In this document: positions 1-64,000 of the stretch, piece by piece
How the letters are laid out: each line of letters opens with the position of its first letter
Position numbering within the stretch: position 1 is the first letter of the stretch
Assembly (NCBI RefSeq): GCF_026914265.1
Contig: NC_069127.1
Coordinates: forward strand, 66,103,080 to 66,167,079
Length of the DNA stretch: 64,000 nt
Source of the DNA: Mya arenaria
Taxonomy: Eukaryota; Mollusca; Bivalvia; Myida; Myidae
Reading direction: 5' to 3'
The notes under the pieces: model-generated
Told to the model about the DNA's origin: nothing
The model's input: only the letters and a program-made list of their open reading frames with translations
Databases searched by the model: none
Translations under genes and position numbers: made by a program

Positions 1-935
1 ACGGTTAAGTATTTGTACGGGTTATATCTTGCTTTGGGACAGTTAAGTATTTGTACGAGTTATATCTTGCTTTGAGACGGTTAAGTATTTGTACGGGTTA
101 TAACTTGCTTTGAGACGGTTAAGTATTTGTACGGGTTATATCTTGCTTTGTGACGGTTAAGTATTTGTACGGGTTATATCTTGCTTTGTGACGGTTAAGT
201 ATTTGTACGGGTTATATCTTGCTTTGAGACGGTTAAGTATTTGTACGGGTTATATCTTGCTTTGAGACGGTTAAGTATTTGTACGGGTTATATCTTGCTT
301 TGAGACGGTTAAGTATTTGTACGGATTATATCTTGCTTTGAGACGGTTAAGTATTTGTACGGGTTATATCTTGCTTTGAGACGGTTATGTATTTGTACGG
401 GTTATATCTTGCTTTGAGACGGTTATGTATTTGTACGGGTTATATCTTGCTTTGGGACAGTTAAGTATTTGTACGGGTAATATCTTGCTTTGAGACGGTT
501 AAGTATTTGTACGGATTATATCTTGCTTTGAGACGGTTAAGTATTTGTACGGGTTATATCTTGCTTTGAGACGGTTAAGTATTTGTACGGGTTATATCTT
601 GCTTTGAGACGGTTAAGTATTTGTACGGGTTATATCTTGCTTTGAGACGGTTAAGTATTTGTACGGGTTATATCTTGCTTTGAGACGGTTAAGTATTTGT
701 ACGGATTATATCTTGCTTTGTGACGGGTAAGTGTGTGTACGGGTTTTATCTTGCTTTGGGACGGGTAAGTGTGTGTACGGGTTATATCTTGCTTTGGGAC
801 AGTTAAGTATTTGTACGAGTTATATCTTGCTTTGTGACGGGTAAGTGTTTGTGCGGGTTATGACTTGCTTTGGGGCGGTTAAGTGTTTGTACGGGTTATA
901 TCTTGCGTTGTGACGGTTTAGTTTTTGTGCGGCCT
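1..935. repeat. 38-bp satellite array
   Basis: About 25 head-to-tail copies of a 38-bp unit containing TTAAGTATTTGTACGGGTTA. Unit starts fall at 1, 39 and 77. The core is homogeneous, with single-base variants such as GAGAC versus GTGAC. Copies from about 720 to 935 are more diverged, which marks an old right edge. The array runs off the left end of the window, so its true length is unknown. There is no coding content. Confidence 0.95.
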
Positions 936-1810
936 TTATCTTGTTTCTCATAACAGAGTATTCGTGAAAGTTTGGCTACTGCAGTCTCCATTGTAAAAGT
1001 AATCATGTTTAAATTTCAAAACACTATTAGGCAGTTCATCATTCATCGAAGGAGATACCCGAAAACCAACAACAAACGGAAGGCGATGTCTACTACGTCT
1101 CCTGTAGAATGGCCAATGAAAACCCATCACCCGGTTACCATAGTGACGACTGCGTGTATTGCAGTGAAGGTCAAAGGTTACCAAGAATACGTGATTTTTA
1201 CGAGGAAGACGACCGGGGATCACCAACGGAACACGAAATGTACATGTATGTTTTAATTATCAGTTTGTATGTAAAAAATAGTGTTGCAATACCAAAAGCA
1301 TTGTTTAATCATATTATCATGTTATACATCCCCCCTTGCTTAGCTTATAAGAGTAAGAAAAATACATTCTAGTTTATGCTAAAACTGATGTATAACAAAC
1401 CAAAAACTAAGCGAATATGACCTTTCTACATGGGATGTAGCGATATAACTTTAGCAGAATGATTTTTCAGAAGACTTTAAGACTCAATTTTTTCGTTGGA
1501 TTATAGAATGAAAAAAAGACACTTAAACAAACTCCTGTCTTATCATTTTAGGAACAAATCGAGGAGGGACGAATTCCTATGGAGAAAAGGGTAATATATT
1601 CACCTCTCTGTTTCCAATGGCATCCAAATATATAATGGTTTATGAAAACTATTTTACAAGTTTACCTTTACAGTTATTTGCTTATATATTCATGACGATT
1701 TCCGATCAGCTCCGTTCAAGTAATTTTGATAACAAATTAGTTCATAAGCCTCTCAACGTGCATCGAGAAGGACGCGGCCTTTCTTGTCTTCAGCGCATGA
1801 ATACACAGTG
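936..1810. other. Intergenic DNA, nothing recognised
   Basis: AT-rich single-copy sequence between the satellite and an inverted-repeat element. Short open frames on both strands overlap one another and show no domain or supporting splice signals. Confidence 0.5.
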
Positions 1811-2277
1811 TGTGTATACCGCGTGATAAATTACGTCATAAATGCTTCGTCGGAAGGCAATATTTTGCTTCGAATAAAAACTTTAAAACGGCAAAGATAA
1901 CTACTATTTTTTCTTCACCAATTTAAATGAAACAAAGGGCAGTCTACGCCACTTAAAAAGCCCCGCCTTCGTTTTATAACCGAAGTTTGATAAGGTGATT
2001 AGTTTCCACAAACACTTCGACAAACATGTTTCCAAAATCGGTTTTGACAGTGATCCATCAGGCGGCGTTTTTGTGAAAAGGTTTGTCGAAGTGTTTTTTA
2101 AAACCAACTCTGGTAAAAACCCGGCGGCGGTGCTGTGTACGCGGCGTTGACTGCGCTATGTTTCATTGATGTTTGTGAACAAATAATCAATTTATCTTTG
2201 TTTAAAGTCACAATTCGAAGCAAAGTATTGCCTTCCACCGAGGCATTTATGACGCAGTTTATCACGTGGTATACACA
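1811..2277. mobile_element. Non-autonomous element with long inverted ends
   Basis: The left end reads TGTGTATACCGCGTGATAAA. The reverse complement of the right end reads TGTGTATACCACGTGATAAA. Similarity continues inward for roughly 80-90 bp with scattered mismatches (both arms share GGAAGGCAATA and GCTTCGAAT). The interior has no long open frame, as expected for a MITE-like element. I could not define a target-site duplication. A second, one-ended copy of the left arm lies at 60776-60930. Confidence 0.7.
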
Positions 2278-3398
2278 AACTTATACACATGTCGTTATAT
2301 GTCACACTTCTTAAAACAAGATATCACGGTTCTTTTGACAACCGTGTGCACAATCGACTTGTCTACAGTTGTCAATCAAAACAGTCGATACAAAATATAA
2401 TTATTTTTTTGTTATTTTTTTGTAAAACAATAATAGCATGTGATTGCATGATCATAATAATTAACCGAAATGCGTCTCCCAAACTGGATAATCGCTTTTG
2501 CGACTTGTCTGTTAAAATGACAGAAAACATACCGATCTGTTTTACAACAAAATTAAAATTGCGTCATTCGAAGCGGAAATGCACATTCAATACTTTACTT
2601 GTTATTTTAAGTATGATGAACTAATTGATGTCCAAATGTGGTTTGTAAGTCCACTGTTTTCTTTATTATTTCAGGGACTCAGTAATCAGTGACTTCACCA
2701 TCCCACGACCACATTATCAGTCAAAACACACTCCATAAGTGATCCTTAAGGACAAAATCAAAGTGTTTATATTTAATGCCATTTAACGATCACCTCTTAC
2801 CAATTTCCTACCACTTCAGTCGAAGTGCATTATTTACACTTGAAAAAAATGTCGTGTACGGTTCGAGAAAGTATTTCAACAGCTACACTTGTGTCATTAT
2901 ACTTTACATATAAGGCCACTGTTTTTTGAGTGTTCGTTTAACAAACCCGCCGCTCAAAAAAACGCGATTTCAGAAAAAAAATGGAAATCCCAAACTTTTT
3001 TGTTCTTTCCGCTCCGAATTTTGCCCATCGATTAAAATAAAACGTCGGGGAAAGAAAGACAACTCATTCCAAATAAACTTTTCGTCATTTCAATAGCCAG
3101 TCGTCTATAAGTCATCAAATCGTTAGCGCTGATTTTTGTATCCAGACGTTTGATTGGACAACAACGCTCGAAGAAACATGGTGGACTGGTTACAATTTTA
3201 ATCTATTTCTCAGCAAACAATAAATTCATTTGTTAAAAAAAATGAAAATGATACTGTCTCCTATATTATTAACACAAGTATTCCCTCTAATACATTCTTA
3301 AAGAATGTATGTGGATATCGAACGGCTGGAAATGCAAGTAAACATGAAGGGAGATCGTCATACCATATGACATGCCGGGCTCCGTGTTGATTTCAAAT
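2278..3398. other. Intergenic DNA with a possible element end
   Basis: No gene recognised. Near 2911 the sequence TAAGGCCACTGTTTTTTGAG resembles the TAA-GGCCAC ends of the element at 17261-18899. No partner inverted end was found nearby. Confidence 0.3.
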
Positions 3399-3852
3399 GG
3401 CTCAAGACCACAGTTATCTGCCCCCCGTTGACCAAGATCCGGATGTGAATACAGAAACAAAGAGTGCTTGTGTTCAAGTATCAATATTTTATTAAAATTG
3501 AATGAAAAAGAAGCAAAAAATGTTCTTTTTGCAGAGAACTTGACTGAATTTGACACTCTATTGCAGAAATTGATAGTTTTCAATGTAAATATTGGAAAAA
3601 TCATAGCTTGTGGAAGTCTGAAAATTAGTTGTTTGTAGCCGATTGACTCCCTGGCGGAAGGGTTATGTATTTGAACTCAATTTTGACAGTCGGGTCAATG
3701 GTCAACATGGTGTTCTCTTGTGATTATATTTTGTGTCTTGAATTGTTCTAGAGATGCCATGTCCTTGTTTTTCAATTGGGGTGTGTATAAAGTCAAAAGC
3801 CAGGTTAGTGTCTATATGAAACATATAGTAAAAATAACTGTGGTCTCACGCC
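3399..3852. repeat. 454-bp direct duplication, copy 1
   Basis: Identical by eye to 6304-6757 over the full 454 bp, with a constant offset of 2905 bp. The repeat starts GGCTCAAGACC and ends GGTCTCACGCC. AAAT precedes copy 1 and also follows copy 2. The ends are not TG...CA and the 2.45 kb between copies contains no polymerase-like frame, so a partial tandem duplication is preferred over an LTR pair. Confidence 0.9.
3753..3803 (+). other. Candidate 51-bp exon in the duplicated block
   Basis: The segment starts after an acceptor-like TTGTTCTAG and ends CCAG before GTTAGT, a good donor. Two frames are open: one reads DAMSLFFNWGVYKVKSQ, the other starts MPCPCFSIGVCIK. The same exon and both splice sites recur in copy 2 at about 6658-6708. 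It may belong with the splice-flanked segments at 4174-4271, 4921-5049 and 5356 onward. No protein family recognised. Confidence 0.3.
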
Positions 3853-4173
3853 TGATATAGAGGAAGCTTTTGGAGGGGTGGCCTATTTTAAATTGTTATA
3901 AATTCTTAATTTATACAGCTATCTGGTTGAAATTTGGCCAGTTGACAGTGCTTAGCCATAGAATATTGGTGTTTGAGTATGAAATGTGAAAATCTTATAT
4001 TACATAATATAAATTAATAATATATAATTTTCTTATATATTTTTGACATTTTTAAAAAAAACTACTTTCACTTTCAATTTAATGTTTGGAAATAGTTCCA
4101 AATGATGGTAACTAATGAATGAAAGCCTCACTTTCAATTTCAAAGTATAAATGGAGGGATTTTTTTAACATAG

Positions 4174-4271
4174 GAAGCAGACCCAGGAGGAACTGTCTGT
4201 TGAAGAACCCCCCCCCCACCAAGCTGCCCACCAGAGGCCAAGCTGTACTTGGTGTTTGCCAACATGCTGTA
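4174..4271 (+). other. Candidate exon with a C10 tract
   Basis: Bounded by an acceptor-like TTTTTTTAACATAG near 4172 and a GTAAGT donor just after ATTT near 4276; boundaries are approximate. It contains ten consecutive C, so the frame is sensitive to run length. Two frames stay open; the MPCPCF frame continues as KQTQEELSVEEPPP. No homology recognised. Possibly part of an old gene or mobile-element transcript with 3753-3803 and 4921-5049. Confidence 0.25.
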
Positions 4272-4920
4272 ATTTGTAAGTACTTCAAGATAATATATTA
4301 GAAAATGGTATCCAAACTGAAGTACAAAGTGAGACAGTTTGGTCATATAAGCCCATTGAGACTGTTTGTTCCATTCCTAAATGAATTTCTTTCATGTTGT
4401 CAATCATTTCTGATGTGGCTTTGATAATAATATTATTTTCTAATGAAACTGCTGACTTGTATCAGTCTTTGGTCTGTATTGTGCATCTATTCACACATTT
4501 TGTTTGCTCTTTTAAGCAAACATTACAATAATTGCAAATTCTATAAGCAATTAAACAAAACTTACTGCACATAGGATGCAGAATGATGTTTTATTTAGTG
4601 TGCATATGATTTTCAGCTTATGGACAAGAAAACATATACTTTAACAATCACAGCAACACAATGAGATCCCAATTTTAAAGAAATAATGCCACCTTTCATT
4701 AATTCATTAATTCATTCTATCAATCATTCATATATATTCATTAATTCATTCATTTATTCAGTTTATTCATTGAAAAACTTGACATTTCTCAAGGCAAAAT
4801 AAATAAAAAGTGAGCAGTTTTCATAAAGAATAGAGCCTTTTCCCTTAATGCATTAAAAAAACACAACCTTAATACAGTATAAATGTTTTAAAAACCCTAA
4901 TTTATTGCTTATTTTAATAG

Positions 4921-5049
4921 CCAGCCTGGTTGCTGTAGCCACAGAGGAATTTTCAAGGACAAGAACCAGTGCTGGTAAAACTGTGGTCTCTGTGGTTTTC
5001 CATACCGGCTCTCGGCAAGGATTTTCAAGAAAGGAATACCATCTCCAAG
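4921..5049 (+). other. Candidate exon with strong splice signals
   Basis: Preceded by TTGCTTATTTTAATAG and followed by GTAAGAAG, both good splice consensus. One frame is fully open and starts SLVAVATEEFSRTRTSAGKT. Another gives a Cys-rich stretch ending in a stop. A further acceptor-like TTGCTTGCAG occurs before 5356, which could start a last exon. Product unknown. Confidence 0.25.
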
Positions 5050-6303
5050 TAAGAAGAAATTCTAAGCATGTCTGGTTTGAATGCTTGCAAAATGCATCTG
5101 GGTACTCAATAAGATGAGATTTACCTTTGAGTTGTTAAAAACTGATTGCAAAATGTCCAAAAGACTATATATTCTATTAAATTTGTCCTGAAAATCTTTG
5201 AATTCATGAACTTTTCTGCATATTTATCACATTTATGACTATATTAAAGGTTGTGTATGCCTCAAATGAGTGTTTACAGGCCTTTTTCAAACTTTAACAG
5301 TAGTGGCAGATAGTTTTATTTGTGTAAAACATTGCTTTTGTGTCTTGCTTGCAGATCATGATGTGCCAATAAGCTCCAGTTAGCTGCGGCCCTTTCCCCA
5401 GGCGGTAGTCCTGCAATCTGAATCCAGGAGATGCAGCTCTGAATCCAATATTTCAGAAGAATGAAGATGTTAGTCAAATCTGTAGTACTTGTTTGTGTGT
5501 AAATGATTCCATTGAGTGAGATTTATAGCAAATCAGGTGTAAATAAGCATCTTATAGACAATAGTGAAGTGCTGTACTCTGAATTTAATGCCAAATCTAG
5601 CCTTCAAAACAGATTCTTAAAGTAAAAAAAATTTAAAAATGGGCATAATAATGCTATCTCTGCATTTTCTACATCATGTAGCCACCTCATACATGAAAAC
5701 ACTAGCAGTTGTCATGAATCTTTAAGTTTTGGTGTGTTTTTTGCCATTTCCTTTGTTGCGCCATTTGTCCCGGAAGCTAACAATTTGGCATATAGTGTTG
5801 TTTAGACTGTCTATTAACACATGATCACTAAATTTCTTGTGTTAAACTGGACAGTTCTGTTACCTTTGTATATAAGTGGACCAGAAAAGCAAAATTTTGA
5901 CAAGTTGAGGCATTTCAGTTTGGCTCTATGTCATTTTTTATATAAAACACTAAGCCGATGAAGTGGAAAAACCTTATTTTGCTTGGAAAAAAATCTTAAA
6001 AGAGTAGGCAGGCCAGTTCTGTGGTGCTGTTCTATAGACACCATTCAAAGCTACAAGGAAAACTTTACTTGGTCAAATTATTCCAATGCATAAGGAAATA
6101 ATGGCTCTTCAAAGGTTTGCGGCTTAACATTTGAGGGAAATGGCTGTTTCTGCTTTTTATGAAAATACCACAGGTGCTAATACTTGTCTCATTCATTTAG
6201 TGTTTGATATATCATTGCCAAACTTTCAGTATGTGTTGCATATAGCCTGAAGCTGAACTATAGGAGTTTTGAAGTCTGTTTCTGAAAAAATGTTGCTTAA
6301 ATA

Positions 6304-6757
6304 GGCTCAAGACCACAGTTATCTGCCCCCCGTTGACCAAGATCCGGATGTGAATACAGAAACAAAGAGTGCTTGTGTTCAAGTATCAATATTTTATTAA
6401 AATTGAATGAAAAAGAAGCAAAAAATGTTCTTTTTGCAGAGAACTTGACTGAATTTGACACTCTATTGCAGAAATTGATAGTTTTCAATGTAAATATTGG
6501 AAAAATCATAGCTTGTGGAAGTCTGAAAATTAGTTGTTTGTAGCCGATTGACTCCCTGGCGGAAGGGTTATGTATTTGAACTCAATTTTGACAGTCGGGT
6601 CAATGGTCAACATGGTGTTCTCTTGTGATTATATTTTGTGTCTTGAATTGTTCTAGAGATGCCATGTCCTTGTTTTTCAATTGGGGTGTGTATAAAGTCA
6701 AAAGCCAGGTTAGTGTCTATATGAAACATATAGTAAAAATAACTGTGGTCTCACGCC
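6304..6757. repeat. 454-bp direct duplication, copy 2
   Basis: Second identical copy of 3399-3852, including the small splice-flanked segment. Beyond 6757 the sequence diverges completely from that following copy 1. Confidence 0.9.
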
Positions 6758-7720
6758 AAATCGGGTCAAAATTTATTGTCAGTCCAGAGTTACAGATAAG
6801 GTGCGTATTTCGTAAATACGCAATTAAAATCAAAGAAAACTCAATTGTTTTAAAAATCGATGAGTAAGAAAACGCATAAGGAAAGGCAGAATACGCAATT
6901 AATTTGAAGGACGCGGAATTAATTAATAATGAAAGTTGGAAACTCATTTCGTCTAATTTGCCGAAGTTGATTCGATTAATGTATTAACTCAGTTAAAAAT
7001 AGATAATGGTTTCCGTAATTGGCCGATCATTTTCCGGAAGCAAGGCGGAAACAATCTAAGACCTGGGGATTTGCCTAAAAACGCTTTCCTTTGAAAAACG
7101 AGAAAATACGATGGTATACGATTATAGACGGATGCAGGCGGGAAGCTTGTTATTTTCAACTGTTCCTGCGAAGATGTCAACAAGGAAAAGAGGTCGAAAA
7201 AAGATACCACCAACCCAGTCAAACTTGCTAACACTAGTATTGCTATTATGATATTTTAATGCCATAGCTACTCTAATGAATGTGTGATGTGAGTTATTGT
7301 CATAATGATATACTTTGTATATGTCATGCAAGTTGTGCACTCACTCATTTCTAATAAAAACATGTTATAAGTAATTGTTTCAAATCTTACTAATAAAAAT
7401 AATCGTTTATTGTTGTTACTAAATTAAAATCAAATCGATGGGCTAATGGAAACTTGAAATACTCATTTATAATGTGAGATACCCAATTATTTTCAAAAGT
7501 GTGGAGTAACACTCAACCAAATTGGAAAACTTATCTGAAACTCTGTTAAAATTGTCATAGAGGTTCTGTCAAAAACAAAGGAAGAAAACATGCCACCTTA
7601 AAGGACTGTCAGTTCATTTGATGTATAATGATGTTCACGGCGAAGAAATATGATTGGGTACTTATTCAGGCAGTTTTTGACTCTTAACTTGATATTTTAT
7701 TTGTGCCAGTGTCACGGACC
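6758..7720. other. AT-rich intergenic DNA with one basic micro-ORF
   Basis: No supported gene. A 25-codon frame at 7174-7251 begins MSTRKRGRKKIPPTQ, a basic AT-hook or nuclear-localisation-like peptide. It is too short and isolated to call a gene. It could be a first exon, with a possible GT donor near 7236. Confidence 0.3.
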
Positions 7721-7821
7721 TATTATATTCCGTGTTTGCGCCATACCAAAGAAAACGCTGCGCATAATAAGTCCAAAATAGTTTTTACTTTCTTTTGCTG
7801 TGTATAAACCTAGAAAGAAAA

Positions 7822-7880
7822 GTCTGCCCTGGTTTGGGATTCAACCCACAACCACCGGAGCACTAGCATCTAATAGCAAG
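7822..7880 (-). repeat. Possible tRNA-derived SINE fragment
   Basis: On the minus strand the sequence contains GTGGGTTGAATCCC, which resembles a tRNA T-arm and Pol III B box with one base missing (consensus GGTTCGAATCC). It is followed by AAACCAGGGCAGAC. No convincing A box or full cloverleaf is present, so this is not a functional tRNA gene. Confidence 0.3.
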
Positions 7881-7960
7881 TTTCAGACTCATGATTTGGT
7901 CTGAAATGGTGTTTGAAAGTCATTTTGGGACCAAATCAATTGAGCTAGTGTTGAGATTGT

Positions 7961-9451
7961 GAACAGTGTTATGATTGCGAACAGTATCTATCTAGTCAGT
8001 ATTAACAGTCATGTGATAATTCAAATGAAACTTAAGTGTTTAATATAAAACTAATGTTAAGATTGTGGACAGTACCTAGTCAGTATTAACTATCATGTGA
8101 TAATTTATACAAAACTTGTTAAAATTTAATGATGTGAACACCGTTCAGGCAGTAATTGTTCAGTGATTGGAAGACAAGTATTGTTTAATATAGCATTGGT
8201 GGTAAGCGCGTTGTTGAGCGTGACTCATCTTACATGGGGGTGTAAGACGAGTTTTTCCAGCACCGGTCACATGACCGGAAACACACGTCCGGTATGCAAG
8301 AAATATCTTTCTCCCACCTCAGATAAGTAGATCCATTAATTTAACCATGCTAGAAATTCTTATCTTGCCCACGGGCGAAGATAAAATGCCCGTATGGAAC
8401 TTCTTTTAATGGCCACCACATTGTAATTACCTCCCTTGTTGAAGACTGTCGTCTGTAGCGCATCATGGAAACCTTGTCTGGTGGCAATATTAAAAACGCG
8501 AGTTAATTATTTCTCGCTTCAAATGTCACCAGAAAACAGTTTTCACGCACCTTTCAAGAAATAATGCTTCACTCTTCTTATAACTATTTAAAAACCGGTC
8601 AGACCATTTACATACTCTGAATCACTGCGCGAATATCCATGATAACCACGAATTATTGCAAATCCGTACGCACTTATCTTACACTCTCGGCCATGGAAAA
8701 TACTTATAATCTATGATAGTGTCTACACGAAAATGGAAGAAAGATTCGAAACTAAACCAAAATTTAGACAAAAGTGTTGCTAGTAGTGTGTAAATTGTGT
8801 TTTTTTTCATAAAACTGAAAATAATCTACTTTTAGTAGTCGACAGCAACAAGTTTGAATGATGAGTTTTTCGAAACCTTAAAAACGGATAATGTATTATG
8901 GTATAGTCACTTAATGAAAAAAAACATACCTTGTAAAACATTCAGGACATATTGGGACATGTTTCTGCCTAATAAAACATTCTTACATTCCAAACAGATC
9001 CATAAAACGACATTAACATTGCTTCATTTGCATATGAGCCGATTTTGGGCATTCGGACATACATTTGCGTTTATTATGTTGTTGAGTATTTTGAATAAGA
9101 TGGCATTTCAGGAAATTATACTGAACATTTCATGATATGGTTTGTTATGTTACGGGTTTTTTAGCTGGATTTTTTTACATTCGACATGGCGTCAGAAGAC
9201 ATACTAAAGTATGCAGCATACATTAATTAAGTATACTGCAGGACACTGCATATTCCGGACGCAGTATTGCCTTTGACGTGCAGACAAAAGCACTTAAAAT
9301 ATATATATACTATAAAGTCCTCAGGAACTACCTGCCAATACAAAGTTTACAATAAACAGCTTTACTGCATATTAAGAAGGCAAAATATTATTTTACGTCA
9401 TTAGTATTGTTTACAATAACAATGTTGTTCATTTTGAGTGTGTGTTATTTA
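7961..9451. other. Intergenic DNA, probably old repeats
   Basis: No gene supported. Around 8360-8400, GCCCACGGGCGAAGATAAAA followed by TGCCCGTATGGAAC has the look of a dispersed repeat, but only one copy is in the window. An open frame of about 93 codons near 8854 lacks domain or signal features. Confidence 0.3.
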
Positions 9452-9520
9452 CAACGATATACTATTTCCTGAACAACTTAACTATGAAGAGACTTACCAA
9501 AACCATATAAACATCATGAT
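9452..9520 (+). promoter_or_regulatory. Conserved 5' flank of coiled-coil gene 1
   Basis: ACGATATACTATTTCCTGAA and the following ACTATGAAG and ACTTACC are shared with the flank of the downstream paralogue (14211-14262) and with an orphan copy at 21092-21150. This copy has lost the TTTTATAAA seen in the other two, but has another TATAAA at about 9506. Promoter role is inferred from conservation and position. Confidence 0.45.
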
Positions 9521-9566
9521 TGAGTTCCCAGCGAAAGTATGTGACAATTAATTGAAAGAAACAACC

Positions 9567-11313
9567 ATGATTTTGAAACTGCTGCTTCTCGTTTCTTTTA
9601 TGCTTTGCTCAGCGTTTTATATAGATGAGCTATCAATGAAAGTGGTAGAGTTGAAAATCAAATTGTTGGAAGATGAGATAAGTGTTTTAAAACAAAAGGT
9701 CCGGATCGAGATCCCAGCACAGTTACATTTTTTTGGAAAAGGACTTAAAGAGTCGGCCATCCGTCGAAAATAATCGCACTGTGTATAACGAAAGTGCTGG
9801 AAATTGCGATCAATCTGTGAACAACATACGAAATGCTGATGTCCTTCATGAAAGATTGACGAAAGCGTTTGAAGCTGAAAAAGTCAGGGCAAAGCAAGTT
9901 GAAAGTACGCTGAAGGATTATTTAGAAAATGTGGAGAAAATCAACGCAAACAATATGAAAATCAACGGATTAGAATATGACATTTCTAAATTAGAACAGT
10001 CGGATACGAACCAAGGTCAAATTCTTCAAACGTTGCAGCTGCGATTAAAAGAAATACACGACGTGGTCATGTCATTCGATGCATGGAAAGTAAACCAACT
10101 GGATATAAATACGAACATAACAAAGCTGATCGCCGATCTATCAAATACAATTGTTGAAGCCAAAAGTTCTGTAGAACAACTAGAACGCATGAATATAAAA
10201 CAATCATACAAACCATCTTTCATCAGTAAGTGGTATTTGATGAAAGCGCTAGATAAACAGCTCTCGCATTTAACAATTGAGCATAGATTAGGGGTTTTAC
10301 CATATAAAGTTGAGGTTCAAATTCGTCCTGTTTCAGGCCCCAACTCCGGCTGGGTGTTTAAAGGTGACAGCGCAATCCGTAGTGATGACGACTTGAATAA
10401 AGATTATGGAGGAATACTGTACTTCTACAACGAAGAAAAGGTCGAATTAATTGCGCCAGTGAAGGGCAATCAAAATCGAGACGTAGGTGTTATTATAAAC
10501 ACAGGAAAGGAAGATGGAAGACGGTTGGGAAATAACCACGACGCTGTGAATCAGGCGTTTGTTCGTGTAAAAGTTTGGGCTCCTATAGATCTTCCTACTC
10601 CGGACTTTCAATCAGAATGGCTACCATTGGATATTGAAGATCCAGCAAAGACATACCAAGAAATTGAACACTCGTTAGGCGGGTTTCCTGCATTACTTTC
10701 TGTCCAGATTAAGTGCGAGTCCCCGAAGAGCTACCTTATATCCGACGGAATGGGAGTAGCGACTAGCCACACTAGGGAATGGGATGCCAGTGGGGGCACA
10801 GTATGGTCATACAACGAGAAAAACGTGAGGGTGTGGATCGGGCACGATTTAAGAGAAAATTACGACTATAGGTTGTTTGGAAACGTAGATGGGTGGTCGA
10901 ATATATTAAATGGCTTTGACACAACGCATGGAAATGTCCGAGTACTGGCATGGAAAAGAACAACATTTGGTAATGGAAATCTTGAATCTGTTTCGGAGGA
11001 TAATGTTTTGTTTCCTGAGTGGCAACCGTTCAAAGCTATTGACTATGAACGCGATTTAGTTTCGATATTTATAGAAGCGAACGAAGGTCCGAATAAGGGG
11101 TTTCGATTTCCGGCATTTGGAAGTTCACAAGCTCAGACCTCTTCACTTGGCGGCGTCGTGTTCGCCTTTAAACAGACTGGAGAGCTTAGACTGTGGCGAC
11201 CTAACCCAGATATGGATGGATTCCTTGTCTACGTTCCACATCTCTACGGAAACGGTGTGCATAACCAAGCCACGAACAATGCTTCTTATGTTGCTGTTTT
11301 GTTGAAAGGATGA
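9567..11313 (+). pseudogene. Secreted coiled-coil triple-repeat protein, frameshifted copy
   Basis: This is the paralogue of 14322-16103. The chosen ATG is followed by MILKLLLLVSFMLCSAF, a typical signal peptide. The frame runs to about 9728-9734, where seven T stand in place of six bases in the paralogue. This single extra base sends the first frame to a stop at 9773. The second frame then runs uninterrupted to a TGA at 11311. The downstream part has a heptad coiled coil and three C-terminal repeats marked by YGGILYFY, GGTVWSY and GGVVFAF. Apart from the T run the coding sequence is clean, so the lesion may be a homopolymer sequencing error or a very recent inactivation. It lacks one exact heptad (7 residues) present in the paralogue. 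An ATTAAA at about 11370 could be its polyadenylation signal. Extracellular recognition or matrix role is inferred. Confidence 0.8.
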
Positions 11314-11399
11314 AAGCACACAGTGCAAAATATATTAAGACAGCTTTAACGCATGTTAATTTCTTACTTATTAAATAGACCGCACATTGAGATAAATTA

Positions 11400-11863
11400 T
11401 ATGTGACGGAAAATGATTTAATTTGCTTTTCTATATCTAAATATCAAGTAAAAAGGGAATGGCAAAGAAAGTTTTCCTGAATTGATGAATTGTATGATCA
11501 GTTTGATTCATGTATGTATTAAACTCGTTTGTGTTTTTTCTACAGTAATTCAAATATACTTCAATGATTATCCATGTAACAGTACTCATGTTAAGATGGA
11601 AGTATTTATTTGTTGAAATTCTATAAAGTTTCGGTTGTTTTACTATTTGTTTGTTTTCATAAAATTGTATGCATGATTCTACATTCAAGTACCCCGCCCC
11701 TATTTCTCGAAAAATCTTAAGTACATTAAATGTGGTTGATCACGTTAATAATTTGCATTTCACGAAAAAATAACGCGCTCAATAGTTTTATTAAGTAGGA
11801 TGCTGAGCACGTTATTTGAGTCAACTAGGTAGTTGATTTAAGTCAGTTGTCTCTCTCTCAAAT
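11400..11863. other. Intergenic DNA
   Basis: AT-rich, no recognised feature besides the possible 3' end of the upstream gene. Confidence 0.4.
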
Positions 11864-11962
11864 ATGGCCGCCATACAACGTCGTCTGCAGATAATACGTC
11901 ACAGAAATCGGGATCTTCCGTTTCCGAGGGTCTTTCAAGACCGTTCACACGCACGATACTGG
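11864..11962 (+). CDS. Possible first exon of a HARBI1-like protein
   Basis: An ATG follows a pyrimidine-rich leader. It opens 33 codons reading MAAIQRRLQIIRHRNRD, then PFPRVFQDRSHARYW, and ends at GTATGA, an acceptable splice donor. Basic N-termini with a VF-x-DRS-type motif occur, as I recall, in PIF/Harbinger nuclease-derived (HARBI1-like) proteins. No downstream exon encoding the DDE nuclease was found in the following kilobases, so this may be a stranded first exon or a decayed element. Confidence 0.3.
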
Positions 11963-11966
11963 GTAT

Positions 11967-14127
11967 GAATCACTGTAATTTTGTCCTTATTTACAATTAA
12001 AACTAATGGGTTTCCAAGCGGTAATGTAAATATACATTTAAACAGGTGCATAAATGATTGCAATTGTGGTTATTGTGGTTAACGCGAGTTTAATGTCATG
12101 TACAAGGTGTTTAATAATGTCTCTAAAAGTACTGAGCTACATAGACGCGTTTCTTACATAAAAGACATGCGTTTCTATATTTTAACTGTTCTAAAACTGT
12201 TGTTTTCCCCGACCTCTGTAAAACAACTAACGCACCACAGATCGCTATTTCAGAAAACAAACCTATTTTAATAGATAATGATATGTGCGGATTGAAAGTT
12301 AAATATTTTAGATGGGCGCTGACGAAATCATATATTTTTTATGAAACAAATATTACAACAATATTATTATAAAACGACATTGTCGATAATTATTTTACAT
12401 TTGCTTCAAATTACTGCGCGTCATGAAGATGCCGGCAATTGACAACTACGCACGCTCTTTTTTGGTGTATTAAAACCGCATTTACAACGTCCGGCCCTTG
12501 AGCATGCTGCGTGGCCGGTAATTCGGTAAGCGTCGTTTCCGGTTTCAGGGTATATAGAGGCTATGTATTCCAGTGCCTTTGCTATTGGTCCCAGATAAAA
12601 GTTAGATAACATGAAGTAACATTTAATGATTAAGAATGTACGGAATAAGCTAAGCGAAGGTTAGAACACTACCTCAATGGCGGACACATGGTTAAGAATA
12701 GTACTTAATGATTACATATATGCAATTACATTGACTGTTTATTGTAGCTTTCAATATGTTGCACAATGGGCACGCAATGGAAACACTTCGTTGTATGAAG
12801 ATATAATATATTTACATCAGAGCATATAATTTATACACATTGAATGCATATCAGGGTACTATACATATATACCAGGGTAACCGTCCCTCCTATTAATGGT
12901 CATAAGTTGAAGTTTACAGATCACCCCCCCCCCCCCACAAAAGGTAACATCATACACTCTTCCGGAGCAAAATACACCTCAAAAACTCCTTAATAAAATC
13001 TTCCTGAATATGGAAATGAAATCAACAAGTATTACTACATGCTTAAACAAACGCGCATATAAAACTGATAGAGATGGAGATACCAACCTTGGCCATCGGG
13101 TTTGCGTTTAATCTGAATTATGCCCCCGAAAACAGTTTTAATTATTAACCGGTATGTATTAATAAGTGTTCAGGACTCGGTTTATAATGAGGATTTAGAA
13201 CACGCTCGAAATTCAAGTACTTCCCCGGGACTGAATAAGGTGGTTAGTGGGTATACATCCAGGTACATGTATATACACATTTATATACACATAAGAGTAC
13301 ACACCTGTGCATTGTTTTCTGTTTCTAATTATGTCGTTTGAATACAGTATATGTATCCTGTCATACTGTACTTTTAGTTTTGAGTAACATTAAGAGAAAG
13401 AAGTCCATAATGTTCTTTGTACCATATCCGAGTGTCTTCTTCGTTTCATCTACATATTGAGTTCCATATCGCAACGGTTGCAAACAAAATGGGCCTTACC
13501 ATTCTATATCCAACGTGCCGATAAAGTGCATTGCTAATGTTCTTATACCGCACCCTATTAAATGAACGTTGTCCTTGACAACATTAAACAAAACGGTTCC
13601 GTCAGCCGAAACCCTCGTGATTGAAATTTATTCACTCGCGCTAAAGTGCTTGTGTATAATGTCAATAAACAGAACGATAATAAGTAAACGGAGACTAACC
13701 GTTCAATAACTATCATGCTGATAAATCACAAAGCTATTCACTTACCCGCACGCTAATTATCAGTGTTCGGGAAACACACTGGTTCTCCTTTAGTGATTCT
13801 TATTGGAAAACTTCTTAATTTAGGGAAAGCGCTGATTTTTCATAAACAATGATAAAACATACCATGTGTTTGAGGATATTAAGTCTACGTTTAATCAAAA
13901 ACCATTGCTATGTACAAGAAAGATAGGTCTTAAATCGTACCGTTTTTTTTTTCAATACTTGAGATTTGGGTGTCAAACAATTATGTTCGATCACTTGTAA
14001 TAATACAAAATGCTGCGTCACCTGACTGGGAAACACTTAAAAGCTGTTTTCCCTTTTTAATTGGGAAACATTTATGCTACTTGGCTGTTGTTTTATGACA
14101 TTACATATAACTCTTATAAAGATCATA
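11967..14127. other. Intergenic DNA between the two paralogues
   Basis: No gene supported. A C15-type homopolymer lies near 12925. A minus-strand frame at 12421-12612 contains the Cys-rich stretch CSRAGRCKCGF but has no matching context. Confidence 0.4.
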
Positions 14128-14210
14128 TCAGGGAACATGTTCACATATGTAATATAATAATTGGCAATAGTCATGGGGTTGCTCATTAACACACATTCTC
14201 CTGTCATTTA

Positions 14211-14262
14211 GGACTGTTTCCTGAAAGACTTGACTATGAAGTGTTTTATAAAACTTACCAGA
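14211..14262 (+). promoter_or_regulatory. Conserved 5' flank of coiled-coil gene 2
   Basis: Contains GTTTCCTGAAAGACTTG, then ACTATGAAGTGTTTTATAAA. The block is shared with the upstream paralogue and with the orphan copy at 21092-21150. The TTTTATAAA could be a TATA element about 80 bp before the ATG. Assignment rests on conservation only. Confidence 0.5.
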
Positions 14263-14321
14263 GCTGTTTAGTGTTATGTTAACATCTTGGATACGCGTCC
14301 TACGAGCATATGTGGAAATAA

Positions 14322-16103
14322 ATGAAAACAAAAATGATATTAAAACTAATATACCTTCTTTCGATAACGTTCTTCACAGCGTTGGGTGATGAAGAGTTTT
14401 CGATGAAAGAGTTAGAGATGACTATCAAATTGATAGAGCATGACATTAATGGGATGAAAAGGAAAGTCTGGATCGAGCTTCCAGATAAATTGCATCGTTT
14501 GGAAAAAGAGTTATCGAATCGATCATTCGTCGATAATAATCAAAATGTGTATAACTATAGTGCTGGAAATTGTGATTCATCTGTTAAAACCTTACAAAAT
14601 ATTGATAACCTCCATGGCAGGTTGACAAAAGCGTTTGAAGCTGAAAAGTTCAGAGCAAAAATAACTGAAATAAAACTTGAACAATTGGAAAGTACTCTGA
14701 AGGAGTATTTAGAAAATGTGGAGAGAATCAACGCAAACAGTTTGAAAATCAGGGTGCTAGAAGAGGACATTTCTAAAATAGAACGGTCGGATCGGAACCA
14801 AAGTCAAATTATCCAAGCGTTGCAGCTTCGATTAAAAGAAATTCACGGCAAAATGATATCATTCGATGCATGGAAAGGAATCCAGGTGGTTTCAAATGAT
14901 AATATAACAAAGCTTCTTGCAGATCTCTCTTATACAATTGATTCAGTCAAAAGTTCTGTAGAACAACTGGAACGAATGAACTTTAAACAATCATACAAAC
15001 CATCTTTCATCAGTAAGTGGTATTTGATGAAAGCGCTAGATGAACAGCTCTCGCATTTAACTATTGAGCATGGATTAGGGGTTTTACCATATAAAGTTGA
15101 GGTTCAAATTCGTCCTGTTTCAGGCCCCAATTCCGGCTGGGTGTTTAAAGGTGACAGTGCAATCCGTAGTGATGACGACTTGAATAAAAAATATGGAGGA
15201 ATAGTGTATTTTTACAACGAAGAGAAAGTGGAATTAATTGCGCCAGTGAAGGGTAATAATAATCGAGACATCGGTGTTATCATCAACACTGGACAGGAAG
15301 ATGGAAGACGGTTGGGAAATAACCACGACGCTGTGAATCAGGCGTTTGTTCGTGTAAAGATTTGGGCTCCGAGGGACCTTCCTACTCCGGACTTTCAATC
15401 AGAATGGCTACCAATGGATATTGAAGATCCAGCAAAGACATACCAAGAAATTGAACACTCTTTAGACGGGTATCCAGGATTACTGTCTGTCCAGATAAAA
15501 TGTGAATCGCCAAAGAGCTACCTTATATCCGACGGAACGGGAGCAGCATCAATTCACACGCGGGAATATGATAACACCGGGGGAACTGTATGGTCATACA
15601 ACGACAAATATGTAAGGATGTGGGTCGGCCATGATTTAAGAGACAAATACGAATACAGATTATTTGGTGGTGTACCTGATGGATGGTTCGATATGTTGAC
15701 GGGATTTGACACAGCTCGTGGGAAGGTTCGTGTACTGGCTTGGAAAACAACAACATTTGGTAATGGAAATCTTGAATCTGTTTCAGACGATACTGTTGTG
15801 TTTCCAGAGTGGCAACCATTCAAAGCTATTGACTATGAACGCGACTTTGTATCGTTATTTGTGGAAGCGAACGAAGGTCCGAATAAGGGTTTTCGATTTC
15901 CGGCATCTGGAAGTTCACAAGCCAAGACATCTCCGTTTGGCGGCGTCGTGTTCGCTTATGAAACGTGTGGCAAATTCCGAATGTGGCGTCCAAGCCCAGA
16001 CATCGATGGATTCCTAATTCACGTCCCACGTTTCTATGGGAACGGCGTGCATAGCCAAGCCACGAACAATGCTTCTTATGTTGCTGTTTTGTTGAAAACA
16101 TGA
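14322..16103 (+). CDS. Secreted coiled-coil protein with three C-terminal repeats
   Basis: Intronless 593-residue protein. Residues 1-22 form a signal peptide (core ILKLIYLLSITFFTALG). Residues about 25-65 and 95-220 are Leu/Ile-rich heptads predicted to form a coiled coil, probably oligomerising. The C-terminus has three divergent repeats at about 231-350, 360-475 and 494-592. Each opens with a Trp in SKWYL, SEWLP or PEWQP, has a central Gly-Gly aromatic strand (YGGIVYFY, GGTVWSY, GGVVFAY), and ends in a hydrophobic strand (VRVKIWA, VRVLAWK, YVAVLLK). Cys residues are few: 84, 394 and 549. I recall similar unnamed repeats in other marine-invertebrate proteins but cannot give a verified family. 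Either of the first two Met codons could start it. It is a tandem paralogue of 9567-11313, nearly identical through the repeats. A secreted lectin- or matrix-like role is inferred from architecture. Confidence 0.9.
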   Translation: MKTKMILKLIYLLSITFFTALGDEEFSMKELEMTIKLIEHDINGMKRKVWIELPDKLHRLEKELSNRSFVDNNQNVYNYSAGNCDSSVKTLQNIDNLHGRLTKAFEAEKFRAKITEIKLEQLESTLKEYLENVERINANSLKIRVLEEDISKIERSDRNQSQIIQALQLRLKEIHGKMISFDAWKGIQVVSNDNITKLLADLSYTIDSVKSSVEQLERMNFKQSYKPSFISKWYLMKALDEQLSHLTIEHGLGVLPYKVEVQIRPVSGPNSGWVFKGDSAIRSDDDLNKKYGGIVYFYNEEKVELIAPVKGNNNRDIGVIINTGQEDGRRLGNNHDAVNQAFVRVKIWAPRDLPTPDFQSEWLPMDIEDPAKTYQEIEHSLDGYPGLLSVQIKCESPKSYLISDGTGAASIHTREYDNTGGTVWSYNDKYVRMWVGHDLRDKYEYRLFGGVPDGWFDMLTGFDTARGKVRVLAWKTTTFGNGNLESVSDDTVVFPEWQPFKAIDYERDFVSLFVEANEGPNKGFRFPASGSSQAKTSPFGGVVFAYETCGKFRMWRPSPDIDGFLIHVPRFYGNGVHSQATNNASYVAVLLKT

Positions 16104-17257
16104 AACTGTAATGTGTAAGATATCACATAACCTATAAGACGCTTCTTTTTATCAGGGCAAAACTCACTTAATCATTTTGCTTTTGGGATAATGAATATTA
16201 ATCTTGCAACTGTCTCTTCTCAATCTTATCAATTCATGTACTTTCTACAATGCACGGTTATGTAACTTACAGTTTTTTATAATAATATTAGAGCACAATT
16301 TAATATTAGAGCACAATTTAATATTAGAGAGCGGCGATTTTTTCGACATTATCATGAATGGCAATATGCTATTTCGATCACGTGATTCTAAACTCTGTCT
16401 GTTTATTAGTTTATGGAACTTCTGGAGATTCTTTTGTTTGGTATATAGGGTCATTTCACGAAAAAAGCTTTAATTAAAAATTCGTTGGCAGCCGAACGTA
16501 ATAAGTAAGTCCATGTGATAATTTGTTTGTATGCAAAAAAAACCACTTTCATCTATACACTTAAGAATGTCAAGAGAAATATTGATGTTCTTCCTATATA
16601 CAAAACTGCACAGGACATTGCTAATTGCATGTTGACAAGCAAATAAGTGCTCCTTGTAGCAATTGCTATTTCTACATTCCTGATCGCCGTACATCGTAAC
16701 AAACCATTGTTTATATGATGTCATTTAATTGTTTAAGTAAAATTTTAACTTTAATTGCATTTAAATAGTTGTTTGTTTTACTATTTAATGCTGAAAATTT
16801 TAAAAGGTAATTTTATAGTCGATATAAACCTGTCGTGTACTTGTTGTACGCCTACCGTTTACATTTGTGTACTCATAAAATTCGATTACAAAAAGATAAT
16901 ATGACTGTAAAGAAAATATACATGTTATTACAATATGATAATACTCAAATGCTTTTTCTGAAAGAAAATTGAAATATATGAAACGGTCTACGGCGGTCGC
17001 GGTTTAAGTGTAATAGTTTGAATGCAAATGCTTTTGTAACTTAATATTGTAAAAATCGCTCAACTCTCAAACCATGCAACATTTTAGCGTGACTAGCTTG
17101 AGTATATTGTTTATGTTTAATAAGATTTGATAAACACTCAAGAGTAAAACAAACGTCCTTTCCAATATGTGTTTGTGTCATAAGGAGTTGAGCCAATTTT
17201 ACAAAAGAAGTGTTTTTAATCACATTTTGGCTCAAAAAGCATTTACATGTTTTCCAA
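16104..17257. other. Intergenic DNA with an 18-bp tandem duplication
   Basis: AT-rich. TATTAGAGCACAATTTAA is tandemly repeated near 16285-16325. No gene supported. Confidence 0.4.
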
Positions 17258-17260
17258 TAA
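17258..17260. other. TAA target-site duplication, left
   Basis: TAA immediately before the left terminus of the element at 17261-18899, matching TAA at 18900-18902. Confidence 0.7.
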
Positions 17261-18899
17261 GGCCACACCAAATTGATATTTCGTTCCGCGGATTTACCGC
17301 TCCTATTTTTTTGAAAATGTAAAAAAAATATTTTTATTTTTTTTGTGCGCCCGCACCTCCATTTTGATCGCCAAGCAGATTTTTTTCAGGTAATAATTTA
17401 TTAAAAGGCTAAAAATAATCAAGTATAATTTTTCTACGCTAGTTTTCGTGTTTTAGTAAAGGGAAGTTACCGATGCGTAGTTTTTATACTGTATATCGAT
17501 CGGTTTAGCATGGGTTTCAATAAATTCAATCAAAACGGCGGCTTCCGGTATAAACAATGTGGCTCGAAGTTTGGAAATTAAATCTTATTTTTGACAATAA
17601 ATATGTTTTGAGCATGCTTGAAGTCATTGTTGATCGTCTCATGCACTAAAGGATCATTATTTAAAGCAATCATTATGCAATAAAGCATGTGTACTAGTAT
17701 CTAAGACTGGTAGCGATTATATTGCGTAATTATGAATGGAAATCGGACAGGTCAACTTAACTGCAACATAAGTCATTATTTGGTCCAAATTGATGTATCA
17801 AGCTCATTTTTGATCAAATTCTGACAAAACGACAGTTTTGAACAAATATCTTTTCACAAATAGCGATATAAACACTGGTCTGGATATACCTCAACATAAG
17901 TAAGCCTAAGTTTATCACCTTATATTTTGTTTTTATTTGCAGCATAATCCGGGATTGTAATGCACTTGTCAATTGTAACCACTGCCCCGCCCACCCATCG
18001 CCCTTGTTCCAGGGGTATACCGGGGACAGCAGAGGCAATGGGCTGTGTTTTTACCTTTCAGGTGGCCCCGCAGTGCCTAGTGAATGTGGTTTTGTCTTCA
18101 TATTGAAAATAGTCAGGAATGGGCCTCACATAGGTATTCGGGGTTGCGGGGCCATTTGGCAGGGATTTTACCAGCAATGTGTCCCTGCAGGTCGGGTATT
18201 TTACCCGGGTTTTGAGAGACCTGAAGTCAAAGTCCCTGCTATTACGGACTTAGGGGGGGGGGGGGGGGGGGGCATATACAATTGGCTGGTGCATAAAAAC
18301 ATCTAAATAACCAAAAAAGTACTCTGAAAAATACCCTTGTTCTTTTTGTTTTAATAAGCACATGTCATTGCATTTCCTGTGATAATAAAAACAAAATTTA
18401 GTCTATGTTATATGGAGTCTGATGTTTGATGATGCCTGTGTAAGTGATCATTTTTTACAAATCCCAAATCAATCCTACGTTATGTCTAAATACAGTTGCA
18501 TATGATGTTAAACTGATTCAGGTAGATTTATATAAGTCGTTTCAAACTTTTTACTAAAAGCAGGGTTATTTATTATTATGAATGATTGTCATATTAAAGT
18601 ACGTTTTAATTATATAAGAAATTAGATGAACGGATGAATAAATAGTATGTATTCCGACATTTTCCAAATGTCCATTAGAGGTTCAGTTCAAGATGGCATT
18701 AAAATGGGTTTAAGGGCAATTATTTTGAACAATCTTTCTTATTTATATTGAATATAAGGAAAAATATATTTTTCGCTCTTCGCTCGCTTCGGTTTTTATG
18801 AAAACTGACAAACTTTTATTTCTATTTTTTTTTTTCGCTCGCTCGCTCCATTTTTTTTTGGCAAAAATCCGAGGAACTAAACATTAATTTGGTGTGGCC
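17261..18899. mobile_element. PIF/Harbinger-like non-autonomous element with TAA duplications
   Basis: The left terminus starts GGCCACACCAAATTGATATT. The reverse complement of the right terminus starts GGCCACACCAAATTAATGTT. The match extends for 36 bp with a few mismatches, into CGGATTT. TAA flanks both ends exactly. Three-base TWA duplications with GG-starting ends are the mark of PIF/Harbinger transposons. The 1639-bp interior has no transposase frame and includes CGCTCG-rich tracts near the right end. A second element is nested at 17961-18293. Confidence 0.75.
17961..18293. mobile_element. GC-rich MITE nested in the larger element
   Basis: The left end TGCACTTGTCAATTGTAACC and the reverse complement of the right end TGCACCAGCCAATTGTATAT are inverted repeats, with TAA on each side (17958-17960 and 18294-18296). 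The interior is much richer in G and C than its surroundings and contains a run of about 22 G near 18254. A related element lies at 26624-26930. Open frames within it are incidental. Confidence 0.75.
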
Positions 18900-18902
18900 T
18901 AA

Positions 18903-19156
18903 AGTCTATCCACAATATAAATATGTGTTGTGGCAAAATGCTCCAGATTACATAGGCAACTATTCCTTGTGGTTTCTTGATGATAACTTTTCAAATAAGA
19001 AATCACAATATATTGTGAACTGGATAGTCTTGAATATTTAGATACACAAACATATTTATTTTGTAGTAAGACTTCTCCTAAAAACTGTAAATGCTTTTAG
19101 AAACAAAATCTTATAAAATTCTCTACGGGAAAATTTGTTTAACTTCTATTTTACAC
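18903..19156. other. Intergenic DNA
   Basis: No feature recognised. Confidence 0.4.
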
Positions 19157-19312
19157 CCACACATATTTCAAAGGATGTTTCACTAACATTTTAAAGGATG
19201 TTTCACACATATTTCAAAGGATGTTTCACACACATTTTAAAGGATGTTTCAAACACATTTTAAAAGATGTTTCACACACATTTTAAAGGATGTTTCACAC
19301 ATATTTTAAAAG
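19157..19312. repeat. Minisatellite of 23-24-bp units
   Basis: About seven imperfect copies built around AAAGGATGTTTCACACACAT, alternating TTTTAAAGG and TTTCAAAGG. Confidence 0.85.
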
Positions 19313-19576
19313 TTGTTTGTATTATGCTTTCTAAATACTGAACCTCAAAACTGAATAGAAAATGAAATTTGGAAACATTTCCTATTTTGATTTTCCAAAT
19401 CAACTTTTGCACTGTGGACGGTAAGTTTGAAACCTCTTGTTAGTACATCTTTCTATGTGATTAAAACATAAACCATGCAAAAACGAATATTTCAAGTAGA
19501 TGTGACGAACAAGTAAATGCCTTCGACATATTGAATTTACCTTTTACCTTCATTTACTGGAATTACACTGTTGCCT

Positions 19577-19900
19577 CTTCAACCTGCACTCTCACAAATT
19601 GACAGTTTTGACATTTTTTGTCTCTGAATCAGCTGATTTTGGTAGCAATGCCTCTCAATAGAACAGATATCAATTATTTGGAAAACTGGCGACAATTTTA
19701 TTTTTTTCTTAAAGCATTACGCTTTAAGCCATAATACATTACTTCTTAAACGTAAATATGAAAAACAAACTGCGGTCTGATATTTTGTCAGCAGTCTTGA
19801 TTCACTGTTTCTCCGACATTTACGCAAAAAGTGGCTTAATCCAAGACAAAGAATAAAACATGATATCAAAAAGGTCAATCTGTCAGAGTGCAGCTTTAAA
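19577..19900. mobile_element. MITE with CTGCACTCT inverted ends
   Basis: The left end reads CCTGCACTCTCACAAATTGA. The reverse complement of the right end reads GCTGCACTCTGACAGATTGA. The sequence GACATTTACGCAAAAAGTGG is shared in diverged form with the copies at 33244-33765. There is no coding capacity. Confidence 0.65.
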
Positions 19901-20451
19901 ACCAAATTGTCTGATAAGTCAGAAACCAAAGTTATCCAATCAGATAGCCGAAAATGTTATTCAGTCCGATTTACGACTTCACTTTCATTGTGAAACCTGG
20001 GCCTGGGGTTTATTCCTTCTATTGGATGCAAATAAAAGCTTCATTATAACATTCTCAGTTGCTTTAGTTTCCTTCATATCGCATTTCGGCCCATCCTGTA
20101 ATCATTCAATATCTAAAGTACCAATAACACATAGATGACGATCTACTCCCGACCTCTGACGACCAGAATTTGCGGCGACCAATGACAGCCTTTAATTGTT
20201 TGTAAATTAAGTTGACAAAGGGTTGGAGATAGCGGTTGGTCGTGACACCGGTTGGCAATTGTTATCCAACCGAGAGCAGCCGCTCCTAAGACCATCGGCA
20301 TCCGGTAGGCGACACCATTCAAAGACTGGATGGCGAGTGGTTAACAGTTTTCATACAATGATCGTAAACCTCTTCCGATCATTTCTCACAAAACTCTCAC
20401 TATTTAGATAGTTATTAAAAGAGAAAGGGCACTGTTTCAGCTTGACTTGGT
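19901..20451. other. Intergenic DNA
   Basis: No gene supported. The small frames here show no family features. Confidence 0.35.
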
Positions 20452-20652
20452 CTATAACAACTCAATCGTTTGTTTTTGTTCAGGGCTGAGTTGCTCCTCG
20501 GACTTTGACTTCTTATTGGGCGGTTCTGACTGATCTTCGTCATCTGTGTCATCGTTCATGATTTTGGTACCGTCTGACCTCATCATCTTACTTTGTTCAG
20601 TTGCTGCATCGGGGGTGGTGACATCGGCATAAATATGTTCAATTTTTCCTTG
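20452..20652 (-). CDS. Possible terminal exon encoding an acidic tail
   Basis: The minus strand is open from an acceptor-like CACAGTAG before 20652 to a TAG at 20452-20454. It reads QGKIEHIYADVTTPDAATEQ, then MMRSDGTKIMNDDTDDEDQ, PPNKKSKSEEQLSPEQK and TIELL. Asp/Glu clusters beside a KKSK basic motif are typical of disordered tails of nuclear proteins. The acceptor lacks a good pyrimidine tract and no upstream exons were found, so it could be a stranded fragment. Product unknown. Confidence 0.35.
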   Translation of the reverse strand, partial: QGKIEHIYADVTTPDAATEQSKMMRSDGTKIMNDDTDDEDQSEPPNKKSKSEEQLSPEQKQTIELL

Positions 20653-20654
20653 CT

Positions 20655-21091
20655 ACTGTGCCGGGTAGCACATATTTATTCTCAGGCAGGGGGAAATATA
20701 CATTAAACTTTTTTTAAACCATACTCTTCTAAAGTCAAAAAAGACTTTTCTAAATGAAAGTAATTTCAAACCATGTTCAGGAGAAATTGTAAACATATTC
20801 AACTGCCTTAAAGATTAAGGTTTCACGTATTTGTTCCTGTATGATTTCCTTATATATCGTTTAGTCATGTAAAAGGATTGTTTGTTGTTGTTTTTCGTCT
20901 GGGTTTGTTCTTGTTTCTCTATTAAAAAAGTTCTTGTCAATGTCGTTTATTTTATTTCATTGAAGCAAGAGGGTTTACCTGCAAAACAAAATATAAATAT
21001 AACCAGTGTTTTAGGTCTGGATTTAGTCCTAAAAGAGTTGAGTATTTATGATGTATTGCAAATAGCTTGAACAATAAAAAAGATATTCTCT
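20655..21091. other. Intergenic DNA
   Basis: No feature recognised. Confidence 0.35.
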
Positions 21092-21150
21092 TCGATACAC
21101 TATTTCCCGGAAGACTTGGAAATGAAGTGTTTTATAAAGTCTTCGAATAC
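21092..21150 (+). pseudogene. Orphan copy of the coiled-coil gene 5' flank
   Basis: CGATACACTATTTCCCGGAA, then GACTTGG, ATGAAGTGTTTTATAAAG and TCTTCG match the flanks at 9452-9520 and 14211-14262. No coiled-coil or repeat-domain frame follows. This is the remnant of a third family member or a duplicated promoter. Confidence 0.6.
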
Positions 21151-22233
21151 AGCTGGATGAGTCATTAAAATGTGTTTTAAATAAGTTATGAAAACCAGTG
21201 AATGAGTGACCTGCGTGACATTTAAGAAATGCAAGAGTATGTTTAAACGACCATAACACAAACCCTCCAATAAGTCAAAGTTTATGTCCTTTTAAGATTA
21301 CATATTTAGATAGGATAAAACATGAGTCCTGTTATGATACATATGCAGGTGTTGTGATAGCTTTGCAAAATTTACGACAGGTGATTTAACTGATTTTGGT
21401 CCAAAAGCATTTGCATTTTTTTCCTAAAACAATGTTACAAGGCTAGGAAAGGTTTCAGGTGCCAAAGTGTAGAGCACTATCCAAACAATAATACATTGTA
21501 GCTTTGTGGTGGTTGCTTCTGTTTTAAGAAAGATATTTCCATTGTTGTTCCCAGGAAATAAATTTAAATCACTATTTTTTGACCATTTCATTTTACATAT
21601 TTCTTATTAATAAGAGATCACCACGAATACACAAGACATTGTTATTTTGATTAGCTGGAACATTCCGACATAAAAACATATTCATAATTTCGAAATAGTT
21701 TCTGAAAAAATGGAACCGGAATTTGAACAAATCTGTGACAATATGTTCCTCCTCAAACATATCTCAACTGCTTATTACACCAAAACACGTTGCAAAAAAT
21801 GTTGGTTTTACTCTGGCAAAATAGTATACGTCATAACTCCATAAATAAGTACGCGTACTCATTTCTGGCATTCCACACCCACATTGGTAAAGGCCCTTAA
21901 CCTATTAAAACAAGCATTATTTTAAAATCGATGTAAATCGTATCTTTTACGCTATACATTGGACAATAAGGATACAATAAATGCAAACAGTGTGGAAGTC
22001 TATGTGTTAGATAATGAAAAATTCTAGAATGTAACGATTGGAAACGGACCTATGTCAAAATCTTACAAGAATGCAGTTCCAACTGATAAACAATTATTGT
22101 CATTTTATGTCATGTTATATAACATTTACACAAAATCTCTACAACCGATAAGAAATAGAACCTGCGCCGACTAAAAACCCTATATATACTGTATTTATCA
22201 TAAACATTGCCTTAAGGAACATATTATAGACAA
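21151..22233. other. Intergenic DNA
   Basis: AT-rich with no supported gene. Confidence 0.35.
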
Positions 22234-22461
22234 ACCCCACCCACATTTTTTATCATAAGATCTTTGGTAGACAAGGCTTCCGACACAGTGTTAGGCCACA
22301 ACACTTGTTTTAGGCACCATTGCTTTACAAGAAAACGTTGTTTAGCATCATTTCATATGTATGGGTGAAAAATAGAAGCGGTCGCTTAAAAAGAAAATGA
22401 TTTCGTTTTCGATAAAACATGCAACTTTGGTAAATTTATAGAACGAAACATCAATTTGTTG
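22234..22461. repeat. 228-bp perfect inverted repeat, left arm
   Basis: Reverse complement of 23032-23259 with no indel, because paired positions sum to 45493 at both arm ends. No mismatch was noticed by eye. The arm starts ACCCCACCCACATTTTTTAT and ends CATCAATTTGTTG. Confidence 0.9.
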
Positions 22462-23031
22462 AACACATACGAGTTAATTCTAAGTGAATTGGTAAGGAAA
22501 TAAAGTAAAACAAAGACATTACACCATACGTGTAAGGAATGTATTATCAGGATATTTAAATTTCGCAAAAAAAGGAACGATCTTGTCTTCGAATCTTGTT
22601 TTCGTAGGAAAGATCCAGTTTCCGAAACTGACGTTAGTTTTGTAGAAAAAACTGTCCTGAGAAAGGTTTAAAAAACCTCAAGCAAAAAATCAAAATCAAG
22701 CCGTTACAATGACGATTTCAATCCGAAAACACATACAAAATACCTTACTTTCGTTGGTAACGTACCGTAACGAAGAAAACAGACGTATATGTAATATAAG
22801 TCTATAAAACACGCCTTAACTGCAATATTAAAATAAAAATCAAATGATAAAAGTGTTTAACATATAAGACGTCGTTGCCTCATTTGCTATTGGAAGTAAA
22901 TTCCAGACATACACGTACTTTACGTTATACAATAAAACTATAAGGGAATAAAGGGGCTTTGAAATTTTCCTAACACCAAACGAAGAGTTTATGAACAAAT
23001 ATTATTTTATAAAATAAGCACCAACAAGCCA
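22462..23031. other. 570-bp spacer of the inverted repeat
   Basis: AT-rich loop between the two arms, with no open frame of note. Confidence 0.6.
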
Positions 23032-23259
23032 CAACAAATTGATGTTTCGTTCTATAAATTTACCAAAGTTGCATGTTTTATCGAAAACGAAATCATTTTC
23101 TTTTTAAGCGACCGCTTCTATTTTTCACCCATACATATGAAATGATGCTAAACAACGTTTTCTTGTAAAGCAATGGTGCCTAAAACAAGTGTTGTGGCCT
23201 AACACTGTGTCGGAAGCCTTGTCTACCAAAGATCTTATGATAAAAAATGTGGGTGGGGT
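23032..23259. repeat. 228-bp perfect inverted repeat, right arm
   Basis: Partner of 22234-22461. At its inner edge GCCACAACAAATTGATGTTT resembles the GGCCACACCAAATTGATATT terminus of the element at 17261, so the arm probably contains an end of a related transposon. Confidence 0.9.
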
Positions 23260-24145
23260 AAATCTAACCAGCTGCAAAAAATACCATTTTTACACCAAAT
23301 TGTGAATTGGAAACACTGTAAATTCATTTTAATACTAAGTTCAGTATGCTTTTACAGGAGAAAGGAAAATCTATGATTAGCAAATATCATAAAAATGATA
23401 CAATATTTCAGTACAAAACTTCTTATTTTTAATTAAGCAAACAATGTCAATTACGAAGGAATTGTTATCAAGATCGAATTTTAATAAATAATATTAAACG
23501 TAATAACGCATAAGCCTATATTATGCGGCTTAAACTCCCATATCGAAAAAGGTAGCAAGCGGGAGGATCTTAACTGTGCAATAACTAACGTATGGCTAAA
23601 TTACAAAGATATTCAACACTACGCACGATATACATTCAACGTTGGAATATCCCAACATTGTACTGAACAGTTAAATCATACTTTAAAGTGACAATCTTAT
23701 TAAAAATCAACACACATATGTTGACAAACATAAAATTTGAGTGATAAACCTTTATAACTACTTACTAAATAATGCATTTATGAAAAATATTAATTACTGA
23801 TAACAAGATTGTAACCGCGTATTTAATAGCTGAAAACGCAGAAATATTAAATGATTGGTGAGTGCTAAAATATTTACTGCGATCTACTATCATCTCATAA
23901 GGTAGAAATGCCCTGTTTTCTGCACCATTCTTTCAAATTATACTCAATATCCTTCATAAGAACTATTAATTTGGAATGTATTCATCCTTTTTGGTATACT
24001 TAAACAATTGTATTATTTGTGGTAAATCTTATTTGGGAGTAAGAGTGCATCTTTAACCTTATGATTGAAATAATAGAACTAGGCCGTGAATCTTATCAGA
24101 TGACCGTATTTCTCTTCTGCTTATCGACTACTTATAATTACCGAC
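23260..24145. other. Region upstream of the Ly6-lectin gene
   Basis: AT-rich, no repeats noticed. The promoter of the gene starting at 24146 should lie here, but no distinctive core element was identified. Confidence 0.4.
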
Positions 24146-24179
24146 ATGGCTGACACTTTGAGTGCATTGATGTTTAAAG
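24146..24179 (+). CDS. Exon 1: signal peptide start
   Basis: ATG then MADTLSALMFK, ending in phase 1 before GTAAAT. The intron is 661 bp. Confidence 0.7.
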
Positions 24180-27100
24180 GTAAATCTACGATTATATCAT
24201 GTTTCTTGTGTAAAATGTATCAGTGAATCATTCTACGTTTTATGTTTTAATCAGTATATCACAGACACAAGCGTCCTTAATAGACTAAATTGCGGTCGGG
24301 TCGAGAATATGGTTGTTTATGCTACGGACTGCATACATATGCTGACTCCTAAGCGAAAGTGTATAAGTTACATGGGGAACATTCATGTATACTTATTTAA
24401 AGTAATTACTTAATTGAACAAGTTAATTTATTCAGAATTTGGCGAACACTGTGCTCTATACCAGATATTACAAACTCTTGGGACTGTTTCAATAAAAGAA
24501 CTTCAATTATCTTAAATTAAACGTTACAAATGGCAATATATTGATTTTTTTTATTTCATCAACTTCGTTTTTTTTTCAATATAGGCTGAAGTTCAATTAA
24601 CACAAATATGTTGAAAATATGAAACTATGACTCTAAGATACTTCCAATAAATGACTAAAATCAAAGTTCTTTATTTGAATGCCCCCGGAACATATAATGT
24701 TTAAGGCATTTCATGATTGTGTAATGTTGTGAACGTACTGTTAATATTCGGATAATTAGTGTTTAATTAATTTATGTTGTGTGTACTTTAAACATTCGGA
24801 TAATGTATGTCGATATGATTTATGCTGTGTTTCCTTCCAGGTTATTTGGCCTGCTTTCTTTTTTCGACATATATTCAACTGACTTGTAAGTATGTTACTT
24901 GTGCATATTGATAATGGTTAAAGCTGAATTTCATAACAAGTCATGAAGATAAGAGAAGCTAAATTGAGATATATAGGCGCTCTGGCCCGGTTGAAGCTTG
25001 ACCTTTTTAGGAAGAACATATCATTGCCTATCATTATTATAAAACAAATGAAGTGTCATAATCATATACTTGTTTTCATGTGTTTTTATATTATATTTAT
25101 ATTAAATTGTTTGCCCGTGATTCATTATCTTTGAAACCCATACTATTGGATTAACACGGATTTTCTTTATATGTTATATATGAATTCGTTTTATTAAATT
25201 AAACATCGTTCCCTTAAATATGTGAAATGCATGTGTATTAAGTGAATATTTTAGTAATTAAACTACTGTTCCATGGCATGTGTATGACTAACCAGTTGCA
25301 AAAACCTTATAGCTTGCTGAATATACAGACAAATTTACAACTCTTTCTTTACTTCTTAGGCATTGTAATGAAATTAATAGTTCATTTAGTGTAGATATAT
25401 TTATTTAATAAACCTATGTTAAATTAAAACTTCCATGACTTCATGTTCTAATGGATTCGATCGTCGTCATAACATTCTTAAAATGGTTCGTAAGCAATTT
25501 CACTTTGTTTAAGGCTTACGTTTAGAATTTAACTCTATTCTATTTATTTCATTAAATATAATCTACAAATTAAATATACAAAGCACATGTTTGTTATATG
25601 ATATGTCTCTTCGTGAACATTGGAATTTAAATATTTTGCTTAACGCTTGTTTGTCCATCCTCAATGTCCTTTTAAACAATATGTAATCGAATTTAATGTG
25701 AAAATTCTGATTATTAATAGTGATCATATTATATCTGTCGTGTCTCCCATTCAAACCTATTGTGTTATAATTGCATATATGTATAATTGAATTATATTTT
25801 GATCATGTAATGAGGAATACGTTTGTGTTCAATTTACTGAATAAATGTGTTAAATCTTGAATCTATATATATTGTGATGAATGGTGAGGTTATTTCTTTG
25901 AGAAATGTCCATTTAGAGATATAAGAATAATATAACACGTCGCCCTTATTCATTCGAAATTGTGGTTATTTGTTAACGAGAGAAATTACAAAAACAGACA
26001 GTGTTTATCATATGCATAAAAATGGTAACTAACAAGAGTAACACATTTTATTTTTTCTTAATTGCCACACATTGATAATTGAAACAACTCGTGGGATGCC
26101 GTCCGAACTTCTTGTTTATCAGCTTATTACTATATGTGCACAGTCAGCCAAATATATAAAAGTGTTAATAAATCCGACACAGAAAATGTGAATTGTGTAT
26201 GCATGATTAACATATATCATTTCAGAATCATTTCAAAGGTTTTTTTAAGAGTGAGGAAAATGTCCAGCATTTACCGAAAATAACAAAAAAAATATTGTGG
26301 GGAGTCAAATGTTGCAACGCTAGTCTTTCTTGTTCGATTTCAGTTGAAAAACGCACAAGAATGAAAACTATGATAAAAATGTAAAACGTACGTTGTGTAA
26401 GCAATACGCAAACAGATGCAAAGCGTATATGGCGTAAACCAGGTATTAAAGTGAATAAAATGGTCAATGGATTCTCCACTAACTAGCTAAGTTTTCGGTC
26501 GGATTGTTTACTCATAGCGATTTTGTCGTTCGGTAATAATTCTTTTTTGTTCGCAATATACTATGATAATAATGACGCTGACACACGTGACAGCTGGGGA
26601 CGTTAAAAGTTTATACAACATTATGCACCAGTCAATTGTAACCACGGCCCCCTAGGTCCGGAGAATAGCGGGGACTTTGATTTTCGGTCAAGCCAACCCC
26701 GGCTAAGATCCCCGCACTGCGGGGACGGACTGATGGTAAAATCCCCGCTACATGCCCCAGCACCCAAGGGACCTAGGTAAGGCCCATTCCCCGCTATATT
26801 TTGCCCGAAGACAAAACCACCGCATTCACCGGCACTGCGGGGCCACCTGATAGGTAAAACACGGCCCATTTCCCCGGGTATTCCCGGTATACCCCCAGAC
26901 CTGGGGGCGTGGTTGCAATTGACTGGTGCATTATTTAGTAAGGGCAATTTCATCATGAATCCTAGGAACGTTGTCGTTACAGGATATCTGCTCTGTATCT
27001 ATGATGGTGTTTATGAACTGTCGCGCCAGTAGAAAGTTCTAAAGCAACAGTCCATCAACATGTATACATGTATGTCTACCTTATTTACAGCCTGTTCATA

Positions 27101-30100
27101 CGTGTGCCTAAAGGGTTCATCAACCATCGGGGCAGCGGAATGCACAACCGTAGAAACATGCGGCCCACATGAGGTATGTCACCTCAACCGATTATGTGTT
27201 GTCATTCTTTGACTAGTTTATGCACCCTTTTGTGAAAATACGTCGTCCATATATAAATAAAACATTATTTAGTCTATAAAACATTTGCAGATAAACGCAT
27301 GCAAAATTTATTCCTAAAATGTGTACAGTATATGTCGAAACTAATGCAACACTGCTGTTAATTTTACTGTTAGTTTTTGCAAATAGTTTCGTTCTATAAA
27401 CTGGAATCGAAAGGGTGTAAAAGCGTCACTACGGTTAACAAGCATAATCAATGGCATCTTCTGATGCCAAACACCGGTAAAATAAGGACCACAACAAATT
27501 TTGTTCAGCTAGTGCGAACCAGATTTTTCATATAAAGCGCTTGAAAACCGGGAGAAAATTTGGCCATTTTTTAACATGCATATGGTAATAACCAATGATT
27601 CGACCTTCCAAGAAAGTTCTCTGAACACCTTAGTCGATATATACACATTTATATGGTTAAACACTAAATAAAACATGAAGCTCCTACTTATAGTAAAAAA
27701 ATGTCAAATTGAACAATTAACGTGAAGATAGCGTCCTAGTGATTTTGAAATAGTGAACACTTCAGGCCGCTGGACCGCTTACTTCACGCCGCTAGGTCGC
27801 TAGACAACTTACTTCACGCCGCTAGGCTCCTAACTTCACGTACATGACAAATTGAACATTATTCGAATCTCATCAGATTTTAAATTCTGTCAAATTCAAA
27901 GCGTAAAATGAAAAGAAATAATACTCCGTTAGATAAGAGCAACATACGCATTTAGTTGTTTCATAGCGTTCAAAATAAAACCGATGATAAAAATGTCAGA
28001 TTTAGATATATATTGTTAACTTTTGCTAAAGGGCTTCGGTTCACTTTTAGTGTCGAAAGAGAGGCCTTCGGAATTTCTTTCGGTGGCACTTTAGAGGCTT
28101 TCGGTTCCCTGACAGTCGTATATAAAAAAACACCATATAGATGCTTTCCTCACAGTGGGGAGTAAGAGGCGCACGGTTCCTTTAAATGGAGCGTTGGTGG
28201 ACTAAGTCCAATTACAGTGTTTTGTTAGTGGTCTTCGGGGGCCGTGGACCATATGTGGCCTTCGTTTCTATTACAGAGGTTAATTAGTTGATTCCCTCAT
28301 TTTATAGTGGTGCGTCTGTGACTTTGGTCGTCGGCTCCTTCACAGTGGTGCATTAATGACCTTTGTCTCCTTACATGGGACGCACGAATGCTCGTTGAAT
28401 CTCTAACAGTGGCGCATTGATGACTGTCGCCTATCTTACAGTGGTGCATTATAGGCCGTTGACGCACCTCACTTACAGTGGGGCATAAATGACTACAAAG
28501 TCTCCCTTACAGTCGTGCATTAGTGACGGTCGACTTCCGTACAGTGGTACATTAGTGACCGCCGTCTTCCCTTCACTTGAGCATAAGTGACCGTCGTCTT
28601 CCAGTACAATGGTGCATTAGTGACTGACGACTTCCCTACAATGGTACATTAGTGACCTTCAACTTCCTTACAGTGGTACATAAGTGACTGTCGACTTCCG
28701 TACAGTGGTGCATTAGTGACCGTCGACTTCTGTACATTGGTGCATTAGTGACCGTCGACTTCCGTACAGTGGTGCATTAGTGACTGTCGACTTCCGTACA
28801 GTTGTGCATTAGTAACTTACGACTTCCGTACAATGGTACATAAGTGACCGTCAACTTCCGTACAGTGGTACATAAGTGACTGTCGACTTCCGTACAATGG
28901 TGCATTAATGACTGACGACTTCCGTACAATGGTACATTAGTGACCTTCAACTTCCTTACAGTGGTACATAAGTGACCGTCGACTTCCGTACAATACTGCA
29001 TAAGTGACCGTCGGCTTCCGTACAGTGTTACATAAGTGACCGTCGACTTCCGTATAGTGGTGCATTAGTGACTGACGACTTCCGTACAGTGGTGCATTAG
29101 TGACCGTAGACTTCCGTACATTGGTGCATTAGTGACCGTAGACTCACGTACATTAGCATATTAGTGACCGTTGCCGCCCTTGGCATTTTAGACTTAAGTC
29201 GATCCCATTTATAAGCGTACATTGTATAGCAAATTTGTTGACCTGGGTATTGGATTTGTTGGGAACTTGATGGACATAAATTGAGCCGAACTCTTTCAAG
29301 CGTGATTATAGCAACATTGTAACTTAATATATGTACATTACTATGGTGGCTATGAGACCAAAAAATCAGGATTTACTACACATAGGTACCTTTTCTTTGT
29401 GTGGACACAACCAACATACACTCTGATGCGTGACTTTTGACCACATCCTAAATGTCGTCCTCTTCCAATCTGTTAAGCATGTTACGTTACGTTACGTTAC
29501 CTTTGAAAGTATTTGCATCGTTTTAGGTCTGCTTTTCCGACGCATATTCAACAACAACAGGGATACGCCGCGAATATGGATGTCGAGACTCACAGGTACA
29601 TGCATACAACTAGTTTCCCTTTCGTTTAAAACACGAACTGAGCACTGAGAGCGCTTGTGTGTTTTATACCAGAGGAGACAGACGGGAATGAAAATATAGT
29701 TTAGAAGAGACAATCAGCGGTTACGGAAGGAAACATCCGATGTATGAAAGTATAGAAATAAATGTTTAATTAAATTTGTTTATTGACAACAATGAAAAGT
29801 TCAACATTGTCAACATCAATCAAGCACAAACTTAAGCAGGGTTCTATTTCCCAGAAATCACTTCTCACAAAGTCTTCTATGCTACAAGCTTAAACGAAAT
29901 CAGAAAAAAACCCACAGTTTAAAAACACACAGTTTTTATTATGGGAAATTCAGTCTTGTATCCGATTCCTCACTAAGAGGTTGAAATTATTTTGCAGCAT
30001 TTTATTAATGTAATAACTATTGTAAAGAAAAAGTACCTCTTAATTGCATAAACGTGAATGTGTTTTTTTGCTTTGATATGTTGTTGTTAATAGTTATGTG

Positions 30101-33100
30101 CCAGTAACCACGTAGGACGGCGGCGAGCATCCACTGGCGGCTTGTTGGCTTGTTCACAATGTTGCCAGGGGGATTTGTGCAATTCCAAGCTCTGTGGCGA
30201 AAAAGGTATAAATATATGCCTGAGTGTAACCGCTTGGATTTGAATTTGACGTTCGATAAAATTGGGACTTAATAACAAACATACATCAAACAAACATGGA
30301 ACGGAGTATCTCTATCCACTTGTACATGCGTTATTTAATAGCCCAACCTGTTCCGTTCTTAGTCGTGATATTTTTAGTTACAAATAACATGAATAACCCG
30401 ACAAAGGCCAAAACTTCTTATTGACCTATATGTAAATATAAATAACATGTTTTTAACGACCCGACAAAGGCCTAAAAAAGTCTTATTGACGTATACTAGT
30501 ATGTATATATACATACATATAGTACTATATGTATATAAGACACATAGCTTGTGTCGGCGACCCGACAATGACCAAAACGCTTTATTTTCGTATATGTATG
30601 ACTAAATAACTGAAATATATTAAGCCTAAGACCAAGTTTGGTGTAAAAGGGTGGACAACCACACGTTTTAGAGTGTTAAACTGTTACAAAATAGCTTAAA
30701 TCACATTACCATTGCGACAGTATGTGTTTATGTTGCTCTAACGGAATGTTACAATTTGACTTCCCCAGGTTTTCAGCTGCAAGGCGGTCCAACATGTTTT
30801 GCCTGTGACCTGTTTCCAGGTCCTGATACCTGCAACACTATTCAACATTGTGGTAGAGATGAGGTCAATATATTTTAATGATTCTAAATGTTTAATAGTA
30901 TTGCTATGATGTACAGTATGCTTATAATACTTAGTAATAGATTTTACGTTCAATGTGCACACTACTGTATGAAACGTACTTTTACTGATGATTATTAATG
31001 TAATTAGAATAAGCCACTCACGGTTCGGTAAATGATAAATCATGGCGATTCCTGAAAATCTTACAGAAAGTTTGTATTCTTTTATGAACAAAATTAATCG
31101 ATAACAAATAACAGTCTGCTCACGCGCATTTTGATTTTTTTTTGATTTTTTTTTTTGGGGGGGGGGGCATTTTCTCACCATTCGACGTCTGTGTCTTAGG
31201 TAAACATATTTCATTGGAAAATGTTACATGTTAAAATATGAAAAAAATCGTTTCGTAGCAATCTGATTCTTAAATCATTCTCAATGCGCTTTGCATGCGG
31301 ACCTGAAGTACATATAATGTCACCTTTTGACGACATTTCCGTTAGCCAATCAGATGAAAGTGATCGAAGAAGATGTATCCGATATTCAGCTTGGCTTTCA
31401 AAATAGTTTCGAGGATAGAGCTTTTAATATTCAAGCACACGTTTTAATATTGATGTATGAAATTCGGAGTACGAAGCGTGGATGAAATCAGAAAGTAGTA
31501 GTTAAATTCGAAAATTTCCAACAACAACAACAATTACCTTTCTTGCATAGACGATCAGCAAATGATTTCTTTATTTATATAATCACCATTACCACGAATA
31601 TGTTTTTTAACAGCAATGGAAATACCGATATTTCGAAATACTCATTTCAAACAGATTTCGTTTCATCAGATCTTCGCGCAAGCAAAGATTTTAGTAAGAT
31701 TGGTTATGTCGCGGACATATTTTGCGCCTCGTTTAAGTTTTTAGCAGTAAAATGATTAAATTGAACACAAATGACAATCCAGTACAGATATGTTTCAAAA
31801 CATTTGTAAACGATAACCTGAAAAAAATCATATTGAATAAAACAAGTCTTCAGTGAATGCAAATGCATTAACTCCAATGGAAGTCAATTACCACCGACAT
31901 CATTTGCCCTGCATTGTGTGACGCGCACAATAACTGTCCAAATTGTGTCCACCATTCGGAACTCCTCGGCCATTTTTTTTTTTCAAAAACAACCTCGGTT
32001 GTATGAAGGTACATCAGTTGAAGTAGTTCGTAAAATTTTGAATTATATCATTAATTAAATGTAGTGATTTAGAGTTGTATTTATTGATCTAAGTTTAAAT
32101 TGATTGCCATTGAATTGTATTATTGCAAACATATTTAAGAATCCCAAGAGTAATGTAACAAAGTTTAACTGCTAAATAAAATCACTACGCGATCTACTTG
32201 CAGCGGACTTAAACGTACCACTTTTTGAGTATGTAAACCGTCCAAATACATCCGAGGTTGTTTTCGATAAAATGGCCGAGGAGCTCCGAATGTTGTGTCC
32301 ACACGCAGTTTCAATACTCGAGATTCGTTCGGAACTCCTCAGCCATTAAAATACGTCGAAAACAACCTCGGATGCATATGGACGGTTTTTTATATTAACC
32401 TACAATGCATGTATATCGTGTAGTAATTTCAATTTAGCAGTTAAACTTAATGACTTCACTTATGGGAATCTTAATTATGTATGCGATAAAACCCCTCCAT
32501 GGAAATGAATTTAAACTTAGATAAGTCAAAATACACGTAAAACACTTCTATCAATTTAAACTATTATTTCAAAGTTTACGAAGTATTTCTACGGATGTAT
32601 CGGCATATATCCGACGTTGTTTTTGGAAGGAAGATGGACGAGAAATTCCGAATGACTCTATACCAATACATGTTTCAAGTGTTTCCATATTGATCAGATA
32701 TGTGAAATACTCCCGGACCTATCAACCGTTACCCACAGAAGTATGTACACAAGTCGTTGCGCAAAACCTAAGGTAGGAATATATTTATGATTTTCTATTT
32801 ACGTAAAATGCATATCATGAAATAAGTGTACAAAATATTAAGATCGCAACAGGCTGATAATCGAAATTGATCTAAGACAACATTATCAACACGTACAGGC
32901 CTAATATATTTTCGATACTTAGTATTGAACATTTTAAAGCTACATGTTCACAGATGAGAAATGACAAAATTGAATAAAAATAAAAAATATTCTTTTTAAT
33001 GTTGTTGCAGGTCTTAAAATCACGCTTATCTTATACATGGTCGAACTTACCTTGCGTCATACAAGCTGTATTATCATTTTTTTTTAAAGCGACAGTCAAT

Positions 33101-36100
33101 TGCAACATGGTTAAACATGTGACATGGCTCATGAATCATGATGAATACTACTTGTCTTCAATGTGTTTGTTTTCTAAATATGATTCCCCAAAAAGCTTTA
33201 AAGGATAAAGGTAAGCACTAGCGAGATTGAAGATTTTTTATTTAAGTTCAAAAAATGATGATTTGTGCATTTTTCTTAAACCGTTATTAACGGTTTTAGC
33301 CACAAAGCATTAATTTTGGAAAGGAAATATATAAATCTGCGATCGTTTGTAAACAGTCTTTTATAACTCGTTTGCAGATATTTACGCAAAAATTTGCTCA
33401 TTCCAAGACAAAAAATAAAAAAGTTGTAAAAACGGTAAATCTATGAGAGTGCAGCTTTAAAGTTGCACTAATACAGATTGAACGTTTATACAACTTTTTC
33501 AATTTTTGTTTTGGAACGACCCAATGTTTGCGAAAATCCATGGAAGTTCAAAAATTGATGTTTTATGCATTTTTTTAAACCGTTAGTGAAACCATTAAAC
33601 ATTAATTTTCGAACTTTTATATGAAAATCTGCGATCTGAGTTTTTGTCAGCAAATTTCATCATTGGTTTGCAGATATTTACGCAAAAAATTGCTCTTTCA
33701 AAGACAAAAAATAAAAAAAGTTGTAAACATGGTAAATCTGTGAGAGTGCAGCTTTAAAACAGAAAGCCCGTTACAAACTTGTAAAGTTTGATCATGTGCA
33801 ACAACTTTATTTCACGATATACGAAAACAACATTGAATCATTGAAAAGCCGTTTAGTTGAGCTTCAGGCTTGCATGAAATAGACATGTTATAATTAATTA
33901 TCTTCACAACCTCATTTTTCAGTCATGTGAAACACAAAAGAATAACGTGCTAATGTTCTCAACCGGTAAGTTTAGTATTATAAAGATGCAATGTTGTCGC
34001 TCACTAACTTTGATTATAAAACGCCGCAGAAAATGCAAAAGTCAATGCCCCTTAACATATACCGTGTTAAACTGTTATGGTAACCAACACCGATAAATGA
34101 ATTATTGAAATGTTAATATTTTATTTCATTCTCTAAAATTCGGCTTTTGATAAGCAAAGGGGTGCATCACATAAAGGTTTCATAGATGTACCCCTTTGTT
34201 GCTAAGTATTTTCTTCATTCGTTTATTTACAGGCCCGGTGTGCGGCACCAAATGTTGCAACACGTCCCTGTGCAACACCGACAGCTGTAGCCAAAACAGT
34301 CAGACAACAGTTACGAACCCTGTTCCAACACACAGTACGGGTAATGGATCTACATATTTAGATCGTGTCTACAGTGCAAAAAGGTCGAACATAACAATGT
34401 TGTCTATAAAGCAAATAGTGTCTGATATAATAACAGTTTCGATAGTACAAATATCTCTTATATAACAACGGTGTCTAGAGTACAAATATCTCTAATATAA
34501 CAACGGTGTCTAGAGTAGAAATATCTCTAATATAACAACGGTGTCTAGAGTACAAATATCTCTAATATAACAACGGTGTCTAGAGTACAAATATCTCTAA
34601 TATAACAACGGTGTCTAGAGTACAAATATCTCTAATATACGACGGTGTCTATAGCACAAATATCTCTTATATAACAATGGTGTCTAGAGCACAAATATCT
34701 CTAATATAACAATGGTGTCTAGAGTACAAATATCTCTAATATAACAACGGTGTCTAGAGTACAAATAGTCTCTAATAAATTATAACAACGGTGTCTAGAG
34801 TACAAATATCTCTAATATAACAACGGTGTCTAGAGTACAAATATCTCTAATATAACAATGGTGTCAAGAGTACAAATATCTCTTATATAACAACGGTGTT
34901 TAGAGTACAAATATCTCTAATATAGCAACGGTGTCTAGAGTACAAATATCTCTAATATAACAACGGTGTCTAGAGAACAAATATCTCTTATATAACAACG
35001 GTGTCTAGAGTACAAATATCTCTAATATAACAACGGTGTCTAGAGTACAAATATCTCTAATATAACAACGGTGTCTAGAGTACAAATATCTCTTATATAA
35101 CAATGATGTCTAGAGTATAAATATCTCTAATATAACAATGGTGTCTAGAGTACAAATATCTCTAATATAACAACGGTGTCTAGAGTACAAATCTCTCTTA
35201 TATAACAAAGGTGTCTAGAGTACAAATCTCTCTAATATAACAATGGTGTCTAGAGTATAAATATCTCTAATATAACAACGGTGTCTAGAGTACAAATATC
35301 TCTTATATAACAACGGTGTCTAGTGTACATATATCTCTTATATAACAACGGTGTCTAGAGTACAAATATCTCTAATATAACAACGGTGTCTAGAGTACAA
35401 AAATCTCTTATATAACAACGGTGTCTAGAGTACAAATATCTCTAATATAACAACGGTGTCTAGTGTACAAATATATCTTATATAACAACGGTGTCTAGAG
35501 TACAAATATCTCTTATATAACAACGGTGTCTAGAGTATAAATATATCTAATATAACAATGGTGTCTAGAGTACAAATATCTCTAATATAACAACGGTGTC
35601 TAGAGTACAAATATCTCTTATATAACAAAGGTGTCTAGAGTACAAATATCTCTAATATAACAATGGTGTCTAGAGTATAAATATCTCTAATATAACAACG
35701 GTGTCTAGAGTACAAATATCTCTTATATAACAACGGTGTCTAGAGTACACATATCTTTAATATAACAACGGTGTCTAGAGTACAAATATCTCTTATATAA
35801 CAACGGTGTCTAGAGTACAAATATCTCTAATATAGCAACGGTGTCTAGAGTACAAATATCTCTTATATAACAACGGTGTCTAGAGTACAAATATCTCTAA
35901 TATAACAACGGTGTCTAGAGAACAAATATCTCTTATATAACAATGGTGTCTAGAGAACAAATATCTCTTATATAACAATGGTGTCTAGAGTACACATATC
36001 TCTAATATTACAACGGTGTCTAGAGTACAAATATCTCTTATATAACAACGGTGTCTAGAGTACAAATATCTCTAATATAACAACGGTGTCTAGTGTACAA

Positions 36101-39100
36101 ATATATCTTATATAACAACGGTGTCTAGAGTACAAATATCTCTTATATAACAATGGTGTCTAGAGTATAAATATCTCTAAAATAACAATGGTGTCTAGAG
36201 TACAAATATCTCTAATATAACAACGGTGTCTAGAGTACAAATCTCTCTTATATAACAAAGGTGTCTAGAGTACGAATTTCTCTAATATAACAATGGTGTC
36301 TAGAGTATAAATATCTCTAATATAACAACGGTGTCTAGAGTACAAATATCTCTTATATAACAACGGTGTCTAGTGTACATATATCTCTTATATAACAACG
36401 GTGTCTAGAGTACAAATATCTCTAATATAACAACGGTGTCTAGTGTATAAATATATCTGATATAACAAAGGTCTCTAGAGTACAAATATCTCTTATATAA
36501 CAATTGTGTCTAGAGTATAAATATCTCTAAAATAACAATGGTGTCTAGAGTACAAATATCTCTAATATAACAACGGTGTCTAGAGTACAAATATCTCTTA
36601 TATAACAACGGTGTCTAGAGTACAAATATCTCTTAAATAACAACGGTGTCTAGAGCACAAATATTTCTTATATAACAACGGTGTCTAGAGTACAAGTATC
36701 TCTAATATAACAACGGTGTCTAGAGCACAAATATCTCTTATATAACAACGGTGTCTAGAGTACAAATATCTCTAATATAACAACGGTGTCTAGAGTACAA
36801 ATATCTCTAATATAACAACGGTGTCTAGAGCACAAATATCTCTAATATAACAACGGTGTCTAGAGTACAAATATCTCTTATATAACAACGGTGTCTAGAG
36901 CACAAATATTTCTTATATAACAACGGTGTCTAGAGTACAAGTATCTCTAATATAACAACGGTGTCTAGAGCACAAATATCTCTTATATAACAACGGTGTC
37001 TAGAGTACAAATATCTCTAATATAACAACGGTGTCTAGAGCACAAATATCTCTTATATAACAACGGTGTCTAGAGTACACATATCTCTAATATAACAACG
37101 GTGTCTAGAGAACAAATATCTCTCATTTAACAACGGTGTCTAGAGTACAAAAATCTCTTATATAACAACGGTGTCTAGAGTACAAATATCTCTTATATAA
37201 CAACGGTGTCTAGAGTACAAATATCTCTTATATAACAACGGTGTCTAGAGTACAAATATCTCTTATATAACAACGGTGTCTAGAGTACAAATATCTCTTA
37301 TATAACAACGGTGTCTAGAGTACAAATATCTCTTATATAACAACGTTGTCTAGAGTACAAATATCTCTTATATAACAACGGTGTTTAGAGTACAAATATC
37401 TCTTATATAACAAAGGTCTCTAGAGTACAAATATCTCTAATATAACAACGGTGTCTAGAGTACAAATATCTCTTATATAACAACGGTGTCTGGTGTACAA
37501 ATATCTCTAATATAACAACGGTGTCTAGAGTACAAATCTCTCTAATATAACAACGGTGTCTAGAGTACATATCTCTAATATAACAACGGTATCTAGTGTA
37601 CATATCTCTAATATAACAAAGGTGTCTAGAGTACAAATATCTCTTATATAACAACGGTGTCTAGAGTACAAATATCTCTTATAAAACAACGGTGTCTAGA
37701 GTACAAATATCTCTTATATAACAACGGTGTCTAGAGTACAAATATCTCTTATATAACAACGGTGTCTAGAGTATAAATATCTCTAATATAACAACGGTGT
37801 CTAGAGTACAAATATCTCTTATATAACAACGGTGTCTAGAGTACAAATATCTCTAATATAACAACGGTATCTAGTGTACATATCTCTAATATAAGAATGG
37901 TCTTTAGAGTAGAAATATCTCTTATATAACAACGGTATCTAGTGTACAAATATCTCTAATATAACAACGGTGTCTAGTGTACAAATATCTCTAATATAAC
38001 AACGGTGTCTAGAGTACAAATATCTCTAATATAACAACGGTGTCTAGAGTACAAATATCTCTAATATAACAACGGTGTCTAGAGTACAAATATCTCTTAT
38101 ATAACAACGGTGTCTAGAGTACAAATATCTCTTATATAACAACGGTGTCTAGAGTATAAATATCTCTAATATAACAACGGTGTCTAGAGTACAAATATCT
38201 CTTATATAACAACGGTGTCTAGAGTACAAATATCTCTAATATAACAACGGTATCTAGTGTACATATCTCTAATATAAGAATGGTCTTTAGAGTACAAATA
38301 TCTCTTATATAACAACGGTGTCTAGTGTACAAATATCTCTAATATAACAACGGTGTCTAGTGTACAAATATCTCTAATATAACAACGGTGTCTAGAGTAC
38401 AAATATCTTTAATATAACAACGGTGTCTAGAGTACAAATATCTCTAATATAACAACGGTGTCTAGAGTACAAATATCTCTTATATAACAACGGTGTCTAG
38501 AGTACAAATATCTCTTATATAACAACGGTGTCTAGAGTACAAATATCTCTTATATAACAATGGTGTCTAGAGTACAAATATCTCTTATATAACAACGGCG
38601 TCTAGAGTACAAATATCACTTATATTACAAAGGTCTCTAGAGTACAAATATCTCTTATATAACAACGGTGTCTAGAGTACAAATATCTCTTATATAACAA
38701 CGGTGTCTAGAGTACAAATATCTCTCATATAACAACGGTGTCTAGAGTACAAATAGTCTCTTATATAACAACGGTGTCTAGTGTACAAATATCTCTAATA
38801 TAACAACGGTGTCTAGAGTACAAATATCTCTAATATAACAACGGTGTCATGAGTACAAATGTCTCTCATATAACAACGGTGTCTAGTGTACAAATATCTC
38901 TAATATAACAAAGGTGTCTAGAGTACAAATATCTCTTATATAACAACGGTGTCTAGAGTACAAATATCTCTAATATTACAACGGTGTCTAGTGTACAAAT
39001 ATCTCTTATATAACAACGGTGTCTAGAGTACAAATATCTCTAATATAACAAAGGTGTCTAGAGTACAAATATCTCTAATATACGACGGTGTCTATAGCAC

Positions 39101-42100
39101 AAATATCTCTTATATAACAATGGTGTCTAGAGCACAAATATCTCTAATATAACAACGATGTCTAGAGTACAAATATCTCTAATATACCAACGGTGTCTAG
39201 AGTACAAATATCTCTAATATAACAACGGTGTCTAGAGTACAAATATCTCTAATATAACAACGGTGTCTAGAGTACAAATATCTCTTATATAACAACCGTG
39301 TCTAGAGTACAAATATCTCTTATATAACAACGGTGTCTAGAGTACAAATATCTCTTATATAACAACGGTGTCTAGAGTAGAAATATCTCTTATATAACAA
39401 CGGTGTCTAGTGTACACATATATCTAATATAACAACGGTGTCTTGAGTACAAATAGTCTCTAATATTACAACGGTGTCTAGAGTACAAATATCTCTTATA
39501 TAACAAAGGTGTCTAGAGTACAAATATCTCTAATATAACAACGGTGTCTAGAGTACAAATATCTCTTATATAACAACGGTGTCTAGAGTACAAATATCTC
39601 TTATATAACAACGGTGTCTAGAGTACAAATATCTCTTATATAACAACGGTGTCTAGAGTACAAATATCTCTAATATAACAACGGTGTCTAGAGTACAAAT
39701 ATCTCTAATATAACAACGGTGTCTAGAGTACAAATATCTCTAATATAACAACGGTGTCTAGAGTACAAATATCTCTTATATAACAACGGTGTCTAGAGTA
39801 CAAATATCTCTTATATAAGAAAGGTGTCTAGAGTACAAATAGTGTCTAATATAACGACGGTGTCTTGAGTACAAATATCTCTTATATAACGACAGTATCT
39901 AGAGTACAAATATCTCTAAGATAACAAAGGTGTCTAGAGTATATATATCTCTAATATAACAATGGTGTCTAGAGTACAAATATCTCTTATATAACAACGG
40001 TGTCTAGAGTACAAATATCTCTTATATAACAAAGGTGTCTAGAGTACAAATATCTCTTATATAACAACGGTGTCTAGAGTACAAATATCTCTAATATAAC
40101 AACGGTATCTAGATTACAAATAGTATATTTTATAACAATGGTGTCTATAGTACAAAGAGTGTTTACTATTACACGGTGTTTAGAGTACAAATAGTCTCTG
40201 ATATAACAACGGTGTCTATAGTGCAAATAGTCTCTAATAAAACAACTTTGTCTATAGTACAAATAGTGTCTAATATAACAACGGTGTCTTTAGTAAAAAT
40301 AGTGTCTAATATAACAAGGGTGTCTAGAGTACAAATAGTCTCTGATTTAACAACGACGTCCATAGTACAACTAGTCTCTAGTATAACATCGATGTCTAGA
40401 GTACTCTAGTATTACAACAAATAGTCTCTAATATAACAGCGGTTTCTAGAGTACAAATAATCTCTAATTTAACAACGACGTCCATAGTACAACTAGTCTC
40501 TAGTATAACATCGATGTCTAGAGTACTCTAGTATTACAACAAATAGTCTCTAATATAACAACGGTTTCTAGAGTACAAATAGTCTCTAATTTAACAACAG
40601 CGTCCATAGTATAACTAGTCTCTAGTATAACATCGATATCTAGAGTACTCTAGTATTACAACAAATAGTCTCTTATATAACAACGGTTTCTAGAGTACAG
40701 ATAGTCTCTTATTTAACAACAGTGTCTAAAGTACAACAAGTCTCTAGTTTAACAACGGTGTCTATAGTACAAATAGTCTTTAATATAACAACGGTGTCTA
40801 GAGTACAAATATTTCTAATATTACAACGGTGTCTTTAGAACAAATAGTCTCTAATATAGCAACGGTGTCTAGAGTACAAATAGTCTCTAATATAACAACT
40901 GTGTCTAGAGTACAAATAGTCTCTAATATTACAACGGTGTCGTTAGAACAAATAGTCTCTAATATAACAACGGTGTCTAGAGCACAAATATCTCTAATAT
41001 AACAACTGTGTCTAGTGTACAAATATCTCTTATATAACAACGGTGTCTAGAGTACAAATAGTCTCTAATATAACAAAGGTGTCTAGAGTACAAATATCTC
41101 TAATATAACAAAGGTGTCTAGAGTACAAATATCTCTTGTATAACAACGGTGTCTAGAGTACAAATAGTCTCTAATATAACAACGGTGTCTTGAGTACAAA
41201 TAGTCTCTAATATTACAACGGTGTCTAGAGTACAAATATCTCTTATATAACAAAGGTGTCTAGAGTACAAATATCTCTAATATAACAACGGTGTCTAGAG
41301 TACAAATATCTCTTATATAACAACGGTGTCTAGAGTAGAAATATCTCTAATATAACAACTGTGTCTAGAGTACAAATATCTCTAATATAACAACGGTGTC
41401 TAGAGTACAAATATCTCTAATATACCAACGGTGTCTAGAGTACAAATATCTCTAATATAACAACGGTGTCTAGAGTACAAATATCTCTAATATAACAACG
41501 GTGTCTAGAGTACAAATATCTCTTATATAACAACGGTGTCTAGTGTACATATATCTCTTATATCACAAAGGTGTCTAGAGTACAAATATCTCTTATATAA
41601 CAAAGGTGTCTAGAGTACAAATATCTCTTATATAACAACGGTGTCTCTAGAGTACACATATCTCTAATATAACAACGGTGTCTAGAGTACAAATATCTCT
41701 AATATAACAACGGTGTCTAGAGTACAAATATCTCTTATATAACAACGGTGTCTAGTGTACATATATCTCTTATATCACAAAGGTGTCTAGAGTACAAATA
41801 TCTCTTATATAACAAAGGTGTCTAGAGTACAAATATCTCTTATATAACAACGGTGTCTCTAGAGTACACATATCTCTAATATAACAACGGTGTCTAGAGT
41901 ACAAATATCTCTTATATAACAACGGTGTCTAGAGTACAAATATCTCTAATATAACAACGGTGTCTAGAGTAAAAATATCTCTAATATAACAACGGTGTCT
42001 AGAGTACAAATATCTCTAATATAACAACGGTGTCTAGAGTACAAATATCTCTAATATAACAAAGGTGTCTAGAGTACAAATATCTCTTATATAACAACGG

Positions 42101-45100
42101 TGTCTAGAGTACAAATATCTCTTATATAAGAAAGGTGTCTAGAGTACAAATAGTGTCTAATATAACGACGTTGTCTTGAGTACAAATATCTCTTATATAA
42201 CGACAGTATCTAGAGTACAAATATCTCTAAGATAACAAAGATGTCTAGAGTATAAATATCTCTAATATAACAATGGTGTCTAGAGTACAAATATCTCTTA
42301 TATAACAAAGGTGTCTAGAGTACAAATATCTCTTATATAACAACGGTGTCTAAAGTACAAATATCTCTAATATAACAACGGTATCTAGATTACAAATAGT
42401 ATATTTTATAACAATGGTGTCTATAGTACAAAGAGTGTTTACTATTACACGGTGTTTAGAGTACAAATAGTCTCTGATATAACAACGGTGTCTATAGTGC
42501 AAATAGTCTCTAATATAACAACTTTGTCTATAGTACAAATAGTGTCTAATATAACAACGGTGTCTTTAGTAAAAATAGTGTCTAATATAACAAGGGTGTC
42601 TAGAGTACAAATAGTCTCTGATTTAACAACGACGTCCATAGTACAACTAGTCTCTAGTATAACATCGATGTCTAGAGTACTCTAGTATTACAACAAATAG
42701 TCTCTAATATAACAGCGGTTTCTAGAGTACAAATAATCTCTAATTTAACAACGACGTCCATAGTACAACTAGTCTCTAGTATAACATCGATGTCTAGAGT
42801 ACTCTAGTATTACAACAAATAGTCTCTAATATAACAACGGTTTCTAGAGTACAAATAGTCTCTAATTTAACAACGGCGTCCATAGTATAACCAGTCTCTA
42901 GTATAACATCGATGTCTAGAGTACTCTAGTATTACAACAAATAGTCTCTTATATAACAACGGTTTCTAGAGTACAGATAGTCTCTTATTTAACAACAGTG
43001 TCTAAAGTACAACAAGTCTCTAGTTTAACAACGGTGTCTATAGTACAAATAGTCTTTAATTGAACAACGGCGTCAAAAGTACAAATAGTCTCTAATATAA
43101 CAACGGTGTCTAGAGTACAAATAGTCTCTAATATAACAACTGTGTCTAGAGTACAAATAGTCTCTTATATTACAACGGTGTCTTTAGAACTAATAGTCTC
43201 TAATATAACAACGGTGTCTAGAGTACAAATAGTCTCTAATATAACAACTGTGTCTAGAGTACAAATAGTCTCTAATATTACAACGGTGTCGTTAGAACAA
43301 ATAGTCTCTAATATAACAACGGTGTCTAGAGTACAAATATCTCTAATATAACAAAGGTGTCTAGAGTACAAATATCTCTTATATAACAACGGTGTCTAGA
43401 GTACAAATAGTCTCTAATATAACAACGGTGTCTTGAGTACAAATAGTCTCTAATATTACAACGGTGTCTAGAGTACAAATATCTCTTATATAACAAAGGT
43501 GTCTAGAGTACAAATATCTCTAATAAAACAATGGTGTCTAGAGTACAAATATCTCTTATATAACAACGGTGTCTAGAGTAGAAATATCTCTAATATAACA
43601 ACTGTGTCTAGAGTACAAATATCTCTAATATAACAACGGTGTCTAGAGTACAAATATCTCTAATATAACAACGGTGTCTAGAGTACAAATATCTCTAATA
43701 TAACAACGGTGTCTAGAGTACAAATATCTCTAATATAACAACGGTGTCTAGAGTGCAAATAGTCTCTTATATAACAACGGTGTCTAGTGTACATATATCT
43801 CTTATATAACAAAGGTGTCTAGAGTACAAATATCTCTTATATAACAAAGGTGTCTAGAGTACAAATATCTCTTATATAACAACGGTGTCTCTAGAGTACA
43901 CATATCTCTAATATAACAACGGTGTCTAGAGTACAAATATCTCTTATATAACAACTGTGTCTAGAGTACAAATATCTCTAATATAACAACGGTGTCTAGA
44001 GTACAAATATCTCTAATATAAAAACGGTGTCTAGAGTACAAATATCTCTAATATAACAAAGGTGTCTAGAGTACAAATATCTCTAATATAACAACGGTGT
44101 CTAGAGTATAAATATCTCTTATATAACAACGGTGTCTAGAGTACAAATATCTCTTATATAAGAAAGGTGTCTTGAGTACAAATAGTGTCTAATATAACGA
44201 CGGTGTCTTGAGTACAAATATATCTTATATAACGACAGTATCTAGAGTACAAATATCTCTAAGATAACAAAGGTTTCTAGAGTATAAATATCTCTAATAT
44301 AACAATGGTGTCTAGAGTACAAATATCTCTTATATAACAACGGTGTCTAGAGTACAAATATCTCTTATATGACAATGGTGTCTAGAGTACAAATATCTCT
44401 AATATACCAACGGTGTCTAGAGTACAAATATCTCTAATATAACAACGGTATCTAGATTACAAATAGTATATTTTATAACAATGGTGTCTATAGTACAAAG
44501 AGTGTTTACTATTACACGGTGTTTAGAGTACAAATAGTCTCTGATATAACAACGGTGTCTATAGTGCAAATAGTCTCTAATATAACAACTTTGTCTATAT
44601 TACAAATAGTGTCTAATATAACAACGGTGTCTTTAGTAAAAATAGTGTCTAATATAACAAGGGTGTCTAGAGTACAAATAGTCTCTGATTTAACAACGAC
44701 GTCCATAGTACAACTAGTCTCTAGTATAACATCGATGTCTAGAGTACTCTAGTATTACAACAAATAGTCTCTAATATAACAGCGGTTTCTAGAGTACAAA
44801 TAATCTCTAATTTAACAACGACGTCCATAGTACAACTAGTCTCTAGTATAACATCGATGTCTAGATTACTCTAGTATTACAACAAATAGTCTCTAATATA
44901 ACAACGGTTTCTAGAGTACAAATAGTCTCTAATTTAACAACGGCGTCCATAGTATAACTAGTCTCTAGTATAACATCGATGTCTAGAGTACTCTAGTATT
45001 ACAACAAATAGTCTCTTATATAACAACGGTTTCTAGAGTACAGATAGTCTCTTATTTAACAACAGTGTCTAAAGTACAACAAGTCTCTAGTTTAACAACG

Positions 45101-48100
45101 GTGTCTATAGTACAAAAAGTCTTTAATTGAACAACGGCGTCAAAAGTACAAATAGTCTCTAATATAACAACGGTGTCTAGAGTACAAATAGTCTCTAATA
45201 TAACAACTGTGTCTAGAGTACAAATAGTCTCTTATATTACAACGGTGTCTTTAGAACAAATAGTCTCTAATATAACAAAGGTGTCTAGAGTACAAATATC
45301 TCTAATATAACAAAGGTGTCTAGAGTACAAATATCTCTTATATAACAACGGTGTCTAGAGTACAAATAGTCTCTAATATAACAAAGGTGTCTAGAGTACA
45401 AATATCACTTATATAACAACGGTGTCTAGAGTACAAATATCTCTAATATAACAACGGTGTCTAGAGTACAAATATCTCTAATATAACAATGGTGTCTAGA
45501 GTACAAATAGTGTCTAATATAACGACGGTGTCTTGAGTACAAATAGTCTCTTCTATAACAACGGTGTCTAGAGTACAAATAGTCTCTAATATAACAACGG
45601 TGTCATGAGTACAAATGTCTCTCATATAACAACGGTGTCTAGTGTACAAATATCTCTAATATAACAAAGGTGTCTAGAGTACAAATATCTCTTATATAAT
45701 AACGGTGTCTAGAGTACAAATATCTCTAATATTACAACGGTGTCTAGTGTACAAATATCTCTTATATAACAACGGTGTCTAGAGTACAAATATCTCTAAT
45801 AAAACAAAGGTGTCTAGAGTACAAATATCTCTAATATACGACGGTGTCTATAGCACAAATATCTCTTATATAACAATGGTGTCTAGAGCACAAATATCTC
45901 TAATATAACAACGATGTCTAGAGTACAAATATCTCTAATATACCAACGGTGTCTAGAGTACAAATATCTCTAATATAACAACGGTGTCTAGAGTACAAAT
46001 ATCTCTAATATAACAACGGTGTCTAGAGTACAAATATCTCTTATATAACAACCGTGTCTAGAGTACAAATATCTCTTATATAACAACGGTGTCTAGAGTA
46101 CAAATATCTCTTATATAACAACGGTGTCTAGAGTAGAAATATCTCTTATATAACAACGGTGTCTAGTGTACACATATATCTAATATAACAACGGTGTCTT
46201 GAGTACAAATAGTCTCTAATATTACAACGGTGTCTAGAGTACAAATATCTCTTATATAACAAAGGTGTCTAGAGTACAAATATCTCTAATATAACAACGG
46301 TGTCTAGAGTACAAATATCTCTTATATAACAACGGTGTCTAGAGTACAAATATCTCTTATATAACAACGGTGTCTAGAGTACAAATATCTCTTATATAAC
46401 AACGGTGTCTAGAGTACAAATATCTCTAATATAACAACTGTGTCTAGAGTACAAATATCTCTAATATAACAAAGGTGTCTAGAGTACAAATATCTCTAAT
46501 ATAACAACGGTGTCTAGAGTATAAATATCTCTTATATAACAACGGTGTCTAGAGTACAAATATCTCTTATATAAGAAAGGTGTCTAGAGTACAAATAGTG
46601 TCTAATATAACGACGGTGTCTTGAGTACAAATATCTCTTATATAACGACAGTATTTAGAGTACAAATATCTCTAAGATAACAAAGGTGTCTAGAGTATAT
46701 ATATCTCTAATATAACAATGGTGTCTAGAGTACAAATATCTCTTATATAACAACGGTGTCTAGAGTACAAATATCTCTTATATAACAAAGGTGTCTAGAG
46801 TACAAATATCTCTTATATAACAACGGTGTCTAGAGTACAAATATCTCTAATATAACAACGGTATCTAGATTACAAATAGTATATTTTATAACAATGGTGT
46901 CTATAGTACAAAGAGTGTTTACTATTACACGGTGTTTAGAGTACAAATAGTCTCTGATATAACAACGGTGTCTATAGTGCAAATAGTCTCTAATAAAACA
47001 ACTTTGTCTATAGTACAAATAGTGTCTAATATAACAACGGTGTCTTTAGTAAAAATAGTGTCTAATATAACAAGGGTGTCTAGAGTACAAATAGTCTCTG
47101 ATTTAACAACGACGTCCATAGTACAACTAGTCTCTAGTATAACATCGATGTCTAGAGTACTCTAGTATTACAACAAATAGTCTCTAATATAACAGCGGTT
47201 TCTAGAGTACAAATAATCTCTAATTTAACAACGACGTCCATAGTACAACTAGTCTCTAGTATAACATCGATGTCTAGAGTACTCTAGTATTACAACAAAT
47301 AGTCTCTAATATAACAACGGTTTCTAGAGTACAAATAGTCTCTAATTTAACAACAGCGTCCATAGTATAACTAGTCTCTAGTATAACATCGATATCTAGA
47401 GTACTCTAGTATTACAACAAATAGTCTCTTATATAACAACGGTTTCTAGAGTACAGATAGTCTCTTATTTAACAACAGTGTCTAAAGTACAACAAGTCTC
47501 TAGTTTAACAACGGTGTCTATAGTACAAATAGTCTTTAATATAACAACGGTGTCTAGAGTACAAATATTTCTAATATTACAACGGTGTCTTTAGAACAAA
47601 TAGTCTCTAATATAGCAACGGTGTCTAGAGTACAAATAGTCTCTAATATAACAACTGTGTCTAGAGTACAAATAGTCTCTAATATTACAACGGTGTCGTT
47701 AGAACAAATAGTCTCTAATATAACAACGGTGTCTAGAGCACAAATATCTCTAATATAACAACTGTGTCTAGTGTACAAATATCTCTTATATAACAACGGT
47801 GTCTAGAGTACAAATAGTCTCTAATATAACAAAGGTGTCTAGAGTACAAATATCTCTAATATAACAAAGGTGTCTAGAGTACAAATATCTCTTGTATAAC
47901 AACGGTGTCTAGAGTACAAATAGTCTCTAATATAACAACGGTGTCTTGAGTACAAATAGTCTCTAATATTACAACGGTGTCTAGAGTACAAATATCTCTT
48001 ATATAACAAAGGTGTCTAGAGTACAAATATCTCTAATATAACAACGGTGTCTAGAGTACAAATATCTCTTATATAACAACGGTGTCTAGAGTAGAAATAT

Positions 48101-51100
48101 CTCTAATATAACAACTGTGTCTAGAGTACAAATATCTCTAAGATAACAACGGTGTCTAGAGTACAAATATCTCTAATATACCAACGGTGTCTAGAGTACA
48201 AATATCTCTAATATAGCAACGGTGTCTAGAGTACAAATATCTCTAATATAACAACGGTGTCTAGAGTACAAATATCTCTTATATAACAACGGTGTCTAGT
48301 GTACATATATCTCTTATATCACAAAGGTGTCTAGAGTACAAATATCTCTTATATAACAAAGGTGTCTAGAGTACAAATATCTCTTATATAACAACGGTGT
48401 CTCTAGAGTACACATATCTCTAATATAACAACGGTGTCTAGAGTACAAATATCTCTAATATAACAACGGTGTCTAGAGTACAAATATCTCTTATATAACA
48501 ACGGTGTCTAGTGTACATATATCTCTTATATCACAAAGGTGTCTAGAGTACAAATATCTCTTATATAACAAAGGTGTCTAGAGTACAAATATCTCTTATA
48601 TAACAACGGTGTCTCTAGAGTACACATATCTCTAATATAACAACGGTGTCTAGAGTACAAATATCTCTTATATAACAACGGTGTCTAGAGTACAAATATC
48701 TCTAATATAACAACGGTGTCTAGAGTAAAAATATCTCTAATATAACAACGGTGTCTAGAGTACAAATATCTCTAATATAACAACGGTGTCTAGAGTACAA
48801 ATATCTCTAATATAACAAAGGTGTCTAGAGTACAAATATCTCTTATATAACAACGGTGTCTAGAGTACAAATATCTCTTATATAAGAAAGGTGTCTAGAG
48901 TACAAATAGTGTCTAATATAACGACGTTGTCTTGAGTACAAATATCTCTTATATAACGACAGTATCTAGAGTACAAATATCTCTAAGATAACAAAGATGT
49001 CTAGAGTATAAATATCTCTAATATAACAATGGTGTCTAGAGTACAAATATCTCTTATATAACAAAGGTGTCTAGAGTACAAATATCTCTTATATAACAAC
49101 GGTGTCTAAAGTACAAATATCTCTAATATAACAACGGTATCTAGATTACAAATAGTATATTTTATAACAATGGTGTCTATAGTACAAAGAGTGTTTACTA
49201 TTACACGGTGTTTAGAGTACAAATAGTCTCTGATATAACAACGGTGTCTATAGTGCAAATAGTCTCTAATATAACAACTTTGTCTATAGTACAAATAGTG
49301 TCTAATATAACAACGGTGTCTTTAGTAAAAATAGTGTCTAATATAACAAGGGTGTCTAGAGTACAAATAGTCTCTGATTTAACAACGACGTCCATAGTAC
49401 AACTAGTCTCTAGTATAACATCGATGTCTAGAGTACTCTAGTATTACAACAAATAGTCTCTAATATAACAGCGGTTTCTAGAGTACAAATAATCTCTAAT
49501 TTAACAACGACGTCCATAGTACAACTAGTCTCTAGTATAACATCGATGTCTAGAGTACTCTAGTATTACAACAAATAGTCTCTAATATAACAACGGTTTC
49601 TAGAGTACAAATAGTCTCTAATTTAACAACGGCGTCCATAGTATAACCAGTCTCTAGTATAACATCGATGTCTAGAGTACTCTAGTATTACAACAAATAG
49701 TCTCTTATATAACAACGGTTTCTAGAGTACAGATAGTCTCTTATTTAACAACAGTGTCTAAAGTACAACAAGTCTCTAGTTTAACAACGGTGTCTATAGT
49801 ACAAATAGTCTTTAATTGAACAACGGCGTCAAAAGTACAAATAGTCTCTAATATAACAACGGTGTCTAGAGTACAAATAGTCTCTAATATAACAACTGTG
49901 TCTAGAGTACAAATAGTCTCTTATATTACAACGGTGTCTTTAGAACTAATAGTCTCTAATATAACAACGGTGTCTAGAGTACAAATAGTCTCTAATATAA
50001 CAACTGTGTCTAGAGTACAAATAGTCTCTAATATTACAACGGTGTCGTTAGAACAAATAGTCTCTAATATAACAACGGTGTCTAGAGTACAAATATCTCT
50101 AATATAACAAAGGTGTCTAGAGTACAAATATCTCTTATATAACAACGGTGTCTAGAGTACAAATAGTCTCTAATATAACAACGGTGTCTTGAGTACAAAT
50201 AGTCTCTAATATTACAACGGTGTCTAGAGTACAAATATCTCTTATATAACAAAGGTGTCTAGAGTACAAATATCTCTAATAAAACAATGGTGTCTAGAGT
50301 ACAAATATCTCTTATATAACAACGGTGTCTAGAGTAGAAATATCTCTAATATAACAACTGTGTCTAGAGTACAAATATCTCTAATATAACAACGGTGTCT
50401 AGAGTACAAATATCTCTAATATACCAACGGTGTCTAGAGTACAAATATCTCTAATATAACAACGGTGTCTAGAGTACAAATATCTCTAATATAACAACGG
50501 TGTCTAGAGTGCAAATAGTCTCTTATATAACAACGGTGTCTAGTGTACATATATCTCTTATATAACAAAGGTGTCTAGAGTACAAATATCTCTTATATAA
50601 CAAAGGTGTCTAGAGTACAAATATCTCTTATATAACAACGGTGTCTCTAGAGTACACATATCTCTAATATAACAACGGTGTCTAGAGTACAAATATCTCT
50701 TATATAACAACTGTGTCTAGAGTACAAATATCTCTAATATAACAACGGTGTCTAGAGTACAAATATCTCTAATATAAAAACGGTGTCTAGAGTACAAATA
50801 TCTCTAATATAACAAAGGTGTCTAGAGTACAAATATCTCTAATATAACAACGGTGTCTAGAGTATAAATATCTCTTATATAACAACGGTGTCTAGAGTAC
50901 AAATATCTCTTATATAAGAAAGGTGTCTTGAGTACAAATAGTGTCTAATATAACGACGGTGTCTTGAGTACAAATATATCTTATATAACGACAGTATCTA
51001 GAGTACAAATATCTCTAAGATAACAAAGGTTTCTAGAGTATAAATATCTCTAATATAACAATGGTGTCTAGAGTACAAATATCTCTTATATAACAACGGT

Positions 51101-54100
51101 GTCTAGAGTACAAATATCTCTTATATGACAATGGTGTCTAGAGTACAAATATCTCTAATATACCAACGGTGTCTAGAGTACAAATATCTCTAATATAACA
51201 ACGGTATCTAGATTACAAATAGTATATTTTATAACAATGGTGTCTATAGTACAAAGAGTGTTTACTATTACACGGTGTTTAGAGTACAAATAGTCTCTGA
51301 TATAACAACGGTGTCTATAGTGCAAATAGTCTCTAATATAACAACTTTGTCTATATTACAAATAGTGTCTAATATAACAACGGTGTCTTTAGTAAAAATA
51401 GTGTCTAATATAACAAGGGTGTCTAGAGTACAAATAGTCTCTGATTTAACAACGACGTCCATAGTACAACTAGTCTCTAGTATAACATCGATGTCTAGAG
51501 TACTCTAGTATTACAACAAATAGTCTCTAATATAACAGCGGTTTCTAGAGTACAAATAATCTCTAATTTAACAACGACGTCCATAGTACAACTAGTCTCT
51601 AGTATAACATCGATGTCTAGATTACTCTAGTATTACAACAAATAGTCTCTAATATAACAACGGTTTCTAGAGTACAAATAGTCTCTAATTTAACAACGGC
51701 GTCCATAGTATAACTAGTCTCTAGTATAACATCGATGTCTAGAGTACTCTAGTATTACAACAAATAGTCTCTTATATAACAACGGTTTCTAGAGTACAGA
51801 TAGTCTCTTATTTAACAACAGTGTCTAAAGTACAACAAGTCTCTAGTTTAACAACGGTGTCTATAGTACAAAAAGTCTTTAATTGAACAACGGCGTCAAA
51901 AGTACAAATAGTCTCTAATATAACAACGGTGTCTAGAGTACAAATAGTCTCTAATATAACAACTGTGTCTAGAGTACAAATAGTCTCTTATATTACAACG
52001 GTGTCTTTAGAACAAATAGTCTCTAATATAACAAAGGTGTCTAGAGTACAAATATCTCTAATATAACAAAGGTGTCTAGAGTACAAATATCTCTTATATA
52101 ACAACGGTGTCTAGAGTACAAATAGTCTCTAATATAACAAAGGTGTCTAGAGTACAAATATCACTTATATAACAACGGTGTCTAGAGTACAAATATCTCT
52201 AATATAACAACGGTGTCTAGAGTACAAATATCTCTAATATAACAATGGTGTCTAGAGTACAAATAGTGTCTAATATAACGACGGTGTCTTGAGTACAAAT
52301 AGTCTCTTCTATAACAACGGTGTCTAGAGTACAAATAGTCTCTAATATAACAACGGTGTCATGAGTACAAATGTCTCTCATATAACAACGGTGTCTAGTG
52401 TACAAATATCTCTAATATAACAAAGGTGTCTAGAGTACAAATATCTCTTATATAATAACGGTGTCTAGAGTACAAATATCTCTAATATTACAACGGTGTC
52501 TAGTGTACAAATATCTCTTATATAACAACGGTGTCTAGAGTACAAATATCTCTAATAAAACAAAGGTGTCTAGAGTACAAATATCTCTAATATACGACGG
52601 TGTCTATAGCACAAATATCTCTTATATAACAATGGTGTCTAGAGCACAAATATCTCTAATATAACAACGATGTCTAGAGTACAAATATCTCTAATATACC
52701 AACGGTGTCTAGAGTACAAATATCTCTAATATAACAACGGTGTCTAGAGTACAAATATCTCTAATATAACAACGGTGTCTAGAGTACAAATATCTCTTAT
52801 ATAACAACCGTGTCTAGAGTACAAATATCTCTTATATAACAACGGTGTCTAGAGTACAAATATCTCTTATATAACAACGGTGTCTAGAGTAGAAATATCT
52901 CTTATATAACAACGGTGTCTAGTGTACACATATATCTAATATAACAACGGTGTCTTGAGTACAAATAGTCTCTAATATTACAACGGTGTCTAGAGTACAA
53001 ATATCTCTTATATAACAAAGGTGTCTAGAGTACAAATATCTCTAATATAACAACGGTGTCTAGAGTACAAATATCTCTTATATAACAACGGTGTCTAGAG
53101 TACAAATATCTCTTATATAACAACGGTGTCTAGAGTACAAATATCTCTTATATAACAACGGTGTCTAGAGTACAAATATCTCTAATATAACAACTGTGTC
53201 TAGAGTACAAATATCTCTAATATAACAAAGGTGTCTAGAGTACAAATATCTCTAATATAACAACGGTGTCTAGAGTATAAATATCTCTTATATAACAACG
53301 GTGTCTAGAGTACAAATATCTCTTATATAAGAAAGGTGTCTAGAGTACAAATAGTGTCTAATATAACGACGGTGTCTTGAGTACAAATATCTCTTATATA
53401 ACGACAGTATTTAGAGTACAAATATCTCTAAGATAACAAAGGTGTCTAGAGTATATATATCTCTAATATAACAATGGTGTCTAGAGTACAAATATCTCTT
53501 ATATAACAACGGTGTCTAGAGTACAAATATCTCTTATATAACAAAGGTGTCTAGAGTACAAATATCTCTTATATAACAACGGTGTCTAGAGTACAAATAT
53601 CTCTAATATAACAACGGTATCTAGATTACAAATAGTATATTTTATAACAATGGTGTCTATAGTACAAAGAGTGTTTACTATTACACGGTGTTTAGAGTAC
53701 AAATAGTCTCTGATATAACAACGGTGTCTATAGTGCAAATAGTCTCTAATAAAACAACTTTGTCTATAGTACAAATAGTGTCTAATATAACAACGGTGTC
53801 TTTAGTAAAAATAGTGTCTAATATAACAAGGGTGTCTAGAGTACAAATAGTCTCTGATTTAACAACGACGTCCATAGTACAACTAGTCTCTAGTATAACA
53901 TCGATGTCTAGAGTACTCTAGTATTACAACAAATAGTCTCTAATATAACAGCGGTTTCTAGAGTACAAATAATCTCTAATTTAACAACGACGTCCATAGT
54001 ACAACTAGTCTCTAGTATAACATCGATGTCTAGAGTACTCTAGTATTACAACAAATAGTCTCTAATATAACAACGGTTTCTAGAGTACAAATAGTCTCTA

Positions 54101-57100
54101 ATTTAACAACAGCGTCCATAGTATAACTAGTCTCTAGTATAACATCGATATCTAGAGTACTCTAGTATTACAACAAATAGTCTCTTATATAACAACGGTT
54201 TCTAGAGTACAGATAGTCTCTTATTTAACAACAGTGTCTAAAGTACAACAAGTCTCTAGTTTAACAACGGTGTCTATAGTACAAATAGTCTTTAATATAA
54301 CAACGGTGTCTAGAGTACAAATATTTCTAATATTACAACGGTGTCTTTAGAACAAATAGTCTCTAATATAGCAACGGTGTCTAGAGTACAAATAGTCTCT
54401 AATATAACAACTGTGTCTAGAGTACAAATAGTCTCTAATATTACAACGGTGTCGTTAGAACAAATAGTCTCTAATATAACAACGGTGTCTAGAGCACAAA
54501 TATCTCTAATATAACAACTGTGTCTAGTGTACAAATATCTCTTATATAACAACGGTGTCTAGAGTACAAATAGTCTCTAATATAACAAAGGTGTCTAGAG
54601 TACAAATATCTCTAATATAACAAAGGTGTCTAGAGTACAAATATCTCTTGTATAACAACGGTGTCTAGAGTACAAATAGTCTCTAATATAACAACGGTGT
54701 CTTGAGTACAAATAGTCTCTAATATTACAACGGTGTCTAGAGTACAAATATCTCTTATATAACAAAGGTGTCTAGAGTACAAATATCTCTAATATAACAA
54801 CGGTGTCTAGAGTACAAATATCTCTTATATAACAACGGTGTCTAGAGTAGAAATATCTCTAATATAACAACTGTGTCTAGAGTACAAATATCTCTAAGAT
54901 AACAACGGTGTCTAGAGTACAAATATCTCTAATATACCAACGGTGTCTAGAGTACAAATATCTCTAATATAGCAACGGTGTCTAGAGTACAAATATCTCT
55001 AATATAACAACGGTGTCTAGAGTACAAATATCTCTTATATAACAACGGTGTCTAGTGTACATATATCTCTTATATCACAAAGGTGTCTAGAGTACAAATA
55101 TCTCTTATATAACAAAGGTGTCTAGAGTACAAATATCTCTTATATAACAACGGTGTCTCTAGAGTACACATATCTCTAATATAACAACGGTGTCTAGAGT
55201 ACAAATATCTCTAATATAACAACGGTGTCTAGAGTACAAATATCTCTTATATAACAACGGTGTCTAGTGTACATATATCTCTTATATCACAAAGGTGTCT
55301 AGAGTACAAATATCTCTTATATAACAAAGGTGTCTAGAGTACAAATATCTCTTATATAACAACGGTGTCTCTAGAGTACACATATCTCTAATATAACAAC
55401 GGTGTCTAGAGTACAAATATCTCTTATATAACAACGGTGTCTAGAGTACAAATATCTCTAATATAACAACGGTGTCTAGAGTAAAAATATCTCTAATATA
55501 ACAACGGTGTCTAGAGTACAAATATCTCTAATATAACAACGGTGTCTAGAGTACAAATATCTCTAATATAACAAAGGTGTCTAGAGTACAAATATCTCTT
55601 ATATAACAACGGTGTCTAGAGTACAAATATCTCTTATATAAGAAAGGTGTCTAGAGTACAAATAGTGTCTAATATAACGACGTTGTCTTGAGTACAAATA
55701 TCTCTTATATAACGACAGTATCTAGAGTACAAATATCTCTAAGATAACAAAGATGTCTAGAGTATAAATATCTCTAATATAACAATGGTGTCTAGAGTAC
55801 AAATATCTCTTATATAACAAAGGTGTCTAGAGTACAAATATCTCTTATATAACAACGGTGTCTAAAGTACAAATATCTCTAATATAACAACGGTATCTAG
55901 ATTACAAATAGTATATTTTATAACAATGGTGTCTATAGTACAAAGAGTGTTTACTATTACACGGTGTTTAGAGTACAAATAGTCTCTGATATAACAACGG
56001 TGTCTATAGTGCAAATAGTCTCTAATATAACAACTTTGTCTATAGTACAAATAGTGTCTAATATAACAACGGTGTCTTTAGTAAAAATAGTGTCTAATAT
56101 AACAAGGGTGTCTAGAGTACAAATAGTCTCTGATTTAACAACGACGTCCATAGTACAACTAGTCTCTAGTATAACATCGATGTCTAGAGTACTCTAGTAT
56201 TACAACAAATAGTCTCTAATATAACAGCGGTTTCTAGAGTACAAATAATCTCTAATTTAACAACGACGTCCATAGTACAACTAGTCTCTAGTATAACATC
56301 GATGTCTAGAGTACTCTAGTATTACAACAAATAGTCTCTAATATAACAACGGTTTCTAGAGTACAAATAGTCTCTAATTTAACAACGGCGTCCATAGTAT
56401 AACCAGTCTCTAGTATAACATCGATGTCTAGAGTACTCTAGTATTACAACAAATAGTCTCTTATATAACAACGGTTTCTAGAGTACAGATAGTCTCTTAT
56501 TTAACAACAGTGTCTAAAGTACAACAAGTCTCTAGTTTAACAACGGTGTCTATAGTACAAATAGTCTTTAATTGAACAACGGCGTCAAAAGTACAAATAG
56601 TCTCTAATATAACAACGGTGTCTAGAGTACAAATAGTCTCTAATATAACAACTGTGTCTAGAGTACAAATAGTCTCTTATATTACAACGGTGTCTTTAGA
56701 ACTAATAGTCTCTAATATAACAACGGTGTCTAGAGTACAAATAGTCTCTAATATAACAACTGTGTCTAGAGTACAAATAGTCTCTAATATTACAACGGTG
56801 TCGTTAGAACAAATAGTCTCTAATATAACAACGGTGTCTAGAGTACAAATATCTCTAATATAACAAAGGTGTCTAGAGTACAAATATCTCTTATATAACA
56901 ACGGTGTCTAGAGTACAAATAGTCTCTAATATAACAACGGTGTCTTGAGTACAAATAGTCTCTAATATTACAACGGTGTCTAGAGTACAAATATCTCTTA
57001 TATAACAAAGGTGTCTAGAGTACAAATATCTCTAATAAAACAATGGTGTCTAGAGTACAAATATCTCTTATATAACAACGGTGTCTAGAGTAGAAATATC

Positions 57101-60100
57101 TCTAATATAACAACTGTGTCTAGAGTACAAATATCTCTAATATAACAACGGTGTCTAGAGTACAAATATCTCTAATATACCAACGGTGTCTAGAGTACAA
57201 ATATCTCTAATATAACAACGGTGTCTAGAGTACAAATATCTCTAATATAACAACGGTGTCTAGAGTGCAAATAGTCTCTTATATAACAACGGTGTCTAGT
57301 GTACATATATCTCTTATATAACAAAGGTGTCTAGAGTACAAATATCTCTTATATAACAAAGGTGTCTAGAGTACAAATATCTCTTATATAACAACGGTGT
57401 CTCTAGAGTACACATATCTCTAATATAACAACGGTGTCTAGAGTACAAATATCTCTTATATAACAACTGTGTCTAGAGTACAAATATCTCTAATATAACA
57501 ACGGTGTCTAGAGTACAAATATCTCTAATATAAAAACGGTGTCTAGAGTACAAATATCTCTAATATAACAAAGGTGTCTAGAGTACAAATATCTCTAATA
57601 TAACAACGGTGTCTAGAGTATAAATATCTCTTATATAACAACGGTGTCTAGAGTACAAATATCTCTTATATAAGAAAGGTGTCTTGAGTACAAATAGTGT
57701 CTAATATAACGACGGTGTCTTGAGTACAAATATATCTTATATAACGACAGTATCTAGAGTACAAATATCTCTAAGATAACAAAGGTTTCTAGAGTATAAA
57801 TATCTCTAATATAACAATGGTGTCTAGAGTACAAATATCTCTTATATAACAACGGTGTCTAGAGTACAAATATCTCTTATATGACAATGGTGTCTAGAGT
57901 ACAAATATCTCTAATATACCAACGGTGTCTAGAGTACAAATATCTCTAATATAACAACGGTATCTAGATTACAAATAGTATATTTTATAACAATGGTGTC
58001 TATAGTACAAAGAGTGTTTACTATTACACGGTGTTTAGAGTACAAATAGTCTCTGATATAACAACGGTGTCTATAGTGCAAATAGTCTCTAATATAACAA
58101 CTTTGTCTATATTACAAATAGTGTCTAATATAACAACGGTGTCTTTAGTAAAAATAGTGTCTAATATAACAAGGGTGTCTAGAGTACAAATAGTCTCTGA
58201 TTTAACAACGACGTCCATAGTACAACTAGTCTCTAGTATAACATCGATGTCTAGAGTACTCTAGTATTACAACAAATAGTCTCTAATATAACAGCGGTTT
58301 CTAGAGTACAAATAATCTCTAATTTAACAACGACGTCCATAGTACAACTAGTCTCTAGTATAACATCGATGTCTAGATTACTCTAGTATTACAACAAATA
58401 GTCTCTAATATAACAACGGTTTCTAGAGTACAAATAGTCTCTAATTTAACAACGGCGTCCATAGTATAACTAGTCTCTAGTATAACATCGATGTCTAGAG
58501 TACTCTAGTATTACAACAAATAGTCTCTTATATAACAACGGTTTCTAGAGTACAGATAGTCTCTTATTTAACAACAGTGTCTAAAGTACAACAAGTCTCT
58601 AGTTTAACAACGGTGTCTATAGTACAAAAAGTCTTTAATTGAACAACGGCGTCAAAAGTACAAATAGTCTCTAATATAACAACGGTGTCTAGAGTACAAA
58701 TAGTCTCTAATATAACAACTGTGTCTAGAGTACAAATAGTCTCTTATATTACAACGGTGTCTTTAGAACAAATAGTCTCTAATATAACAAAGGTGTCTAG
58801 AGTACAAATATCTCTAATATAACAAAGGTGTCTAGAGTACAAATATCTCTTATATAACAACGGTGTCTAGAGTACAAATAGTCTCTAATATAACAAAGGT
58901 GTCTAGAGTACAAATATCACTTATATAACAACGGTGTCTAGAGTACAAATATCTCTAATATAACAACGGTGTCTAGAGTACAAATATCTCTAATATAACA
59001 ATGGTGTCTAGAGTACAAATAGTGTCTAATATAACGACGGTGTCTTGAGTACAAATAGTCTCTTATATAACAACGGTGTCTAGAGTACAAATAGTCTCTA
59101 ATATAACAACGGTGTCTAGAGTACAAATAGTCTCTAATATAACAACGGTGTCTAGAGTACAAATAGTCTCTAATATTACAACGGTGTCGTTAGAACAAAT
59201 AGTCTCTAATATAACAACGGTGTCTAGAGCACAAATATCTCTAATATAACAACTGTGTCTAGTGTACAAATATCTCTTATATAACAACGGTGTCTAGAGT
59301 ACAAATAGTCTCTAATATAACAAAGGTGTCTAGAGTACAAATATCTCTAATATAACAAAGGTGTCTAGAGTACAAATATCTCTTATATAACAACGGTGTC
59401 TAGAGTACAAATAGTCTCTAATATAACAAAGGTGTCTAGAGTACAAATATCACTTATATAACAACGGTGTCTAGAGTACAAATATCTCTAATATAACAAC
59501 GGTGTCTAGAGTACAAATATCTCTAATATAACAATGGTGTCTAGAGTACAAATAGTGTCTAATATAACGACGGTGTCTTGAGTACAAATAGTCTCTTCTA
59601 TAACAACGGTGTCTAGAGTACAAATAGTCTCTAATATAACAACGGTGTCTAGAGTACAAATATTCTCTAATATTAAAACGGGTTTTTTAGTACAAAAAGT
59701 CTCTAATATAATAACGGTGTCTATATTACAGATAGTCTCTGATATACCAACGGTGTCTATAGTACAGATAGTCTCTGATATGACAACGGTTTTTATAGTA
59801 CAGATAGTCTATGCTATACCAACGGTGTCTATAGTACAGATAGTCTATGATATACCAACGGTGTCTATAGAATAGATAGTCTCTGATATAACAAAATTTT
59901 CTACATTGCAAGGCTGCCCAACAGGAAACCACTGGATTGACTTCGGCAACTCTTGCTACTTCATCGGCGATAGGGAATTAAGCTGGAGCGACTCCCAGGT
60001 AATGGACTGGCCTCTAGTGGGCCTTTTTTCATAAACACATTGGGTCTTTGACACATAAAAGCAGTTAAGACTTCGACATATGGGTAGAAACAGTGTGATG

Positions 60101-63100
60101 TTGTGCTGGCCATATGGATAAATGAATGAAGTGTGTTCGCCAAAAGCTCCAATACTGCTTGAGGGATGTTTGTGAAACTTCATGATAGCTTGGTTGTTCA
60201 TAAAAATCGGCAAGTTCCGCTTGGGTTATTTTTCATCCAGTTTTAACCCATTTATATAAATACCAAATATAAAAAAAAATGCATGTTATTTGGAGAACAT
60301 TATCGCATTGGTCTCGTTCTACCTTGGCTCAGTGACTTAAAATTATTAGTGGATGTGCGCATAAACATTCTCTTATCGCATTCAATTTGGCTGAAGGTGA
60401 CCATATTGGATTTTGTCATTACGAAGTTTGTCTGCACAATAACTCCAAAACTACTTTGTGGATGTTGATAAATCTTCAAAATTGTTTTGAGCCTGGTTGT
60501 GCATTAACAGCGGCATGTTCTTCTCGGCTAGTATTTGATAACGGGAGTTATGACCCTTCATTTGTTATTTAGTGCACGGAACGTTATATCCAGTACATGA
60601 TTGCATTGACGTATTTCTACCTTAGCAGAGTAACTCAATACTATAAGCAAGTGGATGTGCGTTACATGAAAAATCCAATAGTATTCAAGATGACTGACAG
60701 GTGTGTTTTATTGAATTTTAACATACTTTCGTAGAGTTAACATCTTCTACAGTATGTGCTGCATAATATTCAGCCTGTGTATACCACGTGATAAAATCAA
60801 TAACGTCATAGAATGCTACGTCGAAATTCTTCGAATGATGACTTGAAAACAAAGATAACGTTTATTCTTCTCCACTATTTTTAATAAAATGAAATTAATT
60901 TAATAAAACAGCCCCATATTCGTTTTCTGTTTCTAATATAATGTTTTGACAGAAGCAAATGTCGACCTACTATTGATTGCTTTATTTTGAAAACTTGGTA
61001 ATTAATAAGAAAAGCTGTGCTAAATTGTATCTCTTCCGTTCAAAATTCTGAAGTGAATGTAATCAATTCGATATACCTTATTACAAGTTGTAATTGCTTT
61101 CCTGTATATATGATGTATATATAGAGAATTGACAGCACGCAAGAATCTAAAGAGGGACAATTAGGATTATCTGCATAAAGATAAAAAAAACTAAATTGGT
61201 AAAATTGTATGACTAACAAGTGTTATTTCATTATTGAATCGCATTTATATTATCATTTGGTATTTTGCCTGGATCAAGTTAAGTGGTCTAAATACTTAAT
61301 CGGACATGGGAAATAACTGGCTCATTACTTAACCGACCATACTTCCGGAATGAGAGATTTCGGCACATTAGTTTAGAGAATAATCACCGTAGAAATTTAA
61401 TTGACACCAATTGTTTCAGAACATGTGTCGATCTAGTGTTAGCTTACCATGCGCCATTTCGGTAATTTTCTCCTCAAATAACGTTCCTACAAGTAATTAT
61501 CTTGTGCCATTCGGAATTCCTCGGCCATTTTATCGAAAACAACCTCGGATGTAGATGGACGGTTTACATACTCAAAAATCGGTATGTTTCAGTTCTTAAT
61601 TATATTTGCAATAACACACTTCATTGGCAATCAATTCAAACTTATACCAATAAATACAAGCTAAAACTTTCACTTTAAGAACAGGTGATTTCAATACAGG
61701 TCCAATTTTCAGTTTACTTAAAGTAATGTATAGGCCGCACAAGTGTTTTGAACAAAAATGCATGTTTCCCATACCTGGTTGGTTAGGATATACAAGTAGA
61801 AATGGCGGTACGCACAGCATGCATTCATTCACTCTGAAAATTTGCAGCAAATCACATTGTAACTTACAAAACATTCACTCTGAAAAATATGCAGCCAATC
61901 ACACTGTAACTTACAAAACATTCACTCTGAAAAATATGCAGCCAATCACACTGTAACTTACAAAACATTCACTCTGAAAAATATGCAGCCAATCACACTG
62001 TAACTTACAAAACATTCACTCTGAAAAATATGCAGCCAATCACACTGTAACTTACAAAACATTCACTCTGAAAAATATGCAGCCAATCACACTGTAACTT
62101 ACAAAACATTCACTCTGGAAAATATGCAGCCAATCACAATGTAACTTACAAAACATTCACTCTGAAAAATATGCAGCCAATCACACTATAGCTTACAAAA
62201 CATTCACTCTGAAAAATATGCAGCCAATCACTGTGTAACGTACAAAAAATTCACATTGTAACTGAGAAAACATTCGCTCTGAAACTTATGCAGCCGACCG
62301 CATTGTAACTTACAAAACATACACTTCGAAAATCTGAAATCAAACAGACGAACTCTGACATTGGATAAAGGCATTCCCGCCGGACGCTGACCTTGACACA
62401 AGTCTTATTGACTGAAGAAAACGATCACAAACGGACATTTTTGATAACTTTTCGTCAAAACGACGATCTTCTTTGGAGCCTCACGCGAAGCACCATTTTA
62501 TTTAACAACGTTGAAATGTGTTGGAGTAAAGATTTTTAAATAGTTGAAGAATGGAGTTTACCTTCAAGTAGTACAAACGATATACGCAATATTTAACATC
62601 CGTGACATTTACATGTAGTTATCAAGATGTTACAAGTAAAATACGGTTTTATTTTTATAGTTGTTTGAGGTTTAAACAACATGTATTTAATCAAGTAACA
62701 TAATTCAATAATTAGGGAACAAGGTTATTTAGTAGTTATCAAGTTTTTAAGATTTAAAGACAGAAACTAGAAAAAGTTCAAAAGTTTTATATATATAACA
62801 TCCGGAAGTCCATGGCCAATGTGGACACATATCATATTCGGTATTTACAGGTGAACGCATATACAACAAAGTATTACCATTCTTATTACCAAAATTAACT
62901 GTATGTACATCAATATGAAAACATCAAGCAATAAAGCAAAATACTTAAAATGGGTTTGACAGTTCTACTTTCTATACTGTGATGCAGGGTTTGACAGTTC
63001 TACTTTCTATACTGTGATGCAGGGTTTGACAGTTCTACTTTCTATACTGTGATGCAGGGTTTGACAGTTCTACTTTCTATACTGTGATGCAGGGTTTGAC

Positions 63101-63548
63101 AGTTCTACTTTCTATACAGTGATGCAGGAAGAATAAGCAAAATACACATATACACAGACAAATAACATCTAACAGTTGCATCATAATCTGATTCTGTACA
63201 TGGCGTTCAGCGAGTTATACTAGATCAACTCGTCTAAATTGAAAAAAAATGAATACAAATTCGATGTAGTCTTAAATGATCCGGATCGTACTATTTAAAA
63301 TGACTTCAAACTATAAGGTCTTGCATATAAAGATATATATCTTTTAGATTCAACATAAAAAGATGAGAAATTGTTCATAAACTCATCAATATAATTTAAA
63401 GGATTGGGATGTGGCTTATCAGTTATTTTGCATTGTTACTTCTTTTTTCAGAGTTATTGTCAACAAAAAGGCGGATTTCTTGCACGACTCGACAGCCAGG
63501 CAAAGACTGATCACATCAATCCAATTTTGCAGTCATTAAAGGCAACAG
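24146..63548 (+). CDS. Secreted Ly6/uPAR plus C-type lectin protein, 8 exons, 3' incomplete
   Basis: Eight exons (24146-24179, 24841-24885, 27091-27173, 30777-30863, 33923-33965, 34233-34340, 59913-59998, 63452-63548) have AG/GT borders and join in frame for 583 nt. The product begins with a signal peptide split over exons 1-2. Exon 3 gives the first half of a Ly6/uPAR module, exon 4 a second such half, and exons 5-6 the remainder, ending CGTKCCNTSLCN, the family signature. A Ser/Thr-rich linker follows. Exons 7-8 encode the start of a C-type lectin domain (CPTGNHWIDFGNSCYF, then SYCQQKGGFLARLDSQ). The carbohydrate-binding half lies beyond the window. The protein is probably secreted, and a recognition role is inferred from the lectin domain. 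The fit of phases, borders and Cys spacing makes the model strong despite having no transcript evidence. Intron 6 is a 25.6-kb minisatellite. Confidence 0.85.
24841..24885 (+). CDS. Exon 2: signal peptide core
   Basis: Preceded by TTTCCTTCCAG and followed by GTAAGTATG. It encodes GYLACFLFSTYIQLT, the hydrophobic core. Phase 1 at both ends. Confidence 0.75.
24886..26620. other. Intron 2, upstream part
   Basis: AT-rich intronic sequence, no repeat or gene recognised. Confidence 0.5.
26624..26930. mobile_element. GC-rich MITE with TTA duplications in intron 2
   Basis: The ends TGCACCAGTCAATTGTAACC and, reverse-complemented, TGCACCAGTCAATTGCAACC are near-perfect inverted repeats flanked by TTA (26621-26623 and 26931-26933). 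It is rich in CCCCG and GGGG blocks and belongs to the same family as 17961-18293. Confidence 0.85.
27091..27173 (+). CDS. Exon 3: first Ly6/uPAR half-module
   Basis: Acceptor TTATTTACAG, donor GTATGT. It encodes SCSYVCLKGSST, then ECTTVETCGPHE, the C-x2-C, C-x5-C order of the first half of a Ly6/uPAR domain. It enters in phase 1 and leaves in phase 0. Confidence 0.85.
28270..29170. repeat. 32-bp minisatellite in intron 3
   Basis: Units of 32 bp built on GACTTCCGTACAGTGGTGCA, then TTAGTGACCGTC; GACTTCC recurs at 28757 and 28789. Units are well conserved from about 28600 to 29150 and decay toward about 28150 on the left. A minus-strand open frame here is an effect of the repeat. Confidence 0.9.
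29171..30776. other. Rest of intron 3
   Basis: Contains a short GTTAC microsatellite near 29480. Three diverged copies of a segment with CCCGACAAAGGCC lie near 30397, 30459 and 30561. No second-half Ly6 exon (CC-x4-CN) was found. Confidence 0.45.
30777..30863 (+). CDS. Exon 4: second Ly6/uPAR half-module, symmetric exon
   Basis: Acceptor AGGTTTTCAG, donor GTCAAT (weak). It encodes TCFACDLFPGPDTC, then NTIQHCGRDE, the same Cys order as exon 3. It is 87 nt and phase 0 at both ends, so skipping it keeps the frame and leaves exon 3 joined to exon 5 as one complete domain. An alternative acceptor 8 nt upstream would break the frame. Confidence 0.8.
31953..32293. mobile_element. Foldback-type element, copy A, in intron 4
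   Basis: The left arm starts CATTCGGAACTCCTCGGCCA and runs through AAAACAACCTCGG. The right arm is its diverged reverse complement (CCGAGGTTGTTTTCGATAAA, then TGGCCGAGGAGCTCCGAATG). No coding frame. Confidence 0.65.
32325..32665. mobile_element. Foldback-type element, copy B, in intron 4
   Basis: The left arm GTTCGGAACTCCTCAGCCAT with GAAAACAACCTCGGATGCAT is partnered by a more decayed reverse arm near 32595-32665 (CCGACGTTGTTTTTGGAAGG, ATTCCGAATG). Same family as 31953-32293 and the half copy at 61505. Confidence 0.55.
33244..33463. mobile_element. CTGCACTCT-type MITE, partial copy, in intron 4
   Basis: Shares AAGTTCAAAA, TTTGCAGATATTTACGCAAA and the terminal GAGAGTGCAGCTTTAA with the copy starting 300 bp downstream. 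The left end is uncertain. Confidence 0.6.
33455..33765. mobile_element. CTGCACTCT-type MITE, complete copy, in intron 4
   Basis: The left end CTTTAAAGTTGCACTAATAC and, reverse-complemented, the right end TTTTAAAGCTGCACTCTCAC form inverted repeats that extend into AACTTTTT(T/C)A tracts. Its left end abuts the right end of the preceding copy at a shared TTTAAAG. Confidence 0.65.
33923..33965 (+). CDS. Exon 5: middle of the Ly6/uPAR domain
   Basis: Acceptor CTCATTTTTCAG, donor GTAAGT. It encodes SCETQKNNVLMFST and ends in phase 1. Confidence 0.8.
34233..34340 (+). CDS. Exon 6: Ly6/uPAR C-terminus and Ser/Thr linker
   Basis: Acceptor TTTATTTACAG, donor GTAATG. It encodes GPVCGTKCCNTSLCN, with the CC-x4-CN ending diagnostic of Ly6/uPAR domains and one NTS glycosylation sequon. 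The rest, TDSCSQNSQTTVTNPVPTHS, is a likely O-glycosylated linker to the lectin domain. Confidence 0.9.
34364..38844. repeat. Intron 6 minisatellite, basic 35-bp monomers
   Basis: Tandem monomers built on TCTAGAGTACAAATATCTC, then TAATATAACAACGGTG, 35 bp long, with frequent A/T alternation at CTC(T/A)TATA and CGG/AGG/TGG variants. The first units (34364-34460) are degenerate and begin about 23 bp after the exon 6 donor. Nearly every unit holds the palindrome TCTAGA. Not coding: 35 is not a multiple of three. Confidence 0.97.
38845..45600. repeat. 6756-bp higher-order repeat, copy 1
   Basis: Starts at TGTCATGAGTACAAATGTCT. Diagnostic segments in it recur 6756 and 13512 bp later without indels. 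It mixes 35-bp units with 36-bp units (GTACAAATAGTCTCTAATA). It holds three related blocks, marked by ACTATTACACGGTGTTTAGA near 40165, 42440 and 44508, spaced 2276 and 2067 bp apart, and 2413 bp to the next copy. It carries scattered substitutions relative to copies 2 and 3. Confidence 0.93.
45601..52356. repeat. 6756-bp higher-order repeat, copy 2
   Basis: Same period and block structure as copy 1. In every stretch compared it is identical to copy 3, including private variants such as TATATAATAACGGTG near 45690 and 52450. Confidence 0.95.
52357..59112. repeat. 6756-bp higher-order repeat, copy 3
   Basis: Third copy. The block markers fall at the expected positions (ORF-like segments at 53688, 55964 and 58031). 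The periodicity stops at 59113, where TGTCATGAG is replaced by TGTCTAGAG. Confidence 0.95.
59113..59912. repeat. Decaying right edge of the intron 6 array
   Basis: 35/36-bp units become progressively diverged (GTCTATAGTACAGATAGTCT, with TATACCAACGG). The last unit reads ATAACAAAATTTTCTACATT, then GCAAG, which is the exon 7 acceptor. Confidence 0.9.
59913..59998 (+). CDS. Exon 7: start of the C-type lectin domain
   Basis: The acceptor CTACATTGCAAG lies at the degenerate end of the minisatellite; the donor is GTAATG. It encodes CPTGNHWIDFGNSCYF, then IGDRELSWSDSQ, the first Cys pair and the SW-x3-C lead-in of a long-form C-type lectin domain. Confidence 0.9.
59999..60775. other. Intron 7, proximal part
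   Basis: No exon recognised. The region near 60280-60570, with phrases such as GGAGTTATGACCCTTCATTT, has the look of a dispersed repeat, but no second copy is in the window. Confidence 0.35.
60776..60930. mobile_element. One-ended copy of the TGTGTATACC element
   Basis: TGTGTATACCACGTGATAAA, then AACGTCATA, TTCGAAT, AACAAAGATAAC and CAGCCCCATATTCGTTTTCT parallel the left half of 1811-2277. No inverted right end follows. Confidence 0.6.
61505..61580. mobile_element. Half copy of the foldback element in intron 7
   Basis: CATTCGGAATTCCTCGGCCA, then TTATCGAAAACAACCTCGGA and GGACGGTTTACATACTC match an arm of the intron 4 elements. No second arm is present. Confidence 0.6.
61824..62330. repeat. 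47-bp minisatellite in intron 7
   Basis: About ten copies of a 47-bp unit with CATTCACTCTGAAAAATATG, then CAGCCAATCACACTGTAAC. The TTCACTC period is 47 (61874 to 61921). Outer copies are diverged and central ones identical. Confidence 0.95.
62331..62950. other. Intron 7, middle part
   Basis: AT-rich; nothing recognised. Confidence 0.4.
62952..63128. repeat. 35-bp minisatellite in intron 7
   Basis: Five near-identical head-to-tail copies of a 35-bp unit (GGGTTTGACAGTTCTACTTT, then CTATACTGTGATGCA). Unrelated in sequence to the 35-bp unit of intron 6. Confidence 0.95.
63452..63548 (+). CDS. Exon 8: C-type lectin domain, continued
   Basis: Acceptor CTTCTTTTTTCAG, donor GTATTG. It encodes SYCQQKGGFLARLDSQ, then AKTDHINPILQSLKAT, matching the C-x3-GG-x-LA-x-L helix region of the fold. 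It ends in phase 1; the Ca2+-binding half is outside the window. Confidence 0.9.
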
Positions 63549-64000
63549 GTATTGTGCGATTTGTTAAAGTATAGTTCGTGAAAAACAATACTATAATTGT
63601 ATAACAAATTTTAAAGGGAGGCCCAGTGGTGTGCCTTCATCCAGTTTTTTTTTTTAAATGGTGGGTTATTATATACCTCTAGCTCAAAATAGTCTACATA
63701 ATTTTCATAAATTGTATTTTTCACAAGTTTTTAGAAAAAGGTATGCTGGTCTTTTGCTGACAACAAAAGGTATAGAATTTCCGGCGCATCATTCCGGCAG
63801 GGCGTATTTTTAAGTCAAACGTAAATCGATTTGAGCAAACAAACATGGCGACCAAATAATGGCTAGATTTAATTCGTTTTTCATTTTTAATACATTTTGT
63901 TCCAATAAAGAAAAACCTATGTTTCTCTGGAAAATGTCGTTGGACACTTGTAGTCCAGTTCACCAATCATATTCTTTATGATTAACACTTCACGTATCGG
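63549..64000. other. Start of intron 8
   Basis: Sequence after the exon 8 donor to the end of the window; no further lectin exon is visible. A T/A homopolymer lies near 63645. Confidence 0.5.

Follow-up and report, generated by a model that had tools for sequence, protein, structure and literature searches.

A giant intron of a clam gene, probably grown from a minisatellite at its own 3' end

How can an intron of more than 25 kb consist almost entirely of one short tandem repeat and still separate two exons of what looks like a single gene? Very long introns are usually explained by transposons or satellites landing in them. The locus that raises the question lies in a 64,000-nucleotide stretch of the bivalve Mya arenaria (contig NC_069127.1; hereafter, the window), all features being on its forward strand. 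On the basis of comparisons between this sequence and its paralogues, we consider it likely that the intron is spliced out and has grown locally, from a minisatellite seed at its own 3' end.

The predicted phase 1 intron (34341-59912; 25,572 bp) runs from the donor CGG|GTAATG to the acceptor CAAG|GCTGCC, and 99.8% of it is one 35/36-bp minisatellite, which confirms the near-pure repeat of about 700 units described in the first-pass annotation. Indeed, wrap-around alignment, with Tandem Repeats Finder (TRF) in agreement, revealed an uninterrupted array at 34365-59894 containing 712 units, 143 of them distinct; full-length units measure mostly 35 bp (436), 36 bp (229) or 50 bp (27), and their mean identity to the 36-bp consensus is 92%. 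Contiguous head-to-tail units of 35/36 bp fall within the range of minisatellites (about 10-100 bp). The array starts 24 bp past the donor, and its aligned part stops 18 bp short of the acceptor at 59912. These final 18 nt are in register with the unit (the best among 36 registers), and only 2 of 1641 AG-ending 18-mers elsewhere in the window score equally well; the borders initially read for the repeat, close to the donor and within the acceptor, hold. The 24-nt intron head, in turn, is out of register with the unit, its score being equalled by 27% of other 24-mers.

The array also has a nested structure, which, together with the in-register acceptor tail, adds to that earlier reading. A 6,756-bp block is present in three copies (38827-59064), the third being 30 bp short, and each block comprises three related sub-blocks with spacings of 2,276, 2,067 and 2,413 bp. 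Copies 1 and 2 differ at nine sites (the last at 43668) whereas copies 2 and 3 are identical, so that blocks are 99.9-100% identical against the 92% mean identity of monomers to the consensus, as in a higher-order repeat. The units at the array edges (34365-34446 and 59836-59912) are degraded: units 2 and 3 carry 10 and 8 substitutions and the last seven carry 3-8, compared with a median of 2 and a maximum of 7 in the 702 interior units. Since 45 of these 702 have at least six substitutions, edge divergence is a tendency. An AG homologous to that of the acceptor is present in 16 of 711 units, including all of the last five.

The exact run of 8,640 bp at lag 6,756, along with the identity of block copies 2 and 3, which could be produced by the assembly, raises the possibility that the array size is partly an artefact, the assembly having either expanded a shorter array or compressed a longer one at the 6,756-bp block. 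The number of block copies may accordingly depend on the assembly. A published M. arenaria assembly (PMC10663159), if it is the same one, combined PacBio reads and FALCON-Unzip with 10x polishing, and we expect this approach to cope poorly with such repeats. However, copy 1 differs from the other two, and the 35/36-bp array continues beyond the blocks in two outer arms (34365-38826 and 59065-59894). We therefore regard an artefact of size as a real but minority possibility.

As for the gene itself, exons B (27091-27173) and Ct1 (30116-30205; CSQCCQGDLCN) would encode the N- and C-terminal parts of a first Ly6-like module, an alternative acceptor before 30105 being possible for the latter. Exons C (30769-30863), mid (33923-33965) and D (34233-34340) would encode the N-terminal, middle and C-terminal parts of a second one, exon D comprising GPVCGTKCCNTSLCN followed by a Ser/Thr-rich linker. 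The donor of exon mid (CCG|GTAAGT, at 33966) has its GT at the identical place in all seven paralogues compared, and an earlier version of this exon (33923-34079) was replaced on these grounds. One of the introns further upstream in this gene harbors an unrelated 32-bp minisatellite (28406-29171, TRF). Exon E (59913-59998; GCPTGNHWIDFGNSCYFIGDRELSWSDSQ) is the first C-type lectin exon and shares phase 1 with exon D at their common intron; a motif scan found no trace of the extra exon expected between it and the next lectin exon, CTL2. Against the PDB, exon E matches lectin chains (best E-value 9e-4), with designed TPR proteins also matching from 0.004, and the joined exons E, CTL2 and CTL3 match Pfam Lectin_C at 2.8e-7 (31.7 bits, curated cut-off 22.6). 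The lectin name given in the first-pass annotation thus stands, whereas the Ly6/uPAR one is weak, resting as it does on a cysteine pattern read by eye. The Pfam three-finger family PF00087 (cut-off 21.2 bits) scores 0.11 (13.7 bits) with the window module and 0.062 and 0.0067 (17.6 bits) with paralogues, and does not match the full joined protein; in the PDB no Ly6 entry ranks at the top, the best having a value of 1.7. A match to TOLIP (0.037) was discarded, as it derived from a protein model whose middle part was wrong or overlong. A literature search for proteins combining Ly6 and C-type lectin domains in bivalves returned nothing.

A query with a similarly wrong or overlong middle part yielded 46 genome matches at E-values up to 1. 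The neighbourhoods read were those of matches on C4, C9, C12 and C16; the survey left out matches on C1, C2, C5, C8 and C10, elsewhere on C6 and in parts of C16. Seven paralogous loci, distributed over C4, C9 and C16, have a counterpart of exon D with 61-78% identity across 35-36 residues, two further C4 loci giving only short or broken matches, and exon E has two clear paralogues in the genome, on C9 and C12. In the stretches examined, exon E is missing from six of the seven loci with a clear exon D, which speaks for the idea of two genes, one with exon D and another with exon E, or of transcripts that terminate within the array, so that no intron exists. The reading frame of exon D remains open until a stop ending at 34465, the donor position AATG|GT of six of the seven paralogues reads AATG|GA in the window gene, and AATATA, which weakly resembles a poly(A) signal, occurs 323 times in the array. 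However, a donor in the right phase is available 6 nt before the donor position of the paralogues, and AATAAA is scarce in the array, with 9 occurrences in 25.5 kb compared with 1.43/kb elsewhere in the window. Moreover, the C9 paralogue has the same exon order as the window gene (B-Ct1-C-mid-D-E-CTL2-CTL3), with exons D and E separated by about 280 bp, in matching phases, and followed by the corresponding lectin exons. Separate genes thus appear improbable, and 34341-59912 seems to be an intron within a single gene, a splice that we infer from the phases and from the C9 paralogue. The one-gene arrangement originally proposed is consequently favored by the phases, the C9 order and the Lectin_C match, the six loci without exon E weighing against it.

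The splice-site content of the array was assessed with generic matrices. None of its 2350 GTs scores above the true donor, and acceptor-like sites scoring at least 5 occur at 0.04/kb, compared with 4.91/kb in the window outside the array; thus, the array looks nearly splice-silent. Weak donors (score of at least 3) are nonetheless commoner in it (21.2/kb against 8.1/kb), and 49 of its 1741 AGs reach the score of the true acceptor, which is itself poor (3.15, whereas the acceptors of exons B, C and D score 8.4-10.3). As all the units derive from one ancestor, this scarcity amounts to little more than a single observation. The array is also enriched in UCUCU (PTB-like; 25.2/kb, compared with 0.7/kb elsewhere in the window), in CURAY (branch-point-like; 15.2/kb against 2.6/kb) and in the bipartite, STAR-like CUAAY..UAAY (12.0/kb against 0.3/kb). 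One might suppose from this that the array is functional, its RNA acting through hundreds of binding motifs as a protein platform or a timer for the gene; kl-5 mRNA from satellite-filled transcripts depends, in Drosophila, on Heph, the homologue of PTB (PMC6508621). Yet the amplification of any unit would enrich the words of that unit, and the motifs were chosen after the unit had been seen; the folding of the array RNA is ordinary, with no stable structure beyond shuffles (z 1.15 and 0.34), and the C9 paralogue manages without a giant array. A function of this kind hence seems to us quite unlikely.

The origin of the array is best approached from the introns preceding the two exon E paralogues. 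Both carry a module of about 36 bp before the acceptor, in two motif copies on C12 and in five, spaced 35-38 bp, on C9. The unit-like sequence scores 72 in the C9 D-E intron (maximum of 42 in 300 shuffles) and 50 before the C12 exon (shuffle maximum 34), and it is not significant in four other stretches tested; the match ends at the acceptor on C12 and 7 nt before it on C9. The last 52 nt of the window intron align with C12 at 35 of 52 columns and with C9 at 38 of 52, none of 500 shuffles equalling either score, and a 5' edge unit shares the exact 15-mer TGTCTACAGTGCAAA with the C9 paralogous intron. Compared directly, the C12 and C9 intron ends are weakly similar (2 of 500 shuffles equally good). 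Upstream of the C12 exon, about 19 kb contain no clear Ly6-like exon, the one marginal match (E-value 0.049) overlapping the exon itself. After exon E, the C9 paralogue also harbors a 78-bp array that includes the exon end and the donor (50 of 59 nt).

These data disfavor the idea that a transposon-borne or dispersed minisatellite was inserted here, its likeness to the intron end being due to chance. Kilobase-scale minisatellites are indeed common in the loci examined (9 of 25 stretches), but the module sits at the corresponding place in both paralogous introns, and the 21 exact genome matches of a variant unit, like the single match of a 71-bp pattern, all fall inside the array, although diverged arrays would escape such exact searches. 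No relics of the unit, and no relation to other window sequence, including a 38-bp array and the 32-bp one, exceeded shuffles; the array pattern had no matches in viral contigs by pattern search, and the papers retrieved with the repeat letters bore unrelated titles. An outside origin is in our opinion very unlikely. Even less credible is the conversion into an intron of a former coding repeat of 12 residues. In its favor, the one forward frame open in the 36-bp units is that of the gene at both array edges, but we put the chance of such a coincidence at about 1 in 9. Nine of the last units were also compared: 9 of their differences would be silent and 27 replacing when read in the frame of the gene, as against 10 and 26 in either of the other frames. 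This lacks a coding pattern and does not support a coding origin.

We therefore return to local growth from the 3' end of the intron, the most likely source of the array because both exon E paralogues carry the module before the acceptor. The ancestral intron would have carried, at its 3' end, a short tandem array of the module that reached the acceptor. In the window gene, slippage during replication and unequal exchange would have multiplied first an inner unit lacking the acceptor AG, next a block of about 2.2 kb and then the 6.76-kb one, with degraded older units left at both edges and the true acceptor retained in the last of them. The spliceosome would then join exon D to exon E across the array. 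The latter may be tolerated because its units yield few strong competing splice sites; the absence of the AG and of such sites from the amplified unit is a testable reason for this tolerance. The expansion is most likely near-neutral and this swelling of an intron by a splice-site repeat probably harmless, with no dedicated function expected, even though long alleles are perhaps less efficiently expressed. It is conceivable, but we hold it as a tentative and rather doubtful extension, that 3' splice-site modules, short repeats with acceptor and branch-point-like sequence, are a seed of giant introns more generally, copies spreading inward, losing the AG and becoming nearly splice-silent while the one functional acceptor stays at the end. 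If this is true, it would represent a self-permitting route to intron gigantism, seen at two, five and 712 copies in one gene family, and the intron RNA would be densely packed with motifs like those of splicing factors. The paralogues of this one genome form a graded series at one splice site, which makes growth from the intron end traceable unit by unit.

Arrays that cross splice boundaries are apparently not a general habit of the family, an idea that we rejected: TRF arrays cross only 1 of 81 family splice junctions (exon B of L030, 2.2 copies of 93 bp), against 19% of random positions, in a count that misses the degraded C9 cases. Among four other arrays tested as possibly seeded at nearby junctions none was clear; the end of exon D and the 50-bp unit of L025 are a borderline case (9 of 200 shuffles equally good). 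Searches combining minisatellite, splice acceptor, mollusc and related terms found no literature.

How does this array compare with known systems? Centromeric satellites form higher-order repeats, in which diverged monomers are arranged in near-identical multi-kilobase blocks; the clam array has a similar structure, but it is small and intronic and has three blocks only. The Drosophila Y-linked genes kl-3 and kl-5 have gigantic satellite-filled introns (PMC6508621) and, like the clam gene, require transcription and splicing across tandem repeats; theirs, however, are megabases of simple satellites, whereas the clam has 25.6 kb of a 35-bp unit at one locus, as judged by exact patterns. The human CACNA1C intronic 30-bp VNTR, TRACT, is similar in unit length and in total length (3-30+ kb), but its abstract does not mention an origin from a splice-site module (PMC13131567), and the clam array fills the whole intron. 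A further parallel is offered by the "mirages" of amphioxus Adh3 and globin genes, minisatellite-like tandem duplications of exon-intron boundaries whose boundary units escape homogenisation and for which regular splicing is reported (PMC3087553). As in these, the clam units are seeded at a splice boundary, their derivation being indicated by the in-register tail and by the module in both clear paralogues. Unlike them, the clam unit stops at the acceptor and contains no exon sequence (by eye, about 2 of 13 positions agree with a continuation of the unit into exon E), and the few units described for the amphioxus globin genes contrast with 712 units, nested higher-order structure and a mollusc host. 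The 78-bp array of the C9 paralogue, unlike the giant one, does span its boundary as a mirage does.

The repeat array that fills the putative 25.6-kb intron is real, and it is a nested minisatellite, richer in structure than the first-pass annotation had noted. In the window (C6:66103080-66167079 of a genome of 1,216,080,610 bp in 18 contigs), TRF and wrap-around alignment delimited an uninterrupted 35/36-bp minisatellite at 34365-59894, which accounts for 99.8% of the intron 34341-59912 and comprises 712 units, 143 of them distinct; both the filling of the intron by one repeat and the estimate of roughly 700 units were thus borne out. A long-lag comparison revealed, inside the array, a higher-order repeat with a period of 6,756 bp, present in three copies (38827-45582, 45583-52338 and 52339-59064, the last one of 6,726 bp); the first and the second differ at 9 sites, the second and the third at none. 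Each 6,756-bp block embeds, in turn, three related sub-blocks (spacings 2,276, 2,067 and 2,413 bp) having in common an ordered run of unit types, 50-bp units among them, and the left arm of the array (34365-38826) harbors short duplications of its own. Edge units diverge more than interior ones: the second carries 10 substitutions, the third 8 and the last seven 3-8, versus a median of 2 (maximum 7) in the 702 interior units, 45 of which have at least 6; at least 10 inserted bases occur in 27 units of the array. Unequal exchange homogenises the centre of an array and leaves its edges behind, and the diverged edges and uniform centre observed here are as this model predicts.

The exons flanking the array, which the first-pass annotation had assigned to one gene, are all on the forward strand: B (27091-27173), Ct1 (30116-30205), C (30769-30863), mid (33923-33965) and D (34233-34340) form the Ly6-like part, and E (59913-59998) belongs to the lectin part. 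Exons C to E share one open frame, and downstream of the window we found a lectin exon (L001:4823-4909, in the right flank) and a further one containing a stop (within L001:5421-5627). We infer that the array is the intron of a single gene, the best evidence being the paralogue on contig C9, which repeats the order B, Ct1, C, mid, D, E, CTL2, CTL3. It might be argued that D and E belong to separate genes, given that, of seven paralogous loci where exon D is clear, six (L021, L025, L027, L028, L030 and L035) show no exon E in the stretches examined, and that clear copies of E number three genome-wide. Because of these six loci, we raised the probability of this alternative and slightly lowered that of the main reading, a spliced-out intron enlarged by local growth of the repeat; even so, with D and E lying in order and about 280 bp apart in the C9 paralogue, two separate genes appear unlikely.

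As regards the encoded domains, the C-type lectin attribution holds, the lectin part passing Pfam Lectin_C, and the Ly6/uPAR one is reduced to a weak "Ly6-like" label, suggested by the cysteine pattern and by weak Pfam values (the window module scores 0.11 and the best-matching paralogue 0.0067). The full joined protein gave no Ly6-like hit in Pfam, and in a PDB search with the Ly6-like part the unrelated PAXX ranked first (0.16), whereas a Ly6 protein reached 1.7. We searched this gene without success for a signal exon, for the first Ly6-like module's middle exon and for a lectin exon separating E from CTL2. Paralogous D exons end in AATG/GT in six of the seven compared (L030 has AATG/TT), whereas the window reads AATG/GA (region 34335-34352); the likely donor of exon D is the best in-phase one, CGG/GTAATG, 6 nt upstream of the usual paralogue position, with another in-phase GT at 34335.

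Concerning the origin of the array, the 18 nt between its aligned end and the acceptor fit the unit best in the continuing register, compared with the 35 other registers, and only 2 of 1641 AG-ending 18-mers elsewhere, used as a control, match the unit equally well. A genome search with exon E (E up to 1) yielded four matches: the window, two clear ones on C12 (3e-11) and C9 (1.5e-9), and a fourth on C7 that is weak (0.45). The unit precedes the acceptor in both clear paralogues, with wrap-around scores of 72 in C9 (shuffle maximum 42) and 50 in C12 (shuffle maximum 34; 300 shuffles each), stopping 7 nt short of the acceptor in the former and reaching it in the latter. The same comparison was not significant after exon D of L025 (79 of 300 shuffles as good) or before exons B, C and D of the window (30, 286 and 183 of 300). 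The last 52 nt of the intron align with C12 in 35 of 52 and with C9 in 38 of 52 columns, none of 500 shuffles being as good in either case; the alignment between the C12 and C9 intron ends is weaker (2 of 500). The C9 intron contains five motif copies spaced 35-38 bp; by eye, two copies 37 bp apart precede the C12 exon, and the last two of the window are 36 bp apart. An exact 15-nt match (TGTCTACAGTGCAAA) links the C9 intron to the array's 5' edge. The in-register tail, the module in both paralogues and the common 15 nt suggest that the intron's 3' end most likely bore a short tandem repeat before the paralogues arose, and that this repeat expanded to 712 units only here. It is therefore quite probable that the giant intron arose by local growth of a minisatellite seeded at its own acceptor and spliced out, which would have enlarged the intron from 0.3 kb, as in a paralogue, to 25.6 kb. 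An exact variant-unit pattern has all its 21 genome matches inside the array, the same count as in the window, and a 71-bp exact pattern has a single match, also within it; no second array was found in the genome by exact patterns, which diverged arrays would escape, and the array appears locus-specific as far as such patterns show.

According to generic splice-site matrices, none of the 2350 GTs in the array outscores the donor of exon D, 537 equal or exceed the alternative donor at 34335, and 49 of 1741 AGs (from 11 of 182 distinct contexts) score at or above the low value of the true acceptor. Acceptor-like sites scoring at least 5 are rare in the array compared with the rest of the window (0.04 versus 4.91/kb), and weak donors scoring at least 3 are commoner (21.2 versus 8.1/kb). 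The acceptor-homologous AG is kept in 16 of 711 units, including all of the last five; AATAAA occurs 9 times in the 25.5 kb of the array, versus 1.43/kb elsewhere, and the weaker AATATA 323 times. The scarcity of competing splice sites may be a reason for the tolerance of the array; since all units share ancestry, it amounts to roughly one observation, and selection for splice-silent units might be envisaged. Near-neutral growth is the default reading.

The motifs UCUCU, CURAY and bipartite CUAAY..UAAY, which we take to be PTB-like, branch-point-like and STAR-like, respectively, are strongly enriched in the array, as is expected of any amplified unit, and RNA folding is ordinary. A protein-binding role of the array RNA nevertheless merits testing because, according to PMC6508621, the Drosophila PTB homologue is required for kl-5 mRNA from satellite-filled transcripts. 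In human CACNA1C, PMC13131567 describes a 30-bp intronic repeat of 3 to at least 30 kb, whose long alleles correlate with reduced expression in two tissues.

The window also contains tandem paralogous long reading frames at 9691-11313 (540 aa) and 14322-16103 (593 aa), a third copy of which starts in the right flank (L001:9337 onwards); neither of the two has a convincing Pfam match, and the second gave nothing below 0.6 against the PDB. Near-identical reading-frame segments about 3 kb apart (3287-3676 and 6297-6581; VQIHNPSARESIGYKQ...) may be either a local duplication or a dispersed repeat, and two short frames flanking the array (32165-32349 and 61487-61588), with common text such as PFYRKQPRM, suggest a dispersed repeat.

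Tandem repeats of period at least 10 cover on average 21% of 25 ten-kb nuclear stretches, with arrays of at least 1 kb in nine and of at least 5 kb in four, in a non-random sample flanking the window or lying at paralogues. Kb-scale minisatellites include units of 57 bp (L001:2047-4632), 32 bp (L003:3260-8826), 33 bp (L004:3239-8304) and 42 bp (L024:2504-9497, on C12, with a central segment reversed in orientation). The introns after exon D in L025, L027, L028, L030 and L035 embed a different, GC-rich array of about 50 bp, 144-253 bp from the exon. Three paralogues have approximately two-copy tandem duplications of 93-98 bp close to or at the beginning of exon B (L030:2780-2985, L028:1810-1996 and L022:4695-4928), the first alone being counted as junction-crossing. 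TRF arrays cross just 1 of 81 junctions in the gene family, so boundary-crossing arrays are not a general habit of it.

Directly 3' of exon E in the C9 paralogue lies a 78-bp minisatellite (L019:820-3264), with a unit that agrees with the end of the exon and its donor at 50 of 59 nt (score 82, shuffle maximum 27). This boundary-spanning array corresponds to a mirage of the amphioxus type, as described in PMC3087553. Intronic minisatellites and mirages are already known as kinds. The open-licence papers searched offered no precedent for the combination seen here, and what is new is the scale, the nesting and the three-stage series of paralogues.
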